DNA of 64,000 nucleotides from an uncultured Verrucomicrobiales bacterium (GTDB lineage Bacteria > Verrucomicrobiota > Verrucomicrobiia > Verrucomicrobiales > DEV007). The DNA lies in contig CALAHF010000019.1 of NCBI GenBank assembly GCA_937891465.1, forward strand, positions 1 to 64,000, written 5' to 3'. The notes below the pieces were generated by a model. That model saw nothing but the letters and a program-made list of their open reading frames with translations, had not been told where the DNA came from and did no database searches. Within the stretch, counting starts at the first letter, position 1. Each line of letters begins with the position of its first letter. Below are positions 1 to 64,000 of this stretch, piece by piece. The translations under genes were made by a program, and so were the position numbers.

Positions 1-699
1 TACGAGCACGATGTTTTGACGTTCAACCTGGCGGTGAAGCAGATCAATGAGATGGAAGTCGATTTCGTCGTGATTTGTGGCGATCTCGTTCACAACGCCA
101 ATGACAAGTCGTTTGCTGATTTCAATAAGATAAAGGCAAAGTTCACCCTGCCTTGCTACTGCACCTCGGGAAATCACGATGTGGGAAATGCCCCGACGGC
201 GGCGTCGTTGGCGAACTATCGAGAGAAAATCGGGGAGGACTATTATTCGATCGAACACAAGGGATACACGGTTGTTGTTGCGAATTCCCAGCTTTGGAAA
301 GCTCCCTTGGCAGGAGAATCAGAGAAGCACGATGCGTGGTTTAAGAAGACGCTGGTTGATGCAAAAGCGAAAGGCTCACCGGTTTTTGTAGTGGTTCATT
401 ATCCGCTTTTCCTGAAAGACATTGATGAGAAGGACGCCTATTTCAATTTGCCCATCAAAAAGCGAAAAGAGATTTTTGCGTTGTGTAAGGAAAATGGCGT
501 TGTCGGTTTTCTGGCTGGACATACCCACAAGCAGATTTCAAATGAGCTGGATGGAATTCTGCTCGTGAACGGTGAGACAACGAGCAAGAATTTCGACAAG
601 CGCCCCATGGGTTTTCGGCTCTGGAATGTGGGGAGCAAAGGAGAACTCCAGCATGAATTCGTGAAGCTCGAAGGCTTTATCCCTGAGCCGGAGGAATAA
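1..699 (+). CDS. Calcineurin-like metallophosphoesterase (5' truncated)
   Basis: The frame is open from the first base of the window, so the true start and the first metal-binding motif (usually DxH) lie upstream; 232 residues are visible. The remaining metallophosphoesterase signature is present in order: GDLVHNA near visible residue 27, GNHDVG near 57, VHYPLF in the middle and GHTH near the end. These residues bind the dinuclear metal centre of the calcineurin-like fold. The sequence most resembles the CPPED1/CpdA-like branch, which hydrolyses phosphomonoesters or phosphodiesters; the substrate cannot be told from sequence. A degenerate copy of the 43-bp repeat follows the stop codon. Confidence 0.85.
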   Translation, partial: YEHDVLTFNLAVKQINEMEVDFVVICGDLVHNANDKSFADFNKIKAKFTLPCYCTSGNHDVGNAPTAASLANYREKIGEDYYSIEHKGYTVVVANSQLWKAPLAGESEKHDAWFKKTLVDAKAKGSPVFVVVHYPLFLKDIDEKDAYFNLPIKKRKEIFALCKENGVVGFLAGHTHKQISNELDGILLVNGETTSKNFDKRPMGFRLWNVGSKGELQHEFVKLEGFIPEPEE

Positions 700-757
700 G
701 CGGTCGGTTCGTCGCCCTTTTCGGATATCCGTGAGAACTCTCTTTTTGGCCTACTGT

Positions 758-799
758 GATCCAGCGGGGTTGATTCATCGTTCGAACCCTCTTGATTCA
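758..799. repeat. 43-bp palindromic repeat, degenerate copy R1
   Basis: A worn copy of the palindromic unit between the phosphoesterase and ftsH. The left half begins GATCCAGCGGGGTTGATTC and the right half keeps CGAACCCTCTTGATTC. Loop orientation is GGGT then ACCCT (head to head). This is the most diverged of the intergenic copies that keep both halves. Confidence 0.6.
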
Positions 800-866
800 A
801 AAACCTGAAACTGGCCTGCCATCCCCGTTGCAACCGCGAGCCGTTGTGTTAGAATTGGAGGTTTTC

Positions 867-889
867 CTCGTCTCATTTTTTTGAGCGAG
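867..889 (+). other. Hairpin in the ftsH leader
   Basis: CTCG-T-CTCA (867-875) pairs with TGAGCGAG (882-889) around a T-rich loop, leaving one bulged T. It ends 19 nt before the ftsH start codon. The run of T lies in the loop and not after the stem, so it does not look like a normal terminator. A role in ftsH mRNA translation or stability is only a guess. Confidence 0.4.
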
Positions 890-908
890 ACACCCTCAAT
901 TTTTTATC

Positions 909-3023
909 ATGCAAGACAACAACGGTGACGACAACTCCGGCGGTTCCAACAAAGGAAACAACCGCGGCGGAGACGGGCAGAACGAAGGCGGCTTCAACTG
1001 GAAGGGCTTTATGCTTCTGGCCATCGCAATGGGCTTGCTGGGCCTCGTTTTTTTCAGTAAATCGATCGGGGACGGTTCGGATACGAAAACATGGCGTGAA
1101 TTCACGGAACTCGTTAATAACAAGCGCATCCACGTTGATTTGGATAACCCAAATCCAGAGCTTCGGCACACCTTGGAGCTCGAAGAACGCCCGAGTAAAG
1201 CTGAAGAGTGGGTCAAAGGTTGGTATATTCTTGATGAAAAAGATGTGGCGGCAAACAACGGCGAAAAATATAAGCGCTTCCAGACTTCAGTGAACCTCGC
1301 CTGGGCGAAAGAAGATTTGAAGGCATTGCTCACTGACGCTGAACCGCCACTTCAGATCACGAATCAGACGACTAAAACGGAAAGCATGGGAGCTGCAATG
1401 CTCGGCTTTTACCTGCCAATGCTGATTTTGGTCGTATTGCTCTATCTCCTTTTCCGCCACCAAATGCGCTCTGCAGGTCGCGGCGCAATGAGTTTTGGAA
1501 AATCCAAGGCCAAAATGATGGCGATGGAGAAAAACAAGATTACTTTCAAAGACGTCGCCGGCGTTGAAGAGGCGAAAGAAGAAGTTTGGGAGATCGTAGA
1601 ATTCCTGAAAGACCCGAAAAAATTCCAGCGTCTTGGTGGTCACATTCCGAAAGGTGTTTTGATGGTTGGTTCCCCGGGAACGGGTAAAACCTTGCTGGCT
1701 CGTGCGATTGCCGGTGAAGCGGATGTTCCGTTTTTCTCGATTAGCGGATCCGATTTCGTCGAAATGTTCGTCGGTGTCGGTGCTTCACGAGTTCGCGATA
1801 TGTTTGAGGAGGGTAAAAAGAACGCACCTTGTTTGATTTTCATCGATGAGATTGACGCGGTCGGTCGTCATCGTGGCCACGGAATGGGCGGCGGACACGA
1901 CGAGCGCGAGCAGACATTGAACGCATTGCTAGTTGAGATGGATGGATTTGAAGCTCAGGAAGGCGTCATCATCATCGCCGCGACGAACCGTCCCGACGTG
2001 CTTGACCCGGCATTGCTTCGCCCCGGTCGGTTTGATCGTCAGGTAACCGTGAATTTGCCAGACGTGAAAGGTCGCGAGCAAATTTTGGATGTTCACGCAA
2101 AGAAAGTAAAAATCGCTGACGGAGTCGATCTCGGCGTCATCGCTCGCGGAACTCCTGGATTTTCCGGTGCTGAATTGGCAAACCTCATCAACGAAGCCGC
2201 GCTCCTTTCAGCCCGCAGAGGTCTGAAAGCGATCACCTTGCCGGAGTTTGAAGAAGCTCGTGACAAAGTTCGTTGGGGTAAAGAGCGCCGCAGCTTGGCA
2301 ATTTCTGAAAAAGAGAAAGAAAACACGGCCTACCACGAGGCGGGCCACGCGATATTGCTCTGCCTGTTAGACAACACCGAGCCACTTCACAAAGTGACGA
2401 TTATCCCACGCGGACCGTCGCTCGGTTCGACGATGTGGCTCCCTGAAGAAGATAAATACACCAACCGCGTCAATGAGCTGCTCGACCAGCTAGTCGTTAT
2501 CATGGGTGGTCGCGTTGCTGAGGAAGTCGTTTTCGGTAACGTCACCAACGGTGCCAGCGGCGACATCAAACAAGCGACAAGCATCGCACGGAAGATGGTT
2601 TGCGAGTGGGGAATGAGCGAAGAGCTCGGCATGGTCGAATACGGCGACAGTCAGGAACATGTATTTCTCGCCCGCGACATGGGTAGCGGCGGAGGTCGCG
2701 GCTATTCTGAAGATACAGCTCAGAAGATTGATTCTGAAGTGAAACGGCTCATTGATACCGCTTATCAAACAGCGACCGAATTGATCAACGCAAACCGCGA
2801 CAAGCTAAATACGATCGCTGCAGGATTACTTGAATACGAGACTCTTGATCGCGTTCACATCGATCAAATCATGGAAGACGGCGAGATGAAAAATCCGCCA
2901 AGCGCTCCAACGCCACCGGACATTCCAGATGATTCATCAAAAACTGATGAGCCGCCTGCGGACGGTCGTGACAAAGACGAAGGGAAAGATTTCCCAAGCG
3001 ATTTGGCTCCTGCGGGCGCCTGA
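909..3023 (+). CDS. ftsH: ATP-dependent zinc metalloprotease FtsH
   Basis: Membrane-anchored hexameric AAA+ protease that degrades misfolded membrane proteins and selected regulators. The 704 residues show a Gly/Asn-rich N-terminus, a first membrane segment at about 33-50, a periplasmic region, a second segment at about 166-182, and then the AAA domain with Walker A GSPGTGKT at 254-261, Walker [11 protein letters not shown] and the second region of homology. The zinc protease site HEAGH is at 476-480, with the third-ligand region [10 protein letters not shown] downstream. The C-terminal ~50 residues are a Pro/Asp/Lys-rich tail. ATG at 909 is the first start giving the full N-terminus; there is no clear Shine-Dalgarno sequence. 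A strong terminator follows. Confidence 0.97.
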
Positions 3024-3044
3024 TTTTCAAAGTCAGAAATTTTG

Positions 3045-3077
3045 AAAAACACGGGTCGAAAGATCCGTGTTTTTTTG
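3045..3077 (+). terminator. Rho-independent terminator of ftsH
   Basis: AAAAACACGG pairs with CCGTGTTTTT around GTCGAAAGAT (whose GTC/GAT ends can extend the stem), followed by a run of T. It lies 21 nt after the ftsH stop codon. Confidence 0.85.
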
Positions 3078-3124
3078 TAGCCGCGCTTAAACCGTGATCC
3101 CGCTTTAAGATGATGGAAGTTTTC

Positions 3125-3167
3125 CGAACCAATAGGGTTGGTTCATTGAACATACCCTGTTGGATCG
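3125..3167. repeat. 43-bp palindromic repeat R2
   Basis: A near-ideal unit. The left half reads CGAACCAATAGGGTTGGTTC and the right half ends ACCCTGTTGGATCG. The whole 43 nt matches its own reverse complement at about four fifths of positions. It sits between the convergent ends of ftsH and xerD, after the ftsH terminator. The rest of this 222-bp gap shows nothing else. Confidence 0.9.
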
Positions 3168-3245
3168 TGGCGGAGAGCTCGCGGATATTTCCGCCCACGC
3201 CGGCGGCTTCGTTGGCGCCTGGAAAGTCGCCGCTCCTTGGAAATT

Positions 3246-4136
3246 CTATCCGCGCGGATGAAATTTTTTGTGAACGGCACGTAAATGTTTCTGGTCGACG
3301 TGCGTGTATATCTGCGTGGTCGAAATATCCGCGTGGCCGAGCAGTTCCTGAATCACTCGCAAGTCCGCTCCGTTCCCGAGCAAGTGCGTTGCAAACGAAT
3401 GCCGAAGCAGGTGCGGATAAACATTTCCATCCAGCCCTGCCATTTTTGCCCGTGTTTTTACGATCTGCCAAATGCGCGTCGTTGTGAGTTTGGTGCCACG
3501 GATTGAAATAAAGATCTCGCTGCTGGTTTTCGGTGACACGAGATTGGGACGCTCGTTATCGAGATAATATTCGATCGTTTCACGAGCCTTTTTGCCGACA
3601 GGAACAATCCGTGTTTTGTTGCCTTTTCCGGTCACGCGAATGACGCCTTCTTTCAAATGCAAATTCTCGAGACGTGCACCCGTCAGCTCCGAAACGCGGA
3701 GGCCGCTGGCGTAAAGCAGCTCAATGATCGCCAGATCGCGTTTCCCAAGCGGTTGGCCTGTATCGATCGAATCGATCAGCTTCATTACGTTGGGTTCGTT
3801 GAGCGTCTCGGGGAGGTATTTTTCCAAACGCGGGGAATCAACCTGATCGGCGATGTCTTTTGAAATGAGCCCTTTCGCCGCGAGGTGGCGGAAGAAAATC
3901 TTCGTCGCGATCAGCTCAATCCGGAGACTGGCGGCAGCGAGTCCCGCTTTTTTGCGTTCAGCGAGTTGATCGGTGATGTGTTCAAGCAGAACTTGTTTCC
4001 AGTCAGTAATTTCTCGATTTTCCGCAAGCCAATCCGCGAGGCGTTCAAGCGATCGGCGAACGGAAATTTGATAATTATCCGACAGCCCGCGTTCTGTTGC
4101 GAGGTAGCGGATAAAGCGTTCGATCGCCTGATTCAT
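3246..4136 (-). CDS. xerD: Tyrosine recombinase XerC/XerD
   Basis: Site-specific recombinase that resolves chromosome dimers at dif during division. The 296-residue length is typical of Xer proteins. The N-terminal SAM-like DNA-binding domain spans about 1-95 and the catalytic domain about 110-290. The full catalytic set is visible: R147 (ASGLRVSEL), K171 (TGKGNK), H242 and R245 (HLLRHSFATHLL), H268 (LLGHADI) and nucleophile Y277 (TTQIYTHV). It reads closer to XerD than XerC, but a single-recombinase system is possible. The start is ATG at 4136, 5 nt after the stop of an upstream small frame, so it is probably cotranscribed with the genes to its right. Confidence 0.93.
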   Translation of the reverse strand: MNQAIERFIRYLATERGLSDNYQISVRRSLERLADWLAENREITDWKQVLLEHITDQLAERKKAGLAAASLRIELIATKIFFRHLAAKGLISKDIADQVDSPRLEKYLPETLNEPNVMKLIDSIDTGQPLGKRDLAIIELLYASGLRVSELTGARLENLHLKEGVIRVTGKGNKTRIVPVGKKARETIEYYLDNERPNLVSPKTSSEIFISIRGTKLTTTRIWQIVKTRAKMAGLDGNVYPHLLRHSFATHLLGNGADLRVIQELLGHADISTTQIYTHVDQKHLRAVHKKFHPRG

Positions 4137-4141
4137 AATTT

Positions 4142-4279
4142 CTATTTCCAGATCGTAATCTGCGTGTCGAGCGGCGAATCTTCAATGCTGATGTAGCGCC
4201 CAAAATCATCGCGTTCGAAAAGCACTTCGATCAGCTTTGCGTCACCCGATTCCGGTGTAATTTTCAGTGATGCGATCAT
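4142..4279 (-). CDS. Small frame, possibly the 3' part of a frameshifted gene
   Basis: An open frame ends in TAG 5 nt before xerD and reads LKITPESGDAKLIEVLFERD and then further acidic, protein-like sequence. The only ATG in frame gives 45 residues (start at 4279). The frame stays open to 4360 without any ATG, GTG or TTG further upstream, overlapping the stop of the next gene (4344-4778) in the +1 frame. It therefore looks like the C-terminal part of something longer, joined by a +1 shift near CTC-TAA-G at 4343-4349, by a sequence error, or as a relic. I do not recognise the family. Confidence 0.4.
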   Translation of the reverse strand: MIASLKITPESGDAKLIEVLFERDDFGRYISIEDSPLDTQITIWK

Positions 4280-4343
4280 TTTGCTCAAGTCATCGTTGAA
4301 CGCGACGTGACGGACTTCCCCACGTTCCGCGCCGCCGATCCGC

Positions 4344-4778
4344 TTAGAGGATTTGCGCCTTCACTTTATCATCCTGTATTGGTTCATTTGCAGTTGCTGG
4401 ATCTTTCGCTGGAGGAGCTTCAACAACGGTTACCGGCGCTGGTTCGACGCTTGTTTCGACCTCAGCTTTTAGTTTTGCAACGGTCGTGGCTTCCTTCGGA
4501 GCATCGACGTCAGATTCCGGCGACGTTTCAGCTTCGGCCTTCTCATCTCCGTTTGAAGACAATGAACTGAAGCCTACCCCCAGTTTCTCGCCCAGAGTTG
4601 GCATCACCTTTACCAATCCCCACAGCAATCCAAAAACCACCAGAAGCGTTACCAATCCCTTGATCTGAATTTTCAGCTCAGCCTTTTGTTCCTCGGGAGT
4701 TTTTTTGGGTTCCGCAGGTTTCACTTCTGCGGGTTGCTCTGCGGGGGTGGGAATTTCGGTGGATTCGTCGTCTGCCAT
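4344..4778 (-). CDS. Hypothetical single-pass membrane protein
   Basis: 144 residues, family not recognised. The N-terminal ~38 residues are rich in Glu, Pro, Ala and Lys. One membrane segment (GLVTLLVVFGLLWGLVKVM) lies at about 41-59. The rest is a low-complexity Ala/Pro/Glu/Val tail, which predicts a short cytoplasmic start and an extended exported tail. It is the first gene of the leftward run toward xerD and is divergent from the gene at 4922. Its stop codon sits inside a +1 open frame that continues another ~65 codons, so the protein may be longer in relatives. Confidence 0.6.
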   Translation of the reverse strand: MADDESTEIPTPAEQPAEVKPAEPKKTPEEQKAELKIQIKGLVTLLVVFGLLWGLVKVMPTLGEKLGVGFSSLSSNGDEKAEAETSPESDVDAPKEATTVAKLKAEVETSVEPAPVTVVEAPPAKDPATANEPIQDDKVKAQIL

Positions 4779-4921
4779 TTCAAAAACAAATTACGACGGC
4801 ACGAAGCAGGTTTCCACTGCTTAATTTGGAAGGATAGCCTTCCCAACCCGAAGTATACACACGAACGCGTCAGGCCCGTCGCTTGACCAAATCCGTGGTC
4901 TCCGCTTCATAGAAGACGTTC

Positions 4922-7093
4922 ATGGTTCATGGCATTGCTCCCGCCTTCCGCGCCCATCGTTTCGCATTTCTTTTCGCGGCGGTGTGGGGTTTCGCATGCC
5001 TTTCTGCAATGGCTACCGAACAGCTAGGAGCAATTAGAATTACGGAAGACGAAAGGCCCAAAATCGATGGGGATCTGTCCGATCCGATCTGGGAAAAAGC
5101 GGCAGTGATTGAAAACCTGACGCAGATGTATCCGAACGAGCAATCGGCTCCGTCGGAGCGCACAGAAATCCGACTCTGTTACGATGCACGCAATCTCTAC
5201 GTTGCGTTTCGCTGCTTTGATACCGAGCCGAAAAAGATCAACGCCAAAATTATGCAGCGTGATCAATCGGTCGGTTCGGACGACTATGTCTACATTCTGC
5301 TGGATCCCTATCAGACGGGACGGGATGGATTTTATTTTCGACTCAATGCCAACGGAGCCAAGGGCGAAGGACGGCTCACCAGCAACTCGACCCGGCCGAA
5401 CATGGACTGGGATACGATCTGGGACGGTGGTGGAAAAATCACCGAGGATGGATGGAGCGTAGAATTTGCGATTCCATTTCAAAGTATTTCTTTCGAAGAA
5501 AAATCAACTACGTGGGGAGCCAATTTCGGCCGCTCCATGCCTCGAATTCAAGAACGTTCGCGGTGGTCAGGTGCGTTACGCCATCGCAGGTTTATCGGTT
5601 TCGAAGACGAAGGAAAAATCACTGGTCTCGCCAACATGGAGCGCGGTATCGGTGTCGATGTAAAACCTTATGCCCTGGGTCGGAAAAAAAGCGGGAATCG
5701 GGGCGATGGTTTTGAATCCGAATATGGAGCGGATGTTTTTTGGCAAGTCACTCCAAATCTGACGACGACGCTGACGTGGAACACCGATTTTGCAGAGGCC
5801 GAGGTTGATTCCCGAAGAGTAAATTTGACCCGATTCCCCTTATTTTTTCCTGAAAAACGAGACTTCTTTCTCGAAGGTCAGGAGTATTTCGAATTCGGCC
5901 CGCACAGTGGCAGCCTGCGTCCATTTCACTCACGAAACATTGGTCTGTCCGACACCCGACAAAAAGTCGACATCATCAGTGGGGCAAAAGTAACCGGTCG
6001 AGTTGGTAAAATTGGCGTCGGAATGGTGGGAACCAAACTCGGAGCAACCGAATCGTTGTTCGAGGACGAAGTGGGTGTTGCCCGCTTCACCTACGATATT
6101 TTAGAAGAATCCCGGGTCGGCACATTTTTTAGTTATGGCAATTCGCGAGCCAACGCAGACAACTGGATTGCCGGATTCGATTTCGATTTCAAAAACAGCC
6201 ATTGGCATGACGACGACGAAGTTGATTTCAAGCTCTACGAACTCGTTAGCCACGATGAGAATGATGAGTTTGCTCATGCCTTCGGCGCGAACTTCGTTTA
6301 CCCAAACGAGCCGCTTTATCTTCGTGCCGACCTTCGTCAGATCGATGCAGATTTTCAACCCGGCCTCGGTTTTGTCCGTCGGCCCGGAACCCGACGCGGC
6401 CAGGGCCTGGCACAGTATGAATTCTACCCGAATGAGATCGATTGGCTTCGCGAGATTAGCTTTGAGATCAATGGAGAAGTAACCACCAACTTAGAAAACC
6501 AGATCGAAAGCAGCGAATTCACCCCGGTTGAGTTTGCCGCCAGGCTTGAGACTGGAGACGACTTTGTGATCTATCCTGAGATCGAGCGCGAAGTGCTTTT
6601 TGAGCCCTTTGAGATCACTGATGACGTCACGATTCCAGTCGGCGATTACCATTTCAATAAGATCGTTGCCGGGTTTGAAACGAGCAATCATCGTCCGGTA
6701 AGCATCGAGCTTTTCGGAAAGCTAGGCGACTTTTACGACGGCGAACGCTGGGGCATTGAAGGTGAGATCGAATGGCGACAGTCGAAATACTTCGGTGTCG
6801 AAATCGGAGCCGATTTTGACGCGATCAGTCTCCCGAGAAGTGAATTTGATGTGTTGGTTGGCTTTGCCGGTTTTCGCGTCACCCCGAATCCGAAGCTCTC
6901 CTGGAACACGCTAGCTCAGTGGGATTCCGTTTCCAATAACGTCGGCTTGAACAGCCGCCTGCGCTATATCGTTGCTCCCGGAAAAGATATATTCTTCGTG
7001 GTGAACCAAGGCTACCAATTCACGACCGAACGTGATTTTTCGAAACAAGGCGCAGAAACAACTGCCAAGGTGGGGTGGACATTTCGATTCTGA
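4922..7093 (+). CDS. DUF5916-like outer-membrane beta-barrel protein with CBM9-like domain
   Basis: A 723-residue exported protein. A signal peptide covers about 1-31 (cleavage after AMA). Next comes a family 9 carbohydrate-binding-like domain at about 40-225, with the typical start RPKIDGDLSDPIWEKAA and the DDYVYILLDPYQTGRDGFYF segment. The DUF5916 region begins near NFGRSMPRIQERSRW. The C-terminal half is rich in alternating polar and aromatic strands and ends in a terminal phenylalanine (VGWTFRF), the classic outer-membrane barrel signature. Such proteins are placed near carbohydrate use; whether this one is a pore or an enzyme is unknown. It is divergent from the gene at 4344-4778. Confidence 0.8.
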   Translation: MVHGIAPAFRAHRFAFLFAAVWGFACLSAMATEQLGAIRITEDERPKIDGDLSDPIWEKAAVIENLTQMYPNEQSAPSERTEIRLCYDARNLYVAFRCFDTEPKKINAKIMQRDQSVGSDDYVYILLDPYQTGRDGFYFRLNANGAKGEGRLTSNSTRPNMDWDTIWDGGGKITEDGWSVEFAIPFQSISFEEKSTTWGANFGRSMPRIQERSRWSGALRHRRFIGFEDEGKITGLANMERGIGVDVKPYALGRKKSGNRGDGFESEYGADVFWQVTPNLTTTLTWNTDFAEAEVDSRRVNLTRFPLFFPEKRDFFLEGQEYFEFGPHSGSLRPFHSRNIGLSDTRQKVDIISGAKVTGRVGKIGVGMVGTKLGATESLFEDEVGVARFTYDILEESRVGTFFSYGNSRANADNWIAGFDFDFKNSHWHDDDEVDFKLYELVSHDENDEFAHAFGANFVYPNEPLYLRADLRQIDADFQPGLGFVRRPGTRRGQGLAQYEFYPNEIDWLREISFEINGEVTTNLENQIESSEFTPVEFAARLETGDDFVIYPEIEREVLFEPFEITDDVTIPVGDYHFNKIVAGFETSNHRPVSIELFGKLGDFYDGERWGIEGEIEWRQSKYFGVEIGADFDAISLPRSEFDVLVGFAGFRVTPNPKLSWNTLAQWDSVSNNVGLNSRLRYIVAPGKDIFFVVNQGYQFTTERDFSKQGAETTAKVGWTFRF

Positions 7094-7158
7094 TTCAGCC
7101 GGAATAGGCGATCCGAATTCACTGGAAAACCTCGGCCAGTGGGTCATATTTTTGCCCT

Positions 7159-7698
7159 ATGAAAAAATTTCTTACCTCCCTTTTGTTGCTCGCGTTAACC
7201 GCTGGCTTTGCAATTTCTCAGGATAAAGCTGCTGCCACTGAATCCGTTACCGCCAGCGGATTGACATTCACATTCGGAAAGCCCTGGCAAAAAATGAAGC
7301 CCGCAAGTTCGATGCGTGCTGGCCAATTGAAGTATGACAATGAAGGCGATCTCGCTGATGTTGAAGCCGTGTTCTTCCACTTCGGACCCAATTCAGGATC
7401 AGTAGATGCCAACCTCCAACGTTGGAAGGGTCAATTTCAGGGCGAAGTAGAATCGAAAACCGAAGAGAAAGATCACAACGGAACCAAAGTCACTTACTTC
7501 ACTGCGACGGGAACATTCATGGACGGGGGATTTGGCCAGGCCAAAACGGCGAAAGATGATTGGATCATGCTTGCTGCGATTGTCCCGGGAACCGACGGCG
7601 TGGTTTTCATCAAATTTGTCGGCCCCAAAGCTGCCGTCGAAGCGGCAAAAGCTGATTTCGAAAAACTGGCATCAAGCCCGTTTGCGAAAGCGGAGTGA
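7159..7698 (+). CDS. Small exported protein of unknown function
   Basis: 179 residues with a clear signal peptide (MKKFLTSLLLLALTAGFAIS, cleavage near residue 20). The mature part begins with an Ala/Thr-rich stretch, followed by a compact domain (LTFTFGKPWQKMKPASSM, later DLADVEAVFFHFGPNSGSVD, then WKGQF). Similar small secreted proteins of unknown function are familiar from Planctomycetota and Verrucomicrobiota. No catalytic motif is visible. The start at 7159 is fixed by the signal peptide; no Shine-Dalgarno sequence precedes it. Confidence 0.75.
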   Translation: MKKFLTSLLLLALTAGFAISQDKAAATESVTASGLTFTFGKPWQKMKPASSMRAGQLKYDNEGDLADVEAVFFHFGPNSGSVDANLQRWKGQFQGEVESKTEEKDHNGTKVTYFTATGTFMDGGFGQAKTAKDDWIMLAAIVPGTDGVVFIKFVGPKAAVEAAKADFEKLASSPFAKAE

Positions 7699-7755
7699 TT
7701 AATCACGTATCGCTTGGGTCTTGTGCCGACGGCAAAATTCTTGTGAAATCGTCGG

Positions 7756-10020
7756 ATGAAATTGTTTTCGTCCGGCGTTTTTTTTGTGGCCTTGAGCCTG
7801 TCTACAGTAGCCCAAGATACGGAAAACCCGTGGCCGATCTTAAAGCCGGCAACAGACAAGACTCCGCTTCCAAATGCGAAGCCACTCACGCTTGATGGCG
7901 ATATTTCGCTGAAACTCGCTCAAGGTTGCGATCGTTTTCTCGACGCTCAAATTGATGCTGCGGCAAAAAACCGGCCGAAGCCCAGCCGGGAGAATTTAGT
8001 AAAACTACTCGGTCTCAATCGGGATCAACGAGCAAAAAACGGCCTGCTCGAAGTCTACAGCGTGCAAACGGCTCAGCGTGCGATTGCTGATGATCTGGAA
8101 GTGTATCACGTCCGCTGGCTGGCATTTGGCGACGTTCACGGGGATGGATTGCTCCTCGTTCCGAAAGGAAAAGCGAATCCGATTGTGGCGGATGTGATTG
8201 CGATTCCGGACGCTGGTGAAACACCTGAAGATATTGCCGGATTGGGAAAATCGGGAAACCCGTTCGCACTGGAAATGGCTTTATCGGGATGCCGTGTCCT
8301 TGTGCCGACTGCGATCAATCGCGAGGAGAATTCTTATAAAATGACGAATCGGGAATGGCTTCACCGTCCCTCATTCATTCTTGGACGAACTCTGATTGGC
8401 TACGAACTCCACAAAATATTCTCAGGAATCGATTGCCTGAAAAGCACTCAGGGAGAGGCTCCACGAAAAGTAGGCGTCATCGGTCGAGGCGAAGGCGGGC
8501 TGCTGGCTCTTTATGCCGGGGCACTTGATGAACGAATCGATACAACTTGCGTGGCGGGCTATTTCGGCGAGCGCGAAAGGTTGTGGGATGAACCCGCTGA
8601 ACACACTGTTTTTGGATTGGTCAGGGATTTTGGCGATGCAGAGATAGCGAGTTTGATTGCGCCTCGAACGCTGATCATTGGGAATGTTGCTGGCCCTGAT
8701 TTTGTGTTTCGCCCCGATGAAAAGGGAAATCCAGAGAACGTCACTGACAAATACACTCCAAAAAAAGGGAAACCCGGGAAGTTTCAAATCCACAATCCCG
8801 TTGCAGAGTTCGGCCGAATTCAGAATCGTGAAAACGCTAAAATCACAACGGAACCAGCTGCCGAATTCGCAAAGGCATTAATTAAAACCCCACGACCGAT
8901 CCCTGCCGATTTCGCATTCCATAAAATCTATCCCGATCCCGAAGGCCACGACCTCATTGCCGAACGCCACGCCGTTCAAGTCGCCGAGATTGTTCGTCAC
9001 AATCAGATCGCTCTCGTCAATTCAGCAGCAGAACGCGAAACCTATTTCAAAGATCTGAAAACAGGAAGCAACGAGGAATTCGAAAAAACCATTGAACCCT
9101 ATCGGGAGAAATTTCGCACCGAAGTCATTGGTGATTTTGGGTTAGATCGACTGCCTTTCAATGCTCGCTCGCGGAAATATGAAGAAGGCCCGAAAACAAT
9201 CAGCTACGAAATCGTACTCGATGTTTTTGATGATGTGATCGCTTATGGGATTTTGACCGTGCCAAAGGATTTTGATCTCACGAGCGGTGAAAAGCGGCCG
9301 GTTGTGGTTTGCCAACATGGACTCGAAGGCTCTCCGCAAGACGTTATCGGCGAGCCAAAATACAAAGCATACAAAGCGTTTGCGACTCGGTTGGCTGAAC
9401 GTGGCTTCATCACATTTGCCCCACAGAACAATTACAAATATTTCGACCTGTTCCGGATTCAGCAATTCAAAGCGCAATCAATCGGCAAGACACTGTTTTC
9501 GATCATTGTCCCGTCGCATCAGCAAATGACCGATTGGCTCACGGAACAACCGTTCGTCGATGGCGATCGAATCGCATTTTACGGGCTGAGCTATGGGGGA
9601 AAATCAGCCATGCGCATTCCGCCTCTCGTCGATAACTACTGCCTCTCAATTTGCTCGGCCGACTTTAACGAATGGGTCTGGAAAAACGCCGCGACCGATG
9701 CGCGTTCACTTAGATACAGCTATGCTAACAAGGGCGAATACGAGATTTTTGAATGGAATCTGGGCGGCACCTTCAACTACGCTGAGATGGCTTATCTAAT
9801 CGCTCCACGGCCTTTCATGGTTGAGCGGGGCCACTTCGACGGCGTCGCTCCCGATGAGAAAGTGGGCCACGAATTTGGTAAAGTCCGCCGCCTTTATAAC
9901 GCAAAACTCGGCATCGGCGATCGCTGCGAAATCGAATGGTTCGTCGGCCCCCATTCGATCAATGCCGATGGAACCTACAAATTCCTCCACAAACATTTGA
10001 ACTGGCCGGAACCGAAGTGA
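7756..10020 (+). CDS. Exported double alpha/beta hydrolase (acetyl-xylan-esterase-like)
   Basis: A 754-residue protein with a signal peptide at about 1-20. It carries two alpha/beta hydrolase-like halves. The C-terminal half (about 470-750) is complete: the strand VVVCQHGLEGSP, nucleophile Ser612 in GLSYGG and a candidate catalytic His733 in VGPHSINADG. It resembles the acetyl-xylan/cephalosporin esterase and dienelactone hydrolase families. The N-terminal half (about 100-330) has the same fold signals, but its nucleophile elbow reads GRGEGG, with Glu246 where Ser is expected, so it is probably non-catalytic. The likely role is secreted deacylation of plant or algal polysaccharide; the substrate is not known. 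Confidence 0.8.
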   Translation: MKLFSSGVFFVALSLSTVAQDTENPWPILKPATDKTPLPNAKPLTLDGDISLKLAQGCDRFLDAQIDAAAKNRPKPSRENLVKLLGLNRDQRAKNGLLEVYSVQTAQRAIADDLEVYHVRWLAFGDVHGDGLLLVPKGKANPIVADVIAIPDAGETPEDIAGLGKSGNPFALEMALSGCRVLVPTAINREENSYKMTNREWLHRPSFILGRTLIGYELHKIFSGIDCLKSTQGEAPRKVGVIGRGEGGLLALYAGALDERIDTTCVAGYFGERERLWDEPAEHTVFGLVRDFGDAEIASLIAPRTLIIGNVAGPDFVFRPDEKGNPENVTDKYTPKKGKPGKFQIHNPVAEFGRIQNRENAKITTEPAAEFAKALIKTPRPIPADFAFHKIYPDPEGHDLIAERHAVQVAEIVRHNQIALVNSAAERETYFKDLKTGSNEEFEKTIEPYREKFRTEVIGDFGLDRLPFNARSRKYEEGPKTISYEIVLDVFDDVIAYGILTVPKDFDLTSGEKRPVVVCQHGLEGSPQDVIGEPKYKAYKAFATRLAERGFITFAPQNNYKYFDLFRIQQFKAQSIGKTLFSIIVPSHQQMTDWLTEQPFVDGDRIAFYGLSYGGKSAMRIPPLVDNYCLSICSADFNEWVWKNAATDARSLRYSYANKGEYEIFEWNLGGTFNYAEMAYLIAPRPFMVERGHFDGVAPDEKVGHEFGKVRRLYNAKLGIGDRCEIEWFVGPHSINADGTYKFLHKHLNWPEPK

Positions 10021-10077
10021 ATCGCTTTGCGGAAAGAAATCGTTCGGCTACGTTGAGTCGAAGCTGAATTCAAACGA

Positions 10078-10566
10078 GTGACCACACGCCCACAAAATCG
10101 CGGCTTTTCGCTGCTCGAAATCGTCATAACCATGATGTTGCTGATGATCGTGTTTACGCTAGCCGCCGTCAGTTTGAAAGGCGTCAACCGCGAGCGCGAA
10201 CTTGCGGAACCTGTTCTCGAATTGCAGAAGCTGGCAAAAAAAGCGTCTCGCTCCGCTGCGACCCAACGCAATCGTTTCGTCCTTCGAATGCTGCCCCGCA
10301 ACGTGACGGCCTATCAAACGGGCGCTAAGGGAAAAGTCGTCGAAATCAGTAAAGTCCGTTTTTCACCTGAAGTGAGATTTTTGATCCGCCCTTGGGGAAC
10401 AAAAAAATGGATCGAACCGGAAAAAAGCTATGACTGGGTTTTTGATTCCAGCGGCTTGTGCGAACCGCTCAGCGTCCGTTTCGAAATGGGCCGCTCGTTT
10501 TACAATGTTGAATTTGATCCCCTCACCGGCGGTGTTGCTGATGAGGAAATGATGGTGCTGGATTGA
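10078..10566 (+). CDS. Type II secretion / type IV pilin-like pseudopilin (GspH-like)
   Basis: 162 residues starting at GTG. The N-terminus is a class III prepilin signal: a short basic leader, then RGFSLLEIVITMM with cleavage after Gly9, Phe10 as the N-methylated residue and Glu14 at position +5, followed by the hydrophobic helix. Length and the C-terminal beta-rich part fit a GspH/minor pseudopilin. There is no secretion operon around it, so it is an orphan here, as is common in this group. A repeat unit begins 12 nt after its stop. Confidence 0.8.
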   Translation: MTTRPQNRGFSLLEIVITMMLLMIVFTLAAVSLKGVNRERELAEPVLELQKLAKKASRSAATQRNRFVLRMLPRNVTAYQTGAKGKVVEISKVRFSPEVRFLIRPWGTKKWIEPEKSYDWVFDSSGLCEPLSVRFEMGRSFYNVEFDPLTGGVADEEMMVLD

Positions 10567-10578
10567 AAACCGCTTTCA

Positions 10579-10621
10579 CGAACCAACCCTATCGATTCGC
10601 CAAACCAACCCTGTTCATTCG
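10579..10621. repeat. 43-bp palindromic repeat R3
   Basis: A complete 43-bp unit with both loops reading ACCCT (CGAACCAACCCTATCGATTC, then AACCAACCCTGTTCATTCG). The two halves are thus in direct orientation with a ~22-nt period rather than head to head. It lies 25 nt upstream of the uxaE start codon. Confidence 0.9.
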
Positions 10622-10646
10622 TGAAATCCGTGCTTAAATCGACGGC

Positions 10647-11861
10647 ATGTTGATCATCGGAAAATACTCGTTTGGAATGGGAGATCGCTTTGCCCATCAG
10701 GGTGTGGCGCAGCTTCGGGCATGCGCGCTGGCGAAATCGGAATTGGGAGTGGATATCGTTCCAGTTTGGAATAAATCTCATCGTGAGCACACTACAATTG
10801 GTTCGGAGCCGATCAGCACAAGGATTGCAGCAGACGCCGCTGTCGCCGAATTAAAATGGACAGCCCCTCACTTTGTTGACGCCGATCACATCAATCTCGA
10901 CACGGTGGATCACTACACTGGGTTCGCTGATTTTTTCACGATCGACGTTGCTGATTCAATTGGTGAACAGCCGAATCCGGAATCAGTCGCAGTGTTTATC
11001 GAAAAGCATCCCGAGTTGGTCGAAGAGTTTGGAAAGGACACCGTGCAAGCCTGCGCAAATCAATTTTTGCTTGCGGTTCAGAAAGCGGGTGAAATTTATC
11101 GCCATATCAAAGAGGCCAAAGGCGGCGACAATTTTGTGACGGAGGTTTCGATGGATGAAACGGATTCCCCACAGACGCCGCCGGAATTGTTGATCATTCT
11201 CGCAGCGATCGCCGACGAAGAAATTCCCGTGCAAACCATCGCTCCGAAGTTCACGGGCCGTTTTAATAAAGGCGTCGATTATGTGGGCGACGTCGAGCAA
11301 TTCGAAAAGGAATTCAACGATGACCTTGCCGTGATCAAACGGGCAATCGCTGCCTATGGCTTGCCGGAAAATTTAAAACTCAGTGTGCATTCCGGAAGTG
11401 ACAAATTTTCGATCTACGGCCCGATTTCAAAAGCGCTGAAGGAAACCGGTGCAGGAATTCATTTGAAAACCGCCGGCACAACCTGGCTGGAAGAATTGAT
11501 CGGACTCGCCGCTGCGGGTGGTGAAGGTTTGCAGCTTGCAAAGGATGTTTACCGCGAAGCGCTCGCGAATGCGTATGCCCTGTGCGCGCCGTATGCGTCG
11601 GTTATCGACATTGATACTGCTCAACTTCCATCCGCTGACGAGGTCGATGGCTGGTCTTCGGAACAATACCAAAATTCGCTGCGTCACGATCAATCCATTG
11701 CTAAATTCAATCCGCACGTTCGACAGCTGCTGCACGTGGGTTACAAAGTCGCGGCCCGGATGGGAGATCGCTATTTGAATTTGCTGAAAGAATGCGAAGC
11801 CGTTGTTGCGAAGAACGTAACGGAAAACCTTTTCGAGCGTCATCTGAAGCGCTTGTTCTGA
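10647..11861 (+). CDS. uxaE: Tagaturonate epimerase UxaE
   Basis: Epimerises D-tagaturonate and D-fructuronate in the hexuronate (galacturonate/glucuronate) pathway; a cytosolic metal-dependent enzyme. The 404-residue protein matches the UxaE family over its full length, with the N-terminal MGDRFAHQG segment, HFVDADHINLDTVD, MDETDSPQTPPELL, the metal-site region APKFTGRFNKGVDYVGD, HSGSDKFSIY and a C-terminal HVGYKVAARMGDRY. It is the only classical uronate-pathway gene here and suggests growth on pectin- or alginate-like uronates. It starts 25 nt after repeat R3 and overlaps the next gene by 1 nt, which points to coupled translation. Confidence 0.88.
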   Translation: MLIIGKYSFGMGDRFAHQGVAQLRACALAKSELGVDIVPVWNKSHREHTTIGSEPISTRIAADAAVAELKWTAPHFVDADHINLDTVDHYTGFADFFTIDVADSIGEQPNPESVAVFIEKHPELVEEFGKDTVQACANQFLLAVQKAGEIYRHIKEAKGGDNFVTEVSMDETDSPQTPPELLIILAAIADEEIPVQTIAPKFTGRFNKGVDYVGDVEQFEKEFNDDLAVIKRAIAAYGLPENLKLSVHSGSDKFSIYGPISKALKETGAGIHLKTAGTTWLEELIGLAAAGGEGLQLAKDVYREALANAYALCAPYASVIDIDTAQLPSADEVDGWSSEQYQNSLRHDQSIAKFNPHVRQLLHVGYKVAARMGDRYLNLLKECEAVVAKNVTENLFERHLKRLF

Positions 11862-12673
11862 TGGCTGCCCCCTCCCCTTCCGAGTTCGTGTTTTCGACCG
11901 AATCTGCGATTTGGGAAGTGAATAGTCGCTGGACGGGAATGGTGTTCGGTCCGGCTGCTGCCATTTTGCAGATTGCCCATCCCAAGGTCGCTCATGGAGT
12001 GGCACGTCACAGCAACTTCAAATCAGATGCGTTGGGACGACTGACGCGAACCCTCGCTGACGTGAATAGCATCGCGTTTGGAACGTGGGGGGAAGCTGAA
12101 GCCACGAAGAAGCGGCTGTTTGAAATGCATTCCAAAGTCCGGGGCACTTCGGACGGCGGAGTCTCGTATCATGCACTCGATCAGGATTTACTCGTGTGGG
12201 TTTTGGCAACGTTAGTGATGGCTTCAGTCCAGGGATACGAGCTGGTTTACGGCGCTATGAGCGAGAAACAAAAAGAACTCTTCCTTCAGGACATGGTGAC
12301 AATGGGACAGTTCTTTGGCATAAGCGACAGCGTTGATGGCCGAACCTCCAATTGGGCTGCTTTCGAAAATTACTACAACGGAATGATCGATGGCGATCTC
12401 CTCGGGAGCGATCCCATTTGCGGAGAGCTGGCCCGGTATCTGGTGAAACCCCAAGATAGCCTCACCGTTCGCTTGCTTGGCCACGCCGTCGATTTCGTTC
12501 CCATCGAAACGCTGCCCGCCCAGCTTTTGGGAACGTTGACATTGAAATCGACACGCGCTTCTCGTGCGAAAATAAGAGCCTTTGAAACAACGTTCCCCGC
12601 GATTTTTAAAAGCCTTCCCGAAAAGCGAAAGTATTACGATCGCTCGAGGGCACGATGCTTTGAAGGGAAATAA
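11861..12673 (+). CDS. DUF2236 / MpaB-family oxygenase-like protein
   Basis: 270 residues. The ATG overlaps the uxaE stop codon (TGATG), so this start is preferred over longer versions. The sequence carries the DUF2236 pattern: SAIWEVNSRW and GPAAAILQIAHPKVAHGVARH near the start, then RTLADVNSIAFGTWGEA and ALDQDLLVWVLATLV. The family includes the fungal oxygenase MpaB and latex-clearing protein Lcp, where the His residues bind heme or metal. The function here is unknown; coupling to uxaE is unexpected for the family. The stop lies 5 nt from the convergent end of the PanE-like gene. Confidence 0.8.
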   Translation: MAAPSPSEFVFSTESAIWEVNSRWTGMVFGPAAAILQIAHPKVAHGVARHSNFKSDALGRLTRTLADVNSIAFGTWGEAEATKKRLFEMHSKVRGTSDGGVSYHALDQDLLVWVLATLVMASVQGYELVYGAMSEKQKELFLQDMVTMGQFFGISDSVDGRTSNWAAFENYYNGMIDGDLLGSDPICGELARYLVKPQDSLTVRLLGHAVDFVPIETLPAQLLGTLTLKSTRASRAKIRAFETTFPAIFKSLPEKRKYYDRSRARCFEGK

Positions 12674-12678
12674 TGGTT

Positions 12679-13590
12679 TCAGCGAACTGCTCGAATCTCA
12701 TCATACAGCTTCGCCAGCTCCGGCATCTCCGCCCCTTTCCGGGTTCCCAACCGCAAAGGCTCTCCCCAGATTGCTTCGACTTCTACCGGACGATCAGCGA
12801 GAAAATCAAGAAGGCTCGACGGCTTGTAATCAGTCATCGGATAAGTTCGCTCGATGTTTTCTTCGATGAATGAATCAGGGATTTCGTATCCGAACAACGC
12901 AGCCGTTTCCACGATTTCGAGCATCAGCGCGCGCGTTCGACGATGCAGCTCGGGATTAGCCAAAATCTGCCCGACATGAATACCGCCAGCGGCAATCGCA
13001 AGCCCATTAAACGGAACATTCCAAACGAGCTTTCTCCATCGGCCGAGCCCGAGGTCCGGTTGAATTTTGCATTCGATTTTTGCAGCGTGAAACAGATCGC
13101 GAATCTTCTGAGCACGTTGGGTTTCGCCTCTAAAATGAAACTCGCCCATCTCGATGAGGCCGTGACCAATGTGTCGGATGACGCCGGGAGCGATGCGATT
13201 CAAGCACACAAAACAAAGCCCTCCGAGAATGCGTTTGGCACCGAAAAGACCACCCAACTGATCTTCATTTCCAAGTCCGTTCTGCAAGGTAAGGATTGCA
13301 GTTTCGTCATGAAGCAACGGCTGAATGAGTTTTTCAAAGACAGAATTATCGGTCGCTTTCAGCGCAACGATGACAAGATCGGCCGGCCCAATCTCTTCCG
13401 TGGCCGCATGGCAATTCACGGACGGAAGATGAACGTCGCCCCGCGTTTCGCTTTTTAGAAAAAGTCCATCGCTGCTAACCCTATCCAGATCGGCCCGCAT
13501 CAGGAAATGAACCTCACACTCCCCAGTGAGCGCAAGATTTCCTCCATAAAATGAGCCGACCGCTCCGGAACCAATGATTGCGATTTTCAT
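12679..13590 (-). CDS. panE: 2-dehydropantoate 2-reductase family protein
   Basis: NADPH-dependent reductase of the ApbA/PanE family, which makes pantoate for CoA synthesis. The 303 residues begin with the Rossmann motif IAIIGSGAVGSFYG. The middle shows LTLQNGLGNED, and the RWRKLVWNVPFNGLAI segment carries the catalytic Lys region. The C-terminal domain contains YKPSSLLDFLADRPVEVEAIWGE, the usual substrate-binding stretch. Several paralogues of this family act on other 2-keto acids, so the pantoate role is likely but not certain. The gene is convergent with the DUF2236 gene and divergent from the gene at 13716. Confidence 0.85.
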   Translation of the reverse strand: MKIAIIGSGAVGSFYGGNLALTGECEVHFLMRADLDRVSSDGLFLKSETRGDVHLPSVNCHAATEEIGPADLVIVALKATDNSVFEKLIQPLLHDETAILTLQNGLGNEDQLGGLFGAKRILGGLCFVCLNRIAPGVIRHIGHGLIEMGEFHFRGETQRAQKIRDLFHAAKIECKIQPDLGLGRWRKLVWNVPFNGLAIAAGGIHVGQILANPELHRRTRALMLEIVETAALFGYEIPDSFIEENIERTYPMTDYKPSSLLDFLADRPVEVEAIWGEPLRLGTRKGAEMPELAKLYDEIRAVR

Positions 13591-13715
13591 GCGGATGGGT
13601 AAGGCAAATTTCGGGGGAGCGAAAATAGAAAGTCCGTTCGGAATCCCTGAATACGTGACGACTTTTATATCGTCTGAGGCTTGTTTTCCCGCTCCGGATT
13701 TGCAAGCATCCTAGA

Positions 13716-16250
13716 ATGAAATCCCCGCTTATATGGGCGGCCTGTGCGGTCGCTGTTTTTTCGTTTTCTACAAATATCAATGCTGCTGAAGCTATCGAAA
13801 TCGGAAGAGACAATTTTGATCTGTTGCCAGCCGGAAAAGAAGCGGATGGAGTTGTGGGCGATTTTCTGCTGCGAAATGACAAGATCGAAGTGGTAATTTC
13901 GGGCGACCTTCCGCTCCGACGTCCGAACATGGGCGGATTTTATGGAAACGGGAATCACACGCCCGGTGTTATTTACGATCTGACAAAACGAGGTGAGAAC
14001 AATGATCAGATTACGATTTTCACTCCCTGTGGCCAAAAGGGCGATGTAAATTATGTCCGCATTATAGAGAACGGTTCGGAAGGACGGGCAATCATTGAAA
14101 CGATGACCTCGACAGCGAAATCGGGAACGCTTTTTCGTCAGCATCAATACATCCTCGAGGACGGCTGGGATGGCGTTTTGATCATCACGACGTTGCGAAA
14201 CGAAAGCGGACAAAAGCAGATCACAAGTGTTGCCGATGCATGGACTCAAATGCGATCAAAAGGCAGCATGAATGGGATTCAGTGGGCTGATGCCATTGAT
14301 CCAGACGACAAATGCGGATACGCCTACGCTTGGGTTAAAGAAGAAGGCGTCACCGAGCAACCGAAAGGCCGCGACCTTGAATTGAATGTCGGCGATACAG
14401 TGACTTACGCGCGATTTTTGGCAGTTGGGGATTCGCCAGCGGAAGCCGTCGGAATGGTTTCGGCACGCCGAGATGCAGCTCAGACCGGCAAAGTTCGGGG
14501 AGTTATTCTGGATGAAGCAGGCAAAGGAATCATTACGGGCCGTGTTTTGATGGGAGAGAAGAAAGTCCCCGCGTATCCTGACAAAGACGGAAAGATCGCC
14601 ATCAATTTTCCGGTCGGTGAGCATGAGCTTTCGCTCGAAGACATCGGACGCGAAACCCAGAACTCAATTGCCGTAGTTCGGCCGACTCAAGCAGGCGATA
14701 AAGAAAACCAGCCGGCTCTTTTTGATGTCGCGCTTTCCAAACAAGCAGCGGTTGCCCTAACCGTTCGCGACAAAAACGGCGTCAGCATTCCGTGTAAAGT
14801 TCAGTTCAATCCGATCGAAGGAACGGCAAAACCCAATCTTGGACCAACAGATCGGGCTCATGGTTGTGTTGATCAATGGCACTCAGCGCATGGCGATTTT
14901 CGAGTACCACTGCCACCGGGGAAATACGAAGTCATCGTAACACACGGACCTGAATTCTCTCATCACAAGCAGGTAATCGATTTGAAAGCGGGGGCAGAGA
15001 TCGCGATTGCAGCCAACCTGAAACGCCTCATCGACACGACGGGTTGGATTTCGGCAGACTATCACAATCACTCCACGCCCAGTGGCGACAACGTGTGTGG
15101 AACGGACGATCGGTTGATCAATCTCGCAGCAGAACACATCGAGTTTGCGCCAACCACGGAGCACAACCGGATTTATGATTGGGAACCACACATCACGCGA
15201 CTGAAATTGACCCCGTTTTTGAAGACGGTTGTGGGAATGGAGCTGACCGGAAGCGGCGCTCATTTCAATACATTTCCACTGAAGGCAGACCCAACCAAGC
15301 AAGATGGTGGCGCTCCAGTTTGGCAAAAAGATCCACGCTTGAATGCGATCGTTCTTCGAAATTTTCAGGGAGCGGAGCCGGATCGTTGGGTTCATGTTAA
15401 TCACCCCGATATGTCCGAAAACTTCATCGACTGGGATCGCGACGGCCGAGCTGACGGCGGCTACGCCTATTTTGGAAAACTGTTAGACGGGCTTGAATCG
15501 CAAAATTATCGGAACTCGGAAATTCTCGCGCCGGCGCCTTTTACGATTGGAAAGACGCGGGGAGGACTTGGCTCAAAGGTAAACCTCGTTCGCGAATTTA
15601 TTTGGCTACAGCTTTTGAATCAAGGCATGACGGTTTGGGGAATCGCCGTCTCGGACGCCCATCATGTTCACGGAAATGGTGTCGGTGGATGGCGGACGTA
15701 TGTGCCGAGCAAGACTGACGATCCTGCAAAGGTCGACTGGCGCGAAATGACACGACATTCAAAAGCGGGTCGGATGATTGTGAGTTCCGGCCCTTACCTC
15801 GAAGTGCAAACCGAAAGCGGCATCATCGCTGGTGGTCATGATCGGGTTTCTGAAACGTTGAATTTGAAAGTTAAAGTTCAGTGCACCGATTGGCTCGACA
15901 TTGATCGCGTTCAAATTCTGGTGAACAGCCGTCAGGTGCCAGAGCTAAATTTCACGCGCGAAAAAAATGCGGCAATGTTCACAGACGGCGTTGTGAAATT
16001 TGATCACACCATCCCTATCGCGCTCAGTCAGGATGCACACATCATTGTGGTGGCAACAGGTGAGAATTCGACGCTGAAAACCGGTTTTGGGAGCAGCGCG
16101 CAGTCATCCAATCATCCGACCGCTTATAACAATCCTATTTTTGTGGACGTCGATGGAGGTGGCTTCACGCCCAATTATGACACCCTCGGGTTTGATCTCC
16201 CGACGTCGAAATTGAGCGTTGAACGTGTTCAAAAATTACTCGGCGAGTGA
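13716..16250 (+). CDS. Exported CehA/McbA-family PHP metallohydrolase
   Basis: An 844-residue secreted protein with a signal peptide (about 1-24, cleavage near INA). An N-terminal beta-rich region (about 25-430) precedes a PHP-type metal site: DYHNHSTPSGDN at about 448-459, TTEHNRIYDW, and VSDAHHVHGNGVGG near 650. These motifs define the CehA/McbA family (named for carbaryl hydrolase relatives), whose members in this phylum are mostly of unknown substrate. A phosphoesterase or ester/amide hydrolase role in the periplasm is likely. Its stop lies 1 nt from the convergent end of the MFS gene. Confidence 0.8.
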   Translation: MKSPLIWAACAVAVFSFSTNINAAEAIEIGRDNFDLLPAGKEADGVVGDFLLRNDKIEVVISGDLPLRRPNMGGFYGNGNHTPGVIYDLTKRGENNDQITIFTPCGQKGDVNYVRIIENGSEGRAIIETMTSTAKSGTLFRQHQYILEDGWDGVLIITTLRNESGQKQITSVADAWTQMRSKGSMNGIQWADAIDPDDKCGYAYAWVKEEGVTEQPKGRDLELNVGDTVTYARFLAVGDSPAEAVGMVSARRDAAQTGKVRGVILDEAGKGIITGRVLMGEKKVPAYPDKDGKIAINFPVGEHELSLEDIGRETQNSIAVVRPTQAGDKENQPALFDVALSKQAAVALTVRDKNGVSIPCKVQFNPIEGTAKPNLGPTDRAHGCVDQWHSAHGDFRVPLPPGKYEVIVTHGPEFSHHKQVIDLKAGAEIAIAANLKRLIDTTGWISADYHNHSTPSGDNVCGTDDRLINLAAEHIEFAPTTEHNRIYDWEPHITRLKLTPFLKTVVGMELTGSGAHFNTFPLKADPTKQDGGAPVWQKDPRLNAIVLRNFQGAEPDRWVHVNHPDMSENFIDWDRDGRADGGYAYFGKLLDGLESQNYRNSEILAPAPFTIGKTRGGLGSKVNLVREFIWLQLLNQGMTVWGIAVSDAHHVHGNGVGGWRTYVPSKTDDPAKVDWREMTRHSKAGRMIVSSGPYLEVQTESGIIAGGHDRVSETLNLKVKVQCTDWLDIDRVQILVNSRQVPELNFTREKNAAMFTDGVVKFDHTIPIALSQDAHIIVVATGENSTLKTGFGSSAQSSNHPTAYNNPIFVDVDGGGFTPNYDTLGFDLPTSKLSVERVQKLLGE

Positions 16251-16251
16251 T

Positions 16252-17466
16252 TCATTCTTCACTGACCTCGTTGAAACGCCCCATCATCAGGGCTCCCGAA
16301 ACCAGCCCTAACAAAGCCATTCCAACCCAGAGAACATTTGGCGCGCTTTTGTAAAGAAGCAGCCCCGCGCCCGGTGAAATGGCGTGTCCAAGATTCCATG
16401 TCAGACCGACGGCTGCGTTGTAGCGACCGCGCATCTTTTCTGGTGCGAGTTCTGCGACATAGGCTCCGGAAACCGGCATCGAAATCATTTCCCCGAGTGT
16501 GAATACAAGAACGGCGACCACGATCATGACCCAGCCATTTGCGAAACCACACAGCGAGACGCCAACGCCACAGAGCAAAAATCCCAGAGCAATCACGTGA
16601 CGCGGATTGCGCTTTCGGCCGAGCTGGCTGATTGGCAATTCCAAAAACGCTATGAGCAATCCATTCCCCGCCATTATCCAGCCGTAAACGGATTTCGGAT
16701 ATCCCAGATCGATGATCAACAACGCGCCCGAGCTACCCCATTGAAAGAATGAAGACACGGCGAGGAGGTTTGCAAAAAAGAACAACACGAAACGCCGGTT
16801 CCCCAGCATATCGCGCAACGCGGGTGCCCATCGACTCATCTTCGCCGTGGTGCGAAGTCCATGCGGCAGCAGAAAAAACGCGATGATCCCGTAGGTCACC
16901 GAGGTGATGAAATCGCCAATAAAGAGCCATTTGTATCCAATCTCAGCGAGGAAACCGCCTGCAGCCATCCCGCAGGCAAAACCAAGATTGATGGCCCACC
17001 TGACTACGCCGTAGGCAGTGACACGACGATCCGCTGGAACGACATCAGCCAGCAATGAACTGGCCGCAGGGTGATACATCCCGTGGGTCAGGCCAGAGAA
17101 AAAGACCGCCACGAGCAACAGCGGATAAGTGTCTGCCTGCCACAAAAACAGCATCGAAATACCACCGCTGATGAGAGCCAGTGACATCGTATTCTTCCGC
17201 CCCATCAGATCCGAAAGGCGTCCACCGGCAATCATGGCGCCGATCCCGCCGATGGCCCAGATAACAAAAACCCACGCGATCCGCCCGACCGAATAGCCGG
17301 ATTCGTTCAAGTAGAGTGTGAGAAACGGAACCACAAACGTTCCGAATCGGTGAATGAAGACACCAATAAAAATGACCCAGACGACACGCGGGAGTGCACG
17401 AACCTGCTGAGCCAATGTTTCGTTGGCAATGCTATCCGGCGGGTCGGTAGAATTGGGTGGTTTCAT
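16252..17466 (-). CDS. MFS transporter
   Basis: 404 residues with about twelve hydrophobic membrane segments. The loop after the second segment carries the MFS motif GGRLSDLMGRKN, and a matching region appears near ISQLGRKRNPRH in the second half. It is similar to drug-efflux or general sugar/organic-acid permeases; the substrate cannot be inferred. It lies downstream of menB but is separated from it by a terminator and about 300 bp, so it is probably a separate transcript. Confidence 0.85.
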   Translation of the reverse strand: MKPPNSTDPPDSIANETLAQQVRALPRVVWVIFIGVFIHRFGTFVVPFLTLYLNESGYSVGRIAWVFVIWAIGGIGAMIAGGRLSDLMGRKNTMSLALISGGISMLFLWQADTYPLLLVAVFFSGLTHGMYHPAASSLLADVVPADRRVTAYGVVRWAINLGFACGMAAGGFLAEIGYKWLFIGDFITSVTYGIIAFFLLPHGLRTTAKMSRWAPALRDMLGNRRFVLFFFANLLAVSSFFQWGSSGALLIIDLGYPKSVYGWIMAGNGLLIAFLELPISQLGRKRNPRHVIALGFLLCGVGVSLCGFANGWVMIVVAVLVFTLGEMISMPVSGAYVAELAPEKMRGRYNAAVGLTWNLGHAISPGAGLLLYKSAPNVLWVGMALLGLVSGALMMGRFNEVSEE

Positions 17467-17495
17467 TATGGGATTTTGTTGTCGGGTGAAAACAA

Positions 17496-17531
17496 AAAGC
17501 CCCGCTCGCTTTTGAAGACGAACGGGGCTTT
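17496..17531 (-). terminator. Rho-independent terminator downstream of menB
   Basis: AAAGCCCCG (17496-17504) and CGGGGCTTT (17523-17531) form a perfect 9-bp stem. On the minus strand the stem is followed by TTTTTGTTTTC-like T-rich sequence, so it would stop leftward transcripts from menB before the MFS gene. Confidence 0.75.
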
Positions 17532-17532
17532 A

Positions 17533-17769
17533 GAAAATTAAAATCTGTGTTCTAAAAAATCAGAAAAGAGGAATGTGAACCTAGTTTTGTGAAAGCCTGT
17601 TCGTCGGAGTCATCGCCGTGATCGAAAGATGACTTCGCAGCCAACCCATACCGGAAATGGCGCCGGATGGTTTCGAATATTGGCTGGTGGCTACGATGCA
17701 ATTTATTGTGAACGATTTAGGCTCGCCGTGAGAATTGATTTGGCAAACAGAAATTCGATACGCGCCTTC
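17533..17769. other. Intergenic stretch without recognisable content
   Basis: Most of the 303-bp gap between menB and the MFS gene. Beyond the terminator at its left edge I see no gene, repeat unit, tRNA or clear operator. It presumably holds the MFS promoter. Confidence 0.5.
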
Positions 17770-18600
17770 CTAAGGCACGCGCGGGAACTTCGTGAAGTCA
17801 GGTTTCCGCTTTTCAACAAAGGCGTTTTTACCCTCCTTCGCTTCTTCGCTCATGTAGTAAAGCATGGTCGCGTTGCCTGCGAGATCGAGCAATCCCATCT
17901 GACCATCGCAGTCGGCATTGAGCGCGGTTTTGAGACAACGCAAAGCGATCGGCGAGTGTTCCAGCATTTCACGTGACCACTGAACGGTCTCCGCTTCGAG
18001 TTGATCGAGCGGCACAACGGTATTTACCAATCCCATGTCCAGCGCCTGCTGGGCATCGTATTGACGGCACAAATACCAAATTTCACGAGCTTTCTTCTGA
18101 CCGACAATTCGTGCGAGATAGCTGGAACCGAGCCCGCCATCAAACGAACCCACCTTCGGTCCGGTTTGACCAAATCGAGCATTGTCTGCAGCAATCGTGA
18201 GATCGCAGACGATGTGCAGCACGTGTCCGCCTCCAATTGCAAATCCCGCGACCATTGCGACAACGGGCTTAGGAATGGTCCGGATTTTTTTCTGAACGTC
18301 GAGAATGTTGAGACGAGGCACGCCATCTTCGCCAACGTATCCGGCATGGCCGCGCACTTTTTGATCCCCACCGGAACAGAACGCCAGGTCCCCTTCCCCG
18401 GTCAGAATAACGACACCGACCTCGGCATCTTCATGCGCGAGATCAAACGCGACTAACATTTCACGGACGGTCTGCGGACGAAACGCATTGCGAACTTCGG
18501 GCCGGTTGATGGTGATTTTTGCGATCGCTCCGTCTTCCGATTTCTCGTAGCGGATGTCTTCGAATTTGTCGTGGGCGGAATTCCAGGTGGTATTACTCAT
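17770..18600 (-). CDS. menB: 1,4-dihydroxy-2-naphthoyl-CoA synthase
   Basis: Crotonase-fold enzyme that cyclises o-succinylbenzoyl-CoA in menaquinone synthesis. The 276-residue length is normal. The hallmark segments are present: [44 protein letters not shown], then [13 protein letters not shown] and [17 protein letters not shown], and the MenB-type C-terminus [18 protein letters not shown]. It implies that this organism respires with menaquinone by the classical Men route. No other men genes are in the window. Two repeat units lie just upstream of its start. Confidence 0.95.
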
Positions 18601-18621
18601 TTTACAAAAACTACGTTTTTA

Positions 18622-18664
18622 CGATCCAATAGGGTACGTTCATCGATCATACCCTATTTGATCG
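18622..18664. repeat. 43-bp palindromic repeat R4a
   Basis: First unit of a pair between the lipase-like gene and menB (both leftward). Head-to-head loops AGGGT and ACCCT, ends CGATCCAA and TTTGATCG. Separated from unit R4b by exactly 11 nt (AAACGGGTTTT). Confidence 0.9.
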
Positions 18665-18675
18665 AAACGGGTTTT

Positions 18676-18718
18676 CGAACCATAAGGGTTGATTCGCCGA
18701 TCATACCCTATTTGTTCG
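18676..18718. repeat. 43-bp palindromic repeat R4b
   Basis: Second unit of the pair, loops AGGGT and ACCCT, ending CCCTATTTGTTCG. The stop codon (TAG on the minus strand, 18708-18710) of the lipase-like gene lies inside this unit. Confidence 0.9.
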
Positions 18719-20375
18719 TGGAAATCGATTTAGGGGTCTCGACTTGAGAAAGGATTTCAGTGACATCTTCTGGAACGGGAACACCAATGTGAATGCTGAG
18801 GATTCGCTCCAGTTCTGCGATTCCAGCTTCGGATTGATGGACAGAATGTTTGGTGCGCGGAATGACAATTTGGGATTCGGCAGCATCCATTATAGCGCTG
18901 CTGTAGGGAACCACGCCGTCAGACCATTTTTTCTGAGGCTGATCAAATCCTCGTTCGATGGCAACGATCGAATGACAGATGACGTCTGGTTTCAGAGGCA
19001 TTGAATCCATCAGCAACAACATTGGAGAATCAGGCCGCAAACCATCGATGCTGGTCGGTGGATTGGCTGCGATTTCAAGTCCAAGCGGGGTCAGACTGGT
19101 CCGACCGATATTGACGAGTTCGGTGGATACATTGACAATTTGTTGCGGCAAATCAATCAGCTTCGAGATCAGCCCACTGAACGGATTGGTCGCAAAACCG
19201 CTACCACGATGGGGTGTGGCCATGAAAACGACGCGACTAATGCTTGGAACGGGCTCGAAATACATCATATCACGAAGCACCGTTTCGTTGGATTCACTGA
19301 GACCAAGTGTCTCAAGGGGCTGGGTAAAAATCTGATCCCAGTTTGAATTCCCACTGGTCTGAAGGAGCCCTTTTGCCAACAATCCACCCATGCTGTGACC
19401 GACGACGAGAAGATCGTCATCTGATCCTCCCTGTGCTGTGCGGAACTGGTGCATTGCGGCGATTTCTCTTCGCAACCGCATGGCGGAATACGGGATAGGC
19501 GCCCCTGTTGGGTAACCGTAGCTCCAGAATTCGAATCGCTCACGAAGGGCAGGGTTGGCGAGAATTTTATTGAGGGCTTCCTTCCATGTAGCGGGGCCGG
19601 ATTTAAGTCCGTGAACGAGAATACAGGGAATTTTTCCAGCATCAAACGGAGTCAGGCGAATGAGACCCAATTTGCCCTCAAACTTAGCGTAATGAAGCAT
19701 CGCAGGCAGGTGAAATAGCTGCTTGTCCCGGAGCGCAAACCCGGTTGCGAGCGGAATTGAGTAGTCTGTAGCTAATGCGGTGGGATGTCCGTTCACGCTG
19801 ATTTTTTGTCGCACAGCGGGATCATAGATCACAAGTTTTGCGCGATCAGGCTCGCCGTTGAATTCCAATATTGCGGTGGCCGGCTGCCAGAGTCCTTCTG
19901 GAGCAATGAATGGATCGCTTTCGGAAGCGGGGGTGCATAAAGCGAGCGAAGCCCCGACGCCGTCATCACTGACAATTCGATTGAGCCCCCGTTTGATCAA
20001 CGTCAAATCAGACACATACATGTGCTCGTGATTTCTCAGATCGAGATCGCCTTTCGTGCCAGGATCCAGATCAACGATCACCTTGTTTCGCAAACTGTTC
20101 AGTGTGATCGTTTTTTGGCCCGGCTTTGGCATGGATTTTCCGGCCAGCTTTACAACAACATCATCGACCGCCTGGTTGTAAGCTTTGATGTCTTCAGGAG
20201 TTGCGGTACCTGATTGGATTCGTTCCCAGACGATGCGGGTTTCTGCCAAATCAACCTGCTTCCCGGTGAACGCACCGATTTTTTGCTTCACCACAACGCG
20301 CTGAGAGCACGCGGGGAGCAAAAATAGAATCAAGACGGCCGTCAAGGGGAGGGCCAAAGGTTGGCGATTATTCAT
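18708..20375 (-). CDS. Lipoprotein with alpha/beta hydrolase (lipase/esterase) domain
   Basis: 555 residues if started at ATG 20375, which places the lipoprotein signal directly at the N-terminus (LTAVLILFLLPACS, lipidated Cys). An upstream ATG at 20405 would add ten residues and spoil the short n-region. The mature protein has an N-terminal unknown region and then a lipase domain: oxyanion strand IPCILVHGLKSGPATW and nucleophile elbow VVGHSMGG, with candidate His in RTKHSVHQS near the C-terminus. This resembles secreted triacylglycerol-lipase/PGAP1-like esterases. The final residues (TNK) and the stop codon are encoded by repeat R4b. Confidence 0.82.
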   Translation of the reverse strand: MNNRQPLALPLTAVLILFLLPACSQRVVVKQKIGAFTGKQVDLAETRIVWERIQSGTATPEDIKAYNQAVDDVVVKLAGKSMPKPGQKTITLNSLRNKVIVDLDPGTKGDLDLRNHEHMYVSDLTLIKRGLNRIVSDDGVGASLALCTPASESDPFIAPEGLWQPATAILEFNGEPDRAKLVIYDPAVRQKISVNGHPTALATDYSIPLATGFALRDKQLFHLPAMLHYAKFEGKLGLIRLTPFDAGKIPCILVHGLKSGPATWKEALNKILANPALRERFEFWSYGYPTGAPIPYSAMRLRREIAAMHQFRTAQGGSDDDLLVVGHSMGGLLAKGLLQTSGNSNWDQIFTQPLETLGLSESNETVLRDMMYFEPVPSISRVVFMATPHRGSGFATNPFSGLISKLIDLPQQIVNVSTELVNIGRTSLTPLGLEIAANPPTSIDGLRPDSPMLLLMDSMPLKPDVICHSIVAIERGFDQPQKKWSDGVVPYSSAIMDAAESQIVIPRTKHSVHQSEAGIAELERILSIHIGVPVPEDVTEILSQVETPKSISTNK

Positions 20376-20533
20376 CAAATGAGTTTCACGGTTGGAACCA
20401 AGCATGGGAAAGAAAAAAACATAGATTTGTTTTTGGCTGGAAAAATTATGAGATAACCGCTAAAGCTGAATTCTACGCAAAATTTGCAGTCACACTTTCA
20501 AAAGAAAATACCAACCCAGGCACGCTCCCTTTT

Positions 20534-21922
20534 ATGAACTTCGAATGTCCTTCTTGCAGCATCACTCTCCAGGCCGAACCGGATCTTTCCGGAAAAACTG
20601 TAAAGTGTCCCGGCTGCAGCACCAAAATTCAGATCCCCGAAATGGAGGCTCCGCCCGAGTCAGATGGTGCCGATGAAGGCTACGAAGGTGGTGAAGAGGA
20701 ATACGATGCCGGAAACCACTTGCCTGCGCTGAATATTAGCAACGTCGATCACGGCAAGCATCCGTCGACTTTCAACCTGTGGCTTTCGGTCGCAATTGGC
20801 ATCGGCGGTACATTTTTCTGGTATCTTATCATGTTGGTTTTGAAAAAACCGGAAGGCGAAGATCAGATGTATTTTTACGAGTTGTTCGTAAATCGCGGAA
20901 AAACTCAGTACGCGACGACTTTCCTCATGTTCTTCACCCTGGGAATTCTCATTCTGAAATTTTTCAGTATCCGCAAACAGCGCCGCGCGATGATTTTGCA
21001 GGCTTTGCCACGTGATATTTCAGAAGAGATCACGCCAACGAACTTGAAGCAGTTTCACGATCACTTGTTGAATTTCCCGAAGCCGCTCCGTAACACCTAC
21101 ATTGTGAACCGGATCCGTAAAGGCCTTGAGTTTTTCTACGTTCGACAAAATAACCCCGAAGTGGCTCAAATGCTGAGTTCGCAATCCGATGTGGACGCGA
21201 ATAAAGTCGTTGGTTCTTACTCAATGGTGAAGGTGTTGCTCTGGGCGATTCCGATCATGGGTTTCATCGGAACGGTTGTCGGAATTGGTGGCGCGATTGG
21301 TGGTTTTGACGCCGTTCTTGACTCGGGCGGAGGCGATCCCAATGCGTTAACCGATGCGTTGAAGCCGGTTCTTGCCGAGATGGGATCAGCGTTCGACACC
21401 ACGCTTCTTGCATTGGTTTTCTCAATTATACTGAGTTTTCCTGCCGCAAGTTTGCAGGGTGAGGAGGATGATCTGGTGACCGACGTTGACGAATACTGCA
21501 TCGATAATTTGCTTAAGCGTCTCAATGACGGCGGTGCCAATGCCAACATGACGTCTGACGCAGGAACGCTGAAAACGATTGGCGACGCGATTGCCGCGAG
21601 CCAGCAAGACATCATGGGACAATTCGTTCAGACGCAGAAAGGCATGTCGACGAATCTCTCGAATCAGACCGAGCAGTACGAGAAAGTGGCCACGGCGGTT
21701 GAAAAGCAGCTCGAAGCCATCGGTGACCGGGCTGAGAAATACGAAACGCGTCTCGATGATGATTTCTTCAAATCGCTCGACAGAATCCGTTCGGAATCAG
21801 TTACGGCAATTACGGCTCAAGTGGGCGGCCTCTCTGAAGGCATTCACAACCTGAACGAAGTGCTCAAAGATTTGAACGGCAAGACGGTCCAAGTGACGAA
21901 AAAAGGCTGGTTCGGTCGTTGA
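20534..21922 (+). CDS. MotA/TolQ/ExbB-like channel protein with N-terminal zinc ribbon
   Basis: 462 residues. The N-terminus is a zinc-ribbon-like module with paired cysteines (FECPSCS at 3-9 and KCPGCSTKI near 29-37). After an acidic linker come hydrophobic segments at about 80-103 and 128-145, a long cytoplasmic loop, and the two signature helices with GFIGTVVGIGGAIGGF at about 240-255 and MGSAFDTTLLALVFSIILSF at about 280-300, typical of MotA/TolQ/ExbB. The C-terminal ~150 residues look helical and coiled-coil-prone. It is the channel subunit of a proton- or sodium-driven stator complex, in an operon with two ExbD-like partners (gaps of 55 and 61 bp). Confidence 0.88.
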   Translation: MNFECPSCSITLQAEPDLSGKTVKCPGCSTKIQIPEMEAPPESDGADEGYEGGEEEYDAGNHLPALNISNVDHGKHPSTFNLWLSVAIGIGGTFFWYLIMLVLKKPEGEDQMYFYELFVNRGKTQYATTFLMFFTLGILILKFFSIRKQRRAMILQALPRDISEEITPTNLKQFHDHLLNFPKPLRNTYIVNRIRKGLEFFYVRQNNPEVAQMLSSQSDVDANKVVGSYSMVKVLLWAIPIMGFIGTVVGIGGAIGGFDAVLDSGGGDPNALTDALKPVLAEMGSAFDTTLLALVFSIILSFPAASLQGEEDDLVTDVDEYCIDNLLKRLNDGGANANMTSDAGTLKTIGDAIAASQQDIMGQFVQTQKGMSTNLSNQTEQYEKVATAVEKQLEAIGDRAEKYETRLDDDFFKSLDRIRSESVTAITAQVGGLSEGIHNLNEVLKDLNGKTVQVTKKGWFGR

Positions 21923-21977
21923 TCGGTGCCGCTTTAATTTACACAACGCAGAATAAATTTTTTAAGCAAAATACGAC

Positions 21978-22808
21978 ATGGGACGACGCAGACACGACGG
22001 CGCATCGGTGAATTTATTCCCGTTCCTCAGTATTCTCGTCGCCATCATTGGGTGTCTGACTTTGATCATTGTGGTGATGACGCTGTCATCGATGAACAAG
22101 GTCGAAGGCAAGACACCGGACGAAGTTGTTCGGGCCAAGGCTTACATGGAGCTTAAAAAGGAAAAGGAGAAAGACCAAGCGGAGCAGGACAAGCTAAAGC
22201 AAACCATCAAAGATTTAATTCAACGCAGCGAACAGGATATTGCAGCGCGAGACAAATTAAAGTTGCTGAAAAACATGCTTGATAACCAGGAGGTGATCGA
22301 AGAATCGCGAACTGAGCTGATCAACGAATTCAATATTCTTTCTCAAACCAACAAGCAGCTCGATGAGAGTGATAAGTTGCTGAAAGAAGACATCAAAAAA
22401 AAGGAGGAAGAAATCGCCCGGCGCAAGCTTCCACCTGAGCCAGCCAAACTGCGCGTGACCAGTATTGGTTCCAGCAGCACGGTTAAGCCCTACTTCGTCG
22501 AGATCGGAGGACGTTCGGTGCTAATTCACCGCAGTCTGACGAAAGAGCCCACTGTCATTCCCCTCGTAGGCTTGAATCAAAGCCCCAAATTTGTGGCCCT
22601 ACTCAAAGAAATTGGCTCGAACCCGCGCCACAAACTGAACTTTCTTGTCCGTGGAGACTTTGAAGCAGTCAACGGATTGGAATTCACTTCAAAAATTGTC
22701 CGTGACTTTAACAAAGCCAACGGCACCGACATTATCCCCGGAAAGCTACCTCTCCCCAGTATGGGGAAGGTCGATTTGCAGACCTTTGCTCAATTTTTGG
22801 AACCGTGA
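21978..22808 (+). CDS. ExbD-like membrane protein lacking the channel aspartate
   Basis: 276 residues. A short basic N-terminus precedes one membrane segment (VNLFPFLSILVAIIGCLTLI, about 12-31), laid out like ExbD/TolR, but the position where ExbD has its proton-carrying Asp is a serine (PFLSILV). A coiled coil follows at about 55-150 (Lys/Glu/Asp/Gln-rich heptads), then a compact C-terminal domain (YFVEIGGRSVLIHRS, later HKLNFLVRGD). Second gene of the three-gene operon. It probably pairs with the next gene's product, which keeps the Asp. Function of the complex unknown. Confidence 0.75.
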   Translation: MGRRRHDGASVNLFPFLSILVAIIGCLTLIIVVMTLSSMNKVEGKTPDEVVRAKAYMELKKEKEKDQAEQDKLKQTIKDLIQRSEQDIAARDKLKLLKNMLDNQEVIEESRTELINEFNILSQTNKQLDESDKLLKEDIKKKEEEIARRKLPPEPAKLRVTSIGSSSTVKPYFVEIGGRSVLIHRSLTKEPTVIPLVGLNQSPKFVALLKEIGSNPRHKLNFLVRGDFEAVNGLEFTSKIVRDFNKANGTDIIPGKLPLPSMGKVDLQTFAQFLEP

Positions 22809-22869
22809 GGAAAAATCAGAAACATCACGATTCTGTTACTTAATAACCGATTACCAGGACTGAATAAAC

Positions 22870-24573
22870 ATGGCTCGACGCAACTCAGGTGACGAAGAAC
22901 GCAGCATGGACTCCCTTATGGATGCCATGACCAACGTGGTTGGAATTCTTCTCCTCATTCTCATCATCACCAGCCTCGGCATTACCACAGCGGTCGAAAA
23001 AATTCTGGATAACATCCCCGAAGTTTCACAGGAAGAGTTGGAGGAGATGAAGGTGAGCCGCAAGAAGACGCTTGATACCCTTCAGGATCTGATCCAGACC
23101 CAGCAGACAGTTATCGCCAGCCAAATCAAGCCCAAGGAGGCAGCGCAACTGAAGCTTGAGCTCGAAGAGTTCGAAAAAGACAACAAAGATTTGGCCGATA
23201 AAACTTCTGACATCGACGAGTGGAAAAATAAAGTCGAAGAAGAAAAAAAGAAGAAGGTCGCAAAGGAAACCAAAGTCATCGAATCCGAAAAAGAGGATCG
23301 CCGACTGGCTGCTATCCTTGCCCAGACTCCGGAAGCCAAGGTTGCCATTGCCCGTGAAATCAAGCTTCCGAACCCACGCCGGGCTGAGGAAGCCGACAAA
23401 GCGCACTACTTCATCTGCAAATTCAACAAGCTCTATTACATCGGTGATCCCTACGTTCACACGATGAAAATTCGGGATGTCATCGATCAAAATTTTAAAG
23501 ACTTAGCCTACACCGGCAAGGGAATTGGCTCTTACACTCACACCCTGAAAAGCACCAAGAAAAACGATGCCCGCACCGGCTACTTAGCACACGCAGAAGA
23601 TTTTCGTCTGACCCGCTCCGCTGAAAAAACGCTCGTAGAGTGGACCAAAATCAATTCAAAAATTGTTGGCCGCGACGGCAAGGAAGCTGCCGATGCCAAC
23701 CTGCTCAAACGCCTTTTCGGCAACGACGACAAACGTGAGTTTCAAGTTCATAAGTTTCGTTTTGACCGGGACAAGATCGCGGCATTTTTCAAAGACGGCA
23801 AAATGGGGCCGGCTGATTTTAAATATCACGTCTCTCCGGACGGTGATGGCTTGAAGCTCGCATTGGAGCCGAAAGAAGATGGCGGCTGGCCGATAGATTC
23901 GCTCGCGACTCCCGAAGGCAATTTTGACAAACTCTGCCGCACCCTGCAAAACCAACACGGCACCGTTTTCTATTACCATGTCGCGGCGGACAGCTTCGAA
24001 ACCTATCTCACAGCGCGGACCAAGAGTGAGACTCACCGCATCAAAGCGGGCTGGACCGTCCTTCTTCCTGACACGGTTTCGCCGCAGTCATCGATTCTTC
24101 TTGAAACGACTCGTTACAATCTCGATGTACTTCCGGATGCCAACTACATGGCGGTGGCTAACTCCTCCGGTGCTGCTTTAATTGCCGCGAACGCTACTGA
24201 AATCGCCGAGTTCACCCAGCGAGTAAATGCCGCAGCGGACAAAGCCATTGCTGACAAATCGATCACCCCTGCTGAAAAACAACAATTCGTAAACTCGCTC
24301 ACAGTCGAACGCCGGTCATGGGATGTTTCGTATCTTCAGCAGTGGGGCCTTAATATTTACCGCACCGCACTGGCTGCTTCGGAAGCTTCCGGCCTTGCTG
24401 AAGTTGTGATGGAAGCCAACGATCATCCGCCAAAAATTCCACAGATCCGCCTGTTCAGCCCGTCCTCGCCTCCGACCAAACCGAGGCCACCAGCAGTGGT
24501 GAAGCCAAAACAGACCAATACGGACCCGAACTCCAGAGGAGGCTCCAAAGCAGCAACGGTTACTCTCGACTAA
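22870..24573 (+). CDS. Large ExbD-like membrane protein retaining the channel aspartate
   Basis: 567 residues. The N-terminus reads RSMDSLMDAMTNVVGILLLI, so an Asp sits at the start of the single membrane helix where ExbD/TolR/MotB carry theirs. A long coiled coil (about 55-150) follows, then a large exported domain of about 350 residues that I do not recognise, ending in a Pro/Lys-rich tail (about 520-567). Third and last gene of the operon. It is far larger than ExbD (about 140 residues), so the complex must reach deep into the periplasm. Alternatively it is only a structural partner; the Asp argues for a real role in ion flow. Confidence 0.75.
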   Translation: MARRNSGDEERSMDSLMDAMTNVVGILLLILIITSLGITTAVEKILDNIPEVSQEELEEMKVSRKKTLDTLQDLIQTQQTVIASQIKPKEAAQLKLELEEFEKDNKDLADKTSDIDEWKNKVEEEKKKKVAKETKVIESEKEDRRLAAILAQTPEAKVAIAREIKLPNPRRAEEADKAHYFICKFNKLYYIGDPYVHTMKIRDVIDQNFKDLAYTGKGIGSYTHTLKSTKKNDARTGYLAHAEDFRLTRSAEKTLVEWTKINSKIVGRDGKEAADANLLKRLFGNDDKREFQVHKFRFDRDKIAAFFKDGKMGPADFKYHVSPDGDGLKLALEPKEDGGWPIDSLATPEGNFDKLCRTLQNQHGTVFYYHVAADSFETYLTARTKSETHRIKAGWTVLLPDTVSPQSSILLETTRYNLDVLPDANYMAVANSSGAALIAANATEIAEFTQRVNAAADKAIADKSITPAEKQQFVNSLTVERRSWDVSYLQQWGLNIYRTALAASEASGLAEVVMEANDHPPKIPQIRLFSPSSPPTKPRPPAVVKPKQTNTDPNSRGGSKAATVTLD

Positions 24574-24582
24574 TACAATTTT

Positions 24583-25806
24583 ATGCGCTCACGAACCACC
24601 CCTATTGAATCATCGAACCAACCCTGTCTGTTCGAAAAGGCATTTCGAATCAATAAGGTCTGTTCGACGATCATTCCCTGTTTGATCGTGGCGCAGTTGG
24701 CCTTTGCTGCTGAGCCAAAATTTGAGCGTCAGGAAATCGATTCGGAAGTCGAAGTCGGCTATGGGCTCGCGATCGGAGACGTCGATGGCGACGGCAAACC
24801 GGATGTTCTTCTGGCAGATAAACGACACTTTTCCTGGTATCAAAATTCTGCCGATTGGGCTGAATTTATCATGGCGAAAAATCTCTCGCTGAGAGACAAC
24901 GTCTGTATTGCTGCGGAAGATATCAATGACGATGGAAAAGTTGAAGTAGCTGTCGGAGCGATGTGGAACCCGGGCGAAACGAGCGACAAATCAAAGTCCG
25001 GCGCGGTTTTTTATCTGGTCCGACCGGAAGATCCGACAAAGGCATGGACACCGATTCAACTCAATCATGATCCTACGGTTCACCGCATGCGTTGGGTAAA
25101 GGCGGACGACAATCAATTTCGGCTCGTTGTACTGCCGCTCCACGGGATCAATAACAAAAACGGTGAAGGCGAGAATGGCGTGAACGTTCGGGTGCATCAC
25201 GCGCCGCTGAATTTGTGGAATGATCCAACTGCATGGAAAGATTCAGTGATCGAGAAGTCGCTTCACAAAACGCACAATCTGGACGATCTCGATGGCGACG
25301 TTTTGATCGGCGGAGCAGAAGGCGTTGTAAGACGCGATGTTTTGAATCCGCGCGAATCCGATCTGCGCATTTTGACGCCGGAAAACTCCGGAACCGAAGG
25401 TGTCGGAGAAGTGCGAATTGGCAGTGGGTTCATCACTACTGTTGAGCCCCTACACGGCAATACCCTCGCCGTTTACGAGAAGTCCGATGATGCTGAAAAG
25501 TGGACACGGACCATTTTGACCGATCAACTCAATCAAGGACATGCGCTCGCCACGGGGGACCTATTGGGCTTGGGAACGGATCAGATTGTGGTCGGATGGC
25601 GCAATCCTGATGCAAATGAGAAAGTAGGCATTAAGATTTTCTATCGCGAAAAAGCCGGTGCGGAATGGAAAAGCTACATCCTCGATGACAACAAAATGGC
25701 GACCGAAGATCTGAAAATCGCTGATCTGAACGGCGACGGCAAACTGGACGTCATCGCAGCGGGGCGAAAGACCCAGAATTTGGTGATCTACTGGAATCGC
25801 CGTTGA
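24583..25806 (+). CDS. Exported FG-GAP/VCBS beta-propeller protein
   Basis: 407 residues with repeated calcium-binding FG-GAP blades: IGDVDGDGKPDVLLAD, AEDINDDGKVEVAVGA, LDDLDGDVLIGGAEG, ATGDLLGLGTDQIVVGW and IADLNGDGKLDVIAAG. Such propellers are extracellular binding or adhesion modules. The only plausible start is ATG 24583, 9 nt after the upstream stop. From there residues 1-36 are read through repeat units R5a and R5b, and most of the hydrophobic core of the predicted signal peptide (about 26-42, cleavage near AFA) is encoded by unit R5b. The n-region is unusually long (25 residues), also repeat-derived. Confidence 0.8.
   Translation: MRSRTTPIESSNQPCLFEKAFRINKVCSTIIPCLIVAQLAFAAEPKFERQEIDSEVEVGYGLAIGDVDGDGKPDVLLADKRHFSWYQNSADWAEFIMAKNLSLRDNVCIAAEDINDDGKVEVAVGAMWNPGETSDKSKSGAVFYLVRPEDPTKAWTPIQLNHDPTVHRMRWVKADDNQFRLVVLPLHGINNKNGEGENGVNVRVHHAPLNLWNDPTAWKDSVIEKSLHKTHNLDDLDGDVLIGGAEGVVRRDVLNPRESDLRILTPENSGTEGVGEVRIGSGFITTVEPLHGNTLAVYEKSDDAEKWTRTILTDQLNQGHALATGDLLGLGTDQIVVGWRNPDANEKVGIKIFYREKAGAEWKSYILDDNKMATEDLKIADLNGDGKLDVIAAGRKTQNLVIYWNRR
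24592..24634. repeat. 43-bp palindromic repeat R5a
   Basis: First unit of a pair. Both loops are in the CCCCT/ACCCT orientation (direct halves). It lies inside the 5' end of the FG-GAP gene. An 11-nt spacer (AAAAGGCATTT) separates it from R5b. Confidence 0.88.
24646..24688. repeat. 43-bp palindromic repeat R5b
   Basis: Second unit of the pair, head-to-head loops AAGGT and TCCCT. It encodes residues 22-36 of the FG-GAP protein, including most of its signal-peptide hydrophobic core. Confidence 0.88.
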
Positions 25807-25881
25807 GCTGATTTTTGCCTCCGAGAAACGCGACTATTCGTGCGATTGAATTTCGCGTACCCCCTACGATTGTGCTTAAAC

Positions 25882-28269
25882 ATGAACCCTTTTCGTGCAT
25901 TCGTTTATCTCGCATTTGCCCCTGTTTTTGCAGATGCTACGGCAGTGTCGTTTAGTCAGGACGCCCCGCCCAAAGCGGTGGAAGGTTTTCTTTCTCAACA
26001 CTGCTACGATTGCCACGATGACTCCGTCAGTAAAGGCGATTTAAATTTATTAAACCTTGAATTCAGGCCAACCGATCACGCGAACTTCGAAAAGTGGGAG
26101 CGGATTTTCGACCGGGTTAAATTAGGTGAAATGCCCCCGAAAAAGAAGCCGCATCCTGAAGCCGAAAAAAAGAAAACCTTCTTAGCTTCCCTGCAAAAAC
26201 CACTGATCGAGGCTGATCTCGCAGACAAAAAATCGAAGGGGCGAGTCAACGTGCGGCGGCTGACACGCCGCGAATACGAGCACACTCTGCATGACTTATT
26301 AGGAATTGATCTCCCCCTTGCCGAACTTCTTCCAGATGATCCGGCGACCCACGGTTTCGAAACGGTTTCGTCAGGCCAACAGTTTTCGCATCACAATCTG
26401 GGACGCTATCTGGAAGTTGCGGATTTGGCGTTAACCGCTGCGTTCGAAAGGGCCACTCGTCAGGTAGACGAAAAGTTTTCTAAACTCGTGACGCCTGAAC
26501 AGCTCTCAAAAAAAAGCGGAGGAAACTACCGCGGGCCTGAGTTCAAAAGCGGGCGTTCAATTTCCTATCCAATCCGCCAGCAGTATTATGGTCGTCTCCC
26601 CATGACGACGGTGCCAAAAGATAGTTGGTATCGAATCACCCTGAAAAATGTTCAGGCAGTAAATCCCAAAACTGGCGTGGTTTGGGGAACGTTGCGATCC
26701 GGTGCCTGTGCGTCAAACGAGCCGATTCTTTACTCCGTTGGCCTGGTCGAAGCGACGCCAACCAAGCGAGATTTAACATTTGAAGCGTGGATCAAAAAAG
26801 GCCACATGCTCGAATTGAAGCCAAACGACGCCACCCTGAAAAATGCTCCGACCGGAGCGAGCGGTGGAAACACCTCATATAAAGGTCGTGATTTGGTTAA
26901 GCAGGGCTTCGCCGGGATTGCAAATGAAGGGATCAAGATCGAGCAGATTTACCCCAATTCTGAACGCTGGGAATTGCGCCGCAATCTCTTTCCCGGAGTG
27001 ACCAAAGAAGACGCATCGAAATTCAAATCAAAGGAAGAACAGCGGGCAATTTTTGAGAAAACGATCGGGAATTTTTCAAACCAAGCATTCCGACGCCCCG
27101 TGACGAAGGAACAAATTGCTCCCTATGTTGGATTGGCGATGACTGCGATGGAAGACCCTGAAAAGCCGCCACGGGAAGCGTTGCGCTATGCATATCGAGC
27201 AATTCTGTGTTCACCTCGTTTTCTGACATTGATCGAGAATACCGGCCGCCTCGACGATCACGCTCTGGCATCACGACTCAGCTACACGCTCTGGAATTCG
27301 ATGCCGGACAAGCAATTGAGGAAACTCGCTGACGAAGGAAAGCTCCATGAAACCGAACATTTTCATGCGGAAGTGAAGCGACTGCTGAACCACGAAAAGG
27401 CCGAGCGATTTATCGAAAGCTTTACCGACCAATGGTTGGACCTGAAAAATATCGATGATACTTCGCCTGACCTGCGAATGTTTCGCACCTTTGATGCCGT
27501 GGTTCAGGATTCCATGGTTGAAGAAACGCGGGCTTTTATTCGCGAAATGTTTCTGAAAAACCTATCAATCACCAACGTGATTGACTCCGATTTCATGATG
27601 GCGAACGAACGACTCGCTCGATTTTATCAGATGGACAAACTTCCCGTGAAGGTGGGTGATGGAATGCAAAGGGTCAGCCTCGGAAATTACAAACGCGGCG
27701 GACTGGTGACTCAGGGCGCCATTTTGAAAGTGACTGCAAACGGTACGACAACCTCGCCCGTCGTTCGCGGTGTATTCGTCGGCGAACGTTTGCTTGGTTT
27801 GGAAATCCCACCGCCACCGGCAAATATTCCGGCAGTTGAGCCGGACATTCGCGGAGCCGTCAGCATTCGTGATCAGCTGGAAAAGCATAAAAACATCGAG
27901 ACGTGCGCGGGCTGTCACGTCAATATTGATCCAGGCGGATTTGCCTTGGAAAACTTCGATCCCATCGGTTTGTGGCGAACAAAATACGGATCGAAAAAGA
28001 ATTCTGCAAAAGTTGATCCCTCAGGAATCACGCCGGACGGCAAAGAATTTCCGGATGTCTTCGGTTGGAAAAAAATTTACAAAAGCCGCCCCAAACAACT
28101 CACCGAAGCCTTTACGAAACAGTTTCTGACCTACGCAACTGGTGCTCCGGTGCGATTTAGTGATCGCGAGTCGGTCGAAAAAATCGTGACTGACGCTGGA
28201 GAAAAAGGCTACAAAATGCGTTCCATCTTCCACTCCGCTCTCGGCAGTGAAATTTTTCGCACCAAATGA
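25882..28269 (+). CDS. DUF1592/DUF1588-family planctomycete-type cytochrome protein
   Basis: 795 residues from ATG 25882, chosen because it places a signal peptide (AFVYLAFAPVFADA) at the N-terminus; a longer in-frame version from 25840 does not. Modules in order: N-terminal heme site CYDCH at 41-45 with downstream EMPPKKKPHPE, DUF1587 (RLTRREYEHTLHDLLGID), DUF1592 in the middle, DUF1588 (VFVGERLLGLEIPPPPANIP) and a second CAGCH at about 675-679 followed by DPGGFALENFDPIG, then DUF1585. These secreted multi-domain cytochromes are hallmarks of Planctomycetota and Verrucomicrobiota and accompany polymer catabolism; the exact reaction is unknown. Repeat R6 follows the stop. Confidence 0.9.
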   Translation: MNPFRAFVYLAFAPVFADATAVSFSQDAPPKAVEGFLSQHCYDCHDDSVSKGDLNLLNLEFRPTDHANFEKWERIFDRVKLGEMPPKKKPHPEAEKKKTFLASLQKPLIEADLADKKSKGRVNVRRLTRREYEHTLHDLLGIDLPLAELLPDDPATHGFETVSSGQQFSHHNLGRYLEVADLALTAAFERATRQVDEKFSKLVTPEQLSKKSGGNYRGPEFKSGRSISYPIRQQYYGRLPMTTVPKDSWYRITLKNVQAVNPKTGVVWGTLRSGACASNEPILYSVGLVEATPTKRDLTFEAWIKKGHMLELKPNDATLKNAPTGASGGNTSYKGRDLVKQGFAGIANEGIKIEQIYPNSERWELRRNLFPGVTKEDASKFKSKEEQRAIFEKTIGNFSNQAFRRPVTKEQIAPYVGLAMTAMEDPEKPPREALRYAYRAILCSPRFLTLIENTGRLDDHALASRLSYTLWNSMPDKQLRKLADEGKLHETEHFHAEVKRLLNHEKAERFIESFTDQWLDLKNIDDTSPDLRMFRTFDAVVQDSMVEETRAFIREMFLKNLSITNVIDSDFMMANERLARFYQMDKLPVKVGDGMQRVSLGNYKRGGLVTQGAILKVTANGTTTSPVVRGVFVGERLLGLEIPPPPANIPAVEPDIRGAVSIRDQLEKHKNIETCAGCHVNIDPGGFALENFDPIGLWRTKYGSKKNSAKVDPSGITPDGKEFPDVFGWKKIYKSRPKQLTEAFTKQFLTYATGAPVRFSDRESVEKIVTDAGEKGYKMRSIFHSALGSEIFRTK

Positions 28270-28282
28270 TTTAATTTTAAAA

Positions 28283-28325
28283 CAATCCAACAGGGTCTGT
28301 TCGCTGAATCAATAGGGTTGGATCG
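28283..28325. repeat. 43-bp palindromic repeat R6
   Basis: A complete unit with both loops AGGGT (direct halves: CAATCCAACAGGGTCTGTTC, then GAATCAATAGGGTTGGATCG). It lies between two rightward genes, 38 nt before the next start codon. Confidence 0.9.
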
Positions 28326-28363
28326 TTGAACTCTGAATCGCAATCCGTTAGCTTCTTTGAAAG

Positions 28364-28951
28364 ATGGAGCGCTTCGCAAAATTGAAAAACTGGATCGTCA
28401 CGGGCACGATTCTCGGTTTGTGCAGTCTGGCATTTTTCGAGTGGGATCGCCGAAATTACCTCTGTCCCGAATTCTTAAAAAACCACCGCACGATTGATGA
28501 TTTAGCCGACGCCAACGGGTTTCAGTTGTGGTTGTGGTGGGCAGAAACGAAACCGTGGGAGGCATCGGAATGGCTTTGGAAACAAAAGAAGATCCGACTC
28601 GAAAAGCAATTGCTCGCGGATTTAGTTTTAGAAAATACAATTTGGGAAGCTAATGTTCAGCTCTCTCAACGAAATCATTTGGATCCCCCCCAAGTTCAAT
28701 CTGCCGAGCTGAAATTTTTGGTTGACGGCAAGGCAGTCTTTTCAAGAAACCTGCGATTCAATGAGTTACGAATTCCTCTTGAAGTAAAAGTTGATCGACA
28801 GGGAGCGGATCTATTCACACTCTTTTGGGAAGAAAATCGGTTAGAATTTGTTCTGGAAACAACAGCCAGACGCAGGGCCATTACGAAACCAATCCCCTAT
28901 TCTGCAAAGTGTATTCGAGATCAACACTCCATGGTGTTAATAAAGTTTTAG
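28364..28951 (+). CDS. Hypothetical single-pass membrane protein
   Basis: 195 residues, not recognised. One hydrophobic segment near the N-terminus (about 10-25, WIVTGTILGLCSLAFF) suggests an uncleaved anchor. The rest is soluble and charged, rich in Trp (LWLWWAETKPWEASEWLWK). It stands alone between a repeat unit and the PHP phosphatase gene. Normal codon use and the clean start at 28364 support a real gene, but nothing in it points to a function. Confidence 0.55.
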   Translation: MERFAKLKNWIVTGTILGLCSLAFFEWDRRNYLCPEFLKNHRTIDDLADANGFQLWLWWAETKPWEASEWLWKQKKIRLEKQLLADLVLENTIWEANVQLSQRNHLDPPQVQSAELKFLVDGKAVFSRNLRFNELRIPLEVKVDRQGADLFTLFWEENRLEFVLETTARRRAITKPIPYSAKCIRDQHSMVLIKF

Positions 28952-29039
28952 CCAACAACCAATTCAAAAAATTAGAAGCTTTCCCGATCCGCGATGTGAT
29001 GGACAGTTCGACGTCTCAACTACTCACTTTTACCCTGCC

Positions 29040-29876
29040 ATGACCAAACCGATTGTTTTCGACAGCCATATGCACACGACACTTTGCCGTCACGCGGAGG
29101 GCGATCCGTTGGAATATGTCGCTCATGGAGTAAGAATGGGATTGAAAGGGGTTATTTTCACCTGCCACAGCCCACATCCGGATCGCTTTTCCCACGCGGT
29201 GCGAATGCGACCCGAAGAGTTCGCCGAATATGTGCGAATCATCGATCACGCCCGTGAAAATGCGCCGGATGGATTCGAAGTGCGTCTCGGAATGGAGAGT
29301 GACTGGTTCCCTGGACAAGAAGATTGGCTGCGCGATCTCCACGATTCAGCTGACTTTCATTACGTTTTAGGGTCGGTTCATTGGCACATTCCTGAATACG
29401 AAGCAGCTTTCTACACAGGGGATATCAATGCTTTTCAAACGGGGTATTTCGATCATCTCGCGCAATCGGCTGAATGCGGTTTGTTCGATTGCTTGTCCCA
29501 TCCTGATTTAATCAAAAATGCCCAACCCGATGACTGGTTCTTCGAAGAGCATCGCAAAACGATCGGGGCTGCGTTGGATCGAATCGCAAAAACTGGCGTT
29601 GCGATGGAGTTGAATACCTCCGGTCAGCACAAAATTTTTCCGCAAAACAATCCGGGGCCGAACATGCTCACCATGATGGCTGATCGAGGGATTCCTGTCG
29701 TGGTCGGATCTGACTCTCACGAGCCAAACCGTGTTGGCGAAAGTTTCCTAAAGGCATTTGCTGCGCTGGAAAAAGCTGGCTACGATTCGATTTCTGTTTT
29801 CAAAAATCGGGTTCGCGAGGAAATTCCAATCCCCGAAGCGAGAGCTTCGCTCGGGGGAGATCCCTTCGATGATTGA
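29040..29876 (+). CDS. PHP-domain histidinol-phosphatase-like protein
   Basis: 278 residues of the HisJ/HisK PHP family, which dephosphorylates histidinol phosphate with a trinuclear metal site. Metal ligands are visible in order: DSHMHTTLCRHAEGDP at about 9-24, FTCHSPHPDR, GMESDWFPG, YVLGSVHWHIPEY, DCLSHPDLIK and VVGSDSHEP. Length and motif order fit the histidinol-phosphatase subfamily, although related PHP proteins have other substrates. No his operon surrounds it. The convergent neighbour ends 4 nt after its stop codon. Confidence 0.82.
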   Translation: MTKPIVFDSHMHTTLCRHAEGDPLEYVAHGVRMGLKGVIFTCHSPHPDRFSHAVRMRPEEFAEYVRIIDHARENAPDGFEVRLGMESDWFPGQEDWLRDLHDSADFHYVLGSVHWHIPEYEAAFYTGDINAFQTGYFDHLAQSAECGLFDCLSHPDLIKNAQPDDWFFEEHRKTIGAALDRIAKTGVAMELNTSGQHKIFPQNNPGPNMLTMMADRGIPVVVGSDSHEPNRVGESFLKAFAALEKAGYDSISVFKNRVREEIPIPEARASLGGDPFDD

Positions 29877-29880
29877 TGAC

Positions 29881-30822
29881 TTAGAAGTGAATGGATTTTC
29901 CTGATCCGAAGGCCACTCCGGGATTCTCAGTGGTCAATCTGGTCTTCATTTCCGCCTGAATTTCTCCCATTTGATGGGTGATCTTCGCAATTTTCTGAAC
30001 GGCGCTCCGATAAGCGGCTTCATCACTCTTCTCGTAACTTTCATCACGCACGCCTTGAACTCTCAAAAGTTCGTCGCGCAAATTTTTCAACTGAAGCTCA
30101 TGATCAACCGAATCTACAGCAGCATCAGCAATGTTGATTTCCGTGGGTGTAATCGATGCTGCCGTGGAATTGTGTGATTCCAATGCATGATTCCCTGCGA
30201 CCGCCAAGTTATTTGCCGACGCCCCGTTCACAATCGGCATCACCGTTGTTGTATATTTCCAAGTGCCGATACCAACCGCGACACAAGCAGCTATTTTAAC
30301 CAAACTGCCGAAAGCGCCACTTCCCCGAGACGGGCGGGATTTCTTCGGTGCCGGAGCCTTCGCGGTAACATCGTCCACAGGTTTCAAAGTCGCCTTCACA
30401 ATAGGATTGATCGAAGGACCTGCCGCCTCGTTCGCCGTTGGCATTGTCTGCGATTGCATCGGTGATTCGGGCTGATGCGCTACTGCGGGGGCCTGAGCAG
30501 CGCCCATTGGCTCGCCTGCAAGACCCGCAAGTCCCTCATCCAAAATCCATTGGCAAAATTGACGGACGGCGTGCTCGTCGAATTGACCCGGAAACTTACC
30601 TGAAGTTTCACGAACTGAATTGGCAACGGTTAATTCACCGCTTTCAAAACCGGCCATTAAAGTCATTTGCCACCCTTGAAGCAAATATTTTGCCTGGGTT
30701 GCCGTGTTTTCTACGAAAAAGCGTGCTTCATTATCTGAGCCTGCTTTAAGGCCCGGAATGAGCTTCAATTTCTGATTCCAGAGAACTTCGGTTTGCGTAA
30801 GGAGAGATGTATTCATATCCAA
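29881..30822 (-). CDS. Hypothetical protein with one membrane segment
   Basis: 313 residues, not recognised. The N-terminal ~100 residues look like a small folded helical domain. A Pro/Ala/Gln-rich linker follows, then a basic stretch (KKSRPSRGSGAFG) just before a membrane segment at about 178-195 (VKIAACVAVGIGTWKY). The C-terminal part is helical with charged heptads. This arrangement suggests a cytoplasmic domain, one helix and a periplasmic coiled coil. A second in-frame ATG two codons downstream is an equally good start. It is divergent from the DUF1080 gene at 30913. Confidence 0.55.
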   Translation of the reverse strand: MDMNTSLLTQTEVLWNQKLKLIPGLKAGSDNEARFFVENTATQAKYLLQGWQMTLMAGFESGELTVANSVRETSGKFPGQFDEHAVRQFCQWILDEGLAGLAGEPMGAAQAPAVAHQPESPMQSQTMPTANEAAGPSINPIVKATLKPVDDVTAKAPAPKKSRPSRGSGAFGSLVKIAACVAVGIGTWKYTTTVMPIVNGASANNLAVAGNHALESHNSTAASITPTEINIADAAVDSVDHELQLKNLRDELLRVQGVRDESYEKSDEAAYRSAVQKIAKITHQMGEIQAEMKTRLTTENPGVAFGSGKSIHF

Positions 30823-30912
30823 TTAATATGGTTATTATGAAAATAATATCGCATATTGAGATTTTGTCCAATTTTTTGAGCTAATCATCCTATTTTCGTC
30901 CATACTGATGGC
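30823..30912. promoter_or_regulatory. AT-rich divergent promoter region
   Basis: The 90 bp between divergent genes is markedly AT-rich (AATTAATATGGTTATTATG, AAAATAATATCGCATATTG), unlike the surroundings, and must hold both promoters. I cannot assign -35/-10 boxes with confidence. Confidence 0.4.
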
Positions 30913-32079
30913 ATGAAATTAATTCCCCTCTTCCTTCTCTTAGTGATGGCTTTCATCGACTTGTCGGGAAATCTGAACGCGCAGACTACCGATCAGACAT
31001 CAGGAGGAACCGAAACTCTGAAATTCCGCCCACTCCTCAATGACAACGATTTGGAAGGCTGGGTTTTGGTAAATGTTGCACCATCGACTTTCAAAATGGA
31101 AAACGGTATTTTGAAGTGCACCGGCAAGCCGATCGGAGAGATTCGGACAGAAAAAATGCTCCAAAATTTTGTTTTGGAAATCGAATGGAGGCACCTCAAA
31201 CCTCGCGGAAATGCAGGTATTTTTGTGTGGGCAGACGATCTAACCGCTCGCGGCCAGCCTTTTCATCGGGGAATCGAAGTTCAGGTCTTGGAGAATGCCT
31301 ACGGCGACTCGAAGGGGCACACGACCCATGGCGATATTTTCCCCATTCACGGCGCGAAGATGAATCCGATCAACGGTCGCGGAGGCGGACGCGCATTTCC
31401 AACCGAGCTGCGGTCGAAGCCCAGCCCAGAATGGAATCATTACCGAATTGAAGCGATTGACGGAAAAATCTCGCTGGCGGTGAACGGAAAAGTGGTGACT
31501 CGCGGCGAGAACTGCAATCCTCGAAAAGGATATTTGTGCATCGAAAGCGAGGGCGGCGTAGTCGAATATCGCAATGCGCGGATCGCGGAGTTGCCGGGCG
31601 ACGAAGTTCCTGCAGAAGAAACGGCGATCGCAAATCGAGGTTACAAAACGCTTTATACGGGTGTCGATTTCGCGGGCTGGAAAGTAGGCGAAGGCTGGAA
31701 AACACGGGGATGGCAGATCGCGTTTAATAATAAAGCCGATCCCACTTCTGAGCTGACAACTGAATCAACCCGCGAAGATTTCGGCTTCGTATTTGATGTA
31801 AAAACGACTGATAATTCCGGTAATCCCACGTTTTTTCCTCGTGGCAAAGCAGGTCCATCAATCGTGATTGATCGCAAAATTCACGGCGATAAACTTCAAG
31901 ACGTTGGGCATTGGAACCGCGTTGAAGGAGAAGTTCGGGGGGAAAAAATTACAGGAACGATCAATGGAAAAGCTTTCGAAAGCGACACAACTTCCACTAT
32001 CGAAGCGACTGGCCCGATCACTATCGTGCCCGACGGGCCGATCCATTTTGCGAATATCTTTGTCCGGGAGTTGGAGTGA
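30913..32079 (+). CDS. Exported protein with two DUF1080-like domains
   Basis: 388 residues with a signal peptide (LIPLFLLLVMAFIDLSGNLNA, cleavage near residue 24). The first DUF1080 domain (about 37-220) starts FRPLLNDNDLEGWVLVN and contains RHLKPRGNAGIFVWADD and HRGIEVQVLENAYGD. A second, more diverged copy (about 240-388) starts YKTLYTGVDFAGWKVGEG. DUF1080 is a concanavalin-like jelly roll recently linked to 3-keto-disaccharide hydrolysis; binding or hydrolysis of sugars outside the cytoplasm is likely. It converges on mnmA with a 6-nt gap. Confidence 0.85.
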   Translation: MKLIPLFLLLVMAFIDLSGNLNAQTTDQTSGGTETLKFRPLLNDNDLEGWVLVNVAPSTFKMENGILKCTGKPIGEIRTEKMLQNFVLEIEWRHLKPRGNAGIFVWADDLTARGQPFHRGIEVQVLENAYGDSKGHTTHGDIFPIHGAKMNPINGRGGGRAFPTELRSKPSPEWNHYRIEAIDGKISLAVNGKVVTRGENCNPRKGYLCIESEGGVVEYRNARIAELPGDEVPAEETAIANRGYKTLYTGVDFAGWKVGEGWKTRGWQIAFNNKADPTSELTTESTREDFGFVFDVKTTDNSGNPTFFPRGKAGPSIVIDRKIHGDKLQDVGHWNRVEGEVRGEKITGTINGKAFESDTTSTIEATGPITIVPDGPIHFANIFVRELE

Positions 32080-32085
32080 TTTCTC

Positions 32086-33204
32086 TCAAACCAAGTGCAA
32101 AACTTCCTGAAACACCCCTCCCCCAACCAATACCTCGCCCTGATAAAAAGCGCAGATTTGGCCTGGTGTGAGAGCGCGTTGCGGTTCATCAAATCGAACC
32201 ACCAGGGTTGATTCGTCGGACTTACCTTTCTTTTTAATAGAGCTATCTTCCGGTTCGATCGAAATTGGCACGGCATCGCAGCGATAGCGTGGCTGAGCGC
32301 TCAGATTATCCATTGTAGCGAAATTTCCGTTTGTGAAGCTCAGGCTCCCTACCCGGCACTCGGTTGCGTATAGTTTGGGCGTTTCGGGTTCGTCGAACGC
32401 AACGACCAACGCATTGTCTGCAGGCCGTTTTTCGATGACGACGTAGGCTTTACCAAAGGTGTTCGAAGCTACGCCCAGTCCGCGTCGCTGTCCGAGAGTA
32501 TGCATGTGAAGCCCGCGGTGCGTGCCAACTTCGCGACCGTCCAACGTGACAATCGGGCCGGGTTTATCATCGATGTAATGGGCCAAAAAATCGGACATTT
32601 TAATATCGCCAATAAAACAAATCCCCTGACTGTCCTTCTTGGCCGCGACAGGAATTTTCATGCGCTCTGCCTCTTCGCGAACCTGCGGTTTGGCAATCCC
32701 GCCGATCGGAAACCAAGCAGGCTGGATTTGATGCTGCTCCAGAAGAGCAAGGAAATACGTCTGATCTTTATTCCCATCGACACCTTTCAAAATGTCGGAC
32801 GTCCCATTGTCATTCCGTCGAATCTGCGCGTAATGGCCTGTCGCAATATGCTCAAAGCCCTGCATTTTAGCGAATTCGAGGAAAATCCCGAACTTCATTT
32901 CGCGATTGCACATCACGTCAGGATTTGGTGTCACACCGTCGCGATAGCCCGCCAGCAGGTATTCGACAACGCGCTCGCGATACTCATTTTCGAGCGACAG
33001 CAGCCGGAATTCGATCCCCAGATGATCGCACACCGCACGGGCATCGATGATGTCTTGTTCCCACGGACAATCGCCGGGAAGCCCTTCCTCGTTCGTGAAA
33101 TTCCGCATGTAGGCGCCAACGACTTCATGCCCTTGCTCAATAAGTAAACCGGCCGCGACAGAGCTATCAACTCCGCCCGACATTGCTGCGAGAATTCTTG
33201 CCAT
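32086..33204 (-). CDS. mnmA: tRNA 2-thiouridine synthetase MnmA
   Basis: Makes s2U34 in tRNA-Lys, -Glu and -Gln. The 372-residue protein has the ATP-pyrophosphatase loop SGGVDSS at 9-15, catalytic Cys99 (NPDVMCNREMKF) and Cys196 (DSQGICFIGD), LGQRRGLGVA and a C-terminal beta-barrel with FDEPQRALTPGQ. In the barrel a segment of about ten extra residues (IKKKGKSDESTLVV region, about 323-337) interrupts the usual short loop compared with my recollection of the E. coli protein. That segment is encoded by a sequence matching one half of the 43-bp repeat closely and the other half loosely. Confidence 0.95.
   Translation of the reverse strand: MARILAAMSGGVDSSVAAGLLIEQGHEVVGAYMRNFTNEEGLPGDCPWEQDIIDARAVCDHLGIEFRLLSLENEYRERVVEYLLAGYRDGVTPNPDVMCNREMKFGIFLEFAKMQGFEHIATGHYAQIRRNDNGTSDILKGVDGNKDQTYFLALLEQHQIQPAWFPIGGIAKPQVREEAERMKIPVAAKKDSQGICFIGDIKMSDFLAHYIDDKPGPIVTLDGREVGTHRGLHMHTLGQRRGLGVASNTFGKAYVVIEKRPADNALVVAFDEPETPKLYATECRVGSLSFTNGNFATMDNLSAQPRYRCDAVPISIEPEDSSIKKKGKSDESTLVVRFDEPQRALTPGQICAFYQGEVLVGGGVFQEVLHLV
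32195..32237. repeat. Apparent in-frame repeat copy R11 inside mnmA
   Basis: CGAACCACCAGGGTTGATTCG matches the left half-unit, with arms CGAACCA and TGATTCG. The following 22 nt (TCGGACTTACC and then T-rich) match the right half only in part. It encodes residues 323-337 of MnmA in frame. Weaker evidence than the intergenic copies. Confidence 0.5.
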
Positions 33205-33304
33205 TTTGTTAAAAGGCTGACGATAGCGCAGATAAATCGGAGGAACAACCCGAGGTTGATCAGGTGCATCACGCAGAGGCTCGGAGACCTTTTATTCAGC
33301 TCTG

Positions 33305-33952
33305 CTATTCGTAGGCTTTCCCCAACTCAGCGCGGCTCACGCCGCCGTCTTTGTCAGTGTCGAGCTTCGAAATTTTGGCCCACATTCCGGCGGAAACTTC
33401 ACTCTGCGCCAGCTTGCCGTCCTCGTTTTCGTCAAAACTGGAAATCACCCCAGCTGCACCAGTTGGACCGCCTCTCCCGTTTCGCTGTCGACTTTGCATC
33501 ATCTGACTCGCCGCCTCCAGCTCCCTTTTCGAGACAAAATCATCCCCGTTTTGATCAGCCTTGCTCAACTTTTCCCAAAACTGTTCAGGTACTTCGGATT
33601 TCGCCAGCTTGCCGTCGCTATTCTTGTCCATTCGCTGAAAAAACTGCCCACGCTGTTCTGCAGTAGAGGCTTTACCTGCATTGACCCCCTTTTCACCCAT
33701 CGTTCCCGAACGAACAGCGGAAACTTCTTCTTTGGTAATTTTCCCGTCTTTGTTTTTATCGAGCCGTGAGAGCCGCTCCCAAGCGCCGGCCGGCAATTCA
33801 TCCTTTGAAAGCATACCATCCTGGTTCTTATCAAGCTTCTTGATCAATTCAGCCGGATTCGGTCTTTCCCCTTGAGCAATCACGTTACTGCTCATCAGCA
33901 GAAAACATATGGCAATCAGAGTCGGGATAGTCAGGAGTTGCTGGATTTTCAT
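33305..33952 (-). CDS. Exported EF-hand protein
   Basis: 215 residues from the ATG at 33952, which puts the signal peptide (IPTLIAICFLLMSSNVIA) at the N-terminus; a longer in-frame form adds 17 residues without function. Six calcium-loop-like motifs follow: DKNQDGMLSKDE, DKNKDGKITKEE, DKNSDGKLAKSE, DQNGDDFVSKRE, DENEDGKLAQSE and DTDKDGGVSRAE. Most have the D-x-D/N-x-D-G spacing of real EF-hands. Such secreted EF-hand proteins are common in Planctomycetota and Verrucomicrobiota; a calcium-binding or structural role is likely. Confidence 0.85.
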   Translation of the reverse strand: MKIQQLLTIPTLIAICFLLMSSNVIAQGERPNPAELIKKLDKNQDGMLSKDELPAGAWERLSRLDKNKDGKITKEEVSAVRSGTMGEKGVNAGKASTAEQRGQFFQRMDKNSDGKLAKSEVPEQFWEKLSKADQNGDDFVSKRELEAASQMMQSRQRNGRGGPTGAAGVISSFDENEDGKLAQSEVSAGMWAKISKLDTDKDGGVSRAELGKAYE

Positions 33953-34049
33953 ATCGAAACAGTAAACCCACGTCGTGCGGAAAAGTTGCGGACTGATGTT
34001 CAAATCGGCACTCCGACAACACCACTTTTTGCCCCGAAAGGGAACTCAA

Positions 34050-35105
34050 ATGAAGCAATCCTCCGACCCCGTTTCTAATCTGAATTTGCAGTATAACGTT
34101 CCCCTGCCCGCAACGGCGTATTTTCGTCATGTAGCGCCGCGGACCGCTGAACAGCAGCAGTTTGTTGTGGAATCGCGGGGGAAGATTGAATCGATTTTGA
34201 AGCGTGACAGCGATCGCTTTCTCCTGATCGTCGGCCCCTGCTCCATCAACGATCCCAAGGCAGGCATTGAATATGCAAAGCGCCTTGCCAAACTTCGCGA
34301 TCAGGTGGGAGATCAAATCGAACTCGTCATGCGAGTGTATTTTGAAAAACCACGCACCAATGTCGGTTGGAAAGGACTTGTGATGGATCCTGCCATGGAC
34401 TGAACGGCTGATCTGGCAAAAGGTCTCGAAATCGCCCGTGATTTGTTACAGAAAATCATCGATTTGGGCGTTCCAACGGCGACTGAATTTCTTGATCCGA
34501 TTATCCCGCAATACATCGGTGATTTGATCTCGTGGGCGGCGATTGGCGCCCCAACTGTTGAAAGCCAGACGCACCGTCAGATGGCCAGCGGACTTTCCAT
34601 GCCCGTAGGTTTGAAAAATGCGACCAATGGCGGAATCGTTGCCGTGGTGAATGCGTTGAAAGCAGCCATTGCACCGCAAACGTTTTTTGGGATCAGCGAT
34701 GAAGGCGTTGCCTCAACGGTCAGCACAATGGGTAACCCAATGGTCCACAATATCTTGCCCGGAGGCGATGACGGCCCGAATTTCAGTTCTGATCACGTCA
34801 ATTCCACCCGCGAATTGCTGAAAAAAGGCGACGTTTCGACCTCAATCGTAATCGATGCCAGCCACGCGAACTGCTCCAAAGACTTCGAAAAGATGCCAGA
34901 TGTTTTTGAAAAAGTGGTCGAACAACGTGCCAATGGCGATCTCGATGTGATCGGTGCCATGCTCGAAAGCAATTTAGTAGCAGGGAATCAGGCCGTTTCT
35001 GCTGATTTCGATTCGCTGACCTATGGGCAATCTGTAACGGATCCATGCATCAACTGGGCCACTACCGAGCGTATTATCCGTGCCGCTGCCGATCGGTTAA
35101 CCTGA
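34050..35105 (+). pseudogene. aroG: Type I DAHP synthase with in-frame TGA
   Basis: First enzyme of the shikimate pathway (PEP + erythrose 4-phosphate). The frame from ATG 34050 gives an AroF/G/H-type protein with VGPCSINDP and VYFEKPRTNVGWKGL, then hits TGA at 34401-34403 (codon 118) after DPAMD. The same frame continues without any shift to 35105 through TATEFLDPIIPQYIGDLISW, IGAPTVESQTHRQMASGLS, IDASHANCSKDFEK and SVTDPCINW, i.e. the whole family. The TGA replaces one residue in a segment where homologues have MDGSF or MDNSF, so GGA to TGA is the simplest change. It could be a recent nonsense mutation, a sequencing error or a readthrough gene. No selenocysteine hairpin is obvious. Confidence 0.85.
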
Positions 35106-35146
35106 AAAATGCGGTAGCTTTCGATATCCATTACGTCCCATTTTCT

Positions 35147-36910
35147 ATGGCGATCCACATTCCAGACATTCCAGAAGACGCTCCACTCGACGCCGATCAG
35201 CGCGTATGGTTGCAGGGCTGGCTCGCCGAAGCCATTAAGGCAGCTGAAGCCGAGTCAGTCACTGGAGGCAAACCACGTGTGGTGCTTATGTTTGGTTCTG
35301 AAAGCGGGAATGCCCAGGCACTCAGTGAAGGCTTTGCTGAACGTCTTAGGGAAAGCGGATGGCAGGCAGATGCCGTTGATATGGGCGATTCCGAAAAAGT
35401 TGATCTGACCAAAGAACACCTTCTGTTAGTCCTTACCAGCACTTGGGGAGAAGGCGATCCGCCTGAGAACGCAGTCGATTTCTGGACCGCCTTTTCACAG
35501 GACAATTACCCGAAACTTGATGGATTGAAATATTCCGTGCTTGCACTCGGCGACACCAATTATGCCGATTTCTGTGAGATGGGCCGGAAGTTCGACGGCC
35601 GCCTCGAACAACTTGGCGCTGAACGTTTTGCTCCACGAGTGGATTGTGATGTTGACTACGAAGACTCTGCTGAAGAGTGGTTCGAAGTTGTCGTTTCGCA
35701 GCTCGATCAGATAGATTTCTCAGACATTACAGTGACGCTTCCAACTGGTAGCGAATTCAGTAAGGTTGAGGAGAAACCCGCCGCTGACTTACCCTATTCT
35801 CGAAAAAACCCGTTTCGTTCGAAACTACTGAAAAACATTTACCTCAATAAAAAGGGCTCATTAAAAGACACTCGTCATCTCGAACTCTCACTCGCGGGAT
35901 CAGACCTCAGCTACGAAGTCGGTGATGTTCTGGGGCTCTTTCCAAAAAATGATCCGGAATTGGTCGATGAAATGCTCTTCATCATGCCGTTTAACACGAA
36001 GATTTCTGTCGTGGCTCATAACGGGGAAAAGATGCATCTTCGCGACGCGCTGATCGAATTGTACGACATTCGAACGATCGCAAAGTCCACCATGAAAAAA
36101 TGGGCCGCACTTTGCCATCACCCCTGGTTGAAGGCGGTGATTGACGACAGCGATGAGGTCAACAAAATCATCGATGGACGGGAGATCATTGATTTACTTT
36201 ACGATTTTCCAGCAGACTTCAAGAATGCGCAGGACTTCGTCGCGGTTCTCAGAAAGCTGAATCCGAGACTTTATTCCATTGCTTCGAGCATCAACGCTCA
36301 CCCTGAAGAAGTGCATCTTACCATCGCAAAGGTTGAGTACAACACTCATGGGCGTCACCGCAAAGGGGTGGCATCGACTTTTGCCTGCGATCGCCTCGAA
36401 ACCGGAAAACGAGTCGGAATTTTTCTGCAAGGCGCCAAGCATTTCAAACTGCCGGAAGACACAACTCGTGATGTCATCATGGTAGGTCCCGGAACTGGAA
36501 TTGCCCCCTTCCGCGCCTTCCTCGAAGAACGCAAGGTTTCCCAGGCAACTGGCCGCAACTGGCTTTTCTTCGGCAATCCGCACGAAGCGACCGACTACTT
36601 TTACGAAGAAGAGTTCGAGCACCTTCAAGTAGAAGGCGTGCTCAACCGGCTCGATCTCGCATGGTCTCGCGATCAGGCTCAGAAAGTGTACGTTCAGAAC
36701 AAAATGGACGACGCCGCCGAAGAACTCTGGAAATGGGTCGAAGGCGGATCCCATCTCTACGTTTGCGGAGACGCCACCTACATGGCTGGCGATGTCGACA
36801 AAGCCCTTCATAACGCCATCGAAAAATTCGGCGGACTTTCCGAAATCGAAGCCGCCGATTACGTCGCGCAGATGAAGACCGACAAGCGTTACCAGCGCGA
36901 CGTTTACTAA
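35147..36910 (+). CDS. cysJ: Sulfite reductase flavoprotein alpha-subunit-like
   Basis: A 587-residue diflavin reductase that passes electrons from NADPH through FAD and FMN, normally to the sulfite reductase hemoprotein. ATG 35147 is chosen because a longer in-frame form would overlap the DAHP synthase gene. Domains: flavodoxin (about 40-185, VLMFGSESGNAQALSEG and TSTWGEGDPPENA), FAD domain (LYSIASS, then ASTFACDRL) and the NADP domain (GPGTGIAPFRAFLEER, later YVCGDATYMAGDVDKAL). The C-terminus ends KRYQRDVY, typical of CysJ. No cysI is in the window. Repeat pair R7 follows. Confidence 0.87.
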   Translation: MAIHIPDIPEDAPLDADQRVWLQGWLAEAIKAAEAESVTGGKPRVVLMFGSESGNAQALSEGFAERLRESGWQADAVDMGDSEKVDLTKEHLLLVLTSTWGEGDPPENAVDFWTAFSQDNYPKLDGLKYSVLALGDTNYADFCEMGRKFDGRLEQLGAERFAPRVDCDVDYEDSAEEWFEVVVSQLDQIDFSDITVTLPTGSEFSKVEEKPAADLPYSRKNPFRSKLLKNIYLNKKGSLKDTRHLELSLAGSDLSYEVGDVLGLFPKNDPELVDEMLFIMPFNTKISVVAHNGEKMHLRDALIELYDIRTIAKSTMKKWAALCHHPWLKAVIDDSDEVNKIIDGREIIDLLYDFPADFKNAQDFVAVLRKLNPRLYSIASSINAHPEEVHLTIAKVEYNTHGRHRKGVASTFACDRLETGKRVGIFLQGAKHFKLPEDTTRDVIMVGPGTGIAPFRAFLEERKVSQATGRNWLFFGNPHEATDYFYEEEFEHLQVEGVLNRLDLAWSRDQAQKVYVQNKMDDAAEELWKWVEGGSHLYVCGDATYMAGDVDKALHNAIEKFGGLSEIEAADYVAQMKTDKRYQRDVY

Positions 36911-36930
36911 TTTCCAGATCGGGTGATTTT

Positions 36931-36973
36931 CGATCGAACAGGGTAGGTTCGGCGAACATATCCTGTCTGTTCG
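36931..36973. repeat. 43-bp palindromic repeat R7a
   Basis: First unit of a pair between the convergent ends of cysJ and the LysR pseudogene. Loops AGGGT and ATCCT (head to head). An 11-nt spacer (AAACGGCTCCG) separates it from R7b. Confidence 0.9.
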
Positions 36974-36984
36974 AAACGGCTCCG

Positions 36985-37028
36985 CGATCCAATAGGGGTA
37001 GGTTCGGTGAACCAACAGGGTTGGATCG
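36985..37028. repeat. 43-bp palindromic repeat R7b (44 nt)
   Basis: Second unit of the pair. Both loops are in the AGGGG/AGGGT orientation (direct halves), with one extra G making it 44 nt. Confidence 0.88.
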
Positions 37029-37043
37029 TTCTGGTATTCGGGA

Positions 37044-37971
37044 TCAATACAAGACCAGTTCCATGAACCGCTTAAGATGTTCTGGACGCTGATTGTCGCG
37101 GCGAGCAATGATCGCCAATTTTCGTGAAAATGAAATATCTAATGGAACCCGGACGACTGGTTTCCTTTTGCCATAGAGCGCGAGAGAACGAATTGGGACA
37201 ACCCCACATCCGAAACCGCCCGAGACGAGGTTGATAATAAAATCATAGCCCTGTGCCTCCATCGCAATTGACGGCTGGGAAACGTAAGATTTTAGAAATT
37301 TAACGGTTTCATCAGCCGCGAGCGAAAGGTTTGCTGCCAACAGAATCAATGGCTCTGAAATTAATTCTGTAGCACTTTTCACTGAAGAATCGGGCGGGGC
37401 AATGCCGACAAATCGGTCCTCAAATCGGTGAATCACCTCAATTTCCGCTGGAAAATCGGATCCACGATCAGTCAGAACGCCAAACTCGCGATTCTGAGCG
37501 ACCACTTCAGTGATGACTTCAGCACCGGATTGTTGGGTGAATTCTAAGGTGTCGTCGGGCCTCTCTTTTTTATAACTCGCGACGAATCCGGGAAGGTAGG
37601 AAAACCCTACCGTTTCAGACAATGCGATTCGAATCCGCTTGGGCCCTTCAACAAACGTTTCGCGGAGCTTTTTCAATGAATTGTGCCACGAACCAAGCAA
37701 CACGCTCGATTTCTCGAGGAAAAATGTTCCTGCATCAGTGAGCCGAACCCGTCTGGTGGGTGGTTCGCTCGAAAAGTCGGCCCCCGACGTTGGCTTCGAG
37801 CCTTTGAAGGTGGCGGCTGACAGCGCTTTGAGTAAGCCGAAGCGACTCGGCCGTTCGGGTGAAACTGCCGGTTTCCGCCAGAACTCCGAAAAGCTTCAGC
37901 GAAAAGATGTCGATGCCGTCACTGGAAGTCGATTCACTCACAAATCGAATGAAACCATGTTTTAAACTCAT
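37044..37971 (-). pseudogene. LysR-family regulator broken by a 4-bp duplication
   Basis: The N-terminal HTH part (IDIFSLKLFGVLAETGSFTR, then TQSAVSRHLQRLEANVGGRL and FERTT) ends in a premature stop. The rest of a LysR protein continues in another frame: RRVRLTDAGTFFLEKSSVLL, later RETFVEG and an intact effector domain to the stop at 37044. The break lies at 37755-37762, where CACC is tandemly duplicated on the coding strand (CACCCACC). Removing one copy restores the family sequence ERTTRRVRLTDAG exactly. It is a LysR gene inactivated by slippage, or carries an assembly error. It sits back to back with the ferredoxin gene. Confidence 0.85.
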
Positions 37972-38005
37972 TTTCCACATTAAATTATCCAACGACTATC
38001 TGCGC

Positions 38006-38251
38006 ATGACAATAACACCAACCATTGAACTCGAAGACGAACGGCATTCTGAAAATGTCCACGGCCCTTTTTGGGTGAACGACGAATGCATCTGCTGCGA
38101 TATGTGCTCAGAATTTGCGCCCGACATTTTCCGAGATGCGACGGATGGTTCCCAGGCAATCGTTTTCGCCCAGCCTTCAACCGATTCTGAAAACGCAGCT
38201 GTAAACGAAGCCCGCGAAGAATGCCCCGTCCAAGCAATTCAGTGCGACTGA
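38006..38251 (+). CDS. Monocluster [4Fe-4S] ferredoxin
   Basis: 81 residues from ATG 38006; longer in-frame starts would run through the LysR gene. The cluster motif is NDECICCDMCSEFAPDIF (C-x2-C-x2-C with one extra Cys inside the first spacer) plus the distal EECPVQAIQC. This matches small [4Fe-4S] ferredoxins that donate electrons to cytochrome P450s or other redox enzymes. The start is 34 nt from the LysR start on the other strand. The AraC gene ends 7 nt after its stop, on the opposite strand. Confidence 0.85.
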   Translation: MTITPTIELEDERHSENVHGPFWVNDECICCDMCSEFAPDIFRDATDGSQAIVFAQPSTDSENAAVNEAREECPVQAIQCD

Positions 38252-38258
38252 ACACTTC

Positions 38259-39089
38259 TTAAAACTGCCCTCGACGATAGGCTGCGGGGGAAGTTCCGCG
38301 ATGTTGTTTCAGCATTCGACTGAAATAGTAACGGTTCGGGAATCCGCAGTCTTCGGCGACTTGATCGATGGAATCGTCGGTGTGACGAAGCAGTCGGCAG
38401 CTTTTATCCAATCGGTAATCGAGCAGAACGCGCATGGGCGGCATAGCGACGTGTTGGTTGAAAAGATGGTTCAGATTTCGCACGCTCAAGCCTGCCGCGC
38501 GAGCCACATCTTCGGTAGAAAGTTTGCGGTTCAAATTTGTGTGCATGAAATCCATCGCGCGCTCAACCCGGGCATCAAGGCGCCGGTCGGTCCAGATTTC
38601 TGTGGGCAATTGCTGCAGAGCTTCAGCCACCAACGCAGCCGAGCTCCAGGGAAAATTAAAATTTTCCGGTTTGGTAAGCGACTCCAGAGTGGCCAACATT
38701 TGAGGCGTGGATTCCACCGGAAAAATGCCGGGCCGAACCCGATCTCCAGCCGGTCCGAGCGTAAAATGAACATACCATTTGCTGAAGGATTCCGGATTCT
38801 CTGAATTGATCGTCGTATGCGGTGGAATGACATAAGCCACCCCGGGAACGAGCTGGGTTGGGCTCCCGATGTCATCTCCCACCCAGACTTTGGCAGAACC
38901 TGAAACGGGAATATAAAGCCTCCAAAAGGGATCATTCAATCCTTCGAGCACCCATGATTCGAGTTCGATAAGACGGGTTGTCAGAATTTCCAGCGTGATG
39001 CTGGGAAGCATGATGGTTCGTTCACCCGAAACGCGATGCGGAGAACCTTTTGGCACAAGGCTTATGAATTGAGAGTCGTCTGCTGGCAT
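38259..39089 (-). CDS. AraC-family transcriptional regulator
   Basis: 276 residues. The N-terminal half looks like a cupin ligand-binding domain (VWVGDDIGSPTQLVPGVAYV, IPPHTTINSENPE). The C-terminal ~100 residues are a typical double helix-turn-helix: LSTEDVARAAGLSVRNLNHL and VAEDCGFPNRYYFSRMLKQH, ending GTSPAAYRRGQF. Such proteins usually activate a neighbouring catabolic gene on sugar binding. The divergent dhaL gene, with a palindrome in the shared 230-bp gap, is a candidate target. Confidence 0.9.
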   Translation of the reverse strand: MPADDSQFISLVPKGSPHRVSGERTIMLPSITLEILTTRLIELESWVLEGLNDPFWRLYIPVSGSAKVWVGDDIGSPTQLVPGVAYVIPPHTTINSENPESFSKWYVHFTLGPAGDRVRPGIFPVESTPQMLATLESLTKPENFNFPWSSAALVAEALQQLPTEIWTDRRLDARVERAMDFMHTNLNRKLSTEDVARAAGLSVRNLNHLFNQHVAMPPMRVLLDYRLDKSCRLLRHTDDSIDQVAEDCGFPNRYYFSRMLKQHRGTSPAAYRRGQF

Positions 39090-39258
39090 GACTTGTTGAA
39101 ATAAGCATGCAGGTTTTCACGAAAATCACAAGTCTACAATTAGGCATTTTTCCGTATCAGACACAGTTGTTATTCAGACAATCTCCTTCGTACCAACTAT
39201 GAAATTGAAATCCAGCCGAATCCGATAAAAACGATTGAGACCCACTTGCCATATCTGA

Positions 39259-39278
39259 CACAATTCCGGCGAATTGTG
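39259..39278. promoter_or_regulatory. Palindromic operator candidate upstream of dhaL
   Basis: CACAATTC-CGGC-GAATTGTG is a perfect 8-bp inverted repeat around a 4-nt centre, 41 nt upstream of the dhaL start and within the AraC-dhaL divergent gap. The AraC-type regulator normally binds direct half-sites, so another repressor is also possible. Confidence 0.55.
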
Positions 39279-39319
39279 CTATCGCATTTTTTTTTGATAC
39301 ATGCTCCAATAAAAATCGT

Positions 39320-39970
39320 ATGAACGAACCCCTAGCAGAACTTTCTCCGGCCGACTCTAAGGCGATGCTCCACCTCGTAGCGGATCGGATCATCGGTGCT
39401 GAAGCCGAACTTTCAGAAGCCGATCGCCGTCTTGGTGATGGTGATCACGGCCTTGGCATGGCGCGTGGTATGAACGCTGCAAAAGCGGCTCTCGATGAAC
39501 TCGCTGATGACGCCACTGTTGCTGATACTTTCAGCACAATGGGACGCGCGATGATGAGTTCCATGGGCGGCGCTTCCGGCGTTGTTTTCGGATCCCTTTT
39601 CTCTGCTGGAAAGAAAGCGCTCAAAGAAGAAGTGACTTTTAACACCGCTGGCCTGGCTGCTTTGCTGGCATCTGCTGGCGAAACGGTGATGAAACGCGGC
39701 GGTGCTAAGGTGGGCGCCAAAACAATGCTCGATGCATTGATCCCGGCGGCAGAAAAAGCTGCCGAGATAAAATCACTTCCGCTGAACGAAGCCGCACCAA
39801 TCGTTGCGACGACCGGTGAAGAAGGCCGCGAAGCTTCCAAAGCAATGATTGCCACAATGGGACGCGCCAAGACACTCGGCGAAAAATCGATCGGTCACCC
39901 TGACGCCGGCGCTTGCTCTGTTGCCATCATTTTGCGGACGATCGCTGATTTTGCAGAAGGCAAAGCGTAA
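39320..39970 (+). CDS. dhaL: Dihydroxyacetone kinase L-subunit-like protein (DhaL)
   Basis: 216 residues, the size of DhaL. The ADP-binding loop GDGDHG is at 39-44, followed by the MSSMGGASGVVFGSLF segment; the rest is the expected eight-helix barrel. In the bacterial system DhaL phosphorylates DhaK-bound dihydroxyacetone using DhaM or ATP. Neither DhaK nor DhaM is near, so this may serve another sugar kinase-like role or act with a distant DhaK. It has its own palindrome-bearing upstream region and a strong terminator, so it looks monocistronic. Confidence 0.87.
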   Translation: MNEPLAELSPADSKAMLHLVADRIIGAEAELSEADRRLGDGDHGLGMARGMNAAKAALDELADDATVADTFSTMGRAMMSSMGGASGVVFGSLFSAGKKALKEEVTFNTAGLAALLASAGETVMKRGGAKVGAKTMLDALIPAAEKAAEIKSLPLNEAAPIVATTGEEGREASKAMIATMGRAKTLGEKSIGHPDAGACSVAIILRTIADFAEGKA

Positions 39971-40003
39971 CCAAAAACTTTCCTAAGTAGCTCTTGGTAT
40001 AGC

Positions 40004-40044
40004 CGGCGTCATTCTGTTCTTTGAACAGATGTCGCCGTTTTTTT
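40004..40044 (+). terminator. Rho-independent terminator of dhaL
   Basis: CGGCGTCA and the following TTCTGTTC fold back on GAACAGATGTCGCCG with one bulge and a short TTT loop, followed by TTTTTTT. It starts 33 nt after the dhaL stop. Confidence 0.85.
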
Positions 40045-40149
40045 GTGCCCGTGAGGTATGGGTTGAGGCTCTGACCGGAAGTGGCTTGAAGAAGGAGGAG
40101 CAGAACCTCGACTTCAAGATGATCTCCTTTATGTTTTGGTTCGAAACGG

Positions 40150-43100
40150 ATGAGATTTTTGACTTTCATACTGCTGATCGCTTTCACGGCTGAGGCACAA
40201 GAGCGCATTGCGACGGAAGAGTTTCGATATGTGGATTCAGGATTGGCGGCAGGAAAAGAGGACTCCGGCTGGAAAAATGGCTGGGTGATTTCGGGACAAC
40301 GGCCCGCTTTGGTTGTGGATGGAAAAGGCGACGATGACCGTGAGATATTGATTCAGGGAACGGGGGAACGAAACAATCCCCTTCGGCGCGAATTGAAGGA
40401 ATCCGTCCGCGGACCGGAGTTGTTTGTGCGATTTCAATTTCGCTATGATCCTGAGGGAAAGGACAAATCAGATGACAGCGAATTCTTCGTGATGTGGCTG
40501 GACCGCGTTGATGGCGGAGATAGGGCAGTTCACAGTGCTGGGATCCCTAACATTGGGATTCACGTCGCGGATCAAGGCCCCAAAAAAGGCAAAGTGGTTT
40601 TTATCGCGAGAATCGGAAGTGACCGGACCACATGGAGCACAGTGGATTTGAAACGTGGAGTAGAATATCAGGTTGTCGCGCGCTTGAGCAAAACGGATCC
40701 TGATGAAAGGGCCGCGTATAATCGGATTGAACTTTGGGTGGATCCGAAGGCTGCGGATCGGACCAAGCCGATCGCCACGGTGATTCAGAAAAGCAGTGTG
40801 AATTTTGTCCGATGGATCGGATTTGCAACCGGTCGAAAAACGGAGAAGTCGGACCGGATTTTTATCGATGACCTCGCCTTGAGTTATTCGTGGGACGATG
40901 CGCTGAACCTTTCCGCAGATGCACAGTCCGCTCCGGAAAAAGTGGAGCCGGATTTACCGCCATCGCTTTGGACAAAGGCGGTCGACTTCAATCACGACGT
41001 TTACCCTTTGCTGAAAAAGCGATGCTATTCCTGTCATAAGGGCGCCAATTCTAAATCCGGATATCGGCTCGACGTTCGCAGCGAAGTGCTCGGATACAGC
41101 ACAGGGGATCCGCTCGCAATTCCAGGTGATGGAGCAAACAGCAAGGTCTTTGCGTTGACCGTTTCCGATGATCCTAAAAAACGGATGCCTCCTCCCGAGG
41201 ACAGCGAACATGCGCTGACTCAACTTGAATCGGATTTGCTTCGCTCGTGGATTGATCAAGGGATGAAGTGGGATGACAAGCTACTTCCCGAGCCAAATGC
41301 GAGTTCGGATCATTGGTCATTTCAGCCAGTGAAACGTCCGGCAATTCCGTCAGTGAAGCGAGATGATTGGGTGAAGACTCCGGTCGATGCATTCATAGCT
41401 GCGGCGCAGGAATCGAAGAAATTGAAACCCGCAACAGAAGCTTCGAAGCGAACGTTGATCCGTCGGATTTCTTTTGATTTGATTGGTCTCCCACCCACCC
41501 AGGAGGAGATCGAAGCTTTTCTAAAAGACACTTCCGGCACAGCTTATGACGCTGTGGTTGAGCGTTTGTTAGCGTCTCCGCATTACGGCGAACGCTGGGG
41601 ACGCTATTGGTTGGACCTTGCGCGGTGGAGCGAAAGTCAGGGGTATCAGCACGACATCCCACGTCCATACGCGTGGCGGTTTCGCGACTATGTGATCGAC
41701 AGTTTTAACGAGGACAAACCATACGATCGATTTTTAAAAGAACAGCTCGCAGGTGACGAACTCAAGCCGCTAACCGATGAAAATGTCATCGCAACCGGAT
41801 TTCTTGCGGGGGCAAGAATCAGCGGGAACCAGATGGACAAGGGCCTCCAGAGAAATGATGCGCTGGTGGACATGGTGAACGCGACGGGCAGCGCAATGTT
41901 GGGGCTCACCCTCGAATGTGCGCAGTGCCACAATCATAAGTTTGATCAACTGAGCCAGCGGGACTACTACAAGTTGCAGGCATTTTTCACCGACGGACAA
42001 ATGGGGAATCTTTCGCTGCGTGATCCGAAGACGCCGAACCCGACAAATCTGGAAGATTGGATGTCGGAGAAAGCCTACAAGTTTTACATGAGCGAAGCAG
42101 GGAAGCGGGTGAAGGCGAAAACTTTCGAGCACACCACACTACCACACACTTGGGGATTCATTTCTGCAAAAACCGGCCACGCGGAAATCGAAAGATTGCC
42201 CGTGGTGAACCGTGATCCATTGCCATGGAATCCGGAGGTTTTGAAAGCGACCAAAGCACGGTTGCTCGTTCGCGGTGAAGTTTCTCAACCCGGCCCTGTG
42301 GTGAGCAGTGGTTGGCCGGAAGTGTTGGGGAAATCAAAATCAGAAAGCCTAACACGAACCGAATTGGGAGACTGGATGGGCGATCCGAAAAACCCGCTGG
42401 TGTCGCGCGTGTGGGCGAATCGAGTTTGGCAGTATCATTTCGGGAAAGGACTTGTGGCAACGCCAAGTGATTTCGGAACTCAAGGCGAAGCACCAAGTCA
42501 CCCCGAGTTGCTCGACTGGTTGGCGGCTGAGTTGATGGAAAACGGTTGGAGCACGAAGCACCTGCACCGTCTCATTGTGCATTCGGCGGCCTATCGGCAA
42601 GTGAGGAAGTTTGATAAACAAAATGCGGCGATCGATCCTGATAATACGTTCCTGTGGAATTGGCCGCGACGCCGTCTCGAAGCCGAAGCAATTCGTGATG
42701 CGGCTCTTACCGCCACCGGTGAACTCAACCCTGAAACTGGAGGCCCTAGTGTCGCTCCCGAACTCGATGAGAAAGCACTCCGACGCACGATTTACCTCGC
42801 TCAACGCCGAAGTGAGATGCCACGCGCCATGACGATGTTCGACGGCCCCGAGGGAATCTCGAGCTGCTCGCATCGCGATGTTTCAACGGTGGCATTGCAG
42901 CCTCTCTATTTGCTGAACAGCAGCTTCATGAACAATCGCGCGGCAGCCCTTGCGAAAAAAGTAAAATCCATCGCCGGGGAAAATACTGACAAACAAATCG
43001 AAATCGCCTTCAGCCGGACGCTCGGTCGATTGCCCGATGCGGAGGAAAAAGCGAGGACTCTTCAAATGCTGAAATCTTCGCCAGACTCCGATCTCGCCTT

Positions 43101-43155
43101 TGTCCAATTTTGCCACGCACTCTTGAACGTGAACGAATTTGTTTATTTGAATTGA
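40150..43155 (+). CDS. PSD1-type DUF1549/DUF1553 cytochrome protein
   Basis: 1001 residues with a signal peptide (about 1-16, [13 protein letters not shown]). Modules: an N-terminal jelly-roll-like part (about 20-255), a planctomycete cytochrome domain with CYSCH at 292-296 and [11 protein letters not shown]1549 ([13 protein letters not shown] to [14 protein letters not shown]) with a second CAQCH at 590-594, and DUF1553 from about 715 ([20 protein letters not shown]) to the end. These proteins typically precede a DUF1501 gene, as here (the next gene overlaps its stop). They are secreted and tied to polysaccharide catabolism in the PVC group; biochemistry unknown. Confidence 0.92.
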
Positions 43156-44561
43156 TGAATACCAACAACAATTTTAGATTATCGCGACGAGCCATGCTTC
43201 ATCAGAGCACGCTTGGCATGGGGTCCATCGCCCTGGCATCGATGATGTCAGATCAAAAATTGATAAGCGCTCCGATTGCTCACCGACCGGCCCGTGCAAA
43301 AAACATCATCTTTTTGTTCATGAGCGGGGGTCCCGGCCAAACCGATACGTTTGATCCGAAGCCGCTTTTACAAAAACTCGACGGCCAACCCGTGCCCGAA
43401 AGTATCGCTGTGAACGTCCCCAAAATCCCGCGTTCCGGCGTGAACTCGAAGCTGATGGCTTCACCTTTCAGTTTTACAAAATACGGACAGAGCGGCATCG
43501 AAGTTTCAGAACTTTTCCCCGAGACAGGAAAAATGGTCGACGACCTTTGCGTGATCCGCTCGATGAATCATCGCATTCCCGTGCACGGCCCGAGCGAGTG
43601 CATCGCGCTCACAGGGACTGCTGTTGGCGATCGTCCCAGCATGGGGGCCTGGATGACTTACGGCCTTGGCAATGCCAGCCAGAACCTCCCAGGCTTTGTC
43701 GTTTTTCTTTCCAACACCACCGGACCTGCTCCGCAACGCGCTGGCTGGGGACCTGGTTTTCTTCCAGCCCAATATCAGGGCACTGTGGTCGACAGCAAAA
43801 AAGGCGTGCCTTTCACCGCAATGCCATCGGGATACACCGACAAAAATCGCCGCGAACAACTCGATTACATCAAGTGGATGAATGAACGAAACCTTGCCCA
43901 ACATGGGGCTGATTTCGAACTCGAAGCCCGCATCGCATCCTACGAACTCGGCTTTCGCATGCAGGCTTCTGCACCCGAAGCATTCGATGTTTCCGGTGAA
44001 AATGAAACAACGCAAAAACTCTACGGCATGGATCAAAAACACACCGCAGAGTTTGGAAAACAGTGCCTCATGGCGCGGCGACTTGTCGAAAACGGCGTGC
44101 GTTGTATTCAACTTCGCAACGGCGGCTGGGATGCCCATGGCAGCTTGGAGGGCAATCACATCGCGCGTTCCCGAGCCACCGACAAACCAATCGCAGGGCT
44201 GCTTCAGGATTTGAAACAACGCGGACTTCTCGACGACACCCTAGTCGTTTGGGGCGGAGAATTTGGCAGGACGCCGACCACTGAAGGATCCGCAACCGGT
44301 GCCAAACGCGGCCGCGATCATTCTCCGGCAGGCTACTCAGTATGGATGGCTGGCGGAGGCGTCAAAGGCGGGCAAATCATCGGCGCGACTGACGACCTCG
44401 GTTACGTTCCGGTTGATCGTCCGTTTTCCCCGGCAGATTTACACGCCACCATGCTTGATGCGCTGGGGCTCGATCAACATCAACTCACTTACGATCACAA
44501 AAACCGCGCCGAAATTCCGACGGTTTTTGGAGGAGAAGTGATTCAGGAAGTGTTTTCGTAA
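43155..44561 (+). CDS. DUF1501-family Tat-exported protein
   Basis: 468 residues from the ATG that overlaps the previous stop codon (TGATG), preferred over an upstream in-frame start. The N-terminus has a twin-arginine signal ([20 protein letters not shown]), so the protein is exported folded. Family signatures: [52 protein letters not shown] and [23 protein letters not shown]1501 has an alkaline-phosphatase/sulfatase-like fold and is nearly always paired with a DUF1549/DUF1553 protein; the pair probably acts together. Confidence 0.93.
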
Positions 44562-44618
44562 ATTCATCTTCGCGTAGGTGATTTTTCAGGCAAATGAGGT
44601 TCGTTTCGGCCTATCTAT

Positions 44619-47600
44619 ATGAAAAACACATATTCCACTGGTTTTCGGCTCTTTGCGCTTTGCCTCGTCGCTGTGATTAGTTCGGCGATTCTGATCAACG
44701 CCCAGAATTCCGACGCTCCGACATCGAAACCACTGAAAGCGCTCTTGGTCGCGGGTGGTTGCTGTCACGATTACAAGGGCCAGCACGAGGCACTTTTCAA
44801 AGGCATTCAGGCACGGGCAAATATTCAGGTCGACGTATTTTGGACAGATGATAAGTCGGTGAATCCTCCCCTCCCCCTTTACGACAACCTAGACTGGGCA
44901 AAAGGCTATGACGTGATCATCCATGACGAATGTGCTGCCGGAAACAAAGACCTTAATGTCCTGCAAAATATTCTCGACGCTCACAAAACCATCCCTGCCG
45001 TGCATCTCCACTGCGCGATGCATAGCTTTCGGGGCGCAACCGACAAATGGTTCAAGCATCTCGGCCTGCAATCGAGTGGCCACGGTCCCCAGTATCCGAT
45101 AGATGTGAAATACGTCGATCCGAAACATCCCATTCTCGAAGGGTTGGAAGATTGGACCACCATTAAGGAGGAGCTTTATAATAATGTGAATGTCTTTGAT
45201 GCGAAGCCGATCGCGATGGGCACTCAGAAATACGAGCGAAAGGGCACCGCCAAAGAAGACATGGCCATCGTCGCCTGGGTAAATGAGAAACAAGGCGCGC
45301 GAAGCTTTTCCACCACGCTCGGACACAACACCGAAACCGTCGCCGACGGACGCTATCTCGATCTGGTGACACGCGGGATGCTTTGGTCGATGGACAAGCT
45401 GAACGACGAGTATCTCGGCAAAGCGTTCACGGGAAAGAATAAGGTGACGTTTTTTCCCAAGGTCGAAGCACCGAAACCAAAGCCAGTCACGATGGGCGAT
45501 GCGCCAAAAAACGCCACGCTTGTGACGATGACGGCGAGCAGCGAGGAAAAAGGGAAAAATAATTTTGCGTGGAAAGCGGTCGACGGAAATAAAGATTCCC
45601 GATGGTGTGCCGCCAACGCAAGCACGCCGCAATGGCTTCAGTTGGAATTCCAGAAACCTCAAAAGCTCTTCGGAATCGATGTGATTTGGGAAAGCACCAA
45701 CAACGCGTATCAGCACACCGTTGACTACTCGATGGATGGCAAATCATGGACGCCACTGGTTGACGCAAAAACCAACAATAAGCCCGGTGACACTTCGGCT
45801 GAGTTTGCCGCGAAAGACGCCAAATTTGTGAAGATCAATGTGACAGGTTCCAGTGCGGGCGGATGGGCCAGTATCCGTGAAGTGAATCTAAAGGGAAAAG
45901 GCATTAAAAAACTATGGCCCAAACTTGAGGGCGCTCAGGCTGCTGCGGCAAATAAAGAAGCGGAAAAAGGAAATGACCCGTATGCCAAGGAAGGCAACAT
46001 CCCGCCCAAAATCGTGAAGCTCACGCCCGAAGAGGAGAAAGCGATTTTGGATAATGTGAAAGTGCCGGACGGTTTCAATGTTTCAGTTTTTTCCGACTGG
46101 CGAAGCGCCAACTATCCGGTGTATGTCGCGGCTGCGCCAAATGGTGACCTTTATGTTTCCAGTGACGGAAACGGTTCTCTAGGTCGGGACGCGCATCGCG
46201 GACGGGTGCTGCGACTGCGCGACACCAACAACGACGGCACCGCTGATGAAGTCACAGAATTCGTCAAAGACATCGATTCTCCTCGTGGATTGATCTGGGA
46301 TCACGATAGGCTTTACCTGCTCCACCCGCCGCATATTTCCGTCTTTCACGACAAAGACGGTGACGGCGTTGCTGAGGACTCCCAGATTTTGATCGAGAAT
46401 ATCGCATTTGGTTTTGCAGACCGCCCGGCCGACCACACCACCAACGGAATCGACATGGGAATCGATGGCTGGATCTACATCGCGGGTGGCGATTTTGGTT
46501 TCATGAACGCCAAAGGAACGGATGGAACCGAACTGCAACATCGCGGTGGGGGCGTGATTCGCTTTCGTCCCGATGGTTCAGGTCTTGAGCTTTTTGCCAC
46601 GGGAACCCGGAATATTTTGGGCACACCGATCAGTCCGCTGCTTGATATTTTTGCGCGCGACAACACGAATGACGGTGGCGGTTGGGACGTCCGCTTTCAT
46701 CACTTCACCGGCCTCGAAGATCACGGCTATCCACGTCTCTACAAAAACTTCGCTGACGAACATGTTCAACCGCTGGCCGACTACGGTGGCGGATCGGGGT
46801 GTGGATCCGTTTACATTCATGAGCCGGGATTTCCTGCTGAATGGGCAAACGCTCCATTTACTTGCGACTGGGGAACCGGTGCGCTTTGGCATCATTCCGT
46901 TCAGCGAAAAGGCGCGACTTTTGAAGAGGTCACCGCACCTAAACAGTTCATCAAAATGACACGTCCGACCGATGCTGACGTCGATGGAATGAGCGCAGTT
47001 TATCAAGCGAGCTGGCGCGGTCCTGCGACGTTCAAATGGGCTGGCCCGGAAGCCGGTTACATCGTTCGTGTCACACCGAAGGGGTTCACACCCGAGCCGC
47101 TCCCCGATTACGAAAACATGTCCGATGCAGAGCTTGTTGCAGCCCTCGATTCGCCGAGCCGGATCAGAACGATGGCCGCGCAGCGCACATTGTTGCGTCG
47201 TGATGTGAATGACGAGATGACGAAAGCACTTCAGGATTTTGCAGGCAATTCTGCGAAGCCGATTGAAGCCCGGGTAGCTGCACTGTTCGCGATATCTCAA
47301 CGCGGGTTCGAAAAAAAACTGGCTGATAAAACGCTTAAAAAATTCAGCCAATTCAATCGAGATCCCGATCTTATGGCTTTCGCGATGCGCGCGTTTGGTG
47401 ACATGGCGATTGGGAATTTTCCAACTGGGCTGTTGAATCACGGCATGGGTTCAAAAATGGCATTCGAAGATCCTCGCTCTCGAGCTGAGGCTGCGATTGC
47501 TGCGGCCCGTCTCAATGCTCCGGCGTCAGGCTCCCAAATCAGTGCTTTATTAGCCGATGACGATGAAACCATTCGCCATGTTGCCTTCCAGGCACTTGCG

Positions 47601-49187
47601 AAAATCGGCGACTATAAATCCTGCCTCGCGATTCTCGGATCAGAGCCCGACGGAAAATACGCGGCCTTCGCGCTCATGCGGATGCACAATCCGGACCTCA
47701 TCGATGAACTGATTTCGCGCTTTCCTTCCGAAGAAAATACCAACGCGCGTCAACGAATCATTTCCATTCTCGCACGCCTGGCGCAACGCGAAGCTGAATG
47801 GACCGGCGACAGCTGGGGGACTCGGCCCGACACTCGCGGACCATATTACCAGCCAGAAGCCTGGGCCGAAACAGACAAAATTTTATCCACTTTGAAAGCA
47901 GCACTCGAAATCGCAAAACCTAACGAAGCCGCTTTCATCATTCGTGAAATGAGTCGAAACCGAATTCAATCAAACGATTCGCTCAATACTATTCTCTCGC
48001 TCGCGAAGAAGAATCCAAAAGTCGTCCCCGATGCCGTGAAACAACTCGCTACTGCGGAATCAATTCCGCCTGAAGGCATCGAAATTTTGCTAAAAGCCGT
48101 TCAATCCAATGGTGATGAATTCGGCTACGACACCATCGCCGATGCAGTTTCAATTCTGGCAAAGACGGACGCCAAAGAGGTCGTGACCACTTCACTTACC
48201 GCACTCGGAAAGCTTCAAGGCAACATTGCCCGCTGCGAAGGGGATCTTAAGAAGACTCAGGAAATCACAGACGAGAACAAGAAGAAGTCAGAAGGAAAAT
48301 ATGCCAAGCAGCGAATCACCGATGCCAGGAAGCGCCTCGAAAAAGCCTCACGTGGCTTTCTAAAGGCTCCCAAATTAGAAAACCATCACCTTGCGATCGA
48401 AACGACCGCGCATAAAAAACCCAGCTCGCCAGAAGGCTTTTGGGCGAATGCGGCATTGCTTGAACTCGCTTCGCGAAAAGGCGGAAGCCCTGAGTCCCGC
48501 GAACTATCTCAAAAAGCGTTGGAAACGGGGTGGCAAACTCCAGCCCAGCAGGTTGCGTTGATCGGAGCCGCCGGAACTACAAAAAACCGGACGCTCGACG
48601 AACGTATTCTCGTCGCGCTGAACTCACCCAATTCCGACGTGAAAACTGCTGCGAAACAAGCGGCCAAAGACCTCAAGCTAAAGGCGCGTCCTGAGGATAA
48701 AACGCCGAAGATCTCAACATTAGATCCAGCAAAAGCTCTCACCGCAGTCATCAAGCATAAAGGTGACGTGTCGCTCGGCGAAGCAATCTTCAAACGGGCA
48801 ACCTGCTCGGCCTGTCACACCGTGAGCCAGGATCAGCCGCAAAAAGGGCCTTACCTTGGTAACATTTTTGAGACTTACAAACGGCCCGAACTCGCCGAAG
48901 CGATCCTCAATCCTAACAAAACCATCGCCCAGGGATTTGCCACGAACCTGATCGTTCTTAAAGATGGAAAAACTCAAATGATGGGATTTGTCACCGACGA
49001 ACAAGCTGATCAAGTCACCGTGCGCGACATCGCTTCCAAAGAGCACACGTTCAAGAAGGCCGACATCAAAAAACGCGAAGAGCTGCCCATGAGCATGATG
49101 CCCCCGGGTTTGATGATGACATCCAGCGTGCACGAATTCGCGAGCTTGTTGGATTACCTTGAAAAGCTGTCGGAGAAGAAAAAGTGA
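44619..49187 (+). CDS. ThuA / F5-8C / PVC-type heme-binding protein
   Basis: A giant exported protein of 1522 residues. Modules in order: signal peptide (about 1-28), ThuA-like domain (about 38-270, LLVAGGCCHDYKGQHEA to TRGMLWSMDKL), F5/8 type C carbohydrate-binding domain (about 295-430), PVC-type sorbosone-dehydrogenase-like propeller (about 480-830, VAAAPNGDLYVSSDGNG), helical HEAT-like repeats (about 840-1100), a short Lys-rich coiled coil (about 1210-1245) and a C-terminal cytochrome with CSACH near 1395-1399. It probably oxidises a sugar and passes electrons to the heme. It is rightward, 57 bp after the DUF1501 gene. Confidence 0.9.
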   Translation: MKNTYSTGFRLFALCLVAVISSAILINAQNSDAPTSKPLKALLVAGGCCHDYKGQHEALFKGIQARANIQVDVFWTDDKSVNPPLPLYDNLDWAKGYDVIIHDECAAGNKDLNVLQNILDAHKTIPAVHLHCAMHSFRGATDKWFKHLGLQSSGHGPQYPIDVKYVDPKHPILEGLEDWTTIKEELYNNVNVFDAKPIAMGTQKYERKGTAKEDMAIVAWVNEKQGARSFSTTLGHNTETVADGRYLDLVTRGMLWSMDKLNDEYLGKAFTGKNKVTFFPKVEAPKPKPVTMGDAPKNATLVTMTASSEEKGKNNFAWKAVDGNKDSRWCAANASTPQWLQLEFQKPQKLFGIDVIWESTNNAYQHTVDYSMDGKSWTPLVDAKTNNKPGDTSAEFAAKDAKFVKINVTGSSAGGWASIREVNLKGKGIKKLWPKLEGAQAAAANKEAEKGNDPYAKEGNIPPKIVKLTPEEEKAILDNVKVPDGFNVSVFSDWRSANYPVYVAAAPNGDLYVSSDGNGSLGRDAHRGRVLRLRDTNNDGTADEVTEFVKDIDSPRGLIWDHDRLYLLHPPHISVFHDKDGDGVAEDSQILIENIAFGFADRPADHTTNGIDMGIDGWIYIAGGDFGFMNAKGTDGTELQHRGGGVIRFRPDGSGLELFATGTRNILGTPISPLLDIFARDNTNDGGGWDVRFHHFTGLEDHGYPRLYKNFADEHVQPLADYGGGSGCGSVYIHEPGFPAEWANAPFTCDWGTGALWHHSVQRKGATFEEVTAPKQFIKMTRPTDADVDGMSAVYQASWRGPATFKWAGPEAGYIVRVTPKGFTPEPLPDYENMSDAELVAALDSPSRIRTMAAQRTLLRRDVNDEMTKALQDFAGNSAKPIEARVAALFAISQRGFEKKLADKTLKKFSQFNRDPDLMAFAMRAFGDMAIGNFPTGLLNHGMGSKMAFEDPRSRAEAAIAAARLNAPASGSQISALLADDDETIRHVAFQALAKIGDYKSCLAILGSEPDGKYAAFALMRMHNPDLIDELISRFPSEENTNARQRIISILARLAQREAEWTGDSWGTRPDTRGPYYQPEAWAETDKILSTLKAALEIAKPNEAAFIIREMSRNRIQSNDSLNTILSLAKKNPKVVPDAVKQLATAESIPPEGIEILLKAVQSNGDEFGYDTIADAVSILAKTDAKEVVTTSLTALGKLQGNIARCEGDLKKTQEITDENKKKSEGKYAKQRITDARKRLEKASRGFLKAPKLENHHLAIETTAHKKPSSPEGFWANAALLELASRKGGSPESRELSQKALETGWQTPAQQVALIGAAGTTKNRTLDERILVALNSPNSDVKTAAKQAAKDLKLKARPEDKTPKISTLDPAKALTAVIKHKGDVSLGEAIFKRATCSACHTVSQDQPQKGPYLGNIFETYKRPELAEAILNPNKTIAQGFATNLIVLKDGKTQMMGFVTDEQADQVTVRDIASKEHTFKKADIKKREELPMSMMPPGLMMTSSVHEFASLLDYLEKLSEKKK

Positions 49188-49193
49188 TTCTCG

Positions 49194-49236
49194 CGAACCA
49201 ACAGAGCACGTTCGATGAACAGACCCTGTAGCTTTG
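49194..49236. repeat. 43-bp palindromic repeat R8
   Basis: A diverged unit (loops AGAGC and ACCCT, right end GTAGCTTTG) starting 6 nt after the stop of the ThuA protein gene. Confidence 0.75.
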
Positions 49237-49268
49237 TAGATCGCTCATAGGCTTTCAGAAATTGACAC

Positions 49269-49284
49269 ACTTTTTTCCGTGTCA
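49269..49284 (+). promoter_or_regulatory. Shared upstream motif before the sulfatase gene
   Basis: ACTTTTTTCCGTGTCA, part of a GACAC/GTGTC inverted repeat, 36 nt before the sulfatase start. A nearly identical stretch (51257-51274) precedes the gene at 51386; both are followed by a TCTSAGAA-like string. Function unknown. Confidence 0.4.
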
Positions 49285-49319
49285 CCCAGCCAGCTTCTCA
49301 GAAAATATTCATTCATATT

Positions 49320-51212
49320 ATGAAGCCATTCGTCCTCGCCACAATTCTGGTTCTACTCATTTCACCCACTCTTTTGGCGCAGGAAAAGTCGCAGCCTAAC
49401 ATCGTTTTCATTCTCGCTGACGATTTGGGTTGGGCGGACACGACGCTCTACGGCCATACCGATCTTTACAAAACACCGCACATCGAACGACTCGCCAAGC
49501 GAGGGATGACGTTCACGAATGCTTATTCAGCAAGCCCGCTTTGCTCTCCGACGCGATCCAGTATCCTCACTGGATTGCATCCCGCGCGAACCGGATTGAC
49601 TACGCCGAATTGTCATCTCCCACAGGTGGTTCTGCAGGCAAGTGCCCCTGCGACCGCAGTTCCCGGACAGAAATCAGTCCAACCAAATCCGGTCACGCGA
49701 CTCGATCCAAAATTCGAAACCATCGCCGAACGGCTCAAAGAAGAAGGCTATGCGACCGGCCATTTCGGAAAATGGCACCTCGGAAAAGAACCATACTCGC
49801 CACTCGAACATGGATTCGATGTCGACATTCCGCACTGGGCAGGCCCTGGGCCGGCCGGAAGTTTTGTTGCGCCTTGGAAATTTCCTGATTTCGATCCTGA
49901 CACCCCGAGTCAGCACATCGAGGACCGCATGGCTAAAGAAGCTGTTGAGTGGATGGCAGCCAACAAAGACAAGCCGTTTTTCCTAAACTATTGGATGTTC
50001 AGCGTGCACGCGCCGTTCGATGCAAAGAAGGAATTGATCGAAAAATACCGTCCGAAAATCGACCCCGCTGATCCACAGCGAAGCCCGACATATGCTGCCA
50101 TGATCGAGAGCATGGACGATGCCGTCGGCACGTTGCTAGACTCGCTCGACGAACTCAAAATCTCCGACAACACCGTGATCATCTTTTTTTCCGACAACGG
50201 TGGAAACATGTACAACGAAGTCGATGGAACCACCCCTACATCAAACGCTCCTCTTCGCGGAGGTAAAGCAAGCATGTATGAAGGCGGAGTCCGCGTCCCG
50301 ATGATCGTGAGCTGGCCTGGCAAAATCGCTCTTGGGTCTGAAAACGAAGTCTTGGTTCAAAGCTGCGATTTCTACCCAACGATTCTTTCAATGTTGGGTA
50401 AAAAGGCGAAGCCGGAACAGAAATTTGACGGCGTCGACATCACTCCGCTTTTCAAAAACGAAAGTATCGAGCGCGAGGCCATCTTCACGTATTTCCCTCA
50501 CAACCCACCGGTTCCGGATTGGGTCCCGCCATCAGTCTCCGTTCACAAAGACGACTGGAAATTGATCCGACTTTTCTTTCAGGGTGAAAATGGGGCACAT
50601 CGTTATTTGCTTTTTAATTTGGCGGATGACATCGGCGAAAAGAACAATTTGGCAGATGAAAACCCAGAGATGGTCAAAGAACTCGATGCCCTAATCGAAG
50701 GATTTCTGAACGAAACGAATGCGGTTCGACCGATCCCAAACCCGGCTTTTGATCCAGCCAAATACCGACCGGAAGACGAAGGCAAAAACCGCGTTCGCGA
50801 CCAGAAAAAACCCGCTCCGAAAAAAGCAAAGGACACCGTGGGAGGCTGGACGCCACGGGAATCAAAAGCTACGCTTAAAGACGGAATCATGACCGTCCGT
50901 GCCGCCGGAAAAAATCCGTTTCTTGGTATTGGAGCCGGAGTCAAAGGCCCCGCGACCGTAACATTCCGGATTCGCTCCAAAAACGGTGGGACCAGTAAAA
51001 TCGCCTGGGTTCCCGCTGACAAAAAGGAGCGCACCATTGCCTATGAAACGACGGGCGGCGATTGGGAGGAGATCGAATTAAAAATCCCGGCAGAGGGCAG
51101 TCTCGGAATTTTTCGGATTTATGTAGCTGCTCAAGGTCAGCCTGTGGAACTCGACTGGTTGGGGTTGAAGCCGGATAACGGCGACTCTCGGCGCTGGGAT
51201 TTCGCAAAGTGA
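49320..51212 (+). CDS. Exported type I sulfatase
   Basis: 630 residues with a signal peptide (about 1-20). Metal site DD at 34-35 ([11 protein letters not shown]). The formylglycine motif CSPTR is at 75-79 ([15 protein letters not shown]), so Cys75 is the residue converted by a formylglycine-generating enzyme; no such gene is in the window. [16 protein letters not shown] and the rest of the sulfatase fold follow to about 470. A C-terminal jelly-roll-like domain (about 510-625) is typical of planctomycete-type sulfatases. It removes sulfate from a glycan, most likely a marine or mucin-like polysaccharide; linkage specificity unknown. Confidence 0.93.
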
Positions 51213-51256
51213 TCGGGCTCTCCTAGATTTAACGCAATCGCGTCGCCAGATTTTAT

Positions 51257-51274
51257 ACTTTTTTTTCCGTGCCA
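51257..51274 (+). promoter_or_regulatory. Shared upstream motif before the DUF1080-cytochrome gene
   Basis: ACTTTTTTTTCCGTGCCA, the partner of the motif at 49269, about 110 nt before the start at 51386. The two genes may share a regulator or sigma factor. Confidence 0.35.
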
Positions 51275-51321
51275 TTTTCAGTCTGAGAATGCATTATTCG
51301 TCACTCAAAAAAGTCGCTCCA

Positions 51322-51364
51322 CGATCCAACCCTATTGGTTCGTCGAACGTACCCTGTTCGATCG
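51322..51364. repeat. 43-bp palindromic repeat R9
   Basis: A complete unit with both loops ACCCT (direct halves, CGATCCAACCCTATTGGTTC at the left). It ends 21 nt before the start codon of the DUF1080-cytochrome gene. Confidence 0.9.
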
Positions 51365-51385
51365 TTCGATCCAAAATTTAAGTTT

Positions 51386-54300
51386 ATGAAAATCCCCATC
51401 GCGCTGACATCGCTCCTATTGCTCTCTTTTATGCCGTTTACGAACGCGCAAGAAGAAGGGTTCAAACCACTTTTTAATGGAAAAAACCTCGAGGGCTGGG
51501 ATGGAAATCCTGCCTTGTGGTCGATCGTTGATGGTGTCGTCACAGGAAAAACAAAGACTCCTGAAGATCTGAAATACAACGAGTTCCTGATTTGGCGTGG
51601 CGGGAAGGTGAAGAATTTCGAGCTTAAGGCGAAGATCAAAATCGAGGGAAATAACTCGGGAATTCAATACCGAAGCAAGGAATTACCGGATGTTGGGAAG
51701 TGGGTCATCAGCGGATACCAGTGCGACGTTCATCCGACTGCGGAAAACAATGCAATGATGTATCACGAAAAAGGTCGCGGGATTATTGCAAAGAATGGGC
51801 AGGACGTGGTTGTCGATCCGGATGCAACAAAATGGCTCGTCGCAGAGCGTGATCCTGTCGCGGTAGACACCGCAAAGTGGCACGAATACACGATCATCGC
51901 GAAAGGGAATCAGCTGACTCACAAGATCGACGGCAAGTTGACTGCGCACATCATTGATCACGACAAAGCGGGTCGCTCAATGGAAGGCTTGCTTGCCTTG
52001 CAGATTCATCGCGGCCCTGCAATGACGGTGCAGATCAAAGATTTGATGCTGAAAGTGCTACCCGAGGGTGGTGGACTTTCTTTTGAAAAAACCAACATCC
52101 CGAACGACGCGCAGGTGATTGAAAAGCCTGCCGCAAAGGGCAAGAGGAAAGGTAAAGGCAAGGCTGCCCCTAAAGCGATGCCTAAGGGCAATGGGAAAGC
52201 CAGTCAGGCAAAGGCGAAAGCCAAGGCCAAAGCAAAACCCAAAAAGGCGCAGACGGTTGGACCACGGGTCGGACAAAATATCGCGACGCCGGTTGATCGT
52301 ATTAAAGCGCTTCCGGGTTTTGAAGTGGAGTTGCTCTATTCGGTTCCCGGTGGCGAACAAGGATCATGGGTTGCGCTTTGCAGTGATCCAAACGGTCGAA
52401 TTTACGCGAGTGATCAGTATGGCGATTTGTATTCTTTTGATCCACCAGCCGCAGGCAAATCTTTGAGTGCCAGTGACGTGAAAAAAGTGCCGGTCAATAT
52501 TCGTGCGATCAACGGCATGGCTTTTCATGAAGGGGCGATCTGGGCGGGGGTAAATGATTACGAAAAAAAGATCCAAAGCGGTCTTTATAAAATTTCCGAC
52601 TCTGATGGAAACGGCGAGCTCGACAAAGTGGAGATGCTGCGCGCGATCACATCTTCAGGCGATCACGGCGTTCACGCAGTTGTGCCGATTCCGGAAGGCG
52701 GATTTTATCTGATCACCGGAAACAACGCGGACCCAACTAAGTCTGAAGATTCGTCGCCCGTTGCAGCTCATTGGGCAGACGATCACCTTTTGGAACGGAT
52801 GCCAGACGGCCGTGGCCACAACCGGTCTCGCCTCGCGCCGGGTGGTATCATTTACAAAGTATCGGCGGATGGGAAAAAATTCGAAAGATTTGCGTCAGGT
52901 TTCCGCAACATCTACGGAGGCGATCTAAATCGCGATGGCGAACTTTTCACCTATGACGCGGATATGGAATACGATTTCAACACGCCGTGGTATCGCCCAA
53001 CGCGAGTGAATCACGTCCTCAGTGGCGGCGAATACGGCTGGCGAAATGGGGCAGGAAAATACCCCGAGTTTTTCCCCGACACGTTGCCCGCCACGCTTAA
53101 CATCGGTCCCGGTTCACCGACGGGAACGCGGTTTGGATACGGCGCAAAATTCCCTACGAAATATCAGGACGCGTTTTACGTTCTCGATTGGAGCTGGGGA
53201 AAATTGTATGCCGTTCACCTGAAGCCTGATGGCGCGAGTTACATGGCAACGAAGGAAGACTTCATCACCGGCGCGCCGCTTCCAATTACCGATTTGATCA
53301 TTCATCCAAAAGACGGTGGGATGTATTTTGCAATTGGCGGACGCCGCGTTCAATCGGGTCTGTATCGCGTAACCTACACTGGAGACGAGGACACAACGCC
53401 GGCTCCTTCTGCAAGTTCCACGCCATCAAAACTCGTTCAACTTCGTCGCGAACTCGAATCGTTTCACGGCAAGCAGAGTCCAGCAGCCGTGGGAAAAGCC
53501 TGGGAATATCTCGATCACAAAGATCGTCACATCAGTTGGGCAGCACGAATTATTCTTGAGCATCAGCCAGTAAGTGAGTGGGCTGAAAAGGCGTTGCGCG
53601 AGTCCGCCCCCGAAAAGCAATTGCCTGCGCTGATGACATTAGCGCGAGTCAGCGAATCGGGCCCTGCCCATCGCGCAAATGCCGGAGGGAAAATCAATGC
53701 AGAGATGCGCAATAAAATTATCGAAGCGCTTTTAAAAATCGATTACGCAAAGCTTTCTCAGCAGGAAAAACTCGTTCATCTGCGGACGCTTCAAATCGTT
53801 CTTCACCGCGCGGGCGATCCTGCCAAAGACTCCATCGACGCGTTGGTTGCTCTACTCGATCCTGCGCTTCCGGCAGATAATTTCTCCGAAAACTGGCTGC
53901 TTCTTGAAACGCTGGCTCACCTTCAAGCGCCGAATACGGCGAAGAAAGGGATGGCTTTGATCGCTGGTGCGATCGGACAGGAACAGCAAATGCAGCACGC
54001 TCGCAGCCTTCGTTTTCTGAAAACAGGGTGGACGCCTAAACTTCGCGAAGCCCAATTGAACTGGTTTTTGAGGGCCTCGAATTACAAGGGTGGTGCTAGC
54101 TTCGACAAATTCATCGAATTCATCCGCACTGATTCACTCGCGACTTTTACCGACGCTGAGAAAAAACAACACGCGGAACTCATCGCGAAAAAAGCTGAGA
54201 AAAAATCAGCCATTGAAAACGTGGGAGCAATCTTCGCCGGTCGCACTCCAAAAATGTGGACACTCGACGAGCTCAGCGCTGCCTCTAAAAAGAAGGGTGC

Positions 54301-54757
54301 GATGTCAGGGCGAGATTTTGTAAACGGTCGCAAAATGTTTTCTGCGGCTGCCTGTTACGCTTGCCACCGTTTCGAAAACGAAGGCGGCATGACCGGACCC
54401 GATTTGACCGGTTCAGGAGGCCGCTACAGTCCACATGATTTGCTCGATCAAATCATCAATCCGAGCAAAGAAATCAACGAGCAGTTTGCACCGATCGTTG
54501 TCACGAAAAATAACGGCGAAGTCGCTAGCGGAGTTGTCGTGAACTTGAACGGCGACAATGTGACTCTAAACACCGATGTTTCTAATCCGAATCAGCGTGT
54601 CAACATTGACCGCAAAGAAGTGAAGAGTCTCGAAGTTAGCAAAGTTTCTCCGATGCCTCCAATGCTTCTCAGCATGTTGACTGAAGACGAAGTCATGGAC
54701 TTGGTTGCATTCATCCTGAGCGGCGGCGACAAGAACAACGAGATGTTCAAAAAATAG
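51386..54757 (+). CDS. DUF1080 / PVC heme-binding propeller / cytochrome c protein
   Basis: 1123 residues from ATG 51386, chosen for its signal peptide (IALTSLLLLSFMPFTNA). A longer in-frame version would begin inside repeat R9. DUF1080 jelly roll (about 25-225, FKPLFNGKNLEGWDGNP), then a striking Lys/Ala/Gly-rich linker at about 246-292 (KGKRKGKGKAAPKAM and onward), a PVC-type sugar-dehydrogenase-like propeller (about 305-690), a helical region and a C-terminal cytochrome with CYACH at 990-994 and PDLTGSGGRYSPHDLLDQII. Secreted and probably oxidative on a sugar derivative. Confidence 0.9.
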   Translation: MKIPIALTSLLLLSFMPFTNAQEEGFKPLFNGKNLEGWDGNPALWSIVDGVVTGKTKTPEDLKYNEFLIWRGGKVKNFELKAKIKIEGNNSGIQYRSKELPDVGKWVISGYQCDVHPTAENNAMMYHEKGRGIIAKNGQDVVVDPDATKWLVAERDPVAVDTAKWHEYTIIAKGNQLTHKIDGKLTAHIIDHDKAGRSMEGLLALQIHRGPAMTVQIKDLMLKVLPEGGGLSFEKTNIPNDAQVIEKPAAKGKRKGKGKAAPKAMPKGNGKASQAKAKAKAKAKPKKAQTVGPRVGQNIATPVDRIKALPGFEVELLYSVPGGEQGSWVALCSDPNGRIYASDQYGDLYSFDPPAAGKSLSASDVKKVPVNIRAINGMAFHEGAIWAGVNDYEKKIQSGLYKISDSDGNGELDKVEMLRAITSSGDHGVHAVVPIPEGGFYLITGNNADPTKSEDSSPVAAHWADDHLLERMPDGRGHNRSRLAPGGIIYKVSADGKKFERFASGFRNIYGGDLNRDGELFTYDADMEYDFNTPWYRPTRVNHVLSGGEYGWRNGAGKYPEFFPDTLPATLNIGPGSPTGTRFGYGAKFPTKYQDAFYVLDWSWGKLYAVHLKPDGASYMATKEDFITGAPLPITDLIIHPKDGGMYFAIGGRRVQSGLYRVTYTGDEDTTPAPSASSTPSKLVQLRRELESFHGKQSPAAVGKAWEYLDHKDRHISWAARIILEHQPVSEWAEKALRESAPEKQLPALMTLARVSESGPAHRANAGGKINAEMRNKIIEALLKIDYAKLSQQEKLVHLRTLQIVLHRAGDPAKDSIDALVALLDPALPADNFSENWLLLETLAHLQAPNTAKKGMALIAGAIGQEQQMQHARSLRFLKTGWTPKLREAQLNWFLRASNYKGGASFDKFIEFIRTDSLATFTDAEKKQHAELIAKKAEKKSAIENVGAIFAGRTPKMWTLDELSAASKKKGAMSGRDFVNGRKMFSAAACYACHRFENEGGMTGPDLTGSGGRYSPHDLLDQIINPSKEINEQFAPIVVTKNNGEVASGVVVNLNGDNVTLNTDVSNPNQRVNIDRKEVKSLEVSKVSPMPPMLLSMLTEDEVMDLVAFILSGGDKNNEMFKK

Positions 54758-54865
54758 GGCTGACATAGAGGGGCTCGCCGGACTCGCTCACTTCCTTCAA
54801 AACCGGGACAGAGCCTCGAATACGTAATTCGCGCCCTTCTCTTTTCTGCTAGGCTACGTTTTCAA

Positions 54866-54899
54866 CCAACGGGCTCTGATTCTTGATCAGTCCCGTTGG
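54866..54899 (+). other. Long hairpin upstream of the dehydratase gene
   Basis: CCAACGGG (54866-54873) pairs with CCCGTTGG (54892-54899); inside it CTGAT pairs with ATCAG around TCTTG. The hairpin ends 14 nt before the start codon at 54914. Its layout, with CCAA and TTGG arms 34 nt apart, is close to the repeat unit (35 nt), so it may be a diverged member of that family or an independent regulatory hairpin. Confidence 0.5.
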
Positions 54900-54913
54900 G
54901 TGGTCGACGTGTT

Positions 54914-56143
54914 ATGAAAATCACAGACGTAAGAACGGTTCTTCTCACCGGCCCCTGCACAGGTGATCCGTTTTTGTCTGAGTTGCGGAAATGGCGAAGC
55001 GCGGCATTCATCGAAATCCACACGGATGACCCGGACCTGATCGGTTTGGGCGAAACTTACGCAGGTTATTTTTGTCCTGAAATCGTTCCGGAAACGGTTG
55101 AGTTTTTTAAACCGATCTTGCTGGGTCAGAATGTTGATGACATTGCGGAGTTGTGGCAGCGAATGTATCACTGTGGAAATTTCTGGTGCCGTGTTGGATT
55201 GGGGGCTTCGGTGCTCTCAGGAATTGAGGCCGCTCTGTGGGATTTGAAAGGAAAGCTTGAGGGAAAGCCCGTTTGTGAAATGTTGGGTGATGGTCCTGTG
55301 CACGAGAATTTGCTGTGTTACGCGACGGGTGGGCCTTCGAATTACCCTACTGATCGGCTTGCTGATAAGTTGGATTTTTATCAATCCCTCGGCTTCAATG
55401 CTGCGAAACTCGGGGTCGGCTCGTATTCGAAAGAAGAAGGCTCGCAGATTTCCAATGATCCGAACGAGGCCGCAGATTTTGAAGCTACCAAACTCGATTT
55501 CGTAAGAACCCAATACGGCGCAGATTTTAAGCTAATGCTCGACGGGCACATGGGAAACAGCGCCACCCACACCTGGGATGTTTCCACGGCAGTGAAAGTC
55601 GCGAAGGCTTGCGAACCATTCGACTTGTTCTTTTTCGAAGAGCCGCTGCATTACACCGATCCCTGGGGATATGCCGAGTTGTGCAGCGCCACCACTGTTT
55701 CCATCGCAGGCGGGGAATGCCTCACTGTAGAATACGAGTGGCGCACTTTCATCGAACGCGACTGTTTCGACATCGGCCAGCCGGACGCAGGATTCATGGG
55801 TGGCTTCGGTGAATTTATGAAGGTCGCGAAGCGATTTGAAAAACAAGATCGCAAAATTGCCACGCATGCGTGGGGCGCTGGCGGCGTTTTGATGCAGAAC
55901 ATTCACGGCGGATTTGCCTGCCCTAACACGGCGATACTGGAAATTCCACCGGCCTACGGTCCGCTACATTCCGAGGTGATTGGTGATTCGTTTCAAATGA
56001 AAGATGGAAACGTCTTGCCTCCGACAGAACCCGGCCTTGGGATTGTTTTGACGAATGAAACGAAGGCAGCATTTCCATTCAAACCGGGCAGTGGTGAATA
56101 CAATAATGTTCCCGGAAAAATTCTCCCAGAACATCAGGAATGA
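54914..56143 (+). CDS. Enolase-superfamily (mandelate racemase / sugar-acid dehydratase-like) enzyme
   Basis: 409 residues from ATG 54914. The capping domain comes first, with a Lys in the second strand region (FNAAKLGVGSYSKEE). Metal ligands follow in the barrel: Asp in LMLDGHMGN, Glu in FFFEEPLHYTDPW and Glu in AGGECLTVEYEW. A general base His sits in KIATHAWGAGG. This pattern fits the mandelate-racemase branch, many members of which dehydrate sugar acids. It overlaps the next gene by 4 nt (ATGA), so the two enzymes are translationally coupled. Confidence 0.88.
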   Translation: MKITDVRTVLLTGPCTGDPFLSELRKWRSAAFIEIHTDDPDLIGLGETYAGYFCPEIVPETVEFFKPILLGQNVDDIAELWQRMYHCGNFWCRVGLGASVLSGIEAALWDLKGKLEGKPVCEMLGDGPVHENLLCYATGGPSNYPTDRLADKLDFYQSLGFNAAKLGVGSYSKEEGSQISNDPNEAADFEATKLDFVRTQYGADFKLMLDGHMGNSATHTWDVSTAVKVAKACEPFDLFFFEEPLHYTDPWGYAELCSATTVSIAGGECLTVEYEWRTFIERDCFDIGQPDAGFMGGFGEFMKVAKRFEKQDRKIATHAWGAGGVLMQNIHGGFACPNTAILEIPPAYGPLHSEVIGDSFQMKDGNVLPPTEPGLGIVLTNETKAAFPFKPGSGEYNNVPGKILPEHQE

Positions 56144-57147
56144 AAAAAGTATTCGTAAATATGCGACCACCCCCGGAAGTCATAGCGCGACTTGAGGCCA
56201 CCGGAAATTTCGAATTCGACATCGTCGAACCACACGTCGAAGGCCCTGGAAACTCCTTTGGCGAAGATCGAATCGCAGAAGCTGACGTTCTATTTTGCGA
56301 TCACCCGCCAGAGAATTTCGAAGCGATGAAAAAGCTCTCGATGATTCAATTGGCATCGGTCGGCTTCACGCAACTCGCCGGTCTGGGATTAACTGAGAAA
56401 GGGATTCAAGCCTGCAATGCGCGCGGTGTTTTTGATGTGCCGATTGCAGAATGGAACATCGCGATGCTGATCAACCTAGCGCGGAATTTCCGGGGCATGA
56501 TCCGGAATCAGGAAACTGGCACGTGGGATCGCGACGCTCGATTTCAAAATGAAATTCGGGGCGCGACTGTTGGTATCTTGGGATACGGCGGCATTGGTCG
56601 CGAAACAGCGAGGATGGGAAAACTGCTGGGATTAAAAATCCATGCGATGACGCGAAGCGGACCGACAACTTATGAAAACGTTTATGGCATTCCTGGAACT
56701 GGCGATCCAAAGGCAGAACTGCCCGATCAATTTTTCACCCAAGATCAAAAAACAGAATTCCTTTCGGGACTAGATTATTTGATTTTGGCGATCCCGCTCA
56801 GTCCCGCAACCGAGGGCATCATCGGCGAAGCTGAGCTGCGCGGCCTGCCCGATCACGCCTACGTCCTAAATCCTGCACGTGGCCCACTGATTCAAGAAAC
56901 CGCCCTGCTTCGCGCTCTTCAAGAAAACTGGATTGCGGGGGCAGCACTCGACACACATTATCACTATCCAATGCCGCCCGATCATCCGCTCTGGAAAATG
57001 CCAAACGTGATCATGACCCCTCACATTTCGGGCTCCAGTGGCAGCCCTCATTTTCTAACGCGGGTTTGGGATATTTTTGAGCAAAATTTAGAACGTCTGG
57101 AAGCAGGCAACACGTTGCTCAATGAAATCACCCCCGAGGCTCTTTAG
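56140..57147 (+). CDS. D-2-hydroxyacid dehydrogenase family protein with altered active site
   Basis: 335 residues. NAD-binding Rossmann motif GILGYGGIGRETARMGKLLG at about 146-165. The family's catalytic set is Arg, Glu and His: Arg247 is present (LNPARGPL) and His295 is present (MTPHISG), but the Glu expected before Pro in the DVFxxEP motif is Tyr276 (ALDTHYHYPMP). Either another residue substitutes or the reaction differs. It is coupled to the upstream dehydratase gene, so it probably acts on a keto or hydroxy acid from the same pathway. Its end overlaps the convergent fusion gene by 4 nt. Confidence 0.85.
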   Translation: MKKVFVNMRPPPEVIARLEATGNFEFDIVEPHVEGPGNSFGEDRIAEADVLFCDHPPENFEAMKKLSMIQLASVGFTQLAGLGLTEKGIQACNARGVFDVPIAEWNIAMLINLARNFRGMIRNQETGTWDRDARFQNEIRGATVGILGYGGIGRETARMGKLLGLKIHAMTRSGPTTYENVYGIPGTGDPKAELPDQFFTQDQKTEFLSGLDYLILAIPLSPATEGIIGEAELRGLPDHAYVLNPARGPLIQETALLRALQENWIAGAALDTHYHYPMPPDHPLWKMPNVIMTPHISGSSGSPHFLTRVWDIFEQNLERLEAGNTLLNEITPEAL

Positions 57148-59480
57148 GTAAGTCGAGCGAATCCGCTATGTTTCACCGGACCTCCAATTCGACCCTCGAT
57201 ATTCCCGTCAGAAATCGCTTCAGCGAGAATAGCAAAAACGTCATCAAGCGCCGATAGATAAGCTGAAACATGGCGAAGCTCATGGGCCATCGTAGCGTTA
57301 AATCCTGCGCTAGCGAGGTAGCCGCGTTTGAGCATTTCAGCGGTCATCAACGTAGTCAGCGCAGCAGCCTCTGGGTGATCAATTACAAGAATGGCCAACT
57401 CAGGACGGCCCGAGAGCTTGATCTGGATGCTGTGTTTTTCAGCCAACTGTTGCCAGCCCTCGATTAGAAGGGTGCCTATCTTATTGAGATGTGATGGCAC
57501 ATCAACCGCCATCATTTTCCGAACGCACGCGAGAGCAGCAGCAGGCCCAACACCTTCGGTCCAGAATGTGCTGGAGATGAAAGATCGTTGCGCGGCCTGC
57601 ATCACTTCGCGTTTTCCGATGATGGCACCGATTGGAAACCCATTGCCAAGAGCTTTGGCAAACACCGCGATGTCGGGTGTGACACCGAATTTCAGATGTG
57701 CACCACCGAGACAGAGACGCCAGCCGCAGGAAATTTCGTCGAAGATGAGCGGTGTAGAGATCTCGTCGCAGCGCTCGCGAACGCCTTCCAAAAACCCTAG
57801 TTCGGGGTCGGTGAAGCGCGTTGGTTCCATCACAATGGCAGCAAGTTCGTCACCGTGCTCAGCAATGAGCGCATCCAATTCTTCGAGCGTGTTGTAATGA
57901 AATGTCAGGGTGTTTCCTGCGAGCCCGGAAGGCACCCCTGTGGGATCGAGCCCCGGAAGAAGATGCCCACCGAGTGCATCTGAATTTTTGTCCGATAGAT
58001 TTGCGGCAAGATACCAATCGTGCCAGCCGTGATAACCGCACAACGCGATTTTACCCCTGCCAGTCGAAGCGCGAGCAATCCGAACCGCAGCGGCCATGGA
58101 CTCCCCTCCCCCGCGAGTGAAACGTGCATTGTCTGCCCACGGATGGATTTCGAGAAGCAATTCGGCTAGTTCGACTTCATCGTAAGTTTGCAGCGTCGCC
58201 ATCGAACCAAGACTGACCCGACGAATTACGGCAGCATTCACATCGGGATCAGCGAATCCGAGGATCGTCGATAGAATGCCATTCAGGCTCATGTCGATGA
58301 ACTTTCGCCCGGAAATATCGATCACCTCGCAACCACGCGCTTCACGGTAATAAGCGGGCCACTGATCCGGCGCGAACATCTCGGGACGTTTGCTGAGCAA
58401 CTGAGTGCCGCCGGGAATGATCTCTTTTGCGTTCTGATAGGCGGCTTGCACATCCGGCATTTCACGAGGAAGCGGCAAGTCGAGCAGTCGTCGAGCAGCC
58501 AGACAGAATATTTCTTCGACGTCCGTCGCATCAAGGTTCTGGTTCTGACAGGCTTGCTTTAAGGCAAGCAACGATTCGATTCCAAGAAGGGTTGGCTTCG
58601 CGGAGCGGGCTTTCGAAAAGTCCGCACGGATTTCATCCAGCCACAAGAAGTCATCCGCGAGATCGACGCAACGGCTCCGCATTTCTGTGACACAAAAGTC
58701 AGCGCCAAAGAGCAATCGGGTAGGACCAAACACTTTTAGAATCGCTTCAAATGCTGAAGCTTCGCAAACGGCGGATGTGTCGAAATAAACATTTTCCAAT
58801 CCGCGAATGGACTCAATTCCTTCAACGGTATGCTTCCCACAGAATCCACGGGCCGCGTGGGCAAGGATGAGTTTGGCGTTCGGATATTTTTCGCAATGCT
58901 CGCGGATGTAACGCTGGTTTTCTAGTTCGGCGAGGGCTCGCGGAAGCACCATGTGAAGCATGATAGACAGCCCGTGCTTTTCCGCTAGTTCCCATCCCCA
59001 TTCGGGAATAAATTCTTCAGTCGGAGCAAAGAAGGTGTCCTTCCGCTCAGCGAAAAGATGATAAACTTTAAACCCGACGAAATTGTCTTCTTTCAATTGC
59101 TTCTCAACTTCGGCAGGATCTTGTCGTGGCGTCAGGATCATCAATCCGCGCGAGTTCGGATCGCCTTTCATCTCATCAGCGAGATGACGATTGGCAGCAG
59201 CAACATCCAGGATTCGTGTTGGAAATGGAAAGAACAAGCCTCCCGACGGACACCGATCAGGCATCCATAACGAAAGCCGTTCGTCGTAGGTGGCGCGCGT
59301 CACCACGTCCGGACCAGCAGCAGCGAGAGATGGAGTAGGTTTCCCTAAGTCAACATTTCGCCACAAATGCGCATGCGCATCAAACGATTCCGGCGGTACA
59401 AAATCAGCGAGATGACGATCCCACAGATCGAGATCGATTTCGCCAACCTCGGCCCAGACGTAAGGATTCACCTCACTCAT
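57144..59480 (-). CDS. Amidohydrolase fused to class III aminotransferase
   Basis: 778 residues uniting two enzymes. The N-terminal part (about 1-355) is an Amidohydrolase_2 TIM barrel: FDAHAHLW metal site, His in LMILTPRQ/MLHMVLPR region, LILAHAARGF and LLFGADFC. The C-terminal part (about 370-770) is a class III PLP aminotransferase of the glutamate-1-semialdehyde-aminomutase type: AKEIIPGGTQLLSKRPEMF, FTRGGGESMAAAVRIAR, LIFDEISCGWRL and PLP lysine K609 in VFAKALGNGFP. No shift or stop separates them, so it is a real single chain. It overlaps the start region of the glycoside-hydrolase-like gene by 8 nt. Substrate unknown; perhaps an amino sugar acid. Confidence 0.88.
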   Translation of the reverse strand: MSEVNPYVWAEVGEIDLDLWDRHLADFVPPESFDAHAHLWRNVDLGKPTPSLAAAGPDVVTRATYDERLSLWMPDRCPSGGLFFPFPTRILDVAAANRHLADEMKGDPNSRGLMILTPRQDPAEVEKQLKEDNFVGFKVYHLFAERKDTFFAPTEEFIPEWGWELAEKHGLSIMLHMVLPRALAELENQRYIREHCEKYPNAKLILAHAARGFCGKHTVEGIESIRGLENVYFDTSAVCEASAFEAILKVFGPTRLLFGADFCVTEMRSRCVDLADDFLWLDEIRADFSKARSAKPTLLGIESLLALKQACQNQNLDATDVEEIFCLAARRLLDLPLPREMPDVQAAYQNAKEIIPGGTQLLSKRPEMFAPDQWPAYYREARGCEVIDISGRKFIDMSLNGILSTILGFADPDVNAAVIRRVSLGSMATLQTYDEVELAELLLEIHPWADNARFTRGGGESMAAAVRIARASTGRGKIALCGYHGWHDWYLAANLSDKNSDALGGHLLPGLDPTGVPSGLAGNTLTFHYNTLEELDALIAEHGDELAAIVMEPTRFTDPELGFLEGVRERCDEISTPLIFDEISCGWRLCLGGAHLKFGVTPDIAVFAKALGNGFPIGAIIGKREVMQAAQRSFISSTFWTEGVGPAAALACVRKMMAVDVPSHLNKIGTLLIEGWQQLAEKHSIQIKLSGRPELAILVIDHPEAAALTTLMTAEMLKRGYLASAGFNATMAHELRHVSAYLSALDDVFAILAEAISDGNIEGRIGGPVKHSGFARLT

Positions 59481-61038
59481 CAGTTACGTAAACCGAATAG
59501 ATTTTCACATCGCCGGCATCAGGGAGTTCAACGCGAAGCGCGTAAGACTTCCCTGCGAGAATTGGATTTGCGAGCGACACTGCGACACGTGTTCCCGATT
59601 CCGTTACCTTCGCCACGGCCCCTTCGACCGGTTTCGCATTCTCATCTAGCAGCTGAACGGTGAGTGGCGCATCAGCCGAAACCCCCTCTACGTTAACGAT
59701 CACTTTGGCGGGTGCTGTCGATTTGAAATGCGCCGTTTCAAAATGTGCGGGTGAATCGGCGATCTTTCTCGAAGCAAATCCGAATCCATCGCGACGAAGT
59801 GTCGCCAGTCCGATTTCCATCGTTTTCAGCTTTCCACCGGTGTCCCAGTGCGAATACCACATCATCGTCTTATCTCCCTCGTTGACGAACGCGTGGCCTT
59901 GCAATAAAGCGATGTCATCCCACTCGCCGGGTTCGCCTCGCGTGATGACTTTGTGATCCGGGATCGGTTCGCGGAAGTGAATTCCATTGTTACTGACGAC
60001 CAAACCAAGATCGACCCGCACGCCTTTGTTCCAATATTTGCCGTCCTCCGGTTTCTTCGGCGCATCCTGCCAGAGCCCATTCAGCCCGACGATGACGTTG
60101 CCGCGATTCCACATTCCTGCGCCCATGTGACCTTGCTGACCTTTGACTGGCGTCGATGTGAGTTGCCCAACCCGGGCGAGGCCGAATGCCTTCGAATCCG
60201 ACCAGTTATCAAAATCTGATGATCGATATGTCATCGTTCCACGACCAACATCACTTCCATCCATTCGCCACATCCATGGTGAAATCAGTTGGCCGGGAGC
60301 GTAATAGAAATTTCCAAATTTATAGAGCGCCGAAACCTCGAAGCGCTCGTTGCCGGCATTCATTGGACGATCTCCAACGACTTTCCAACTCAACCCGTCA
60401 GCACTGGTTGCCGCGATGAAAGCACCCCAACGACGTTCGTCGGGTCCGACCTTGCTTCGTCCTCCCCGCACATCTTTGAATTCCGGATGTGCAATGTAAA
60501 CCGCTTTGTAGCGACGATTCGGATCGGGATCCTCTGGCTCATGGAGAATGCTGAGAAAGTCATTTACCTTAGCGAGCGACGGCACTTCGGATTTGATCAG
60601 GCAAATATTGTTCTTTTTGTTGCCTTTAAATTCGACCAGTCCGAGTTCTGGTTTCGTCCATGTGACTCCGTCATCACTCTCGGCATAACACATCGGCCGC
60701 CACCAACCGGGAGCTTGGCCCGCCTTGAGATCAGTCTCGAACATTCCGAGATACCACATCCGAAATTTGCCATCGAGCTTCAAGACGGTTCCGTAAAGAA
60801 TCGCATGGCCGTGATCCGGGGCGCCTTCGGGCCCACGTTTCAGCACGGGGTTCTTCGGATGTTTCTCCGCGCGTACCGGTGTCACAAATAAATTATTTCG
60901 CCAGGGAATCGCACGATCATCGAACGAAAAGAAAACGGCTTCATCAGTTTCGGGGCCACCGTCGACGGATACTCCAGCCTTTGCTGATGGGAAAAATGGA
61001 ATCGCCGACAGACAGATTGTGTAGAAGAGTTTTTTCAT
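59473..61038 (-). CDS. Exported glycoside-hydrolase-like beta-propeller (GH32/43/68-like)
   Basis: 521 residues with a signal peptide (about 1-21, ICLSAIPFFPSAKA). The body resembles five-bladed propeller glycosidases: NPVLKRGPEGAPDHGHAILY at the start, RMWYLGMFETD, YAESDDGVTWTKPELGL, and later LLQGHAFVNEGDKTMMWYSH. A C-terminal beta-sandwich of about 100 residues (PAKVIVNVEGVSADAPL and onward) looks like a carbohydrate-binding or FN3-like module. I cannot assign a GH family with confidence. It is part of the leftward cluster with the sialidase-like and fusion genes. Confidence 0.75.
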   Translation of the reverse strand: MKKLFYTICLSAIPFFPSAKAGVSVDGGPETDEAVFFSFDDRAIPWRNNLFVTPVRAEKHPKNPVLKRGPEGAPDHGHAILYGTVLKLDGKFRMWYLGMFETDLKAGQAPGWWRPMCYAESDDGVTWTKPELGLVEFKGNKKNNICLIKSEVPSLAKVNDFLSILHEPEDPDPNRRYKAVYIAHPEFKDVRGGRSKVGPDERRWGAFIAATSADGLSWKVVGDRPMNAGNERFEVSALYKFGNFYYAPGQLISPWMWRMDGSDVGRGTMTYRSSDFDNWSDSKAFGLARVGQLTSTPVKGQQGHMGAGMWNRGNVIVGLNGLWQDAPKKPEDGKYWNKGVRVDLGLVVSNNGIHFREPIPDHKVITRGEPGEWDDIALLQGHAFVNEGDKTMMWYSHWDTGGKLKTMEIGLATLRRDGFGFASRKIADSPAHFETAHFKSTAPAKVIVNVEGVSADAPLTVQLLDENAKPVEGAVAKVTESGTRVAVSLANPILAGKSYALRVELPDAGDVKIYSVYVTDE

Positions 61039-61059
61039 GAAAAATTCAGGGCAGTTTTC

Positions 61060-62268
61060 TTACGCTTCAGGAAGTTTCCATCGAGCCTGACGCAAGACAG
61101 CCAGCTTCGAATCTTTCATTTTTTCATACCAAACGGTCAACAACGTTCCGTCATCCAGCTCAACTGTGCTCGGATACCCCAGATCACCTCCGGCCCCGTC
61201 ACCCGAGATAATCATTGGTTCGCCCCACGTTTTTCCATTATCCAAACTCACTCGTGCCTGATTGCCAAACGGAGTACGACGATGGCCGTAGGTCATGAGC
61301 AGACGGTCATCTTTGAGCTTCATCAAATGCGACGGCAGTCCAAAGGTGATCGGTCGTGGCGTGCTCCACGTTTTTCCGCCATCGGACGATTCCGTTTGCA
61401 GGGTCCAACCGGAATTCTCTTTGTTATGATTCCGAATCTGCACAACGATCGTTCCATCAGCCGCTTCGACACCATGTAATTCATGATAACTCTTTGTCGG
61501 ATCATCCCCCTCACGAGTCGGGATATCTGAAACCCACTGCCACGTTTTCCCATCATCTTTCGATTCACAGACACCGATTTTTTTATCATCGGTCCAGAGC
61601 TGCTTGCCAGGATAAAGCAACCGGCCGTCCTTCAATTGTATCGGACCGTGAGGGCTGTTCGCAATTGTTGGAATCCGCTCGCCCCACGTTTTTCCGCCGT
61701 CCTCGGAACGAATCAACCATACCCCGAGTTCCGCTTTTCGCTCTTCGTCAGTGAGCCGATCATGACACGCCATCCAACGTCGCAATTCCTCATCACCAAA
61801 GTCTTTGGTCTGCCAACCGTCTTGCCCGAGCCCGCTCATCTGCTTGCCCTTTTTCATATACGACTCGTAGGCCAACGATGTGAACGTTGTTGCAATCAAA
61901 GTCCCCTTATCCGTTTCAAGAAAGCCAGAATCCCGATCATCAATCGCTCCATCCAAAAGGACGCGCGGCCACGTCCATGTTTTGCCGTCGTCCTTCGACG
62001 TCATCGAAACGATTTGTCCAAAAGGGCAAACGTGCGCGAGCCGTCCTCCCGACCAACTCACCCAGAGTTCACCATTTTTCCGGCGAGCTAACGTCGGCCA
62101 TCCGCAATAATATTCCGGTCGTTGGGAAATGATTTTCGTTTCGAGAATAGTCGCACCCCCGGTTTCTTGAGCCACAAGAGGCGTTGCGGCCATCGCGCCG
62201 ATCGAGGCGGCTCCGGCTGTTTTCAGGAACTGACGTCGGGCGGTGGGATTCGTTGATTCTGGATTCAT
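61060..62268 (-). CDS. Tat-exported BNR-repeat sialidase-like protein
   Basis: 402 residues beginning with a twin-arginine signal (TARRQFLKTAGAASIGAMAA). At least five Asp-box (BNR) motifs mark a six-bladed sialidase propeller: SKDDGKTWTWP, SEDGGKTWGE, SKDDGKTWQW, SSDGGKTWSTP and SLDNGKTWGEP. An arginine in RRTPFGNQARVSL is a candidate active-site residue. It is similar to exo-alpha-sialidase-like proteins common in Verrucomicrobiota, many of which act on other sugars. Upstream neighbour of the GH-like gene (21-nt gap), so probably one operon; repeat R10 lies 28 nt before its start. Confidence 0.85.
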   Translation of the reverse strand: MNPESTNPTARRQFLKTAGAASIGAMAATPLVAQETGGATILETKIISQRPEYYCGWPTLARRKNGELWVSWSGGRLAHVCPFGQIVSMTSKDDGKTWTWPRVLLDGAIDDRDSGFLETDKGTLIATTFTSLAYESYMKKGKQMSGLGQDGWQTKDFGDEELRRWMACHDRLTDEERKAELGVWLIRSEDGGKTWGERIPTIANSPHGPIQLKDGRLLYPGKQLWTDDKKIGVCESKDDGKTWQWVSDIPTREGDDPTKSYHELHGVEAADGTIVVQIRNHNKENSGWTLQTESSDGGKTWSTPRPITFGLPSHLMKLKDDRLLMTYGHRRTPFGNQARVSLDNGKTWGEPMIISGDGAGGDLGYPSTVELDDGTLLTVWYEKMKDSKLAVLRQARWKLPEA

Positions 62269-62296
62269 ATCGTAAATTAATTGTCAGGAGTGTTTT

Positions 62297-62339
62297 CGAA
62301 GTAGCAGGGTTGCTTCATCGAACAGACCCTGTTGCTTCG
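62297..62339. repeat. 43-bp palindromic repeat R10
   Basis: A complete head-to-head unit (loops AGGGT and ACCCT) with altered arm bases: CGAAGTAGCAGGGTTGCTTC at the left and CCCTGTTGCTTCG at the right. The changes on both arms compensate, so pairing is kept. It lies between two leftward genes. Confidence 0.9.
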
Positions 62340-62347
62340 TGAGAGAT

Positions 62348-64000
62348 TTATTTTCTTATAAGTGGTTTCAGTGAGGCTTCATCAGCGCCAATACCTTTCG
62401 GCACTTTCGGGGTAGCTACCCACTTCGAGGTAGGTTCGCTACCCGTCACTTTTTGGAAGTCTGCAAAGGTTTCCGGCGTGTAGCCAGTATGAACAACTCG
62501 CAGGCTTTTCAGATCATAAATATTACCGTCACCACGCCAGACTGTGTTCCGGTAAATCTGCACTTCGGGGTGAAATTTTCCTTTCCGAAAGACACACTTT
62601 TGAAAGTCCACCGCCCCCTTCGGCCCCAGCAACACATTGAGCCCGTCGAAGGTGCAGTTCTCTGCAAAAAGTTCCCCGCCGCGATTGAGGCGCAGCTCCT
62701 GAGCTTCCCCGCCAACACGAGTGATCAACACATTTCGCATCGTCAGCTGACAGCGCTGACCATCTTTTAACAAATTCCCATCCAACCAAAAAGCTCTCGC
62801 GGCGGTGCTCTCGATCACCGCATTCTCGATCGAATGTTTCAGGCCGATAAAATACAAATCGAAGCCGTGGCAGCCTTTGATGAAAACGTTTTTGTAATGC
62901 GTCTGACTCGTCCCCGTGTCGCACAGCCCGGTTGCATTTCCGATACTAACAAACCCATTAATTTGACAATCCACATCTTCGTGAGCACTAAATCCATCGT
63001 CTCCACAATTGATCGCCGCGATGTTTTCATACACCAAATTTCGCTGCGCCCCGTGAACGTTGAAGCCGTCATTATAAACGTGCATGCCCGTGATATTTTT
63101 TACCGTCAGCCACGATCCCGCGATGCTTTGGACCACAGCGCTGCTCCGTTTTGGATAACGAATATTCGCTTCGTCAAGTTTCTGTCCCGGCTCTAGCTTT
63201 AGATAAAATGCGTCGTCATCCTCCCGCACAAACGTCCATTCACCCGGCGCGAGATCCTCCGGTTTTTTTAACGGTTCGCTCGGTCCTTTCGAACAACGTC
63301 CCATGCGCTGCATCTTTCCATCCCACAGTAAAAACCAGCGACCAACAATCGCGTCGTCGGTTGTTTTGTAAATCTTCTGCCTCCGGTAAAGATCAGGCGA
63401 CACCAAGATCCACTCCTCGCTGGTGACCAATTCACTGCCATCTAAAATCGCGCCATGGCCGTCCAGCGTAATTGGTTTTCCAGGCTCGCCGTGTTTGTTT
63501 GTAAAATCCGCGCTCTCATAATACGTCCCCGGCGTCAGATGAATTGTGTCACCTGGTTGAGCCAATTTCATAGCGCGGGCAATCGTTTTCACCGGTGCCG
63601 ATCTGCCATTGTTAGCGTCATCGCCAGCTTTCGGATCGACATGGAGTTCCGGCGCAACCGATAAGTCTTGTGTCCCATCCGGACGTCTTGCCATGGCCGC
63701 TTCATTTTCCTCCGGCGTTACATCAGCGAAGGTGGCTGTCTTCTGCGTCAAATCCACCACGCGCCACGCCAAGTCAGCCAGTCGCGGATCTTCCTGCTGA
63801 TCCCGAATCGCTTGCAACGCCTCTTCTCCCTCTTCGCCAAATTCAAGGATCGCATTTCCGATCACGCGCCAGCCCCAGTCGTTGTCCGCCCGATTCGGAT
63901 CACTGTGACGCCGGAACGTGTCTAACAAAGCCGCCAAAATCTTCGGGCGAAGCGCTTTCAGTTCGGTCTCGTTCCGTGCCACGATCTTTTCAAGAGAAAC
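62348..64000 (-). CDS. Parallel beta-helix protein (pectate-lyase-like), 5' truncated
   Basis: The frame is open to the window edge, so the start lies outside; about 550 residues are visible. An N-terminal helical part is followed by a right-handed beta-helix that begins ELHVDPKAGDDANNGRSAPV and carries IARAMKLAQPGDTIHLTPGT, GKPITLDGHGAILDGSEL and repeating coils with NCGDDGFSAHEDVD. This fold is used by polysaccharide lyases, hydrolases and epimerases. It heads the leftward operon that continues to the fusion gene, after the R10 repeat. The lack of a visible signal peptide is explained by truncation. Confidence 0.82.
   Translation of the reverse strand, partial: VSLEKIVARNETELKALRPKILAALLDTFRRHSDPNRADNDWGWRVIGNAILEFGEEGEEALQAIRDQQEDPRLADLAWRVVDLTQKTATFADVTPEENEAAMARRPDGTQDLSVAPELHVDPKAGDDANNGRSAPVKTIARAMKLAQPGDTIHLTPGTYYESADFTNKHGEPGKPITLDGHGAILDGSELVTSEEWILVSPDLYRRQKIYKTTDDAIVGRWFLLWDGKMQRMGRCSKGPSEPLKKPEDLAPGEWTFVREDDDAFYLKLEPGQKLDEANIRYPKRSSAVVQSIAGSWLTVKNITGMHVYNDGFNVHGAQRNLVYENIAAINCGDDGFSAHEDVDCQINGFVSIGNATGLCDTGTSQTHYKNVFIKGCHGFDLYFIGLKHSIENAVIESTAARAFWLDGNLLKDGQRCQLTMRNVLITRVGGEAQELRLNRGGELFAENCTFDGLNVLLGPKGAVDFQKCVFRKGKFHPEVQIYRNTVWRGDGNIYDLKSLRVVHTGYTPETFADFQKVTGSEPTSKWVATPKVPKGIGADEASLKPLIRK

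Follow-up and report, generated by a model that had tools for sequence, protein, structure and literature searches.

Repeat copies in the window

The window, that is, the whole stretch of 64,000 nucleotides analysed here, carries a palindromic repeat with a unit of about 43 bp, for which the initial annotation had listed 13 copies. All 13 were found, and 12 of them are clear copies; the one placed at 758 is present, but it is degenerate and its true start is 757. One more copy lies at 32195. The copies, with their genetic context, are the following:

757..799, degenerate 43-bp unit, 57 nt past the stop of a + strand ORF; 31.2 bits
3125..3167, 43-bp unit with loops AGGG then CCCT, between convergent genes for an FtsH-type protease (ends at 3023) and a tyrosine recombinase (- strand, ends at 3246); 67.3 bits under a covariance model
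10579..10621, 43-bp unit with CCCT in both loops, starting 12 nt past a stop codon
18622..18664, unit 1 of a double (halves +-+- across 18622-18718), upstream of a - strand enoyl-CoA hydratase-family gene
18676..18718, unit 2 of this double, exactly 54 bp from unit 1
24592..24634, unit 1 of a double (--+-), 18 nt past a stop codon
24646..24688, unit 2 of this double, exactly 54 bp from the 24592 unit
28283..28325, 43-bp unit with AGGG in both loops, 13 nt past the stop of a PSD/DUF1592-type gene
32195..32237, the additional copy, one good and one degenerate half, followed by the degenerate start of a composite of type B
36931..36973, unit 1 of a double, 20 nt past the stop of a flavodoxin/NAD-binding reductase gene
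36985..37028, unit 2 of this double, 44 bp, with AGGG in both loops
49194..49236, 43-bp unit, 6 nt past a stop codon, with a sulfatase gene next
51322..51364, 43-bp unit with CCCT in both loops, 109 nt past the sulfatase stop
62297..62339, 43-bp unit with loops AGGG then CCCT, 8 nt past the stop of a - strand ORF (62348-63982)

Each clear copy is 43 bp long except the one at 36985, whose first loop contains one additional G. A symmetrised weight matrix that allows no gaps was built from 87 units, including those of the window; under it, the ungapped window copies score 31 to 61 bits, and the maximum in 20 shuffled windows is 2.2 bits. The 36985 copy scores -34.2 at 36985 and 12.8 at 36986 under this gapless matrix, and 52.8 bits under a covariance model built with that copy included. 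The architecture of arms and loops is as the initial annotation described it, with the addition that each half is a separate unit whose loop runs in either the AGGG or the CCCT direction; accordingly, the two loops agree in direction in the copies at 10579, 24592, 28283, 36985 and 51322. All three close pairs in the window have a spacing of exactly 54 bp. The 24592/24646 double is conserved in both its position and the orientation of its halves in a sister species (G001), and the unit at 18676..18718 provides the TAG stop codon of the - strand ORF 18708-20405. The reductase gene before 36931 converges with one that encodes a LysR-type substrate-binding domain.

A genome-wide family of phased dyads

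The family is dispersed, as had been proposed, and extends well past the window: 177 arrays lie in the 1.26 Mb searched of the 5.97-Mb genome (G000). The resulting density, 140 arrays per Mb, gives an estimate of about 840 arrays per genome (an earlier extrapolation from 464 kb alone had given about 1,100 copies), and the 69 arrays and 401 ORF calls in those 464 kb amount to about one array per six genes. The density in G001 was left unused, given that its pieces were picked partly because matches lay on them. The palindromic and mostly extragenic character seen in the window also holds across the genome and in relatives. The basic unit is a 21-bp dyad, CGAWnnAAyAGGGTnnGTTCR, and the 43-bp unit, which holds 45 bits of information, consists of two such dyads, in inverted order in most cases. 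In a sister genus (g12; genome G012), we found arrays of the related dyad CGATSARACAGGGTYTSATCG. The arms differ by genus, with CGAAC in g1 and CGATC in g12, and the ACAGGGT core is constant. A search of plasmids with the g1 and g12 forms gave no match, and a search of phages with the g1 form returned only one match, 35 bases long, in a Bacillus phage that is represented by two records (E 0.02), which we take as chance. An Rfam search of the window gave 0 matches at the gathering score, and the matches of composite modules A and B were all far below it.

The spacing of the dyads is nearly exact although the copies diverge by a third. When halves were found independently of one another and neighbours up to 120 bp away were counted, spacings of 22 or 32 bp accounted for 244/252 cases in G000, 125/127 in G001 and 48/48 in G012, with the caveat that under a gapless matrix a half with an internal indel drops out and never registers as a wrong spacing. 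In G000, 22 bp occurred 206 times and 32 bp 38 times, the eight exceptions being 23, 42, 42, 43, 54, 55, 66 and 110 bp; in G001, 22 bp occurred 123 times, 32 bp twice, and 33 and 34 bp once each; and in G012, every spacing was 22 bp. The covariance-model results include at least five places with a length other than 53. In the 27 doubles the 54 bp is kept. An origin of the doubles by tandem duplication was considered and rejected, as their two units are hardly more alike (0.697) than random units (0.669).

The relative orientation of the halves depends on the genome. Inverted doublets (+-) make up 127/206 in G000 and 111/123 in G001, with only 3 and 0 in the order -+; this strong preference means that orientation is not free in these genomes. 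In G012, the four orders are about equal (15, 12, 11 and 10) and the inverted one is not preferred (15/48). Conservation within the half is uneven: among 458 halves, mismatch is low (0.02-0.07) at positions 2, 3, 8, 10-14, 19 and 20, and high (0.30-0.57) at positions 4, 5, 6, 9, 15, 16 and 21, and in G012 positions 2, 3, 8, 9, 11-14 and 20 are conserved at 97-99% (93 halves). The profile is roughly mirrored between the arms, with a rank correlation of only 0.53 (p 0.12).

Pairing between the arms

Dispersed palindromic repeats are usually assumed to act as hairpins, and paired changes in the window had been taken to suggest selection for pairing. Such changes are indeed present in the 62297 copy (G5-C39), but the family as a whole does not show them. 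Across three genomes with 90 to 458 halves each, there was no excess of compensated pairs for either the short or the long hairpin: observed and chance counts were 88 vs 88.8, 54 vs 46.9 and 50 vs 49.3, and in sets of halves accepted by their neighbours the z values were -0.09, 1.21 and 0.13. The counts fell below chance in score-selected halves (z -2.9, -1.1 and -2.1) and in the long hairpin (-2.1, -3.8 and -0.7). As a positive control, 59 E. coli REPs gave 34 compensated pairs vs 14 by chance (z 9.5). Pairing totals were likewise negative for score-selected halves (z -3.9, -1.8 and -2.0), the long hairpin (-2.8, -5.0 and -1.8) and the junction hairpin (-3.3 in G000 and -3.1 in G012), probably in part as a result of score selection; the neighbour-accepted halves gave +0.7, +2.8 and +2.8, values that admixed non-elements bias upward. 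Since compensated pairs are not in excess, the full alignment lacks covariation between the arms, which counts against the hairpin. Arms that vary independently, with compensated pairs within 1.2 standard deviations of chance or below it, instead support a double-strand site, and the pattern of variation looks more like that of a protein docking site than that of a hairpin-forming repeat. Thus, a large palindromic family fails a controlled test of the usual assumption, and other REP-like families could be examined in the same way to tell hairpin elements from double-strand sites. Separately, G.T and A.C mismatches on the sense strand number 52 vs 96 in G000 and 14 vs 10 in G012; these counts were set aside because column composition confounds them.

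These results bear directly on whether the family is of the REP/REPIN type, that is, a palindrome that functions through a hairpin, formed by a single strand or by RNA, and that owes its copies to a Y1 (RAYT) transposase, with the 43-bp unit as an inverted REP doublet. The likeness to REP, REPIN and BIME elements (the GTAG and CGTC super-families and the REPs of E. coli) is considerable, as these too are short extragenic palindromes present in hundreds per genome and frequently in inverted pairs; the 20-bp palindromes of the present family are largely paired in this way, and only 16/177 arrays lie inside ORF calls. BIMEs are in addition bound by IHF, gyrase or Pol I. E. coli REPs also lie close to stop codons, according to PMC12306157. 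Within the same phylum, PMC3733652 describes REP dimers of O. terrae (GTAG-17/GTAG-19) whose two palindromes are only 1-2 bp apart, and REPs able to supply a stop codon; compared by description, these are GTAG-tagged stem-loops, unlike the present family. On the other hand, compensatory changes are common in REPINs, as PMC3116915 states, and they are lacking here, as is near-exact 22/32-bp phasing in those elements. The initial annotation had already remarked that the repeat resembles REP/BIME elements without their known head sequences, and the column composition of units and flanks bears this out, with no GTAG or CGTC tetranucleotide at the unit end. The RAYT-type or other Y1 transposase suggested as a partner did not emerge from a Y1_Tnp search of 58 family genomes, where the gene is not associated with the repeat: G004 has 36 matches and no repeat, G012 carries the repeat and has 17, and genera g15 and g17 have neither. 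In the genus richest in copies no RAYT partner was found, as G000 has one match with an internal stop (C171), in which flanking by repeat copies was judged by eye (G000 only), and G001 has one weak match. We therefore regard a REP/REPIN-type element as unlikely.

Position relative to genes

Arrays are preferentially located directly behind stop codons. For these counts we excluded arrays inside ORF calls (16/177 in G000, 7/121 in G001 and 8/39 in G012), arrays that did not have a neighbour gene on each side and, in most counts, single halves. In tandem gene pairs of G000, 39/96 arrays begin 6-15 nt past the upstream stop codon. Compared with random placement, 28/55 arrays in G000 lie 6-15 nt behind a stop vs 16.5%, and 10/32 in G012 vs 10.7%. 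The distance depends on the species, with 24/58 arrays of G001 at 0-10 nt. Nevertheless, of the 159 arrays outside ORF calls, 29 have divergent genes as their neighbours, although gene calls come from our own uncurated dicodon caller and the direction of some of these cases may be wrong.

A location behind stops, common also to convergent genes, is what a bidirectional transcription terminator or a stabiliser of mRNA 3′ ends acting as an RNA hairpin would have. The flanks in G001 fit this as well, being A-rich before the array and T-rich after it: 45/214 outward ends are T-rich (at least 5 T in 8 bases) vs a 5% background, and 8/53 are so in gene direction. However, the trend is the opposite in the other two genomes, where outward T-rich ends (24/354 in G000, background 6.4%; 0/78 in G012) are not above background and A-rich ends number 54/354 and 5/78. 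Intrinsic terminators with T tracts occur equally often at array-bearing gene ends (7/43 in G000, 2/15 in G012) and at those that lack an array (21/150 and 18/132), nine arrays lie only 16-28 nt ahead of the next start codon, and the arms do not covary. A terminator or stabiliser thus seems very improbable. At gene ends of G000 and G012, the arrays do not exclude intrinsic terminators.

Spread and turnover

Turnover between species is high. Where gene ends are orthologous between G000 and G001, an array is present in both in 11 cases, in G000 only in 11, in G001 only in 19 and in neither in 36, a sharing that is little above chance; individual copies are thus not strongly retained. Such turnover could be expected of a relic family of miniature transposons that decays without function, in which the apparent binding site would be the recognition site of a lost transposase. 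Weak linkage between columns (mean mutual information 0.059 vs 0.044 in shuffles), copy pairs more similar than in shuffles (41/43 bases) and composite copies containing inserts point the same way, and MITEs share the inverted-repeat architecture, the many copies and the absence of coding capacity. What separates the present family from MITEs, in partial genome samples, is that neither a target-site duplication (323 arrays in three genomes, at every offset tried) nor a parent transposon was found; no transposase-like gene recurs between arrays, as one with the same ends would, in samples of 1.26, 0.50 and 0.40 Mb. Arrays enclose 14 genes, of which 3 are homologous and belong to a large sulfatase-type family (the sulfatase at 49320 in the window has 40 homologues in the sample), and the other 11 are mutually unrelated. 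Furthermore, neutral decay at such divergence should give more indels than observed, and conservation differs strongly between adjacent positions. We consider a relic of this kind improbable.

Arrays as putative protein-binding sites

We propose, with roughly even confidence in the reading as a whole, that every copy comprises arrayed double-strand DNA sites for a putative homodimeric protein. The 21-bp dyad would be read from both arms, through conserved GA...AC / GT...TC steps on either side of three central bases, and a stacking interval of 22 bp (two helical turns) or 32 bp (three) would place the bound dimers on one face of the helix, where contact between them, and hence cooperativity, would be possible. 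For a site read by a dimer, halves of both orientations are expected, and in G012 these occur in about equal numbers. The arrays would have spread through the genome via some copying route and would persist best in the small space directly behind stop codons, where they are probably protein-covered marks of gene ends, such as a boundary, a polymerase roadblock or a nucleoid anchor, with possible effects on transcription or chromosome structure.

Several observations sit uneasily with a binding site. By our estimate, marking 840 places would take only about a third of the 45 bits per unit, and part of the conservation is therefore explained by common descent through copying. The near-chance sharing at orthologous ends, the +- preference, the arrays between divergent genes, the species-dependent stop distance and the terminator-like T-rich outward flanks of G001 also count against it. 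The more specific proposal, that several hundred phased operator arrays and a dedicated dimeric protein form a genome-wide system of boundaries or roadblocks at gene ends, with co-evolution of protein and site between genera, is possible but doubtful. If a protein does bind the arrays, hundreds of gene ends would have a sequence-specific organiser, and our searches for such an organiser in Verrucomicrobiota returned nothing of the kind. A formal parallel is offered by iteron arrays, the in-phase protein sites of about 22 bp at replication origins. The present arrays share the 22-bp in-phase arrangement, with putative protein sites, but iterons serve one origin, whereas here arrays occupy about 840 dispersed places and each site is itself a dyad.

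Copy number, architecture and distribution

The arrays form a real, large repeat family of one Verrucomicrobiales family, and their repeating element is a 21-bp half, itself a dyad, rather than a 43-bp palindrome. The initial annotation listed 13 palindromic copies in the window, and direct reading found a clear 43-bp unit of two halves at 12 of them (one being 44 bp) and a degenerate unit at the first, position 757. Ungapped window copies scored 31 to 61 bits against a weight matrix that includes these copies themselves, compared with a best score of 2.2 in 20 shuffled windows. Since this matrix has no gaps, it misses any half that contains an insertion or deletion, and covariance search placed window 36985 among at least five places of other length. 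A covariance model built from 12 window copies gave at least 159 matches in the source genome (best E 3e-13) with 150 of 5,313 first-look candidates scored, so copy numbers were taken from fetched genome stretches. The weight matrix found 87 full units in 464 kb, and 1.26 Mb held 177 arrays of at least two halves (140 per Mb), which extrapolates to about 840 in the 5.97-Mb genome; the repeat extends beyond the few window copies.

The half consensus is CGAWnnAAyAGGGTnnGTTCR in the source genome and CGATSARACAGGGTYTSATCG in the sister genus g12. Counted up to 120 bp, successive halves in the source genome are spaced at 22 (206 cases) or 32 bp (38), with eight others (23, 42, 42, 43, 54, 55, 66 and 110 bp); in the sister species, the spacings are 22 (123), 32 (2), 33 (1) and 34 bp (1), and in the g12 genome 22 bp (48) and no other. 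The loop direction of neighbouring halves (AGGG or CCCT, written + or -) is +- in 127 source-genome cases, ++ in 43, -- in 33 and -+ in 3; in the sister species these are +- 111, ++ 7 and -- 5, and in the g12 genome the orientation classes number 15, 12, 11 and 10. A second unit at exactly 54 bp makes 27 full doubles among the 177 source-genome arrays, and a third half stands at 22 bp in 9 of 45 g12 arrays (single halves included). Units within a double resemble each other barely more than random units do (identity 0.697 vs. 0.669), so the fixed 54-bp distance is not the trace of a recent duplication.

At E 0.01, the first model matched 10 of 57 genomes, the source genome included, with more than three matches only in genera g1 (that of the source genome) and g12. 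When 386 genomes of the order were searched with a sequence model for the g12 form, 23 matched at 1e-4, all from genera g1, g12 and g2 of one family; the g2 copies retain the ACAGGGT core, also where the contig piece has a G+C of 0.69. Among 387 genomes of the phylum, the source genome was the sole match to the first model at 1e-6; the sister species and the g12 genome were not drawn in this sample, since both match that model yet are absent among its hits. A search of named genomes for the exact pattern (nominally 84,980 species, perhaps without the source genome) returned 19 stretches, every one from either of two MAGs of the Verrucomicrobiales, JABDJT (SS_bin_30) and JAEUHH (MAG-12). On contig C14 of one g2 genome (G070, L161-L163), g12-type arrays occur every 5-13 kb, which points to either horizontal acquisition of an island or mis-binning of the contig. 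Literature searches, covering the text of openly accessible papers, gave no description of the family, which is probably undescribed so far.

Pairing and relation to REP elements

Paired changes on the arms had been taken to suggest selection for pairing. Against column shuffles, Watson-Crick pairing in a 464-kb sample was 1018 vs. 1022.8 expected for the short hairpin (z -0.5), 1012 vs. 1019.5 for the long hairpin (z -0.7) and 366 vs. 390.1 for the junction (z -3.3). Across two runs, score-selected halves from a larger sample gave z between -3.5 and -3.9, and neighbour-accepted halves gave +0.7 (source genome), +2.8 (sister species) and +2.8 (g12 genome), the two modes being biased in opposite directions. 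A cleaner measure is the number of compensated pairs, in which both sides have changed with pairing still intact. In the same genome order, neighbour-accepted halves showed no excess of these (88 vs. 88.8 expected in 361 halves, 54 vs. 46.9 in 240 and 50 vs. 49.3 in 103), nor did score-accepted halves (94 vs. 117.4, 41 vs. 47.1 and 29 vs. 38.2) or the long hairpin (95 vs. 110.9, 52 vs. 75.3 and 9 vs. 10.7). Given that the same script found 34 compensated pairs vs. 14.0 expected (z 9.5) for 59 REPs in 350 kb of E. coli K-12, selection for pairing is not borne out, and the palindrome belongs to the motif itself, as it would in the binding site of a protein dimer, not to a structure kept by compensatory change.

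Missing covariation alone is no proof of protein binding, since a decaying mobile palindrome would likewise show none. Unequal conservation across positions of the half (2% to 57% mismatch) and the near-fixed spacing of halves speak against such simple decay. Our best reading, held tentatively at slightly below even confidence, is that the arrays are putative double-strand protein sites, set in phase at gene ends, and have spread by copying.

The proposed REP/BIME likeness stands as an outward one, and the lack of the known head sequences is confirmed. In the literature, REPs bear terminal tags (PMC3733652, PMC3116915 and PMC12306157 taken together), compensatory changes occur in REPINs (PMC3116915), and O. 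terrae has close REP dimers (PMC3733652). The arrays fail two defining tests of REPs, head tag and compensatory change, and they do not go with a Y1/RAYT gene. Of 58 genomes in the family, 41 have Y1_Tnp matches, but these bear no relation to the repeat: the source genome has one with an internal stop, the sister species one weak match and the g12 genome 17, compared with 0 to 36 in repeat-free genomes, so a RAYT is not supported as the copying partner. The sole source-genome match (contig C171, L001 1321-2100) adjoins a different palindromic repeat, by eye of CCTCCGGCTAATGGCT type. Arrays flank 14 genes, three of which are homologous members of a large sulfatase-type family; this we take for chance.

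Position at gene ends and turnover

Gene calls beside most copies are backed by Pfam, since 16 of 19 window proteins scanned have a match. Of the 159 source-genome arrays that fall outside ORF calls and have a neighbouring gene on either side, tandem pairs hold 96, convergent pairs 34 and divergent pairs 29; the corresponding counts of intergenic regions at least 50 bp long are 381, 91 and 173. In tandem pairs, the array starts 6-15 nt past the upstream stop in 39 of 96 cases, where random placement would give about 14 of 89, and the peak is at 0-10 nt in the sister species (24 of 58 vs. about 14) and 11-15 nt in the g12 genome (6 of 19 vs. 1.5). REPs lie 1-20 nt off ORF ends and affect translation below 16 nt (PMC12306157). 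In three source-genome cases the array itself provides the stop codon (TAG, positions 9-11), and in the sister species seven convergent gene ends fall 7 nt within the array, consistent with a TGA at positions 5-7. A tyrosine recombinase gene (window 3246-4136; Phage_integrase, E 4e-46) lies 78 bp from the 3125 copy, an adjacency that looks accidental.

Intrinsic terminators are about equally frequent at source-genome gene ends with an array (7 of 43) and without one (21 of 150). The outer flanks there read TTTT ahead of the array and AAAA behind it, and in the g12 genome TTTC and GAAA. In the sister species, they are AAAA before and TTTT after, and because outward ends are T-rich (45 of 214 vs. 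a 5% background), arrays may act as terminators in that species.

Reciprocal best hits between the source genome and sister species gave 77 gene pairs with space behind the gene; arrays occur in both at 11, in the source genome only at 11, in the sister species only at 19 and in neither at 36 (5, 2, 7 and 30 in a smaller set), many of the pairs being distant (identity over 107 pairs has a median of 58%). At shared sites with identity of at least 40%, 7 of 9 differ in half orientation or number; at window 24592-24688, the order --+- and double spacing are kept in both species. No target-site duplication was found at arrays.

Composite forms and other repeats

Composite copies (contig:position)
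Type A, source genome, seven clear cases chosen by eye among 40 loose matches: C97:13294, C165:35205, C165:76710, C19:75652 (window contig, beyond the window end), C162:35441, C164:37495, C80:75685
Type B, source genome: C97:112525, C165:80479, C17:50036, C18:99816, C20:8775, C164:70482, C105:23574
Type B, other: sister species C11:6051; degenerate from window 32238 on

In type A, a conserved segment starting near ACCGGCGATACCGCC and ending in CCCTGACGCGATTTGG splits a half at its centre (CGAACCAAYAG, then about 100 nt, then YAGGGTTGG...); either insertion favours the dyad centre or the composite is an older, longer form. Type B consists of a unit followed by TATYAGGGCTATCTTCCGG..., about 60 nt and ...GCCAGCTTGTCGCCCTGTTGGTTCG, and its inner stem, unlike the arrays, shows compensatory changes by eye. 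Neither type had an Rfam match near the gathering score. A large two-armed intergenic palindrome, CATGGACCGCGACGATCCCTCGTCGC ... GCGACGAGGGATCATCGCGGTCCATG, at source-genome C97:46430-46640 (L036), where the ortholog's region is 52 bp, is another insertion family. Window 44175-44277, inside ORF 43110-44561, matches about 10 places in the sister species at 74-82% DNA identity and belongs to a multi-copy protein family.

Follow-up and report, generated by a model that had tools for sequence, protein, structure and literature searches.

How the two axle aspartates of a 5:2 motor share their work is an open mechanistic question, and a locus in the window (the whole stretch of 64,000 nucleotides analyzed here) raises it in a particular form: can such a motor be built on two different axle proteins, one of which lacks the membrane aspartate? 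A preliminary description had placed at 20534-24573 a MotA/ExbB-type channel gene followed by two distinct ExbD-like genes, and the open reading frames, Pfam searches and fold matches confirmed this arrangement. All three genes lie on the + strand, with gaps of 55 bp between A and B and 61 bp between B and C. Gene A (20534-21922, 462 aa) encodes a MotA/TolQ/ExbB-type channel subunit, as identified by its reading frame, Pfam and HMMER alignment. Gene B (21978-22808, 276 aa) encodes a TolR/ExbD-fold protein without the membrane Asp, and gene C (22870-24573, 567 aa) encodes a TolR/ExbD-fold protein with the membrane Asp and a large exported domain; both were assigned from AlphaFold2 models and fold matches. 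A promoter/terminator scan of the locus performed no better than on shuffled sequences.

The A protein matches the Pfam MotA_ExbB model (PF01618) with 27.2 bits, above the curated cut-off of 22.9, and HMMER aligns it with ZorA-like 8vvn, PomA and TolQ chains. Its TM3 signature, WAIPIMGFIGTVVG (residues 237-250, 21242-21283), is a nearly invariant block that includes P240 and T247, equivalent to P141/T148 of ExbB and P151/T158 of PomA (numbering from PMC12215075 and PMC10374538). In the alignment with TolQ and PomA, A thus has the TM3 proline, the threonine seven residues on and the TM4 threonine (T290) of the PF01618 family. Thr290 is the conserved pore threonine of the Thr289-Thr290 pair in TM4 (21398-21403). 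A helical cytoplasmic tail follows at about residues 330-450 (21521-21883), and it matches helical proteins and ZorA tails. At the N-terminus, the proposed zinc ribbon stands as a CPxC...CPxC pattern (C5-C8 and C25-C28, residues 5-28, 20546-20617) that is conserved in Verrucomicrobial relatives, but its scores against Pfam and NCBIfam profiles fell below the cut-offs.

Neither B nor C matches the Pfam ExbD models (PF02472) above the curated cut-off, and therefore their family assignment rests on profile-profile alignment, on their homology to each other (98% probability) and on predicted folds. In the AlphaFold2 models, both have a single TM helix followed by a TolR/ExbD periplasmic fold. The helix of B is predicted at residues 14-43 (22017-22106) and carries the motif FPFLSIL; in a weak profile-profile alignment, the ExbD motif 'SPMID' falls on 'FPFLS'. 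The essential membrane aspartate is replaced by Ser18 in B (22029-22031) and kept as Asp18 in C (22921-22923), as had been proposed, while the Asp is retained in all 13 of the genome's ordinary ExbD proteins that were aligned. However, the preliminary description of a heterodimer with a single Asp overlooked Asp14 of C (22909-22911), a second membrane acid one helical turn from Asp18 within the DSLMD motif (22909-22923), so that the pair still has two carboxylates, both on C.

Outside the membrane, B continues as a long helix or coiled coil (residues 48-148, 22119-22421, mean pLDDT 82) and a TolR-like periplasmic domain (161-260, 22458-22757). Foldseek alone gave no significant solved-structure match for B or C, and the TolR/ExbD likeness came from a second look with VIA-align. 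The best solved match of both predicted folds was E. coli TolR 5by4, with modest Z scores: Z 7.3 over 88 residues at 2.8 A for B, and Z 5.2 over 95 residues at 4.1 A for C (model range 158-399). ExbD 8pek/8vgd were also among the structural matches. The very large exported domain claimed for C spans about residues 158-545 (23341-24504, pLDDT mostly >90) and is predicted to comprise a TolR-like fold with insertions, then a helical part and a Pro-rich end. The earlier suggestion of a stator-like complex with an asymmetric ExbD pair was supported.

Compared to known systems, the trio has both familiar and unusual features. First, it shares with ExbB-ExbD and TolQ-TolR (PF01618, PF02472) the Pro+7 Thr and TM4 Thr of A and the single N-terminal TM helix and TolR-like fold of B and C; unlike them, it has two non-identical axle genes, one without the Asp, as well as the extra C Asp14, long coiled coils, a large C domain and no PF02472 match. 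Second, the PVC group has already been reported to contain heterologous TolR pairs, and the passage concerned in PMC12204202 describes an arrangement like that of the trio, in which two different tolR-like genes come after a tolQ-like gene, in Verrucomicrobia and Planctomycetes. Loci with a short A (for example L167 and L170) fit this description. Unlike the tolQ, tolR-pair and vWA systems of that passage, which makes no mention of a missing Asp, the window family has a tailed A, a B without Asp and no third-gene transducer; no TM-anchored vWA/TonB-like transducer gene adjoins the trio in the window. Third, the Myxococcus AglRQS gliding motor likewise combines one MotA-like with two MotB/TolR-like proteins (PMC9389320), but AglQ and AglS are both described with a conserved Asp, unlike B. 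Fourth, unlike PomAB and MotAB, the trio has neither an OmpA-type peptidoglycan domain nor a flagellar context. As stated earlier for the window, no TonB, Pal, flagellar, gliding or Zorya gene was found by neighbor comparison as a conserved partner beside the trio. The gene downstream in the window encodes an FG-GAP protein, and neighbors are not conserved across families.

The proposed check of co-conservation came out in favor of a three-gene unit. A, B and C co-occur in fixed order in 84 of the 85 distinct loci with enough DNA (>3 kb downstream), and in one family 63 of 68 genomes carry the trio, each in a single copy. It was found in Verrucomicrobiota, Planctomycetota and one cyanobacterium, and the B residue is nearly always non-acidic. 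At locus L135, A is followed by a B with Asp, and C is absent within the next kilobase.

Within Verrucomicrobiales, the membrane core, defined as the membrane half of A plus the transmembrane helices of B and C, exists in two versions. The S-core has Ser in B, Asp14 in C and Thr289 in A, and the D-core has Asp in B, Val14 in C and Ala289 in A. Only these two sets occur at the three sites (S/D-D/T in 27 loci and D/V-D/A in 30), and no mixed locus was seen. A larger set comprised 84 versus 33 loci, a few rows of which misread A289 because the pattern caught a similar motif in the tail; correct values from a separate analysis cover most of the non-redundant set. In the A-core tree, all D-cores group in a single clade (100/98), and this clade lies within the S-core rows (100/99, 99/97); by this phylogeny the D-core has a single origin inside S-core diversity. 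Since the S/D split arose once in this group, the three-site association itself counts as one event, and repeated evidence comes only from its persistence through the exchanges. An apparent reversal at L121, which lies inside the D clade in the full-length A tree, is not asserted here, as a careful core-only tree puts it just outside (weakly, 93/22).

The preliminary description had counted homologues whose first ExbD-like protein carries an Asp against its idea. Such homologues occur in this nested clade and in distant short-A relatives, but the idea is not broken: in the derived clade, the Asp is accompanied by loss of Asp14 in C and replacement of Thr289 by Ala in A, and so represents a second, coordinated state. 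In the short-A relatives, B has Asp and C has a pair of acids (E/D at -4, then D). A rule of two acids per axle, which holds for S-cores and D-cores, for the Planctomycete type and for most loci of the Kiritimatiellae type, was dropped, as it fails in these relatives (three acids) and in the Asn type (C S-4/D0).

How the two cores are distributed over genomes bears on whether the three proteins work together. When core type is mapped onto an rpoB tree built from 42 genomes of one family, 14 changes are required, of which 12 or more fall on starred branches; shuffled labels require about as many (13.5). The C periplasmic tree requires at least 10. Distances in the A tail, B periplasmic and C periplasmic parts follow rpoB (rho 0.68, 0.62 and 0.71) and not core type (0.06, 0.03 and 0.01), and their agreement with rpoB is similar in cross-type (0.61-0.69) and same-type pairs (0.63-0.72). 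The B and C TM segments, by contrast, follow core type (rho 0.87) and not rpoB in cross-type pairs (-0.03, -0.04). Core identity in cross-type pairs stays at 54-59% as periplasmic identity climbs from 47 to 86%. As judged from these comparisons, the membrane core is repeatedly exchanged as a linked unit, whereas the tail of A and the periplasmic domains of B and C remain with their genome. Because three separate segments stay matched through many exchanges, this pattern suggests that the three proteins belong to a single complex and work as one machine, a genetic argument that is independent of structure.

At the level of sequence, then, the locus is a three-gene unit with defined residues, predicted TolR folds and three linked membrane parts exchanged together. 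We consider it probable, with considerable room for doubt, that it encodes a single 5:2-class motor built from A, B and C, with an obligate hetero-axle. Such a motor, belonging to the ExbBD/TolQR/MotAB class, would sit in the inner membrane and be driven by ions; the A subunits would form a ring surrounding an axle of one B helix and one C helix (5:1:1) and presumably rotate against it. C would hold the ion-binding carboxylates, Asp18 and, one turn nearer the cytoplasm, Asp14, either of which might carry the ion, and the second axle position would be filled by B without a carboxylate. Force would be passed to an envelope target by the TolR-like domains of B and C together with the large C domain. 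The asymmetry may alter the stroke, with one carrier per 72 degrees instead of two per 36 degrees, or with a two-acid relay on one helix.

That C forms a homodimeric axle inside the A ring, with B as an accessory outside the pore and its missing Asp mechanistically meaningless, appears rather unlikely. C Asp18 is near-invariant in the family, and position 18 of B varies by lineage among Ser, Ala, Cys, Pro and Asn, as a site free to drift would. However, Ser18 is strictly kept in Verrucomicrobiales S-cores and D-cores gain Asp in B exactly at the ExbD position. Furthermore, the TM segment of B is, with that of C, the most strongly type-linked part, and the two proteins have a common helix register and fold.

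The single-motor reading also takes the core pattern as recombination. Repeated convergent co-adaptation of the membrane parts to two optima, or whole-operon transfer, is unlikely to explain it instead. Four-fold sites are near saturation (36%) for most pairs, which makes DNA-level proof of import thin; in some clades, cross-type pairs have slightly more diverged periplasmic parts (L215/L204), and one assembly, UBA2381, holds both core types. On the other hand, D-cores form one well-supported clade, transfer of the entire operon should carry along the A tail and periplasmic domains, which follow rpoB equally in both kinds of pair, and in the closest cross-type pairs (periplasmic identity >80%) four-fold identity drops from 57 outside the core to 40-46 within it, unlike in same-type pairs (52 outside, 54 within).

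Two motors with a common A, in which A5C2 works and A5B2 is silent or regulatory, seem quite improbable. Homo- versus heterodimers of AglQ and AglS are likewise undecided in Myxococcus (PMC9389320), but a B homodimer is disfavored in S-cores because it would have no carboxylate, B is nevertheless retained in nearly all loci, and the strict three-way matching better fits one complex. A Zorya-like anti-phage system is highly improbable: A has the long tail of ZorA-like subunits, reaches 35.8 bits with the ZorA2 model of PADLOC and can be aligned with ZorA-type 8vvn, but B and C gave only coiled-coil noise in PADLOC and no ZorB match, there are two axle genes, ZorC/D/E neighbors are absent, the trio is near-universal in one family, unlike a patchy defense island, and the searches made found no trio in viral and plasmid sequence sets.

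A single hetero-axle motor with exchangeable cores would offer two natural, interchangeable engines, one with both acids on one chain and the other with one acid per chain. Both are sometimes found under similar periplasmic domains in closely related genomes, and thus symmetric and asymmetric drive can be compared directly. The exchange pattern also supplies a set of natural engine chimeras, of a kind that has been difficult to make in the laboratory, where 1 of 14 hybrids worked (PMC11500496). We found no published account of the missing Asp in B or of core exchange in the literature.

It is possible, though we hold this only tentatively, that nature has repeatedly converted the asymmetric axle to a symmetric ExbD-like one and back through three-protein core exchange, and that the cores differ in strokes per turn or in coupling ion (a Na+-like three-Thr site versus the TolQ/ExbB Ala type). 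In S-cores, as read from the alignment, A carries threonine at each of the three positions of the PomA Na+ site, T158/T185/T186 (PMC10374538). These do not tell the ion, because 10 of the 11 ordinary ExbB copies in this genome also have Thr at the T185 position (A 289), and Thr289 is weakened as a sodium marker. At the position of PomA A190, A has L294, which is hydrophobic, as in H+ motors.

The three genes A (20534-21922, plus strand, 462 amino acids), B (21978-22808, plus strand, 276 amino acids) and C (22870-24573, plus strand, 567 amino acids), with spacers of 55 bp (A-B) and 61 bp (B-C), appear from their sequences to encode a motor of the ExbBD/TolQR class in which the axle is built from two unlike proteins and one of these lacks the ion-carrying residue. 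A is a MotA/TolQ/ExbB-type channel that scored 27.2 bits against Pfam MotA_ExbB (cut-off 22.9) and carries an N-terminal CPxC...CPxC motif and a C-terminal helical tail. B and C both fell below the cut-off in a profile search against all ExbD models, and their kinship to TolR/ExbD is drawn from three lines of evidence. First, the B and C profiles matched each other with 98% probability. Second, ordinary ExbDs gave a weak profile match to the N-terminus of B, in which the ExbD Asp aligned on Ser18. Third, the best solved match of both AlphaFold2 models (mean pLDDT 82 for B and 84 for C) was E. coli TolR (5by4), with Z 7.3 over 88 residues at 2.8 Å for B and Z 5.2 over 95 residues at 4.1 Å for C; ExbD structures (8pek/8vgd) were also among the matches. 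These Z values are modest and by themselves insufficient; it is TolR topping both lists of model matches that is persuasive.

Around position 18, in the transmembrane (TM) region, the sequence is NLFPFLSILV in B and MDSLMDAMTNVVG in C. With Gly25, common to both, as the anchor, Ser18 of B takes the position of Asp18 of C, which bears out the preliminary description in its claim that B lacks the membrane Asp, a residue kept in 13 of 13 ordinary ExbD proteins aligned from the source genome. The accompanying claim of a single Asp in the pair was incomplete, as C adds Asp14, one helical turn nearer the cytoplasm than Asp18.

Among Verrucomicrobiales loci, the core (the membrane half of A and the TM helices of B and C) occurs in two states: the S-core, with B Ser18, C Asp14 and A Thr289 (27 loci), and the D-core, with B Asp18, C Val14 and A Ala289 (30 loci). 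No mixed combination of the three sites was found in these loci or in a larger count (84 vs 33). In an A-core tree built with site 289 masked, the D-cores formed one clade (100/98) nested within S-core rows (100/99, 99/97), which makes the symmetric state, in this Verrucomicrobiales clade, a derivative of an ancestral asymmetric one.

The sequence comparisons suggested that the ion core has been exchanged as a matched three-protein unit. Family f4 carries one motor copy each in 63/68 genomes, and both core types were found inside each of its genera g24, g223 and g224. The rpoB tree of 42 f4 genomes gave 14 core-type changes, at least 12 of them on starred branches, a number not lower than the 13.5 obtained with shuffled labels; the tree of the C periplasmic region gave at least 10. 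Distances in the tail of A and in the periplasmic regions of B and C correlated with rpoB distance at rho 0.68, 0.62 and 0.71, and with core type at 0.06, 0.03 and 0.01, respectively. The TM segments of B and C showed rho 0.87 with core type and, in cross-type pairs, -0.03 and -0.04 with rpoB, while the A membrane half was intermediate (0.59-0.61 with core type). Core identity rose from 63 to 98% with periplasmic identity in same-type pairs, whereas in cross-type pairs it stayed at 54-59% at any periplasmic identity (47-86%). Along the DNA, cross-type identity dropped three times (in A past the zinc ribbon, at the start of B and at the start of C) and recovered between. Rapid adaptation of the core is the alternative to exchange. 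Four-fold site identity in the closest cross-type pairs was 40-46% in the core vs 57% outside, compared to 54 and 52 in same-type pairs; this extra silent divergence points to exchange rather than rapid adaptation, on few pairs and at sites near saturation (36%). An Akkermansiaceae UBA2381 assembly held S-core and D-core operons on different contigs (loci L029 and L071), possibly a setting for exchange, or contamination.

Because three non-adjacent segments have been exchanged many times and were never found mixed, they most likely work together, and this matched exchange is the strongest sequence argument for a single complex of A, B and C. Since a B homodimer in S-cores would be without a carboxylate, B and C would share the axle. 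The pair of aspartates on the ExbBD and MotAB axles is believed to produce a 36 degree step for each proton (PMC12215075); by analogy, an S-core axle may be loaded on one side, or may employ Asp14 and Asp18 one after the other. PomA T158, T185 and T186 make up the sodium site of the stator in Vibrio (PMC10374538). Window A has Thr at all three positions, but it carries Leu at that of PomA A190, and Thr at the T185 position also occurs in 10 of 11 ordinary ExbBs of the source genome. D-core A has Ala there, as TolQ does.

A tailed A followed by B and C was also found elsewhere in Verrucomicrobiota, in Planctomycetota and in Xenococcus PCC 7305. Among 85 distinct loci, each with >3 kb downstream, B and C were both present in 81 by pattern and in 3 more on inspection. 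At locus L135, with D-type A and B, no C was found within the next kilobase, possibly through loss or relocation. At position 18, B has Ser in Verrucomicrobiales and Ala in Planctomycetes; among Kiritimatiellae-type loci the residue is Cys, Ala, Ser, Pro or Asn. Asp18 of C is conserved in nearly every locus, and most have an acid at -4. Locus L084 combines Ser18 in B with Asn18 in C, which leaves the usual site acid-free in both chains, with Asp at -4 only. The Planctomycetes loci L080, L088 and L099 carry the large exported region on B (~650-730 aa), with a C of ~331 aa, the opposite of the window. In Kiritimatiellae-type loci L146 (2494-4548), L155, L157 and L161, an exported protein of ~650-700 aa lies between A and B; that of L146 contains NHL (beta-propeller) repeats and is a candidate load or TolB-like partner.

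No TonB/TolA/vWA-type transducer gene adjoins the window motor. Upstream lies a divergent gene for an alpha/beta-hydrolase-like lipoprotein (18708-20405, minus strand), kept in 27 near-relative loci and not in other families, and downstream an FG-GAP protein; both neighbours are common to near relatives only. Zorya was rejected: A is weakly ZorA-like, but ZorB, ZorC, ZorD and ZorE are absent, and the motor has a near-core distribution in one family. Searches of viral and plasmid collections turned up no such motor.

Heterologous TolR pairs as such are already described in PMC12204202. The more distant relatives with a short A, in which further genes lie downstream, B has Asp and C has E/D-4 plus D0, fit the "heterologous tolR-like pair" systems noted there. 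In the literature searched, no report was found of the absent Asp, of its coupling to the sites in A and C, or of the core exchange. At loci L186-L191 and L194, another MotA-like family precedes TolR-like pairs with the motif SFLDCICCGFGA and Asp in both members. One 6 Mb genome (G000) gave 15 MotA_ExbB and 17 ExbD matches, and in some of its clusters (contig C126) a single ExbB gene is followed by three for ExbD.

Follow-up and report, generated by a model that had tools for sequence, protein, structure and literature searches.

The origin of signal peptides is little documented, but the recruitment of a repeat as a signal has precedents. In Yersinia, Delihas described how the 168-nt repeat RU-2, or YAPL, contributes to the predicted signal peptide of YPO1552, relatives of which have unrelated signals where RU-2 is lacking (PMC2759123, PMC2229807). 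Rickettsia palindromic elements (RPEs) provide a second precedent, being found in frame in many genes (PMC10969869). Our literature search, from which subscription papers were mostly out of reach, returned no further case of a repeat-derived signal. As for REPs, a survey covering three species judged their N-terminal copies to be mostly untranslated (PMC3733652).

In this report, we analyzed a stretch of 64,000 nucleotides (the window) from an assembly of 5.97 Mb belonging to an uncultured Verrucomicrobiales bacterium, in which a palindromic repeat had been predicted to form the start of an FG-GAP gene. RU-2 is 168 nt long and concerns one main exported protein; here, by comparison, the unit measures 45 nt (99 nt for a pair) and exists in about a thousand copies, in-frame N-terminal copies occur in at least seven genes and in two reading frames, and the comparison extends across six species. 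The family resembles RPEs in that palindromic selfish repeats lie in frame inside protein-coding genes, but RPEs are about 150 nt long and insert into many unrelated genes, whereas nearly all copies are intergenic here and the coding ones that we followed up are at signal peptides. With REPs it shares the character of short, very abundant, palindromic, mostly intergenic and often paired units, located mainly between co-directional or convergent genes (PMC3733652). It differs from them by its consensus, ACGAACCAACAGGGTTGGTTCGTCGAACAAACCCTGTTGGTTCGT, which has no GTAG tag at its end (CGTC is present only between the two halves), and by the absence from the genome of the window (G000) of any detected RAYT transposase flanked by repeats; the single Y1_Tnp match of this genome carries a stop, and no repeat unit lies within its 3.3-kb locus. 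The clear signature of such a repeat makes it possible to trace gain, palindrome decay and refinement of hydrophobicity for each gene separately, in species that have it and in species that lack it. It also calls for caution, as a repeat at a gene start is not always an annotation error.

The consensus is a quasi-palindrome, each half of which is itself nearly palindromic. In a sample of 1.264 Mb taken in stretches, about a fifth of the genome, we counted 224 units scoring at least 20, which scales up to about 1,000 copies per genome. The first 464 kb held 90 such units, and the scores of shuffled sequence went no higher than about 7; 82% of the bases of this portion are called coding, and 86 of its 98 units are intergenic. 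At least 14 copies are in the window (the followed features are listed in Table 1). Pairs of units are frequent, with the spacing of about 54 nt that is seen at the FG-GAP start, and it may be as a pair that the repeat moves. Covariation in favor of a two-hairpin unit was looked for and was absent; pairing over the full palindrome fared somewhat better, by a margin that is not decisive. No Rfam family matched in the window. The usually stop-free frame of the unit reads approximately R-S/T-N-R-V-x-S-x-x-x-P-C-x-I/F-V, basic and then moderately hydrophobic, and 112 of 448 oriented copies in G000 have a built-in ATG at column 23, commonly opening MNQPCCF or MNQPYCF. The original prediction described the repeat as mobile. 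We could tie no transposase to the family, and mobility receives only indirect support, from the copy number and from a hydrolase gene (L122, see below) carrying a repeat that is missing in the orthologue of the sister species.

Table 1. Features of the FG-GAP locus, dispersed repeats of the window, and further genes whose predicted signals overlap a repeat
Feature	Coordinates	Strand	Remarks
FG-GAP / beta-propeller gene	24583..25806	+	ORF, 407 aa, N-terminal signal peptide
Predicted Sec signal peptide MRSRTTPIESSNQPCLFEKAFRINKVCSTIIPCLIVAQLAFA	24583..24708	+	Sequence and crude n/h/c test
Repeat unit R5a	24591..24635	+	Loops ACCCC/ACCCT; residues 4-18; score 49.1
Repeat unit R5b	24645..24689	+	Loops AAGGT/ACCCT; residues 22-36 RINKVCSTIIPCLIV; score 47.1
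Alternative in-frame starts TTG 24682, GTG 24688, TTG 24697	24682..24699	+	Sequence
Repeat unit	3124..3168	+	Dispersed, intergenic
Repeat unit	10578..10622	+	Dispersed, intergenic
Repeat pair	18621..18719	+	Dispersed; 54-nt spacing as in R5a/R5b
Repeat unit	28282..28326	-	Dispersed; directly after DUF1592-type (PSD) gene
Repeat pair	36930..37029	+	Dispersed; 55-nt spacing; reverse alignment of second unit
Repeat unit	49193..49237	+	Dispersed, intergenic
Repeat unit	51321..51365	+	Dispersed; upstream of 1123-aa gene
Repeat unit	62296..62340	+	Dispersed, intergenic
SASA-type esterase (L067), signal MKFSRKLLKTIQPFLFIVLTLLVRENGFA			Repeat in frame
Phosphodiester glycosidase-like protein (L091)			Signal overlaps repeat in frame
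BD-FAE-type hydrolase (L122), signal MTQPCWFVIIAMLAASTLAQ			Repeat in frame
Paralogue of BD-FAE-type hydrolase (L065)			Signal overlaps repeat in frame
TPR protein (L075)			Signal overlaps repeat in frame
PSCyt2/PSD1 protein (L117)			Signal overlaps repeat in frame

The protein matches Pfam FG-GAP_3 (1.6e-12) as well as FG-GAP repeats, and has matches in 43 of the 57 genomes searched, its own included. R5a and R5b occupy, in frame, the very residues to which they had been assigned. The N-terminus has the features of a type I Sec signal, namely a basic n-region, a hydrophobic h-region and small residues at -3 and -1. Charges of the n-region are R2, R4, K19, R22 and K25 against E9 and E18; the best 11-residue hydropathy of MRSRTTPIESSNQPCLFEKAFRINKVCSTIIPCLIVAQLAFA given by a crude n/h/c script is 2.5; and A-F-A precedes A43, before which cleavage is predicted by inspection under the AxA rule (LAFA, then AEP). 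The first invariant column of the protein family, F47, comes directly after the signal. With 42 residues, this signal has an unusually long n-region, and R5a, which is hydrophilic and of ordinary hydropathy among copies, would serve as that n-region. The hydrophobic core does lie mostly in R5b, as the original prediction held: the second unit, RINKVCSTIIPCLIV, makes up most of a Sec-type h-region. Over its best nine residues the hydropathy is 2.32; not one of the 281 open dispersed copies in the same frame attains this value, or even the 1.91 of the second unit in the congener G001 (genus g1; MAG Verrucomicrobiales bacterium SS_bin_30). A hydropathy ranking blind to gene context also placed the FG-GAP gene first of 303 in one frame.

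Orthologues with and without the repeat were then compared. In G001, where the FG-GAP orthologue is 75% identical, the pair recurs free of indels, at the corresponding position and in the same frame (MSLRSNPVDSPNKPCWIVSRFRMNRVCSTILPCCFVFAVATA followed by AEP); in a repeat family that is nearly gapless, however, the missing indels carry little weight. A downstream start with a different signal had been named as the observation that would speak against the idea; G001 retains the pair instead. In genus g12, four species carry a single unit, read in that frame as well, for example MTLFALRSNRVASAILSSLIGFCGLAATAAAQTF in G012 and MTAARFSDRLNRVGFPVLPSLVTFLAVTDFLVAAPSAKF in G035. A repeat-built signal in this frame exists in all six species examined in the two genera g1 and g12, and with position matrices their start regions score 14-56 under the g1 model and 20-51 under that of g12 (14-33 and 20-47, respectively, for the four g12 species). 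Among g12 copies, the G012 repeat peptide tops a ranking of 55; one copy is as high, probably G012's own, since this ranking excluded window copies only. The peptides of G035 and G023 fall in the upper range of the g12 ranking. That of G029 does not exceed dispersed copies in hydrophobicity, and its core is mostly downstream of the repeat. In 13 other relatives, no repeat was found at the gene start (scores of -4.9 or lower; shuffled maximum 2.9-7). Over the 57 genomes, the repeat is abundant only in g1 and g12, with 12 to at least 110 matches per genome; outside these genera, one genome has two weak matches and another has one. Several of the 13 repeat-free species were read directly, by eye, and have ordinary short signal peptides, such as MRSLLLALIAVCLTLGSAGFAIAEP in G016. 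The original N-terminus would accordingly be an ordinary short signal, and the export role that the repeat assumed was already in place.

The in-frame repeat at the start of the FG-GAP gene is a confirmed observation and its interpretation as a signal is well supported by the orthologue comparison and the extreme hydropathy of R5b; export itself is a prediction from sequence. Very probably, a dispersed repeat became the predicted Sec export signal of a gene that already bore an ordinary one. A high-copy palindromic repeat would have landed at the 5' side of an FG-GAP gene with a pre-existing Sec signal. The repeat provides the n-region and most of the h-region, and a c-region with its AxA site (LAFA or ATA, before AEP) follows. 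Translation would begin at ATG 24583, the repeat-built peptide would direct Sec export and then be cleaved off, and substitutions raising the hydrophobicity of the second unit would have been favored. Such recruitment could work because the usually stop-free frame codes for a basic and then a hydrophobic stretch, which is near to what a signal peptide needs.

It is conceivable, though we hold it to be somewhat doubtful, that the g1 pair and the g12 single unit stem from two separate captures at one and the same gene start. In the protein tree, g1, with two rows, and g12, with four, each come out as a supported clade and the two clades are not joined; the best tree, where g1 and g12 are not sisters, needs two changes, and only 4% of bootstrap trees need one. 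The presence of a pair in g1 and of a single unit in g12 points the same way. However, the repeats share their frame, have a similar distance to the cleavage site and follow similar upstream gene ends, while the branches that intervene in the tree sit on an open fork and the g2 rows are long-branched.

Less probable, and in our view unlikely, is that the repeat has been kept for a role at the nucleic-acid level (a start-codon hairpin in the mRNA, control of translation, or stability), the signal being a by-product. Inside the repeat (24592-24690), comparison of the two g1 species gives pN 0.27 and pS 0.28, against pN 0.07 and pS 0.815 in the next 36 codons, so that silent sites are far more conserved in the repeat; the leader forms a strong fold (-42.7 kcal/mol, z -3.3); and the g1 copies at the FG-GAP gene keep scores typical of dispersed copies. 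Set against this, hydrophobicity is at the extreme of the repeat family, the match decays in g12 while the signal stays, as at L005, where only 21% of hairpin positions pair, and the two-hairpin covariation is missing. As pN is close to pS inside the repeat, residue-level selection is not visible there; its amino acids drift as signal peptides do. The conservation of silent sites could reflect maintenance of the DNA or RNA form as well, or sequence exchange between copies, and the two roles may coexist.

Finally, it is very improbable that the start was mis-called, the repeat being an untranslated leader and a signal-less protein beginning at GTG 24688 or TTG 24697: such errors reportedly account for the majority of REPs at N-termini in P. 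putida, C. koseri and S. maltophilia (PMC3733652) and a codon-usage gene caller prefers GTG 24688, but the frame is open through the repeat in the orthologues of six species, relatives read directly do have a signal peptide, the hydropathy of R5b is extreme among 281 copies, and initiation downstream leaves the c-region only. ATG 24583 had been presented as the sole start; it is the only ATG, but TTG 24682, GTG 24688 and TTG 24697 are in frame too, and each of them loses most or all of the signal peptide.

The repeat would have been recruited as a signal again by several further genes, with two frames in use and, at times, the repeat's own ATG. Judged from sequence, at least six further genes of the sampled fifth (1.264 Mb) have predicted signal peptides that overlap the repeat in frame (Table 1), and L098, L119 and L080 are weaker cases. 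The automatic signal test caught five of the seven strong cases, the TPR and PSCyt2/PSD1 proteins being judged by sequence reading. When copies were ranked by hydropathy only, L091 and L067 were the top two of 230 open copies in a different frame from that of the FG-GAP gene. Signal-like readings over the repeat numbered six in the gene's frame versus two in the other two frames together, a test that pooled G000 and G012 and rests on these eight cases. Taken together, gene-linked copies do not exceed the others in hydrophobicity (p 0.19-0.43); only the few at the top do. The signal of L122, MTQPCWFVIIAMLAASTLAQ, counted from an ATG inside the repeat, has 20 residues, as does the ordinary signal MKHTLLLPVFFLLALTGFAQ of its sister-species orthologue, where no repeat was found (best score -15.8). 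At the same place and frame as in L067, the G001 orthologue has a match scoring 7.3, which looks like a decayed copy. A search for a tail of decayed repeats among signal genes gave 7 of 370 scoring 0 or more in G000 and 0 of 133 in G016; because nothing scores between 0 and 30, there is no hidden excess of decayed repeats. With a stop-free basic-hydrophobic frame, an internal ATG in a quarter of oriented copies and repeated capture, we lean towards the g1 family being a standing source of signals, which might serve roughly 30-50 secreted proteins per genome.

The 1123-aa gene that follows 51321..51365 has its own signal-like start downstream of the repeat. The unit at 3124 was considered as a second N-terminal case and dropped, its ORF being antisense to a longer one (3246-4136), which to the eye has the look of a tyrosine recombinase. 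At L078:2886-4748, the called N-terminus consists almost wholly of a repeat pair and is not signal-like, and the start is probably mis-called. A repeat-like match scoring 32.8 (L075:12056-12100) lies around residues 37-52 of a gene at 11190-12212 on the minus strand, similar by eye to dihydroorotate dehydrogenase; the match may represent an internal insertion in frame, or the likeness may be fortuitous. As for the L075 TPR gene, the signal of its G001 orthologue (L152), MNRVGLAKRQGWFAAAVFCWTAAAGTFAV, starts inside a repeat scoring 35.4, at another point of the unit than in G000.
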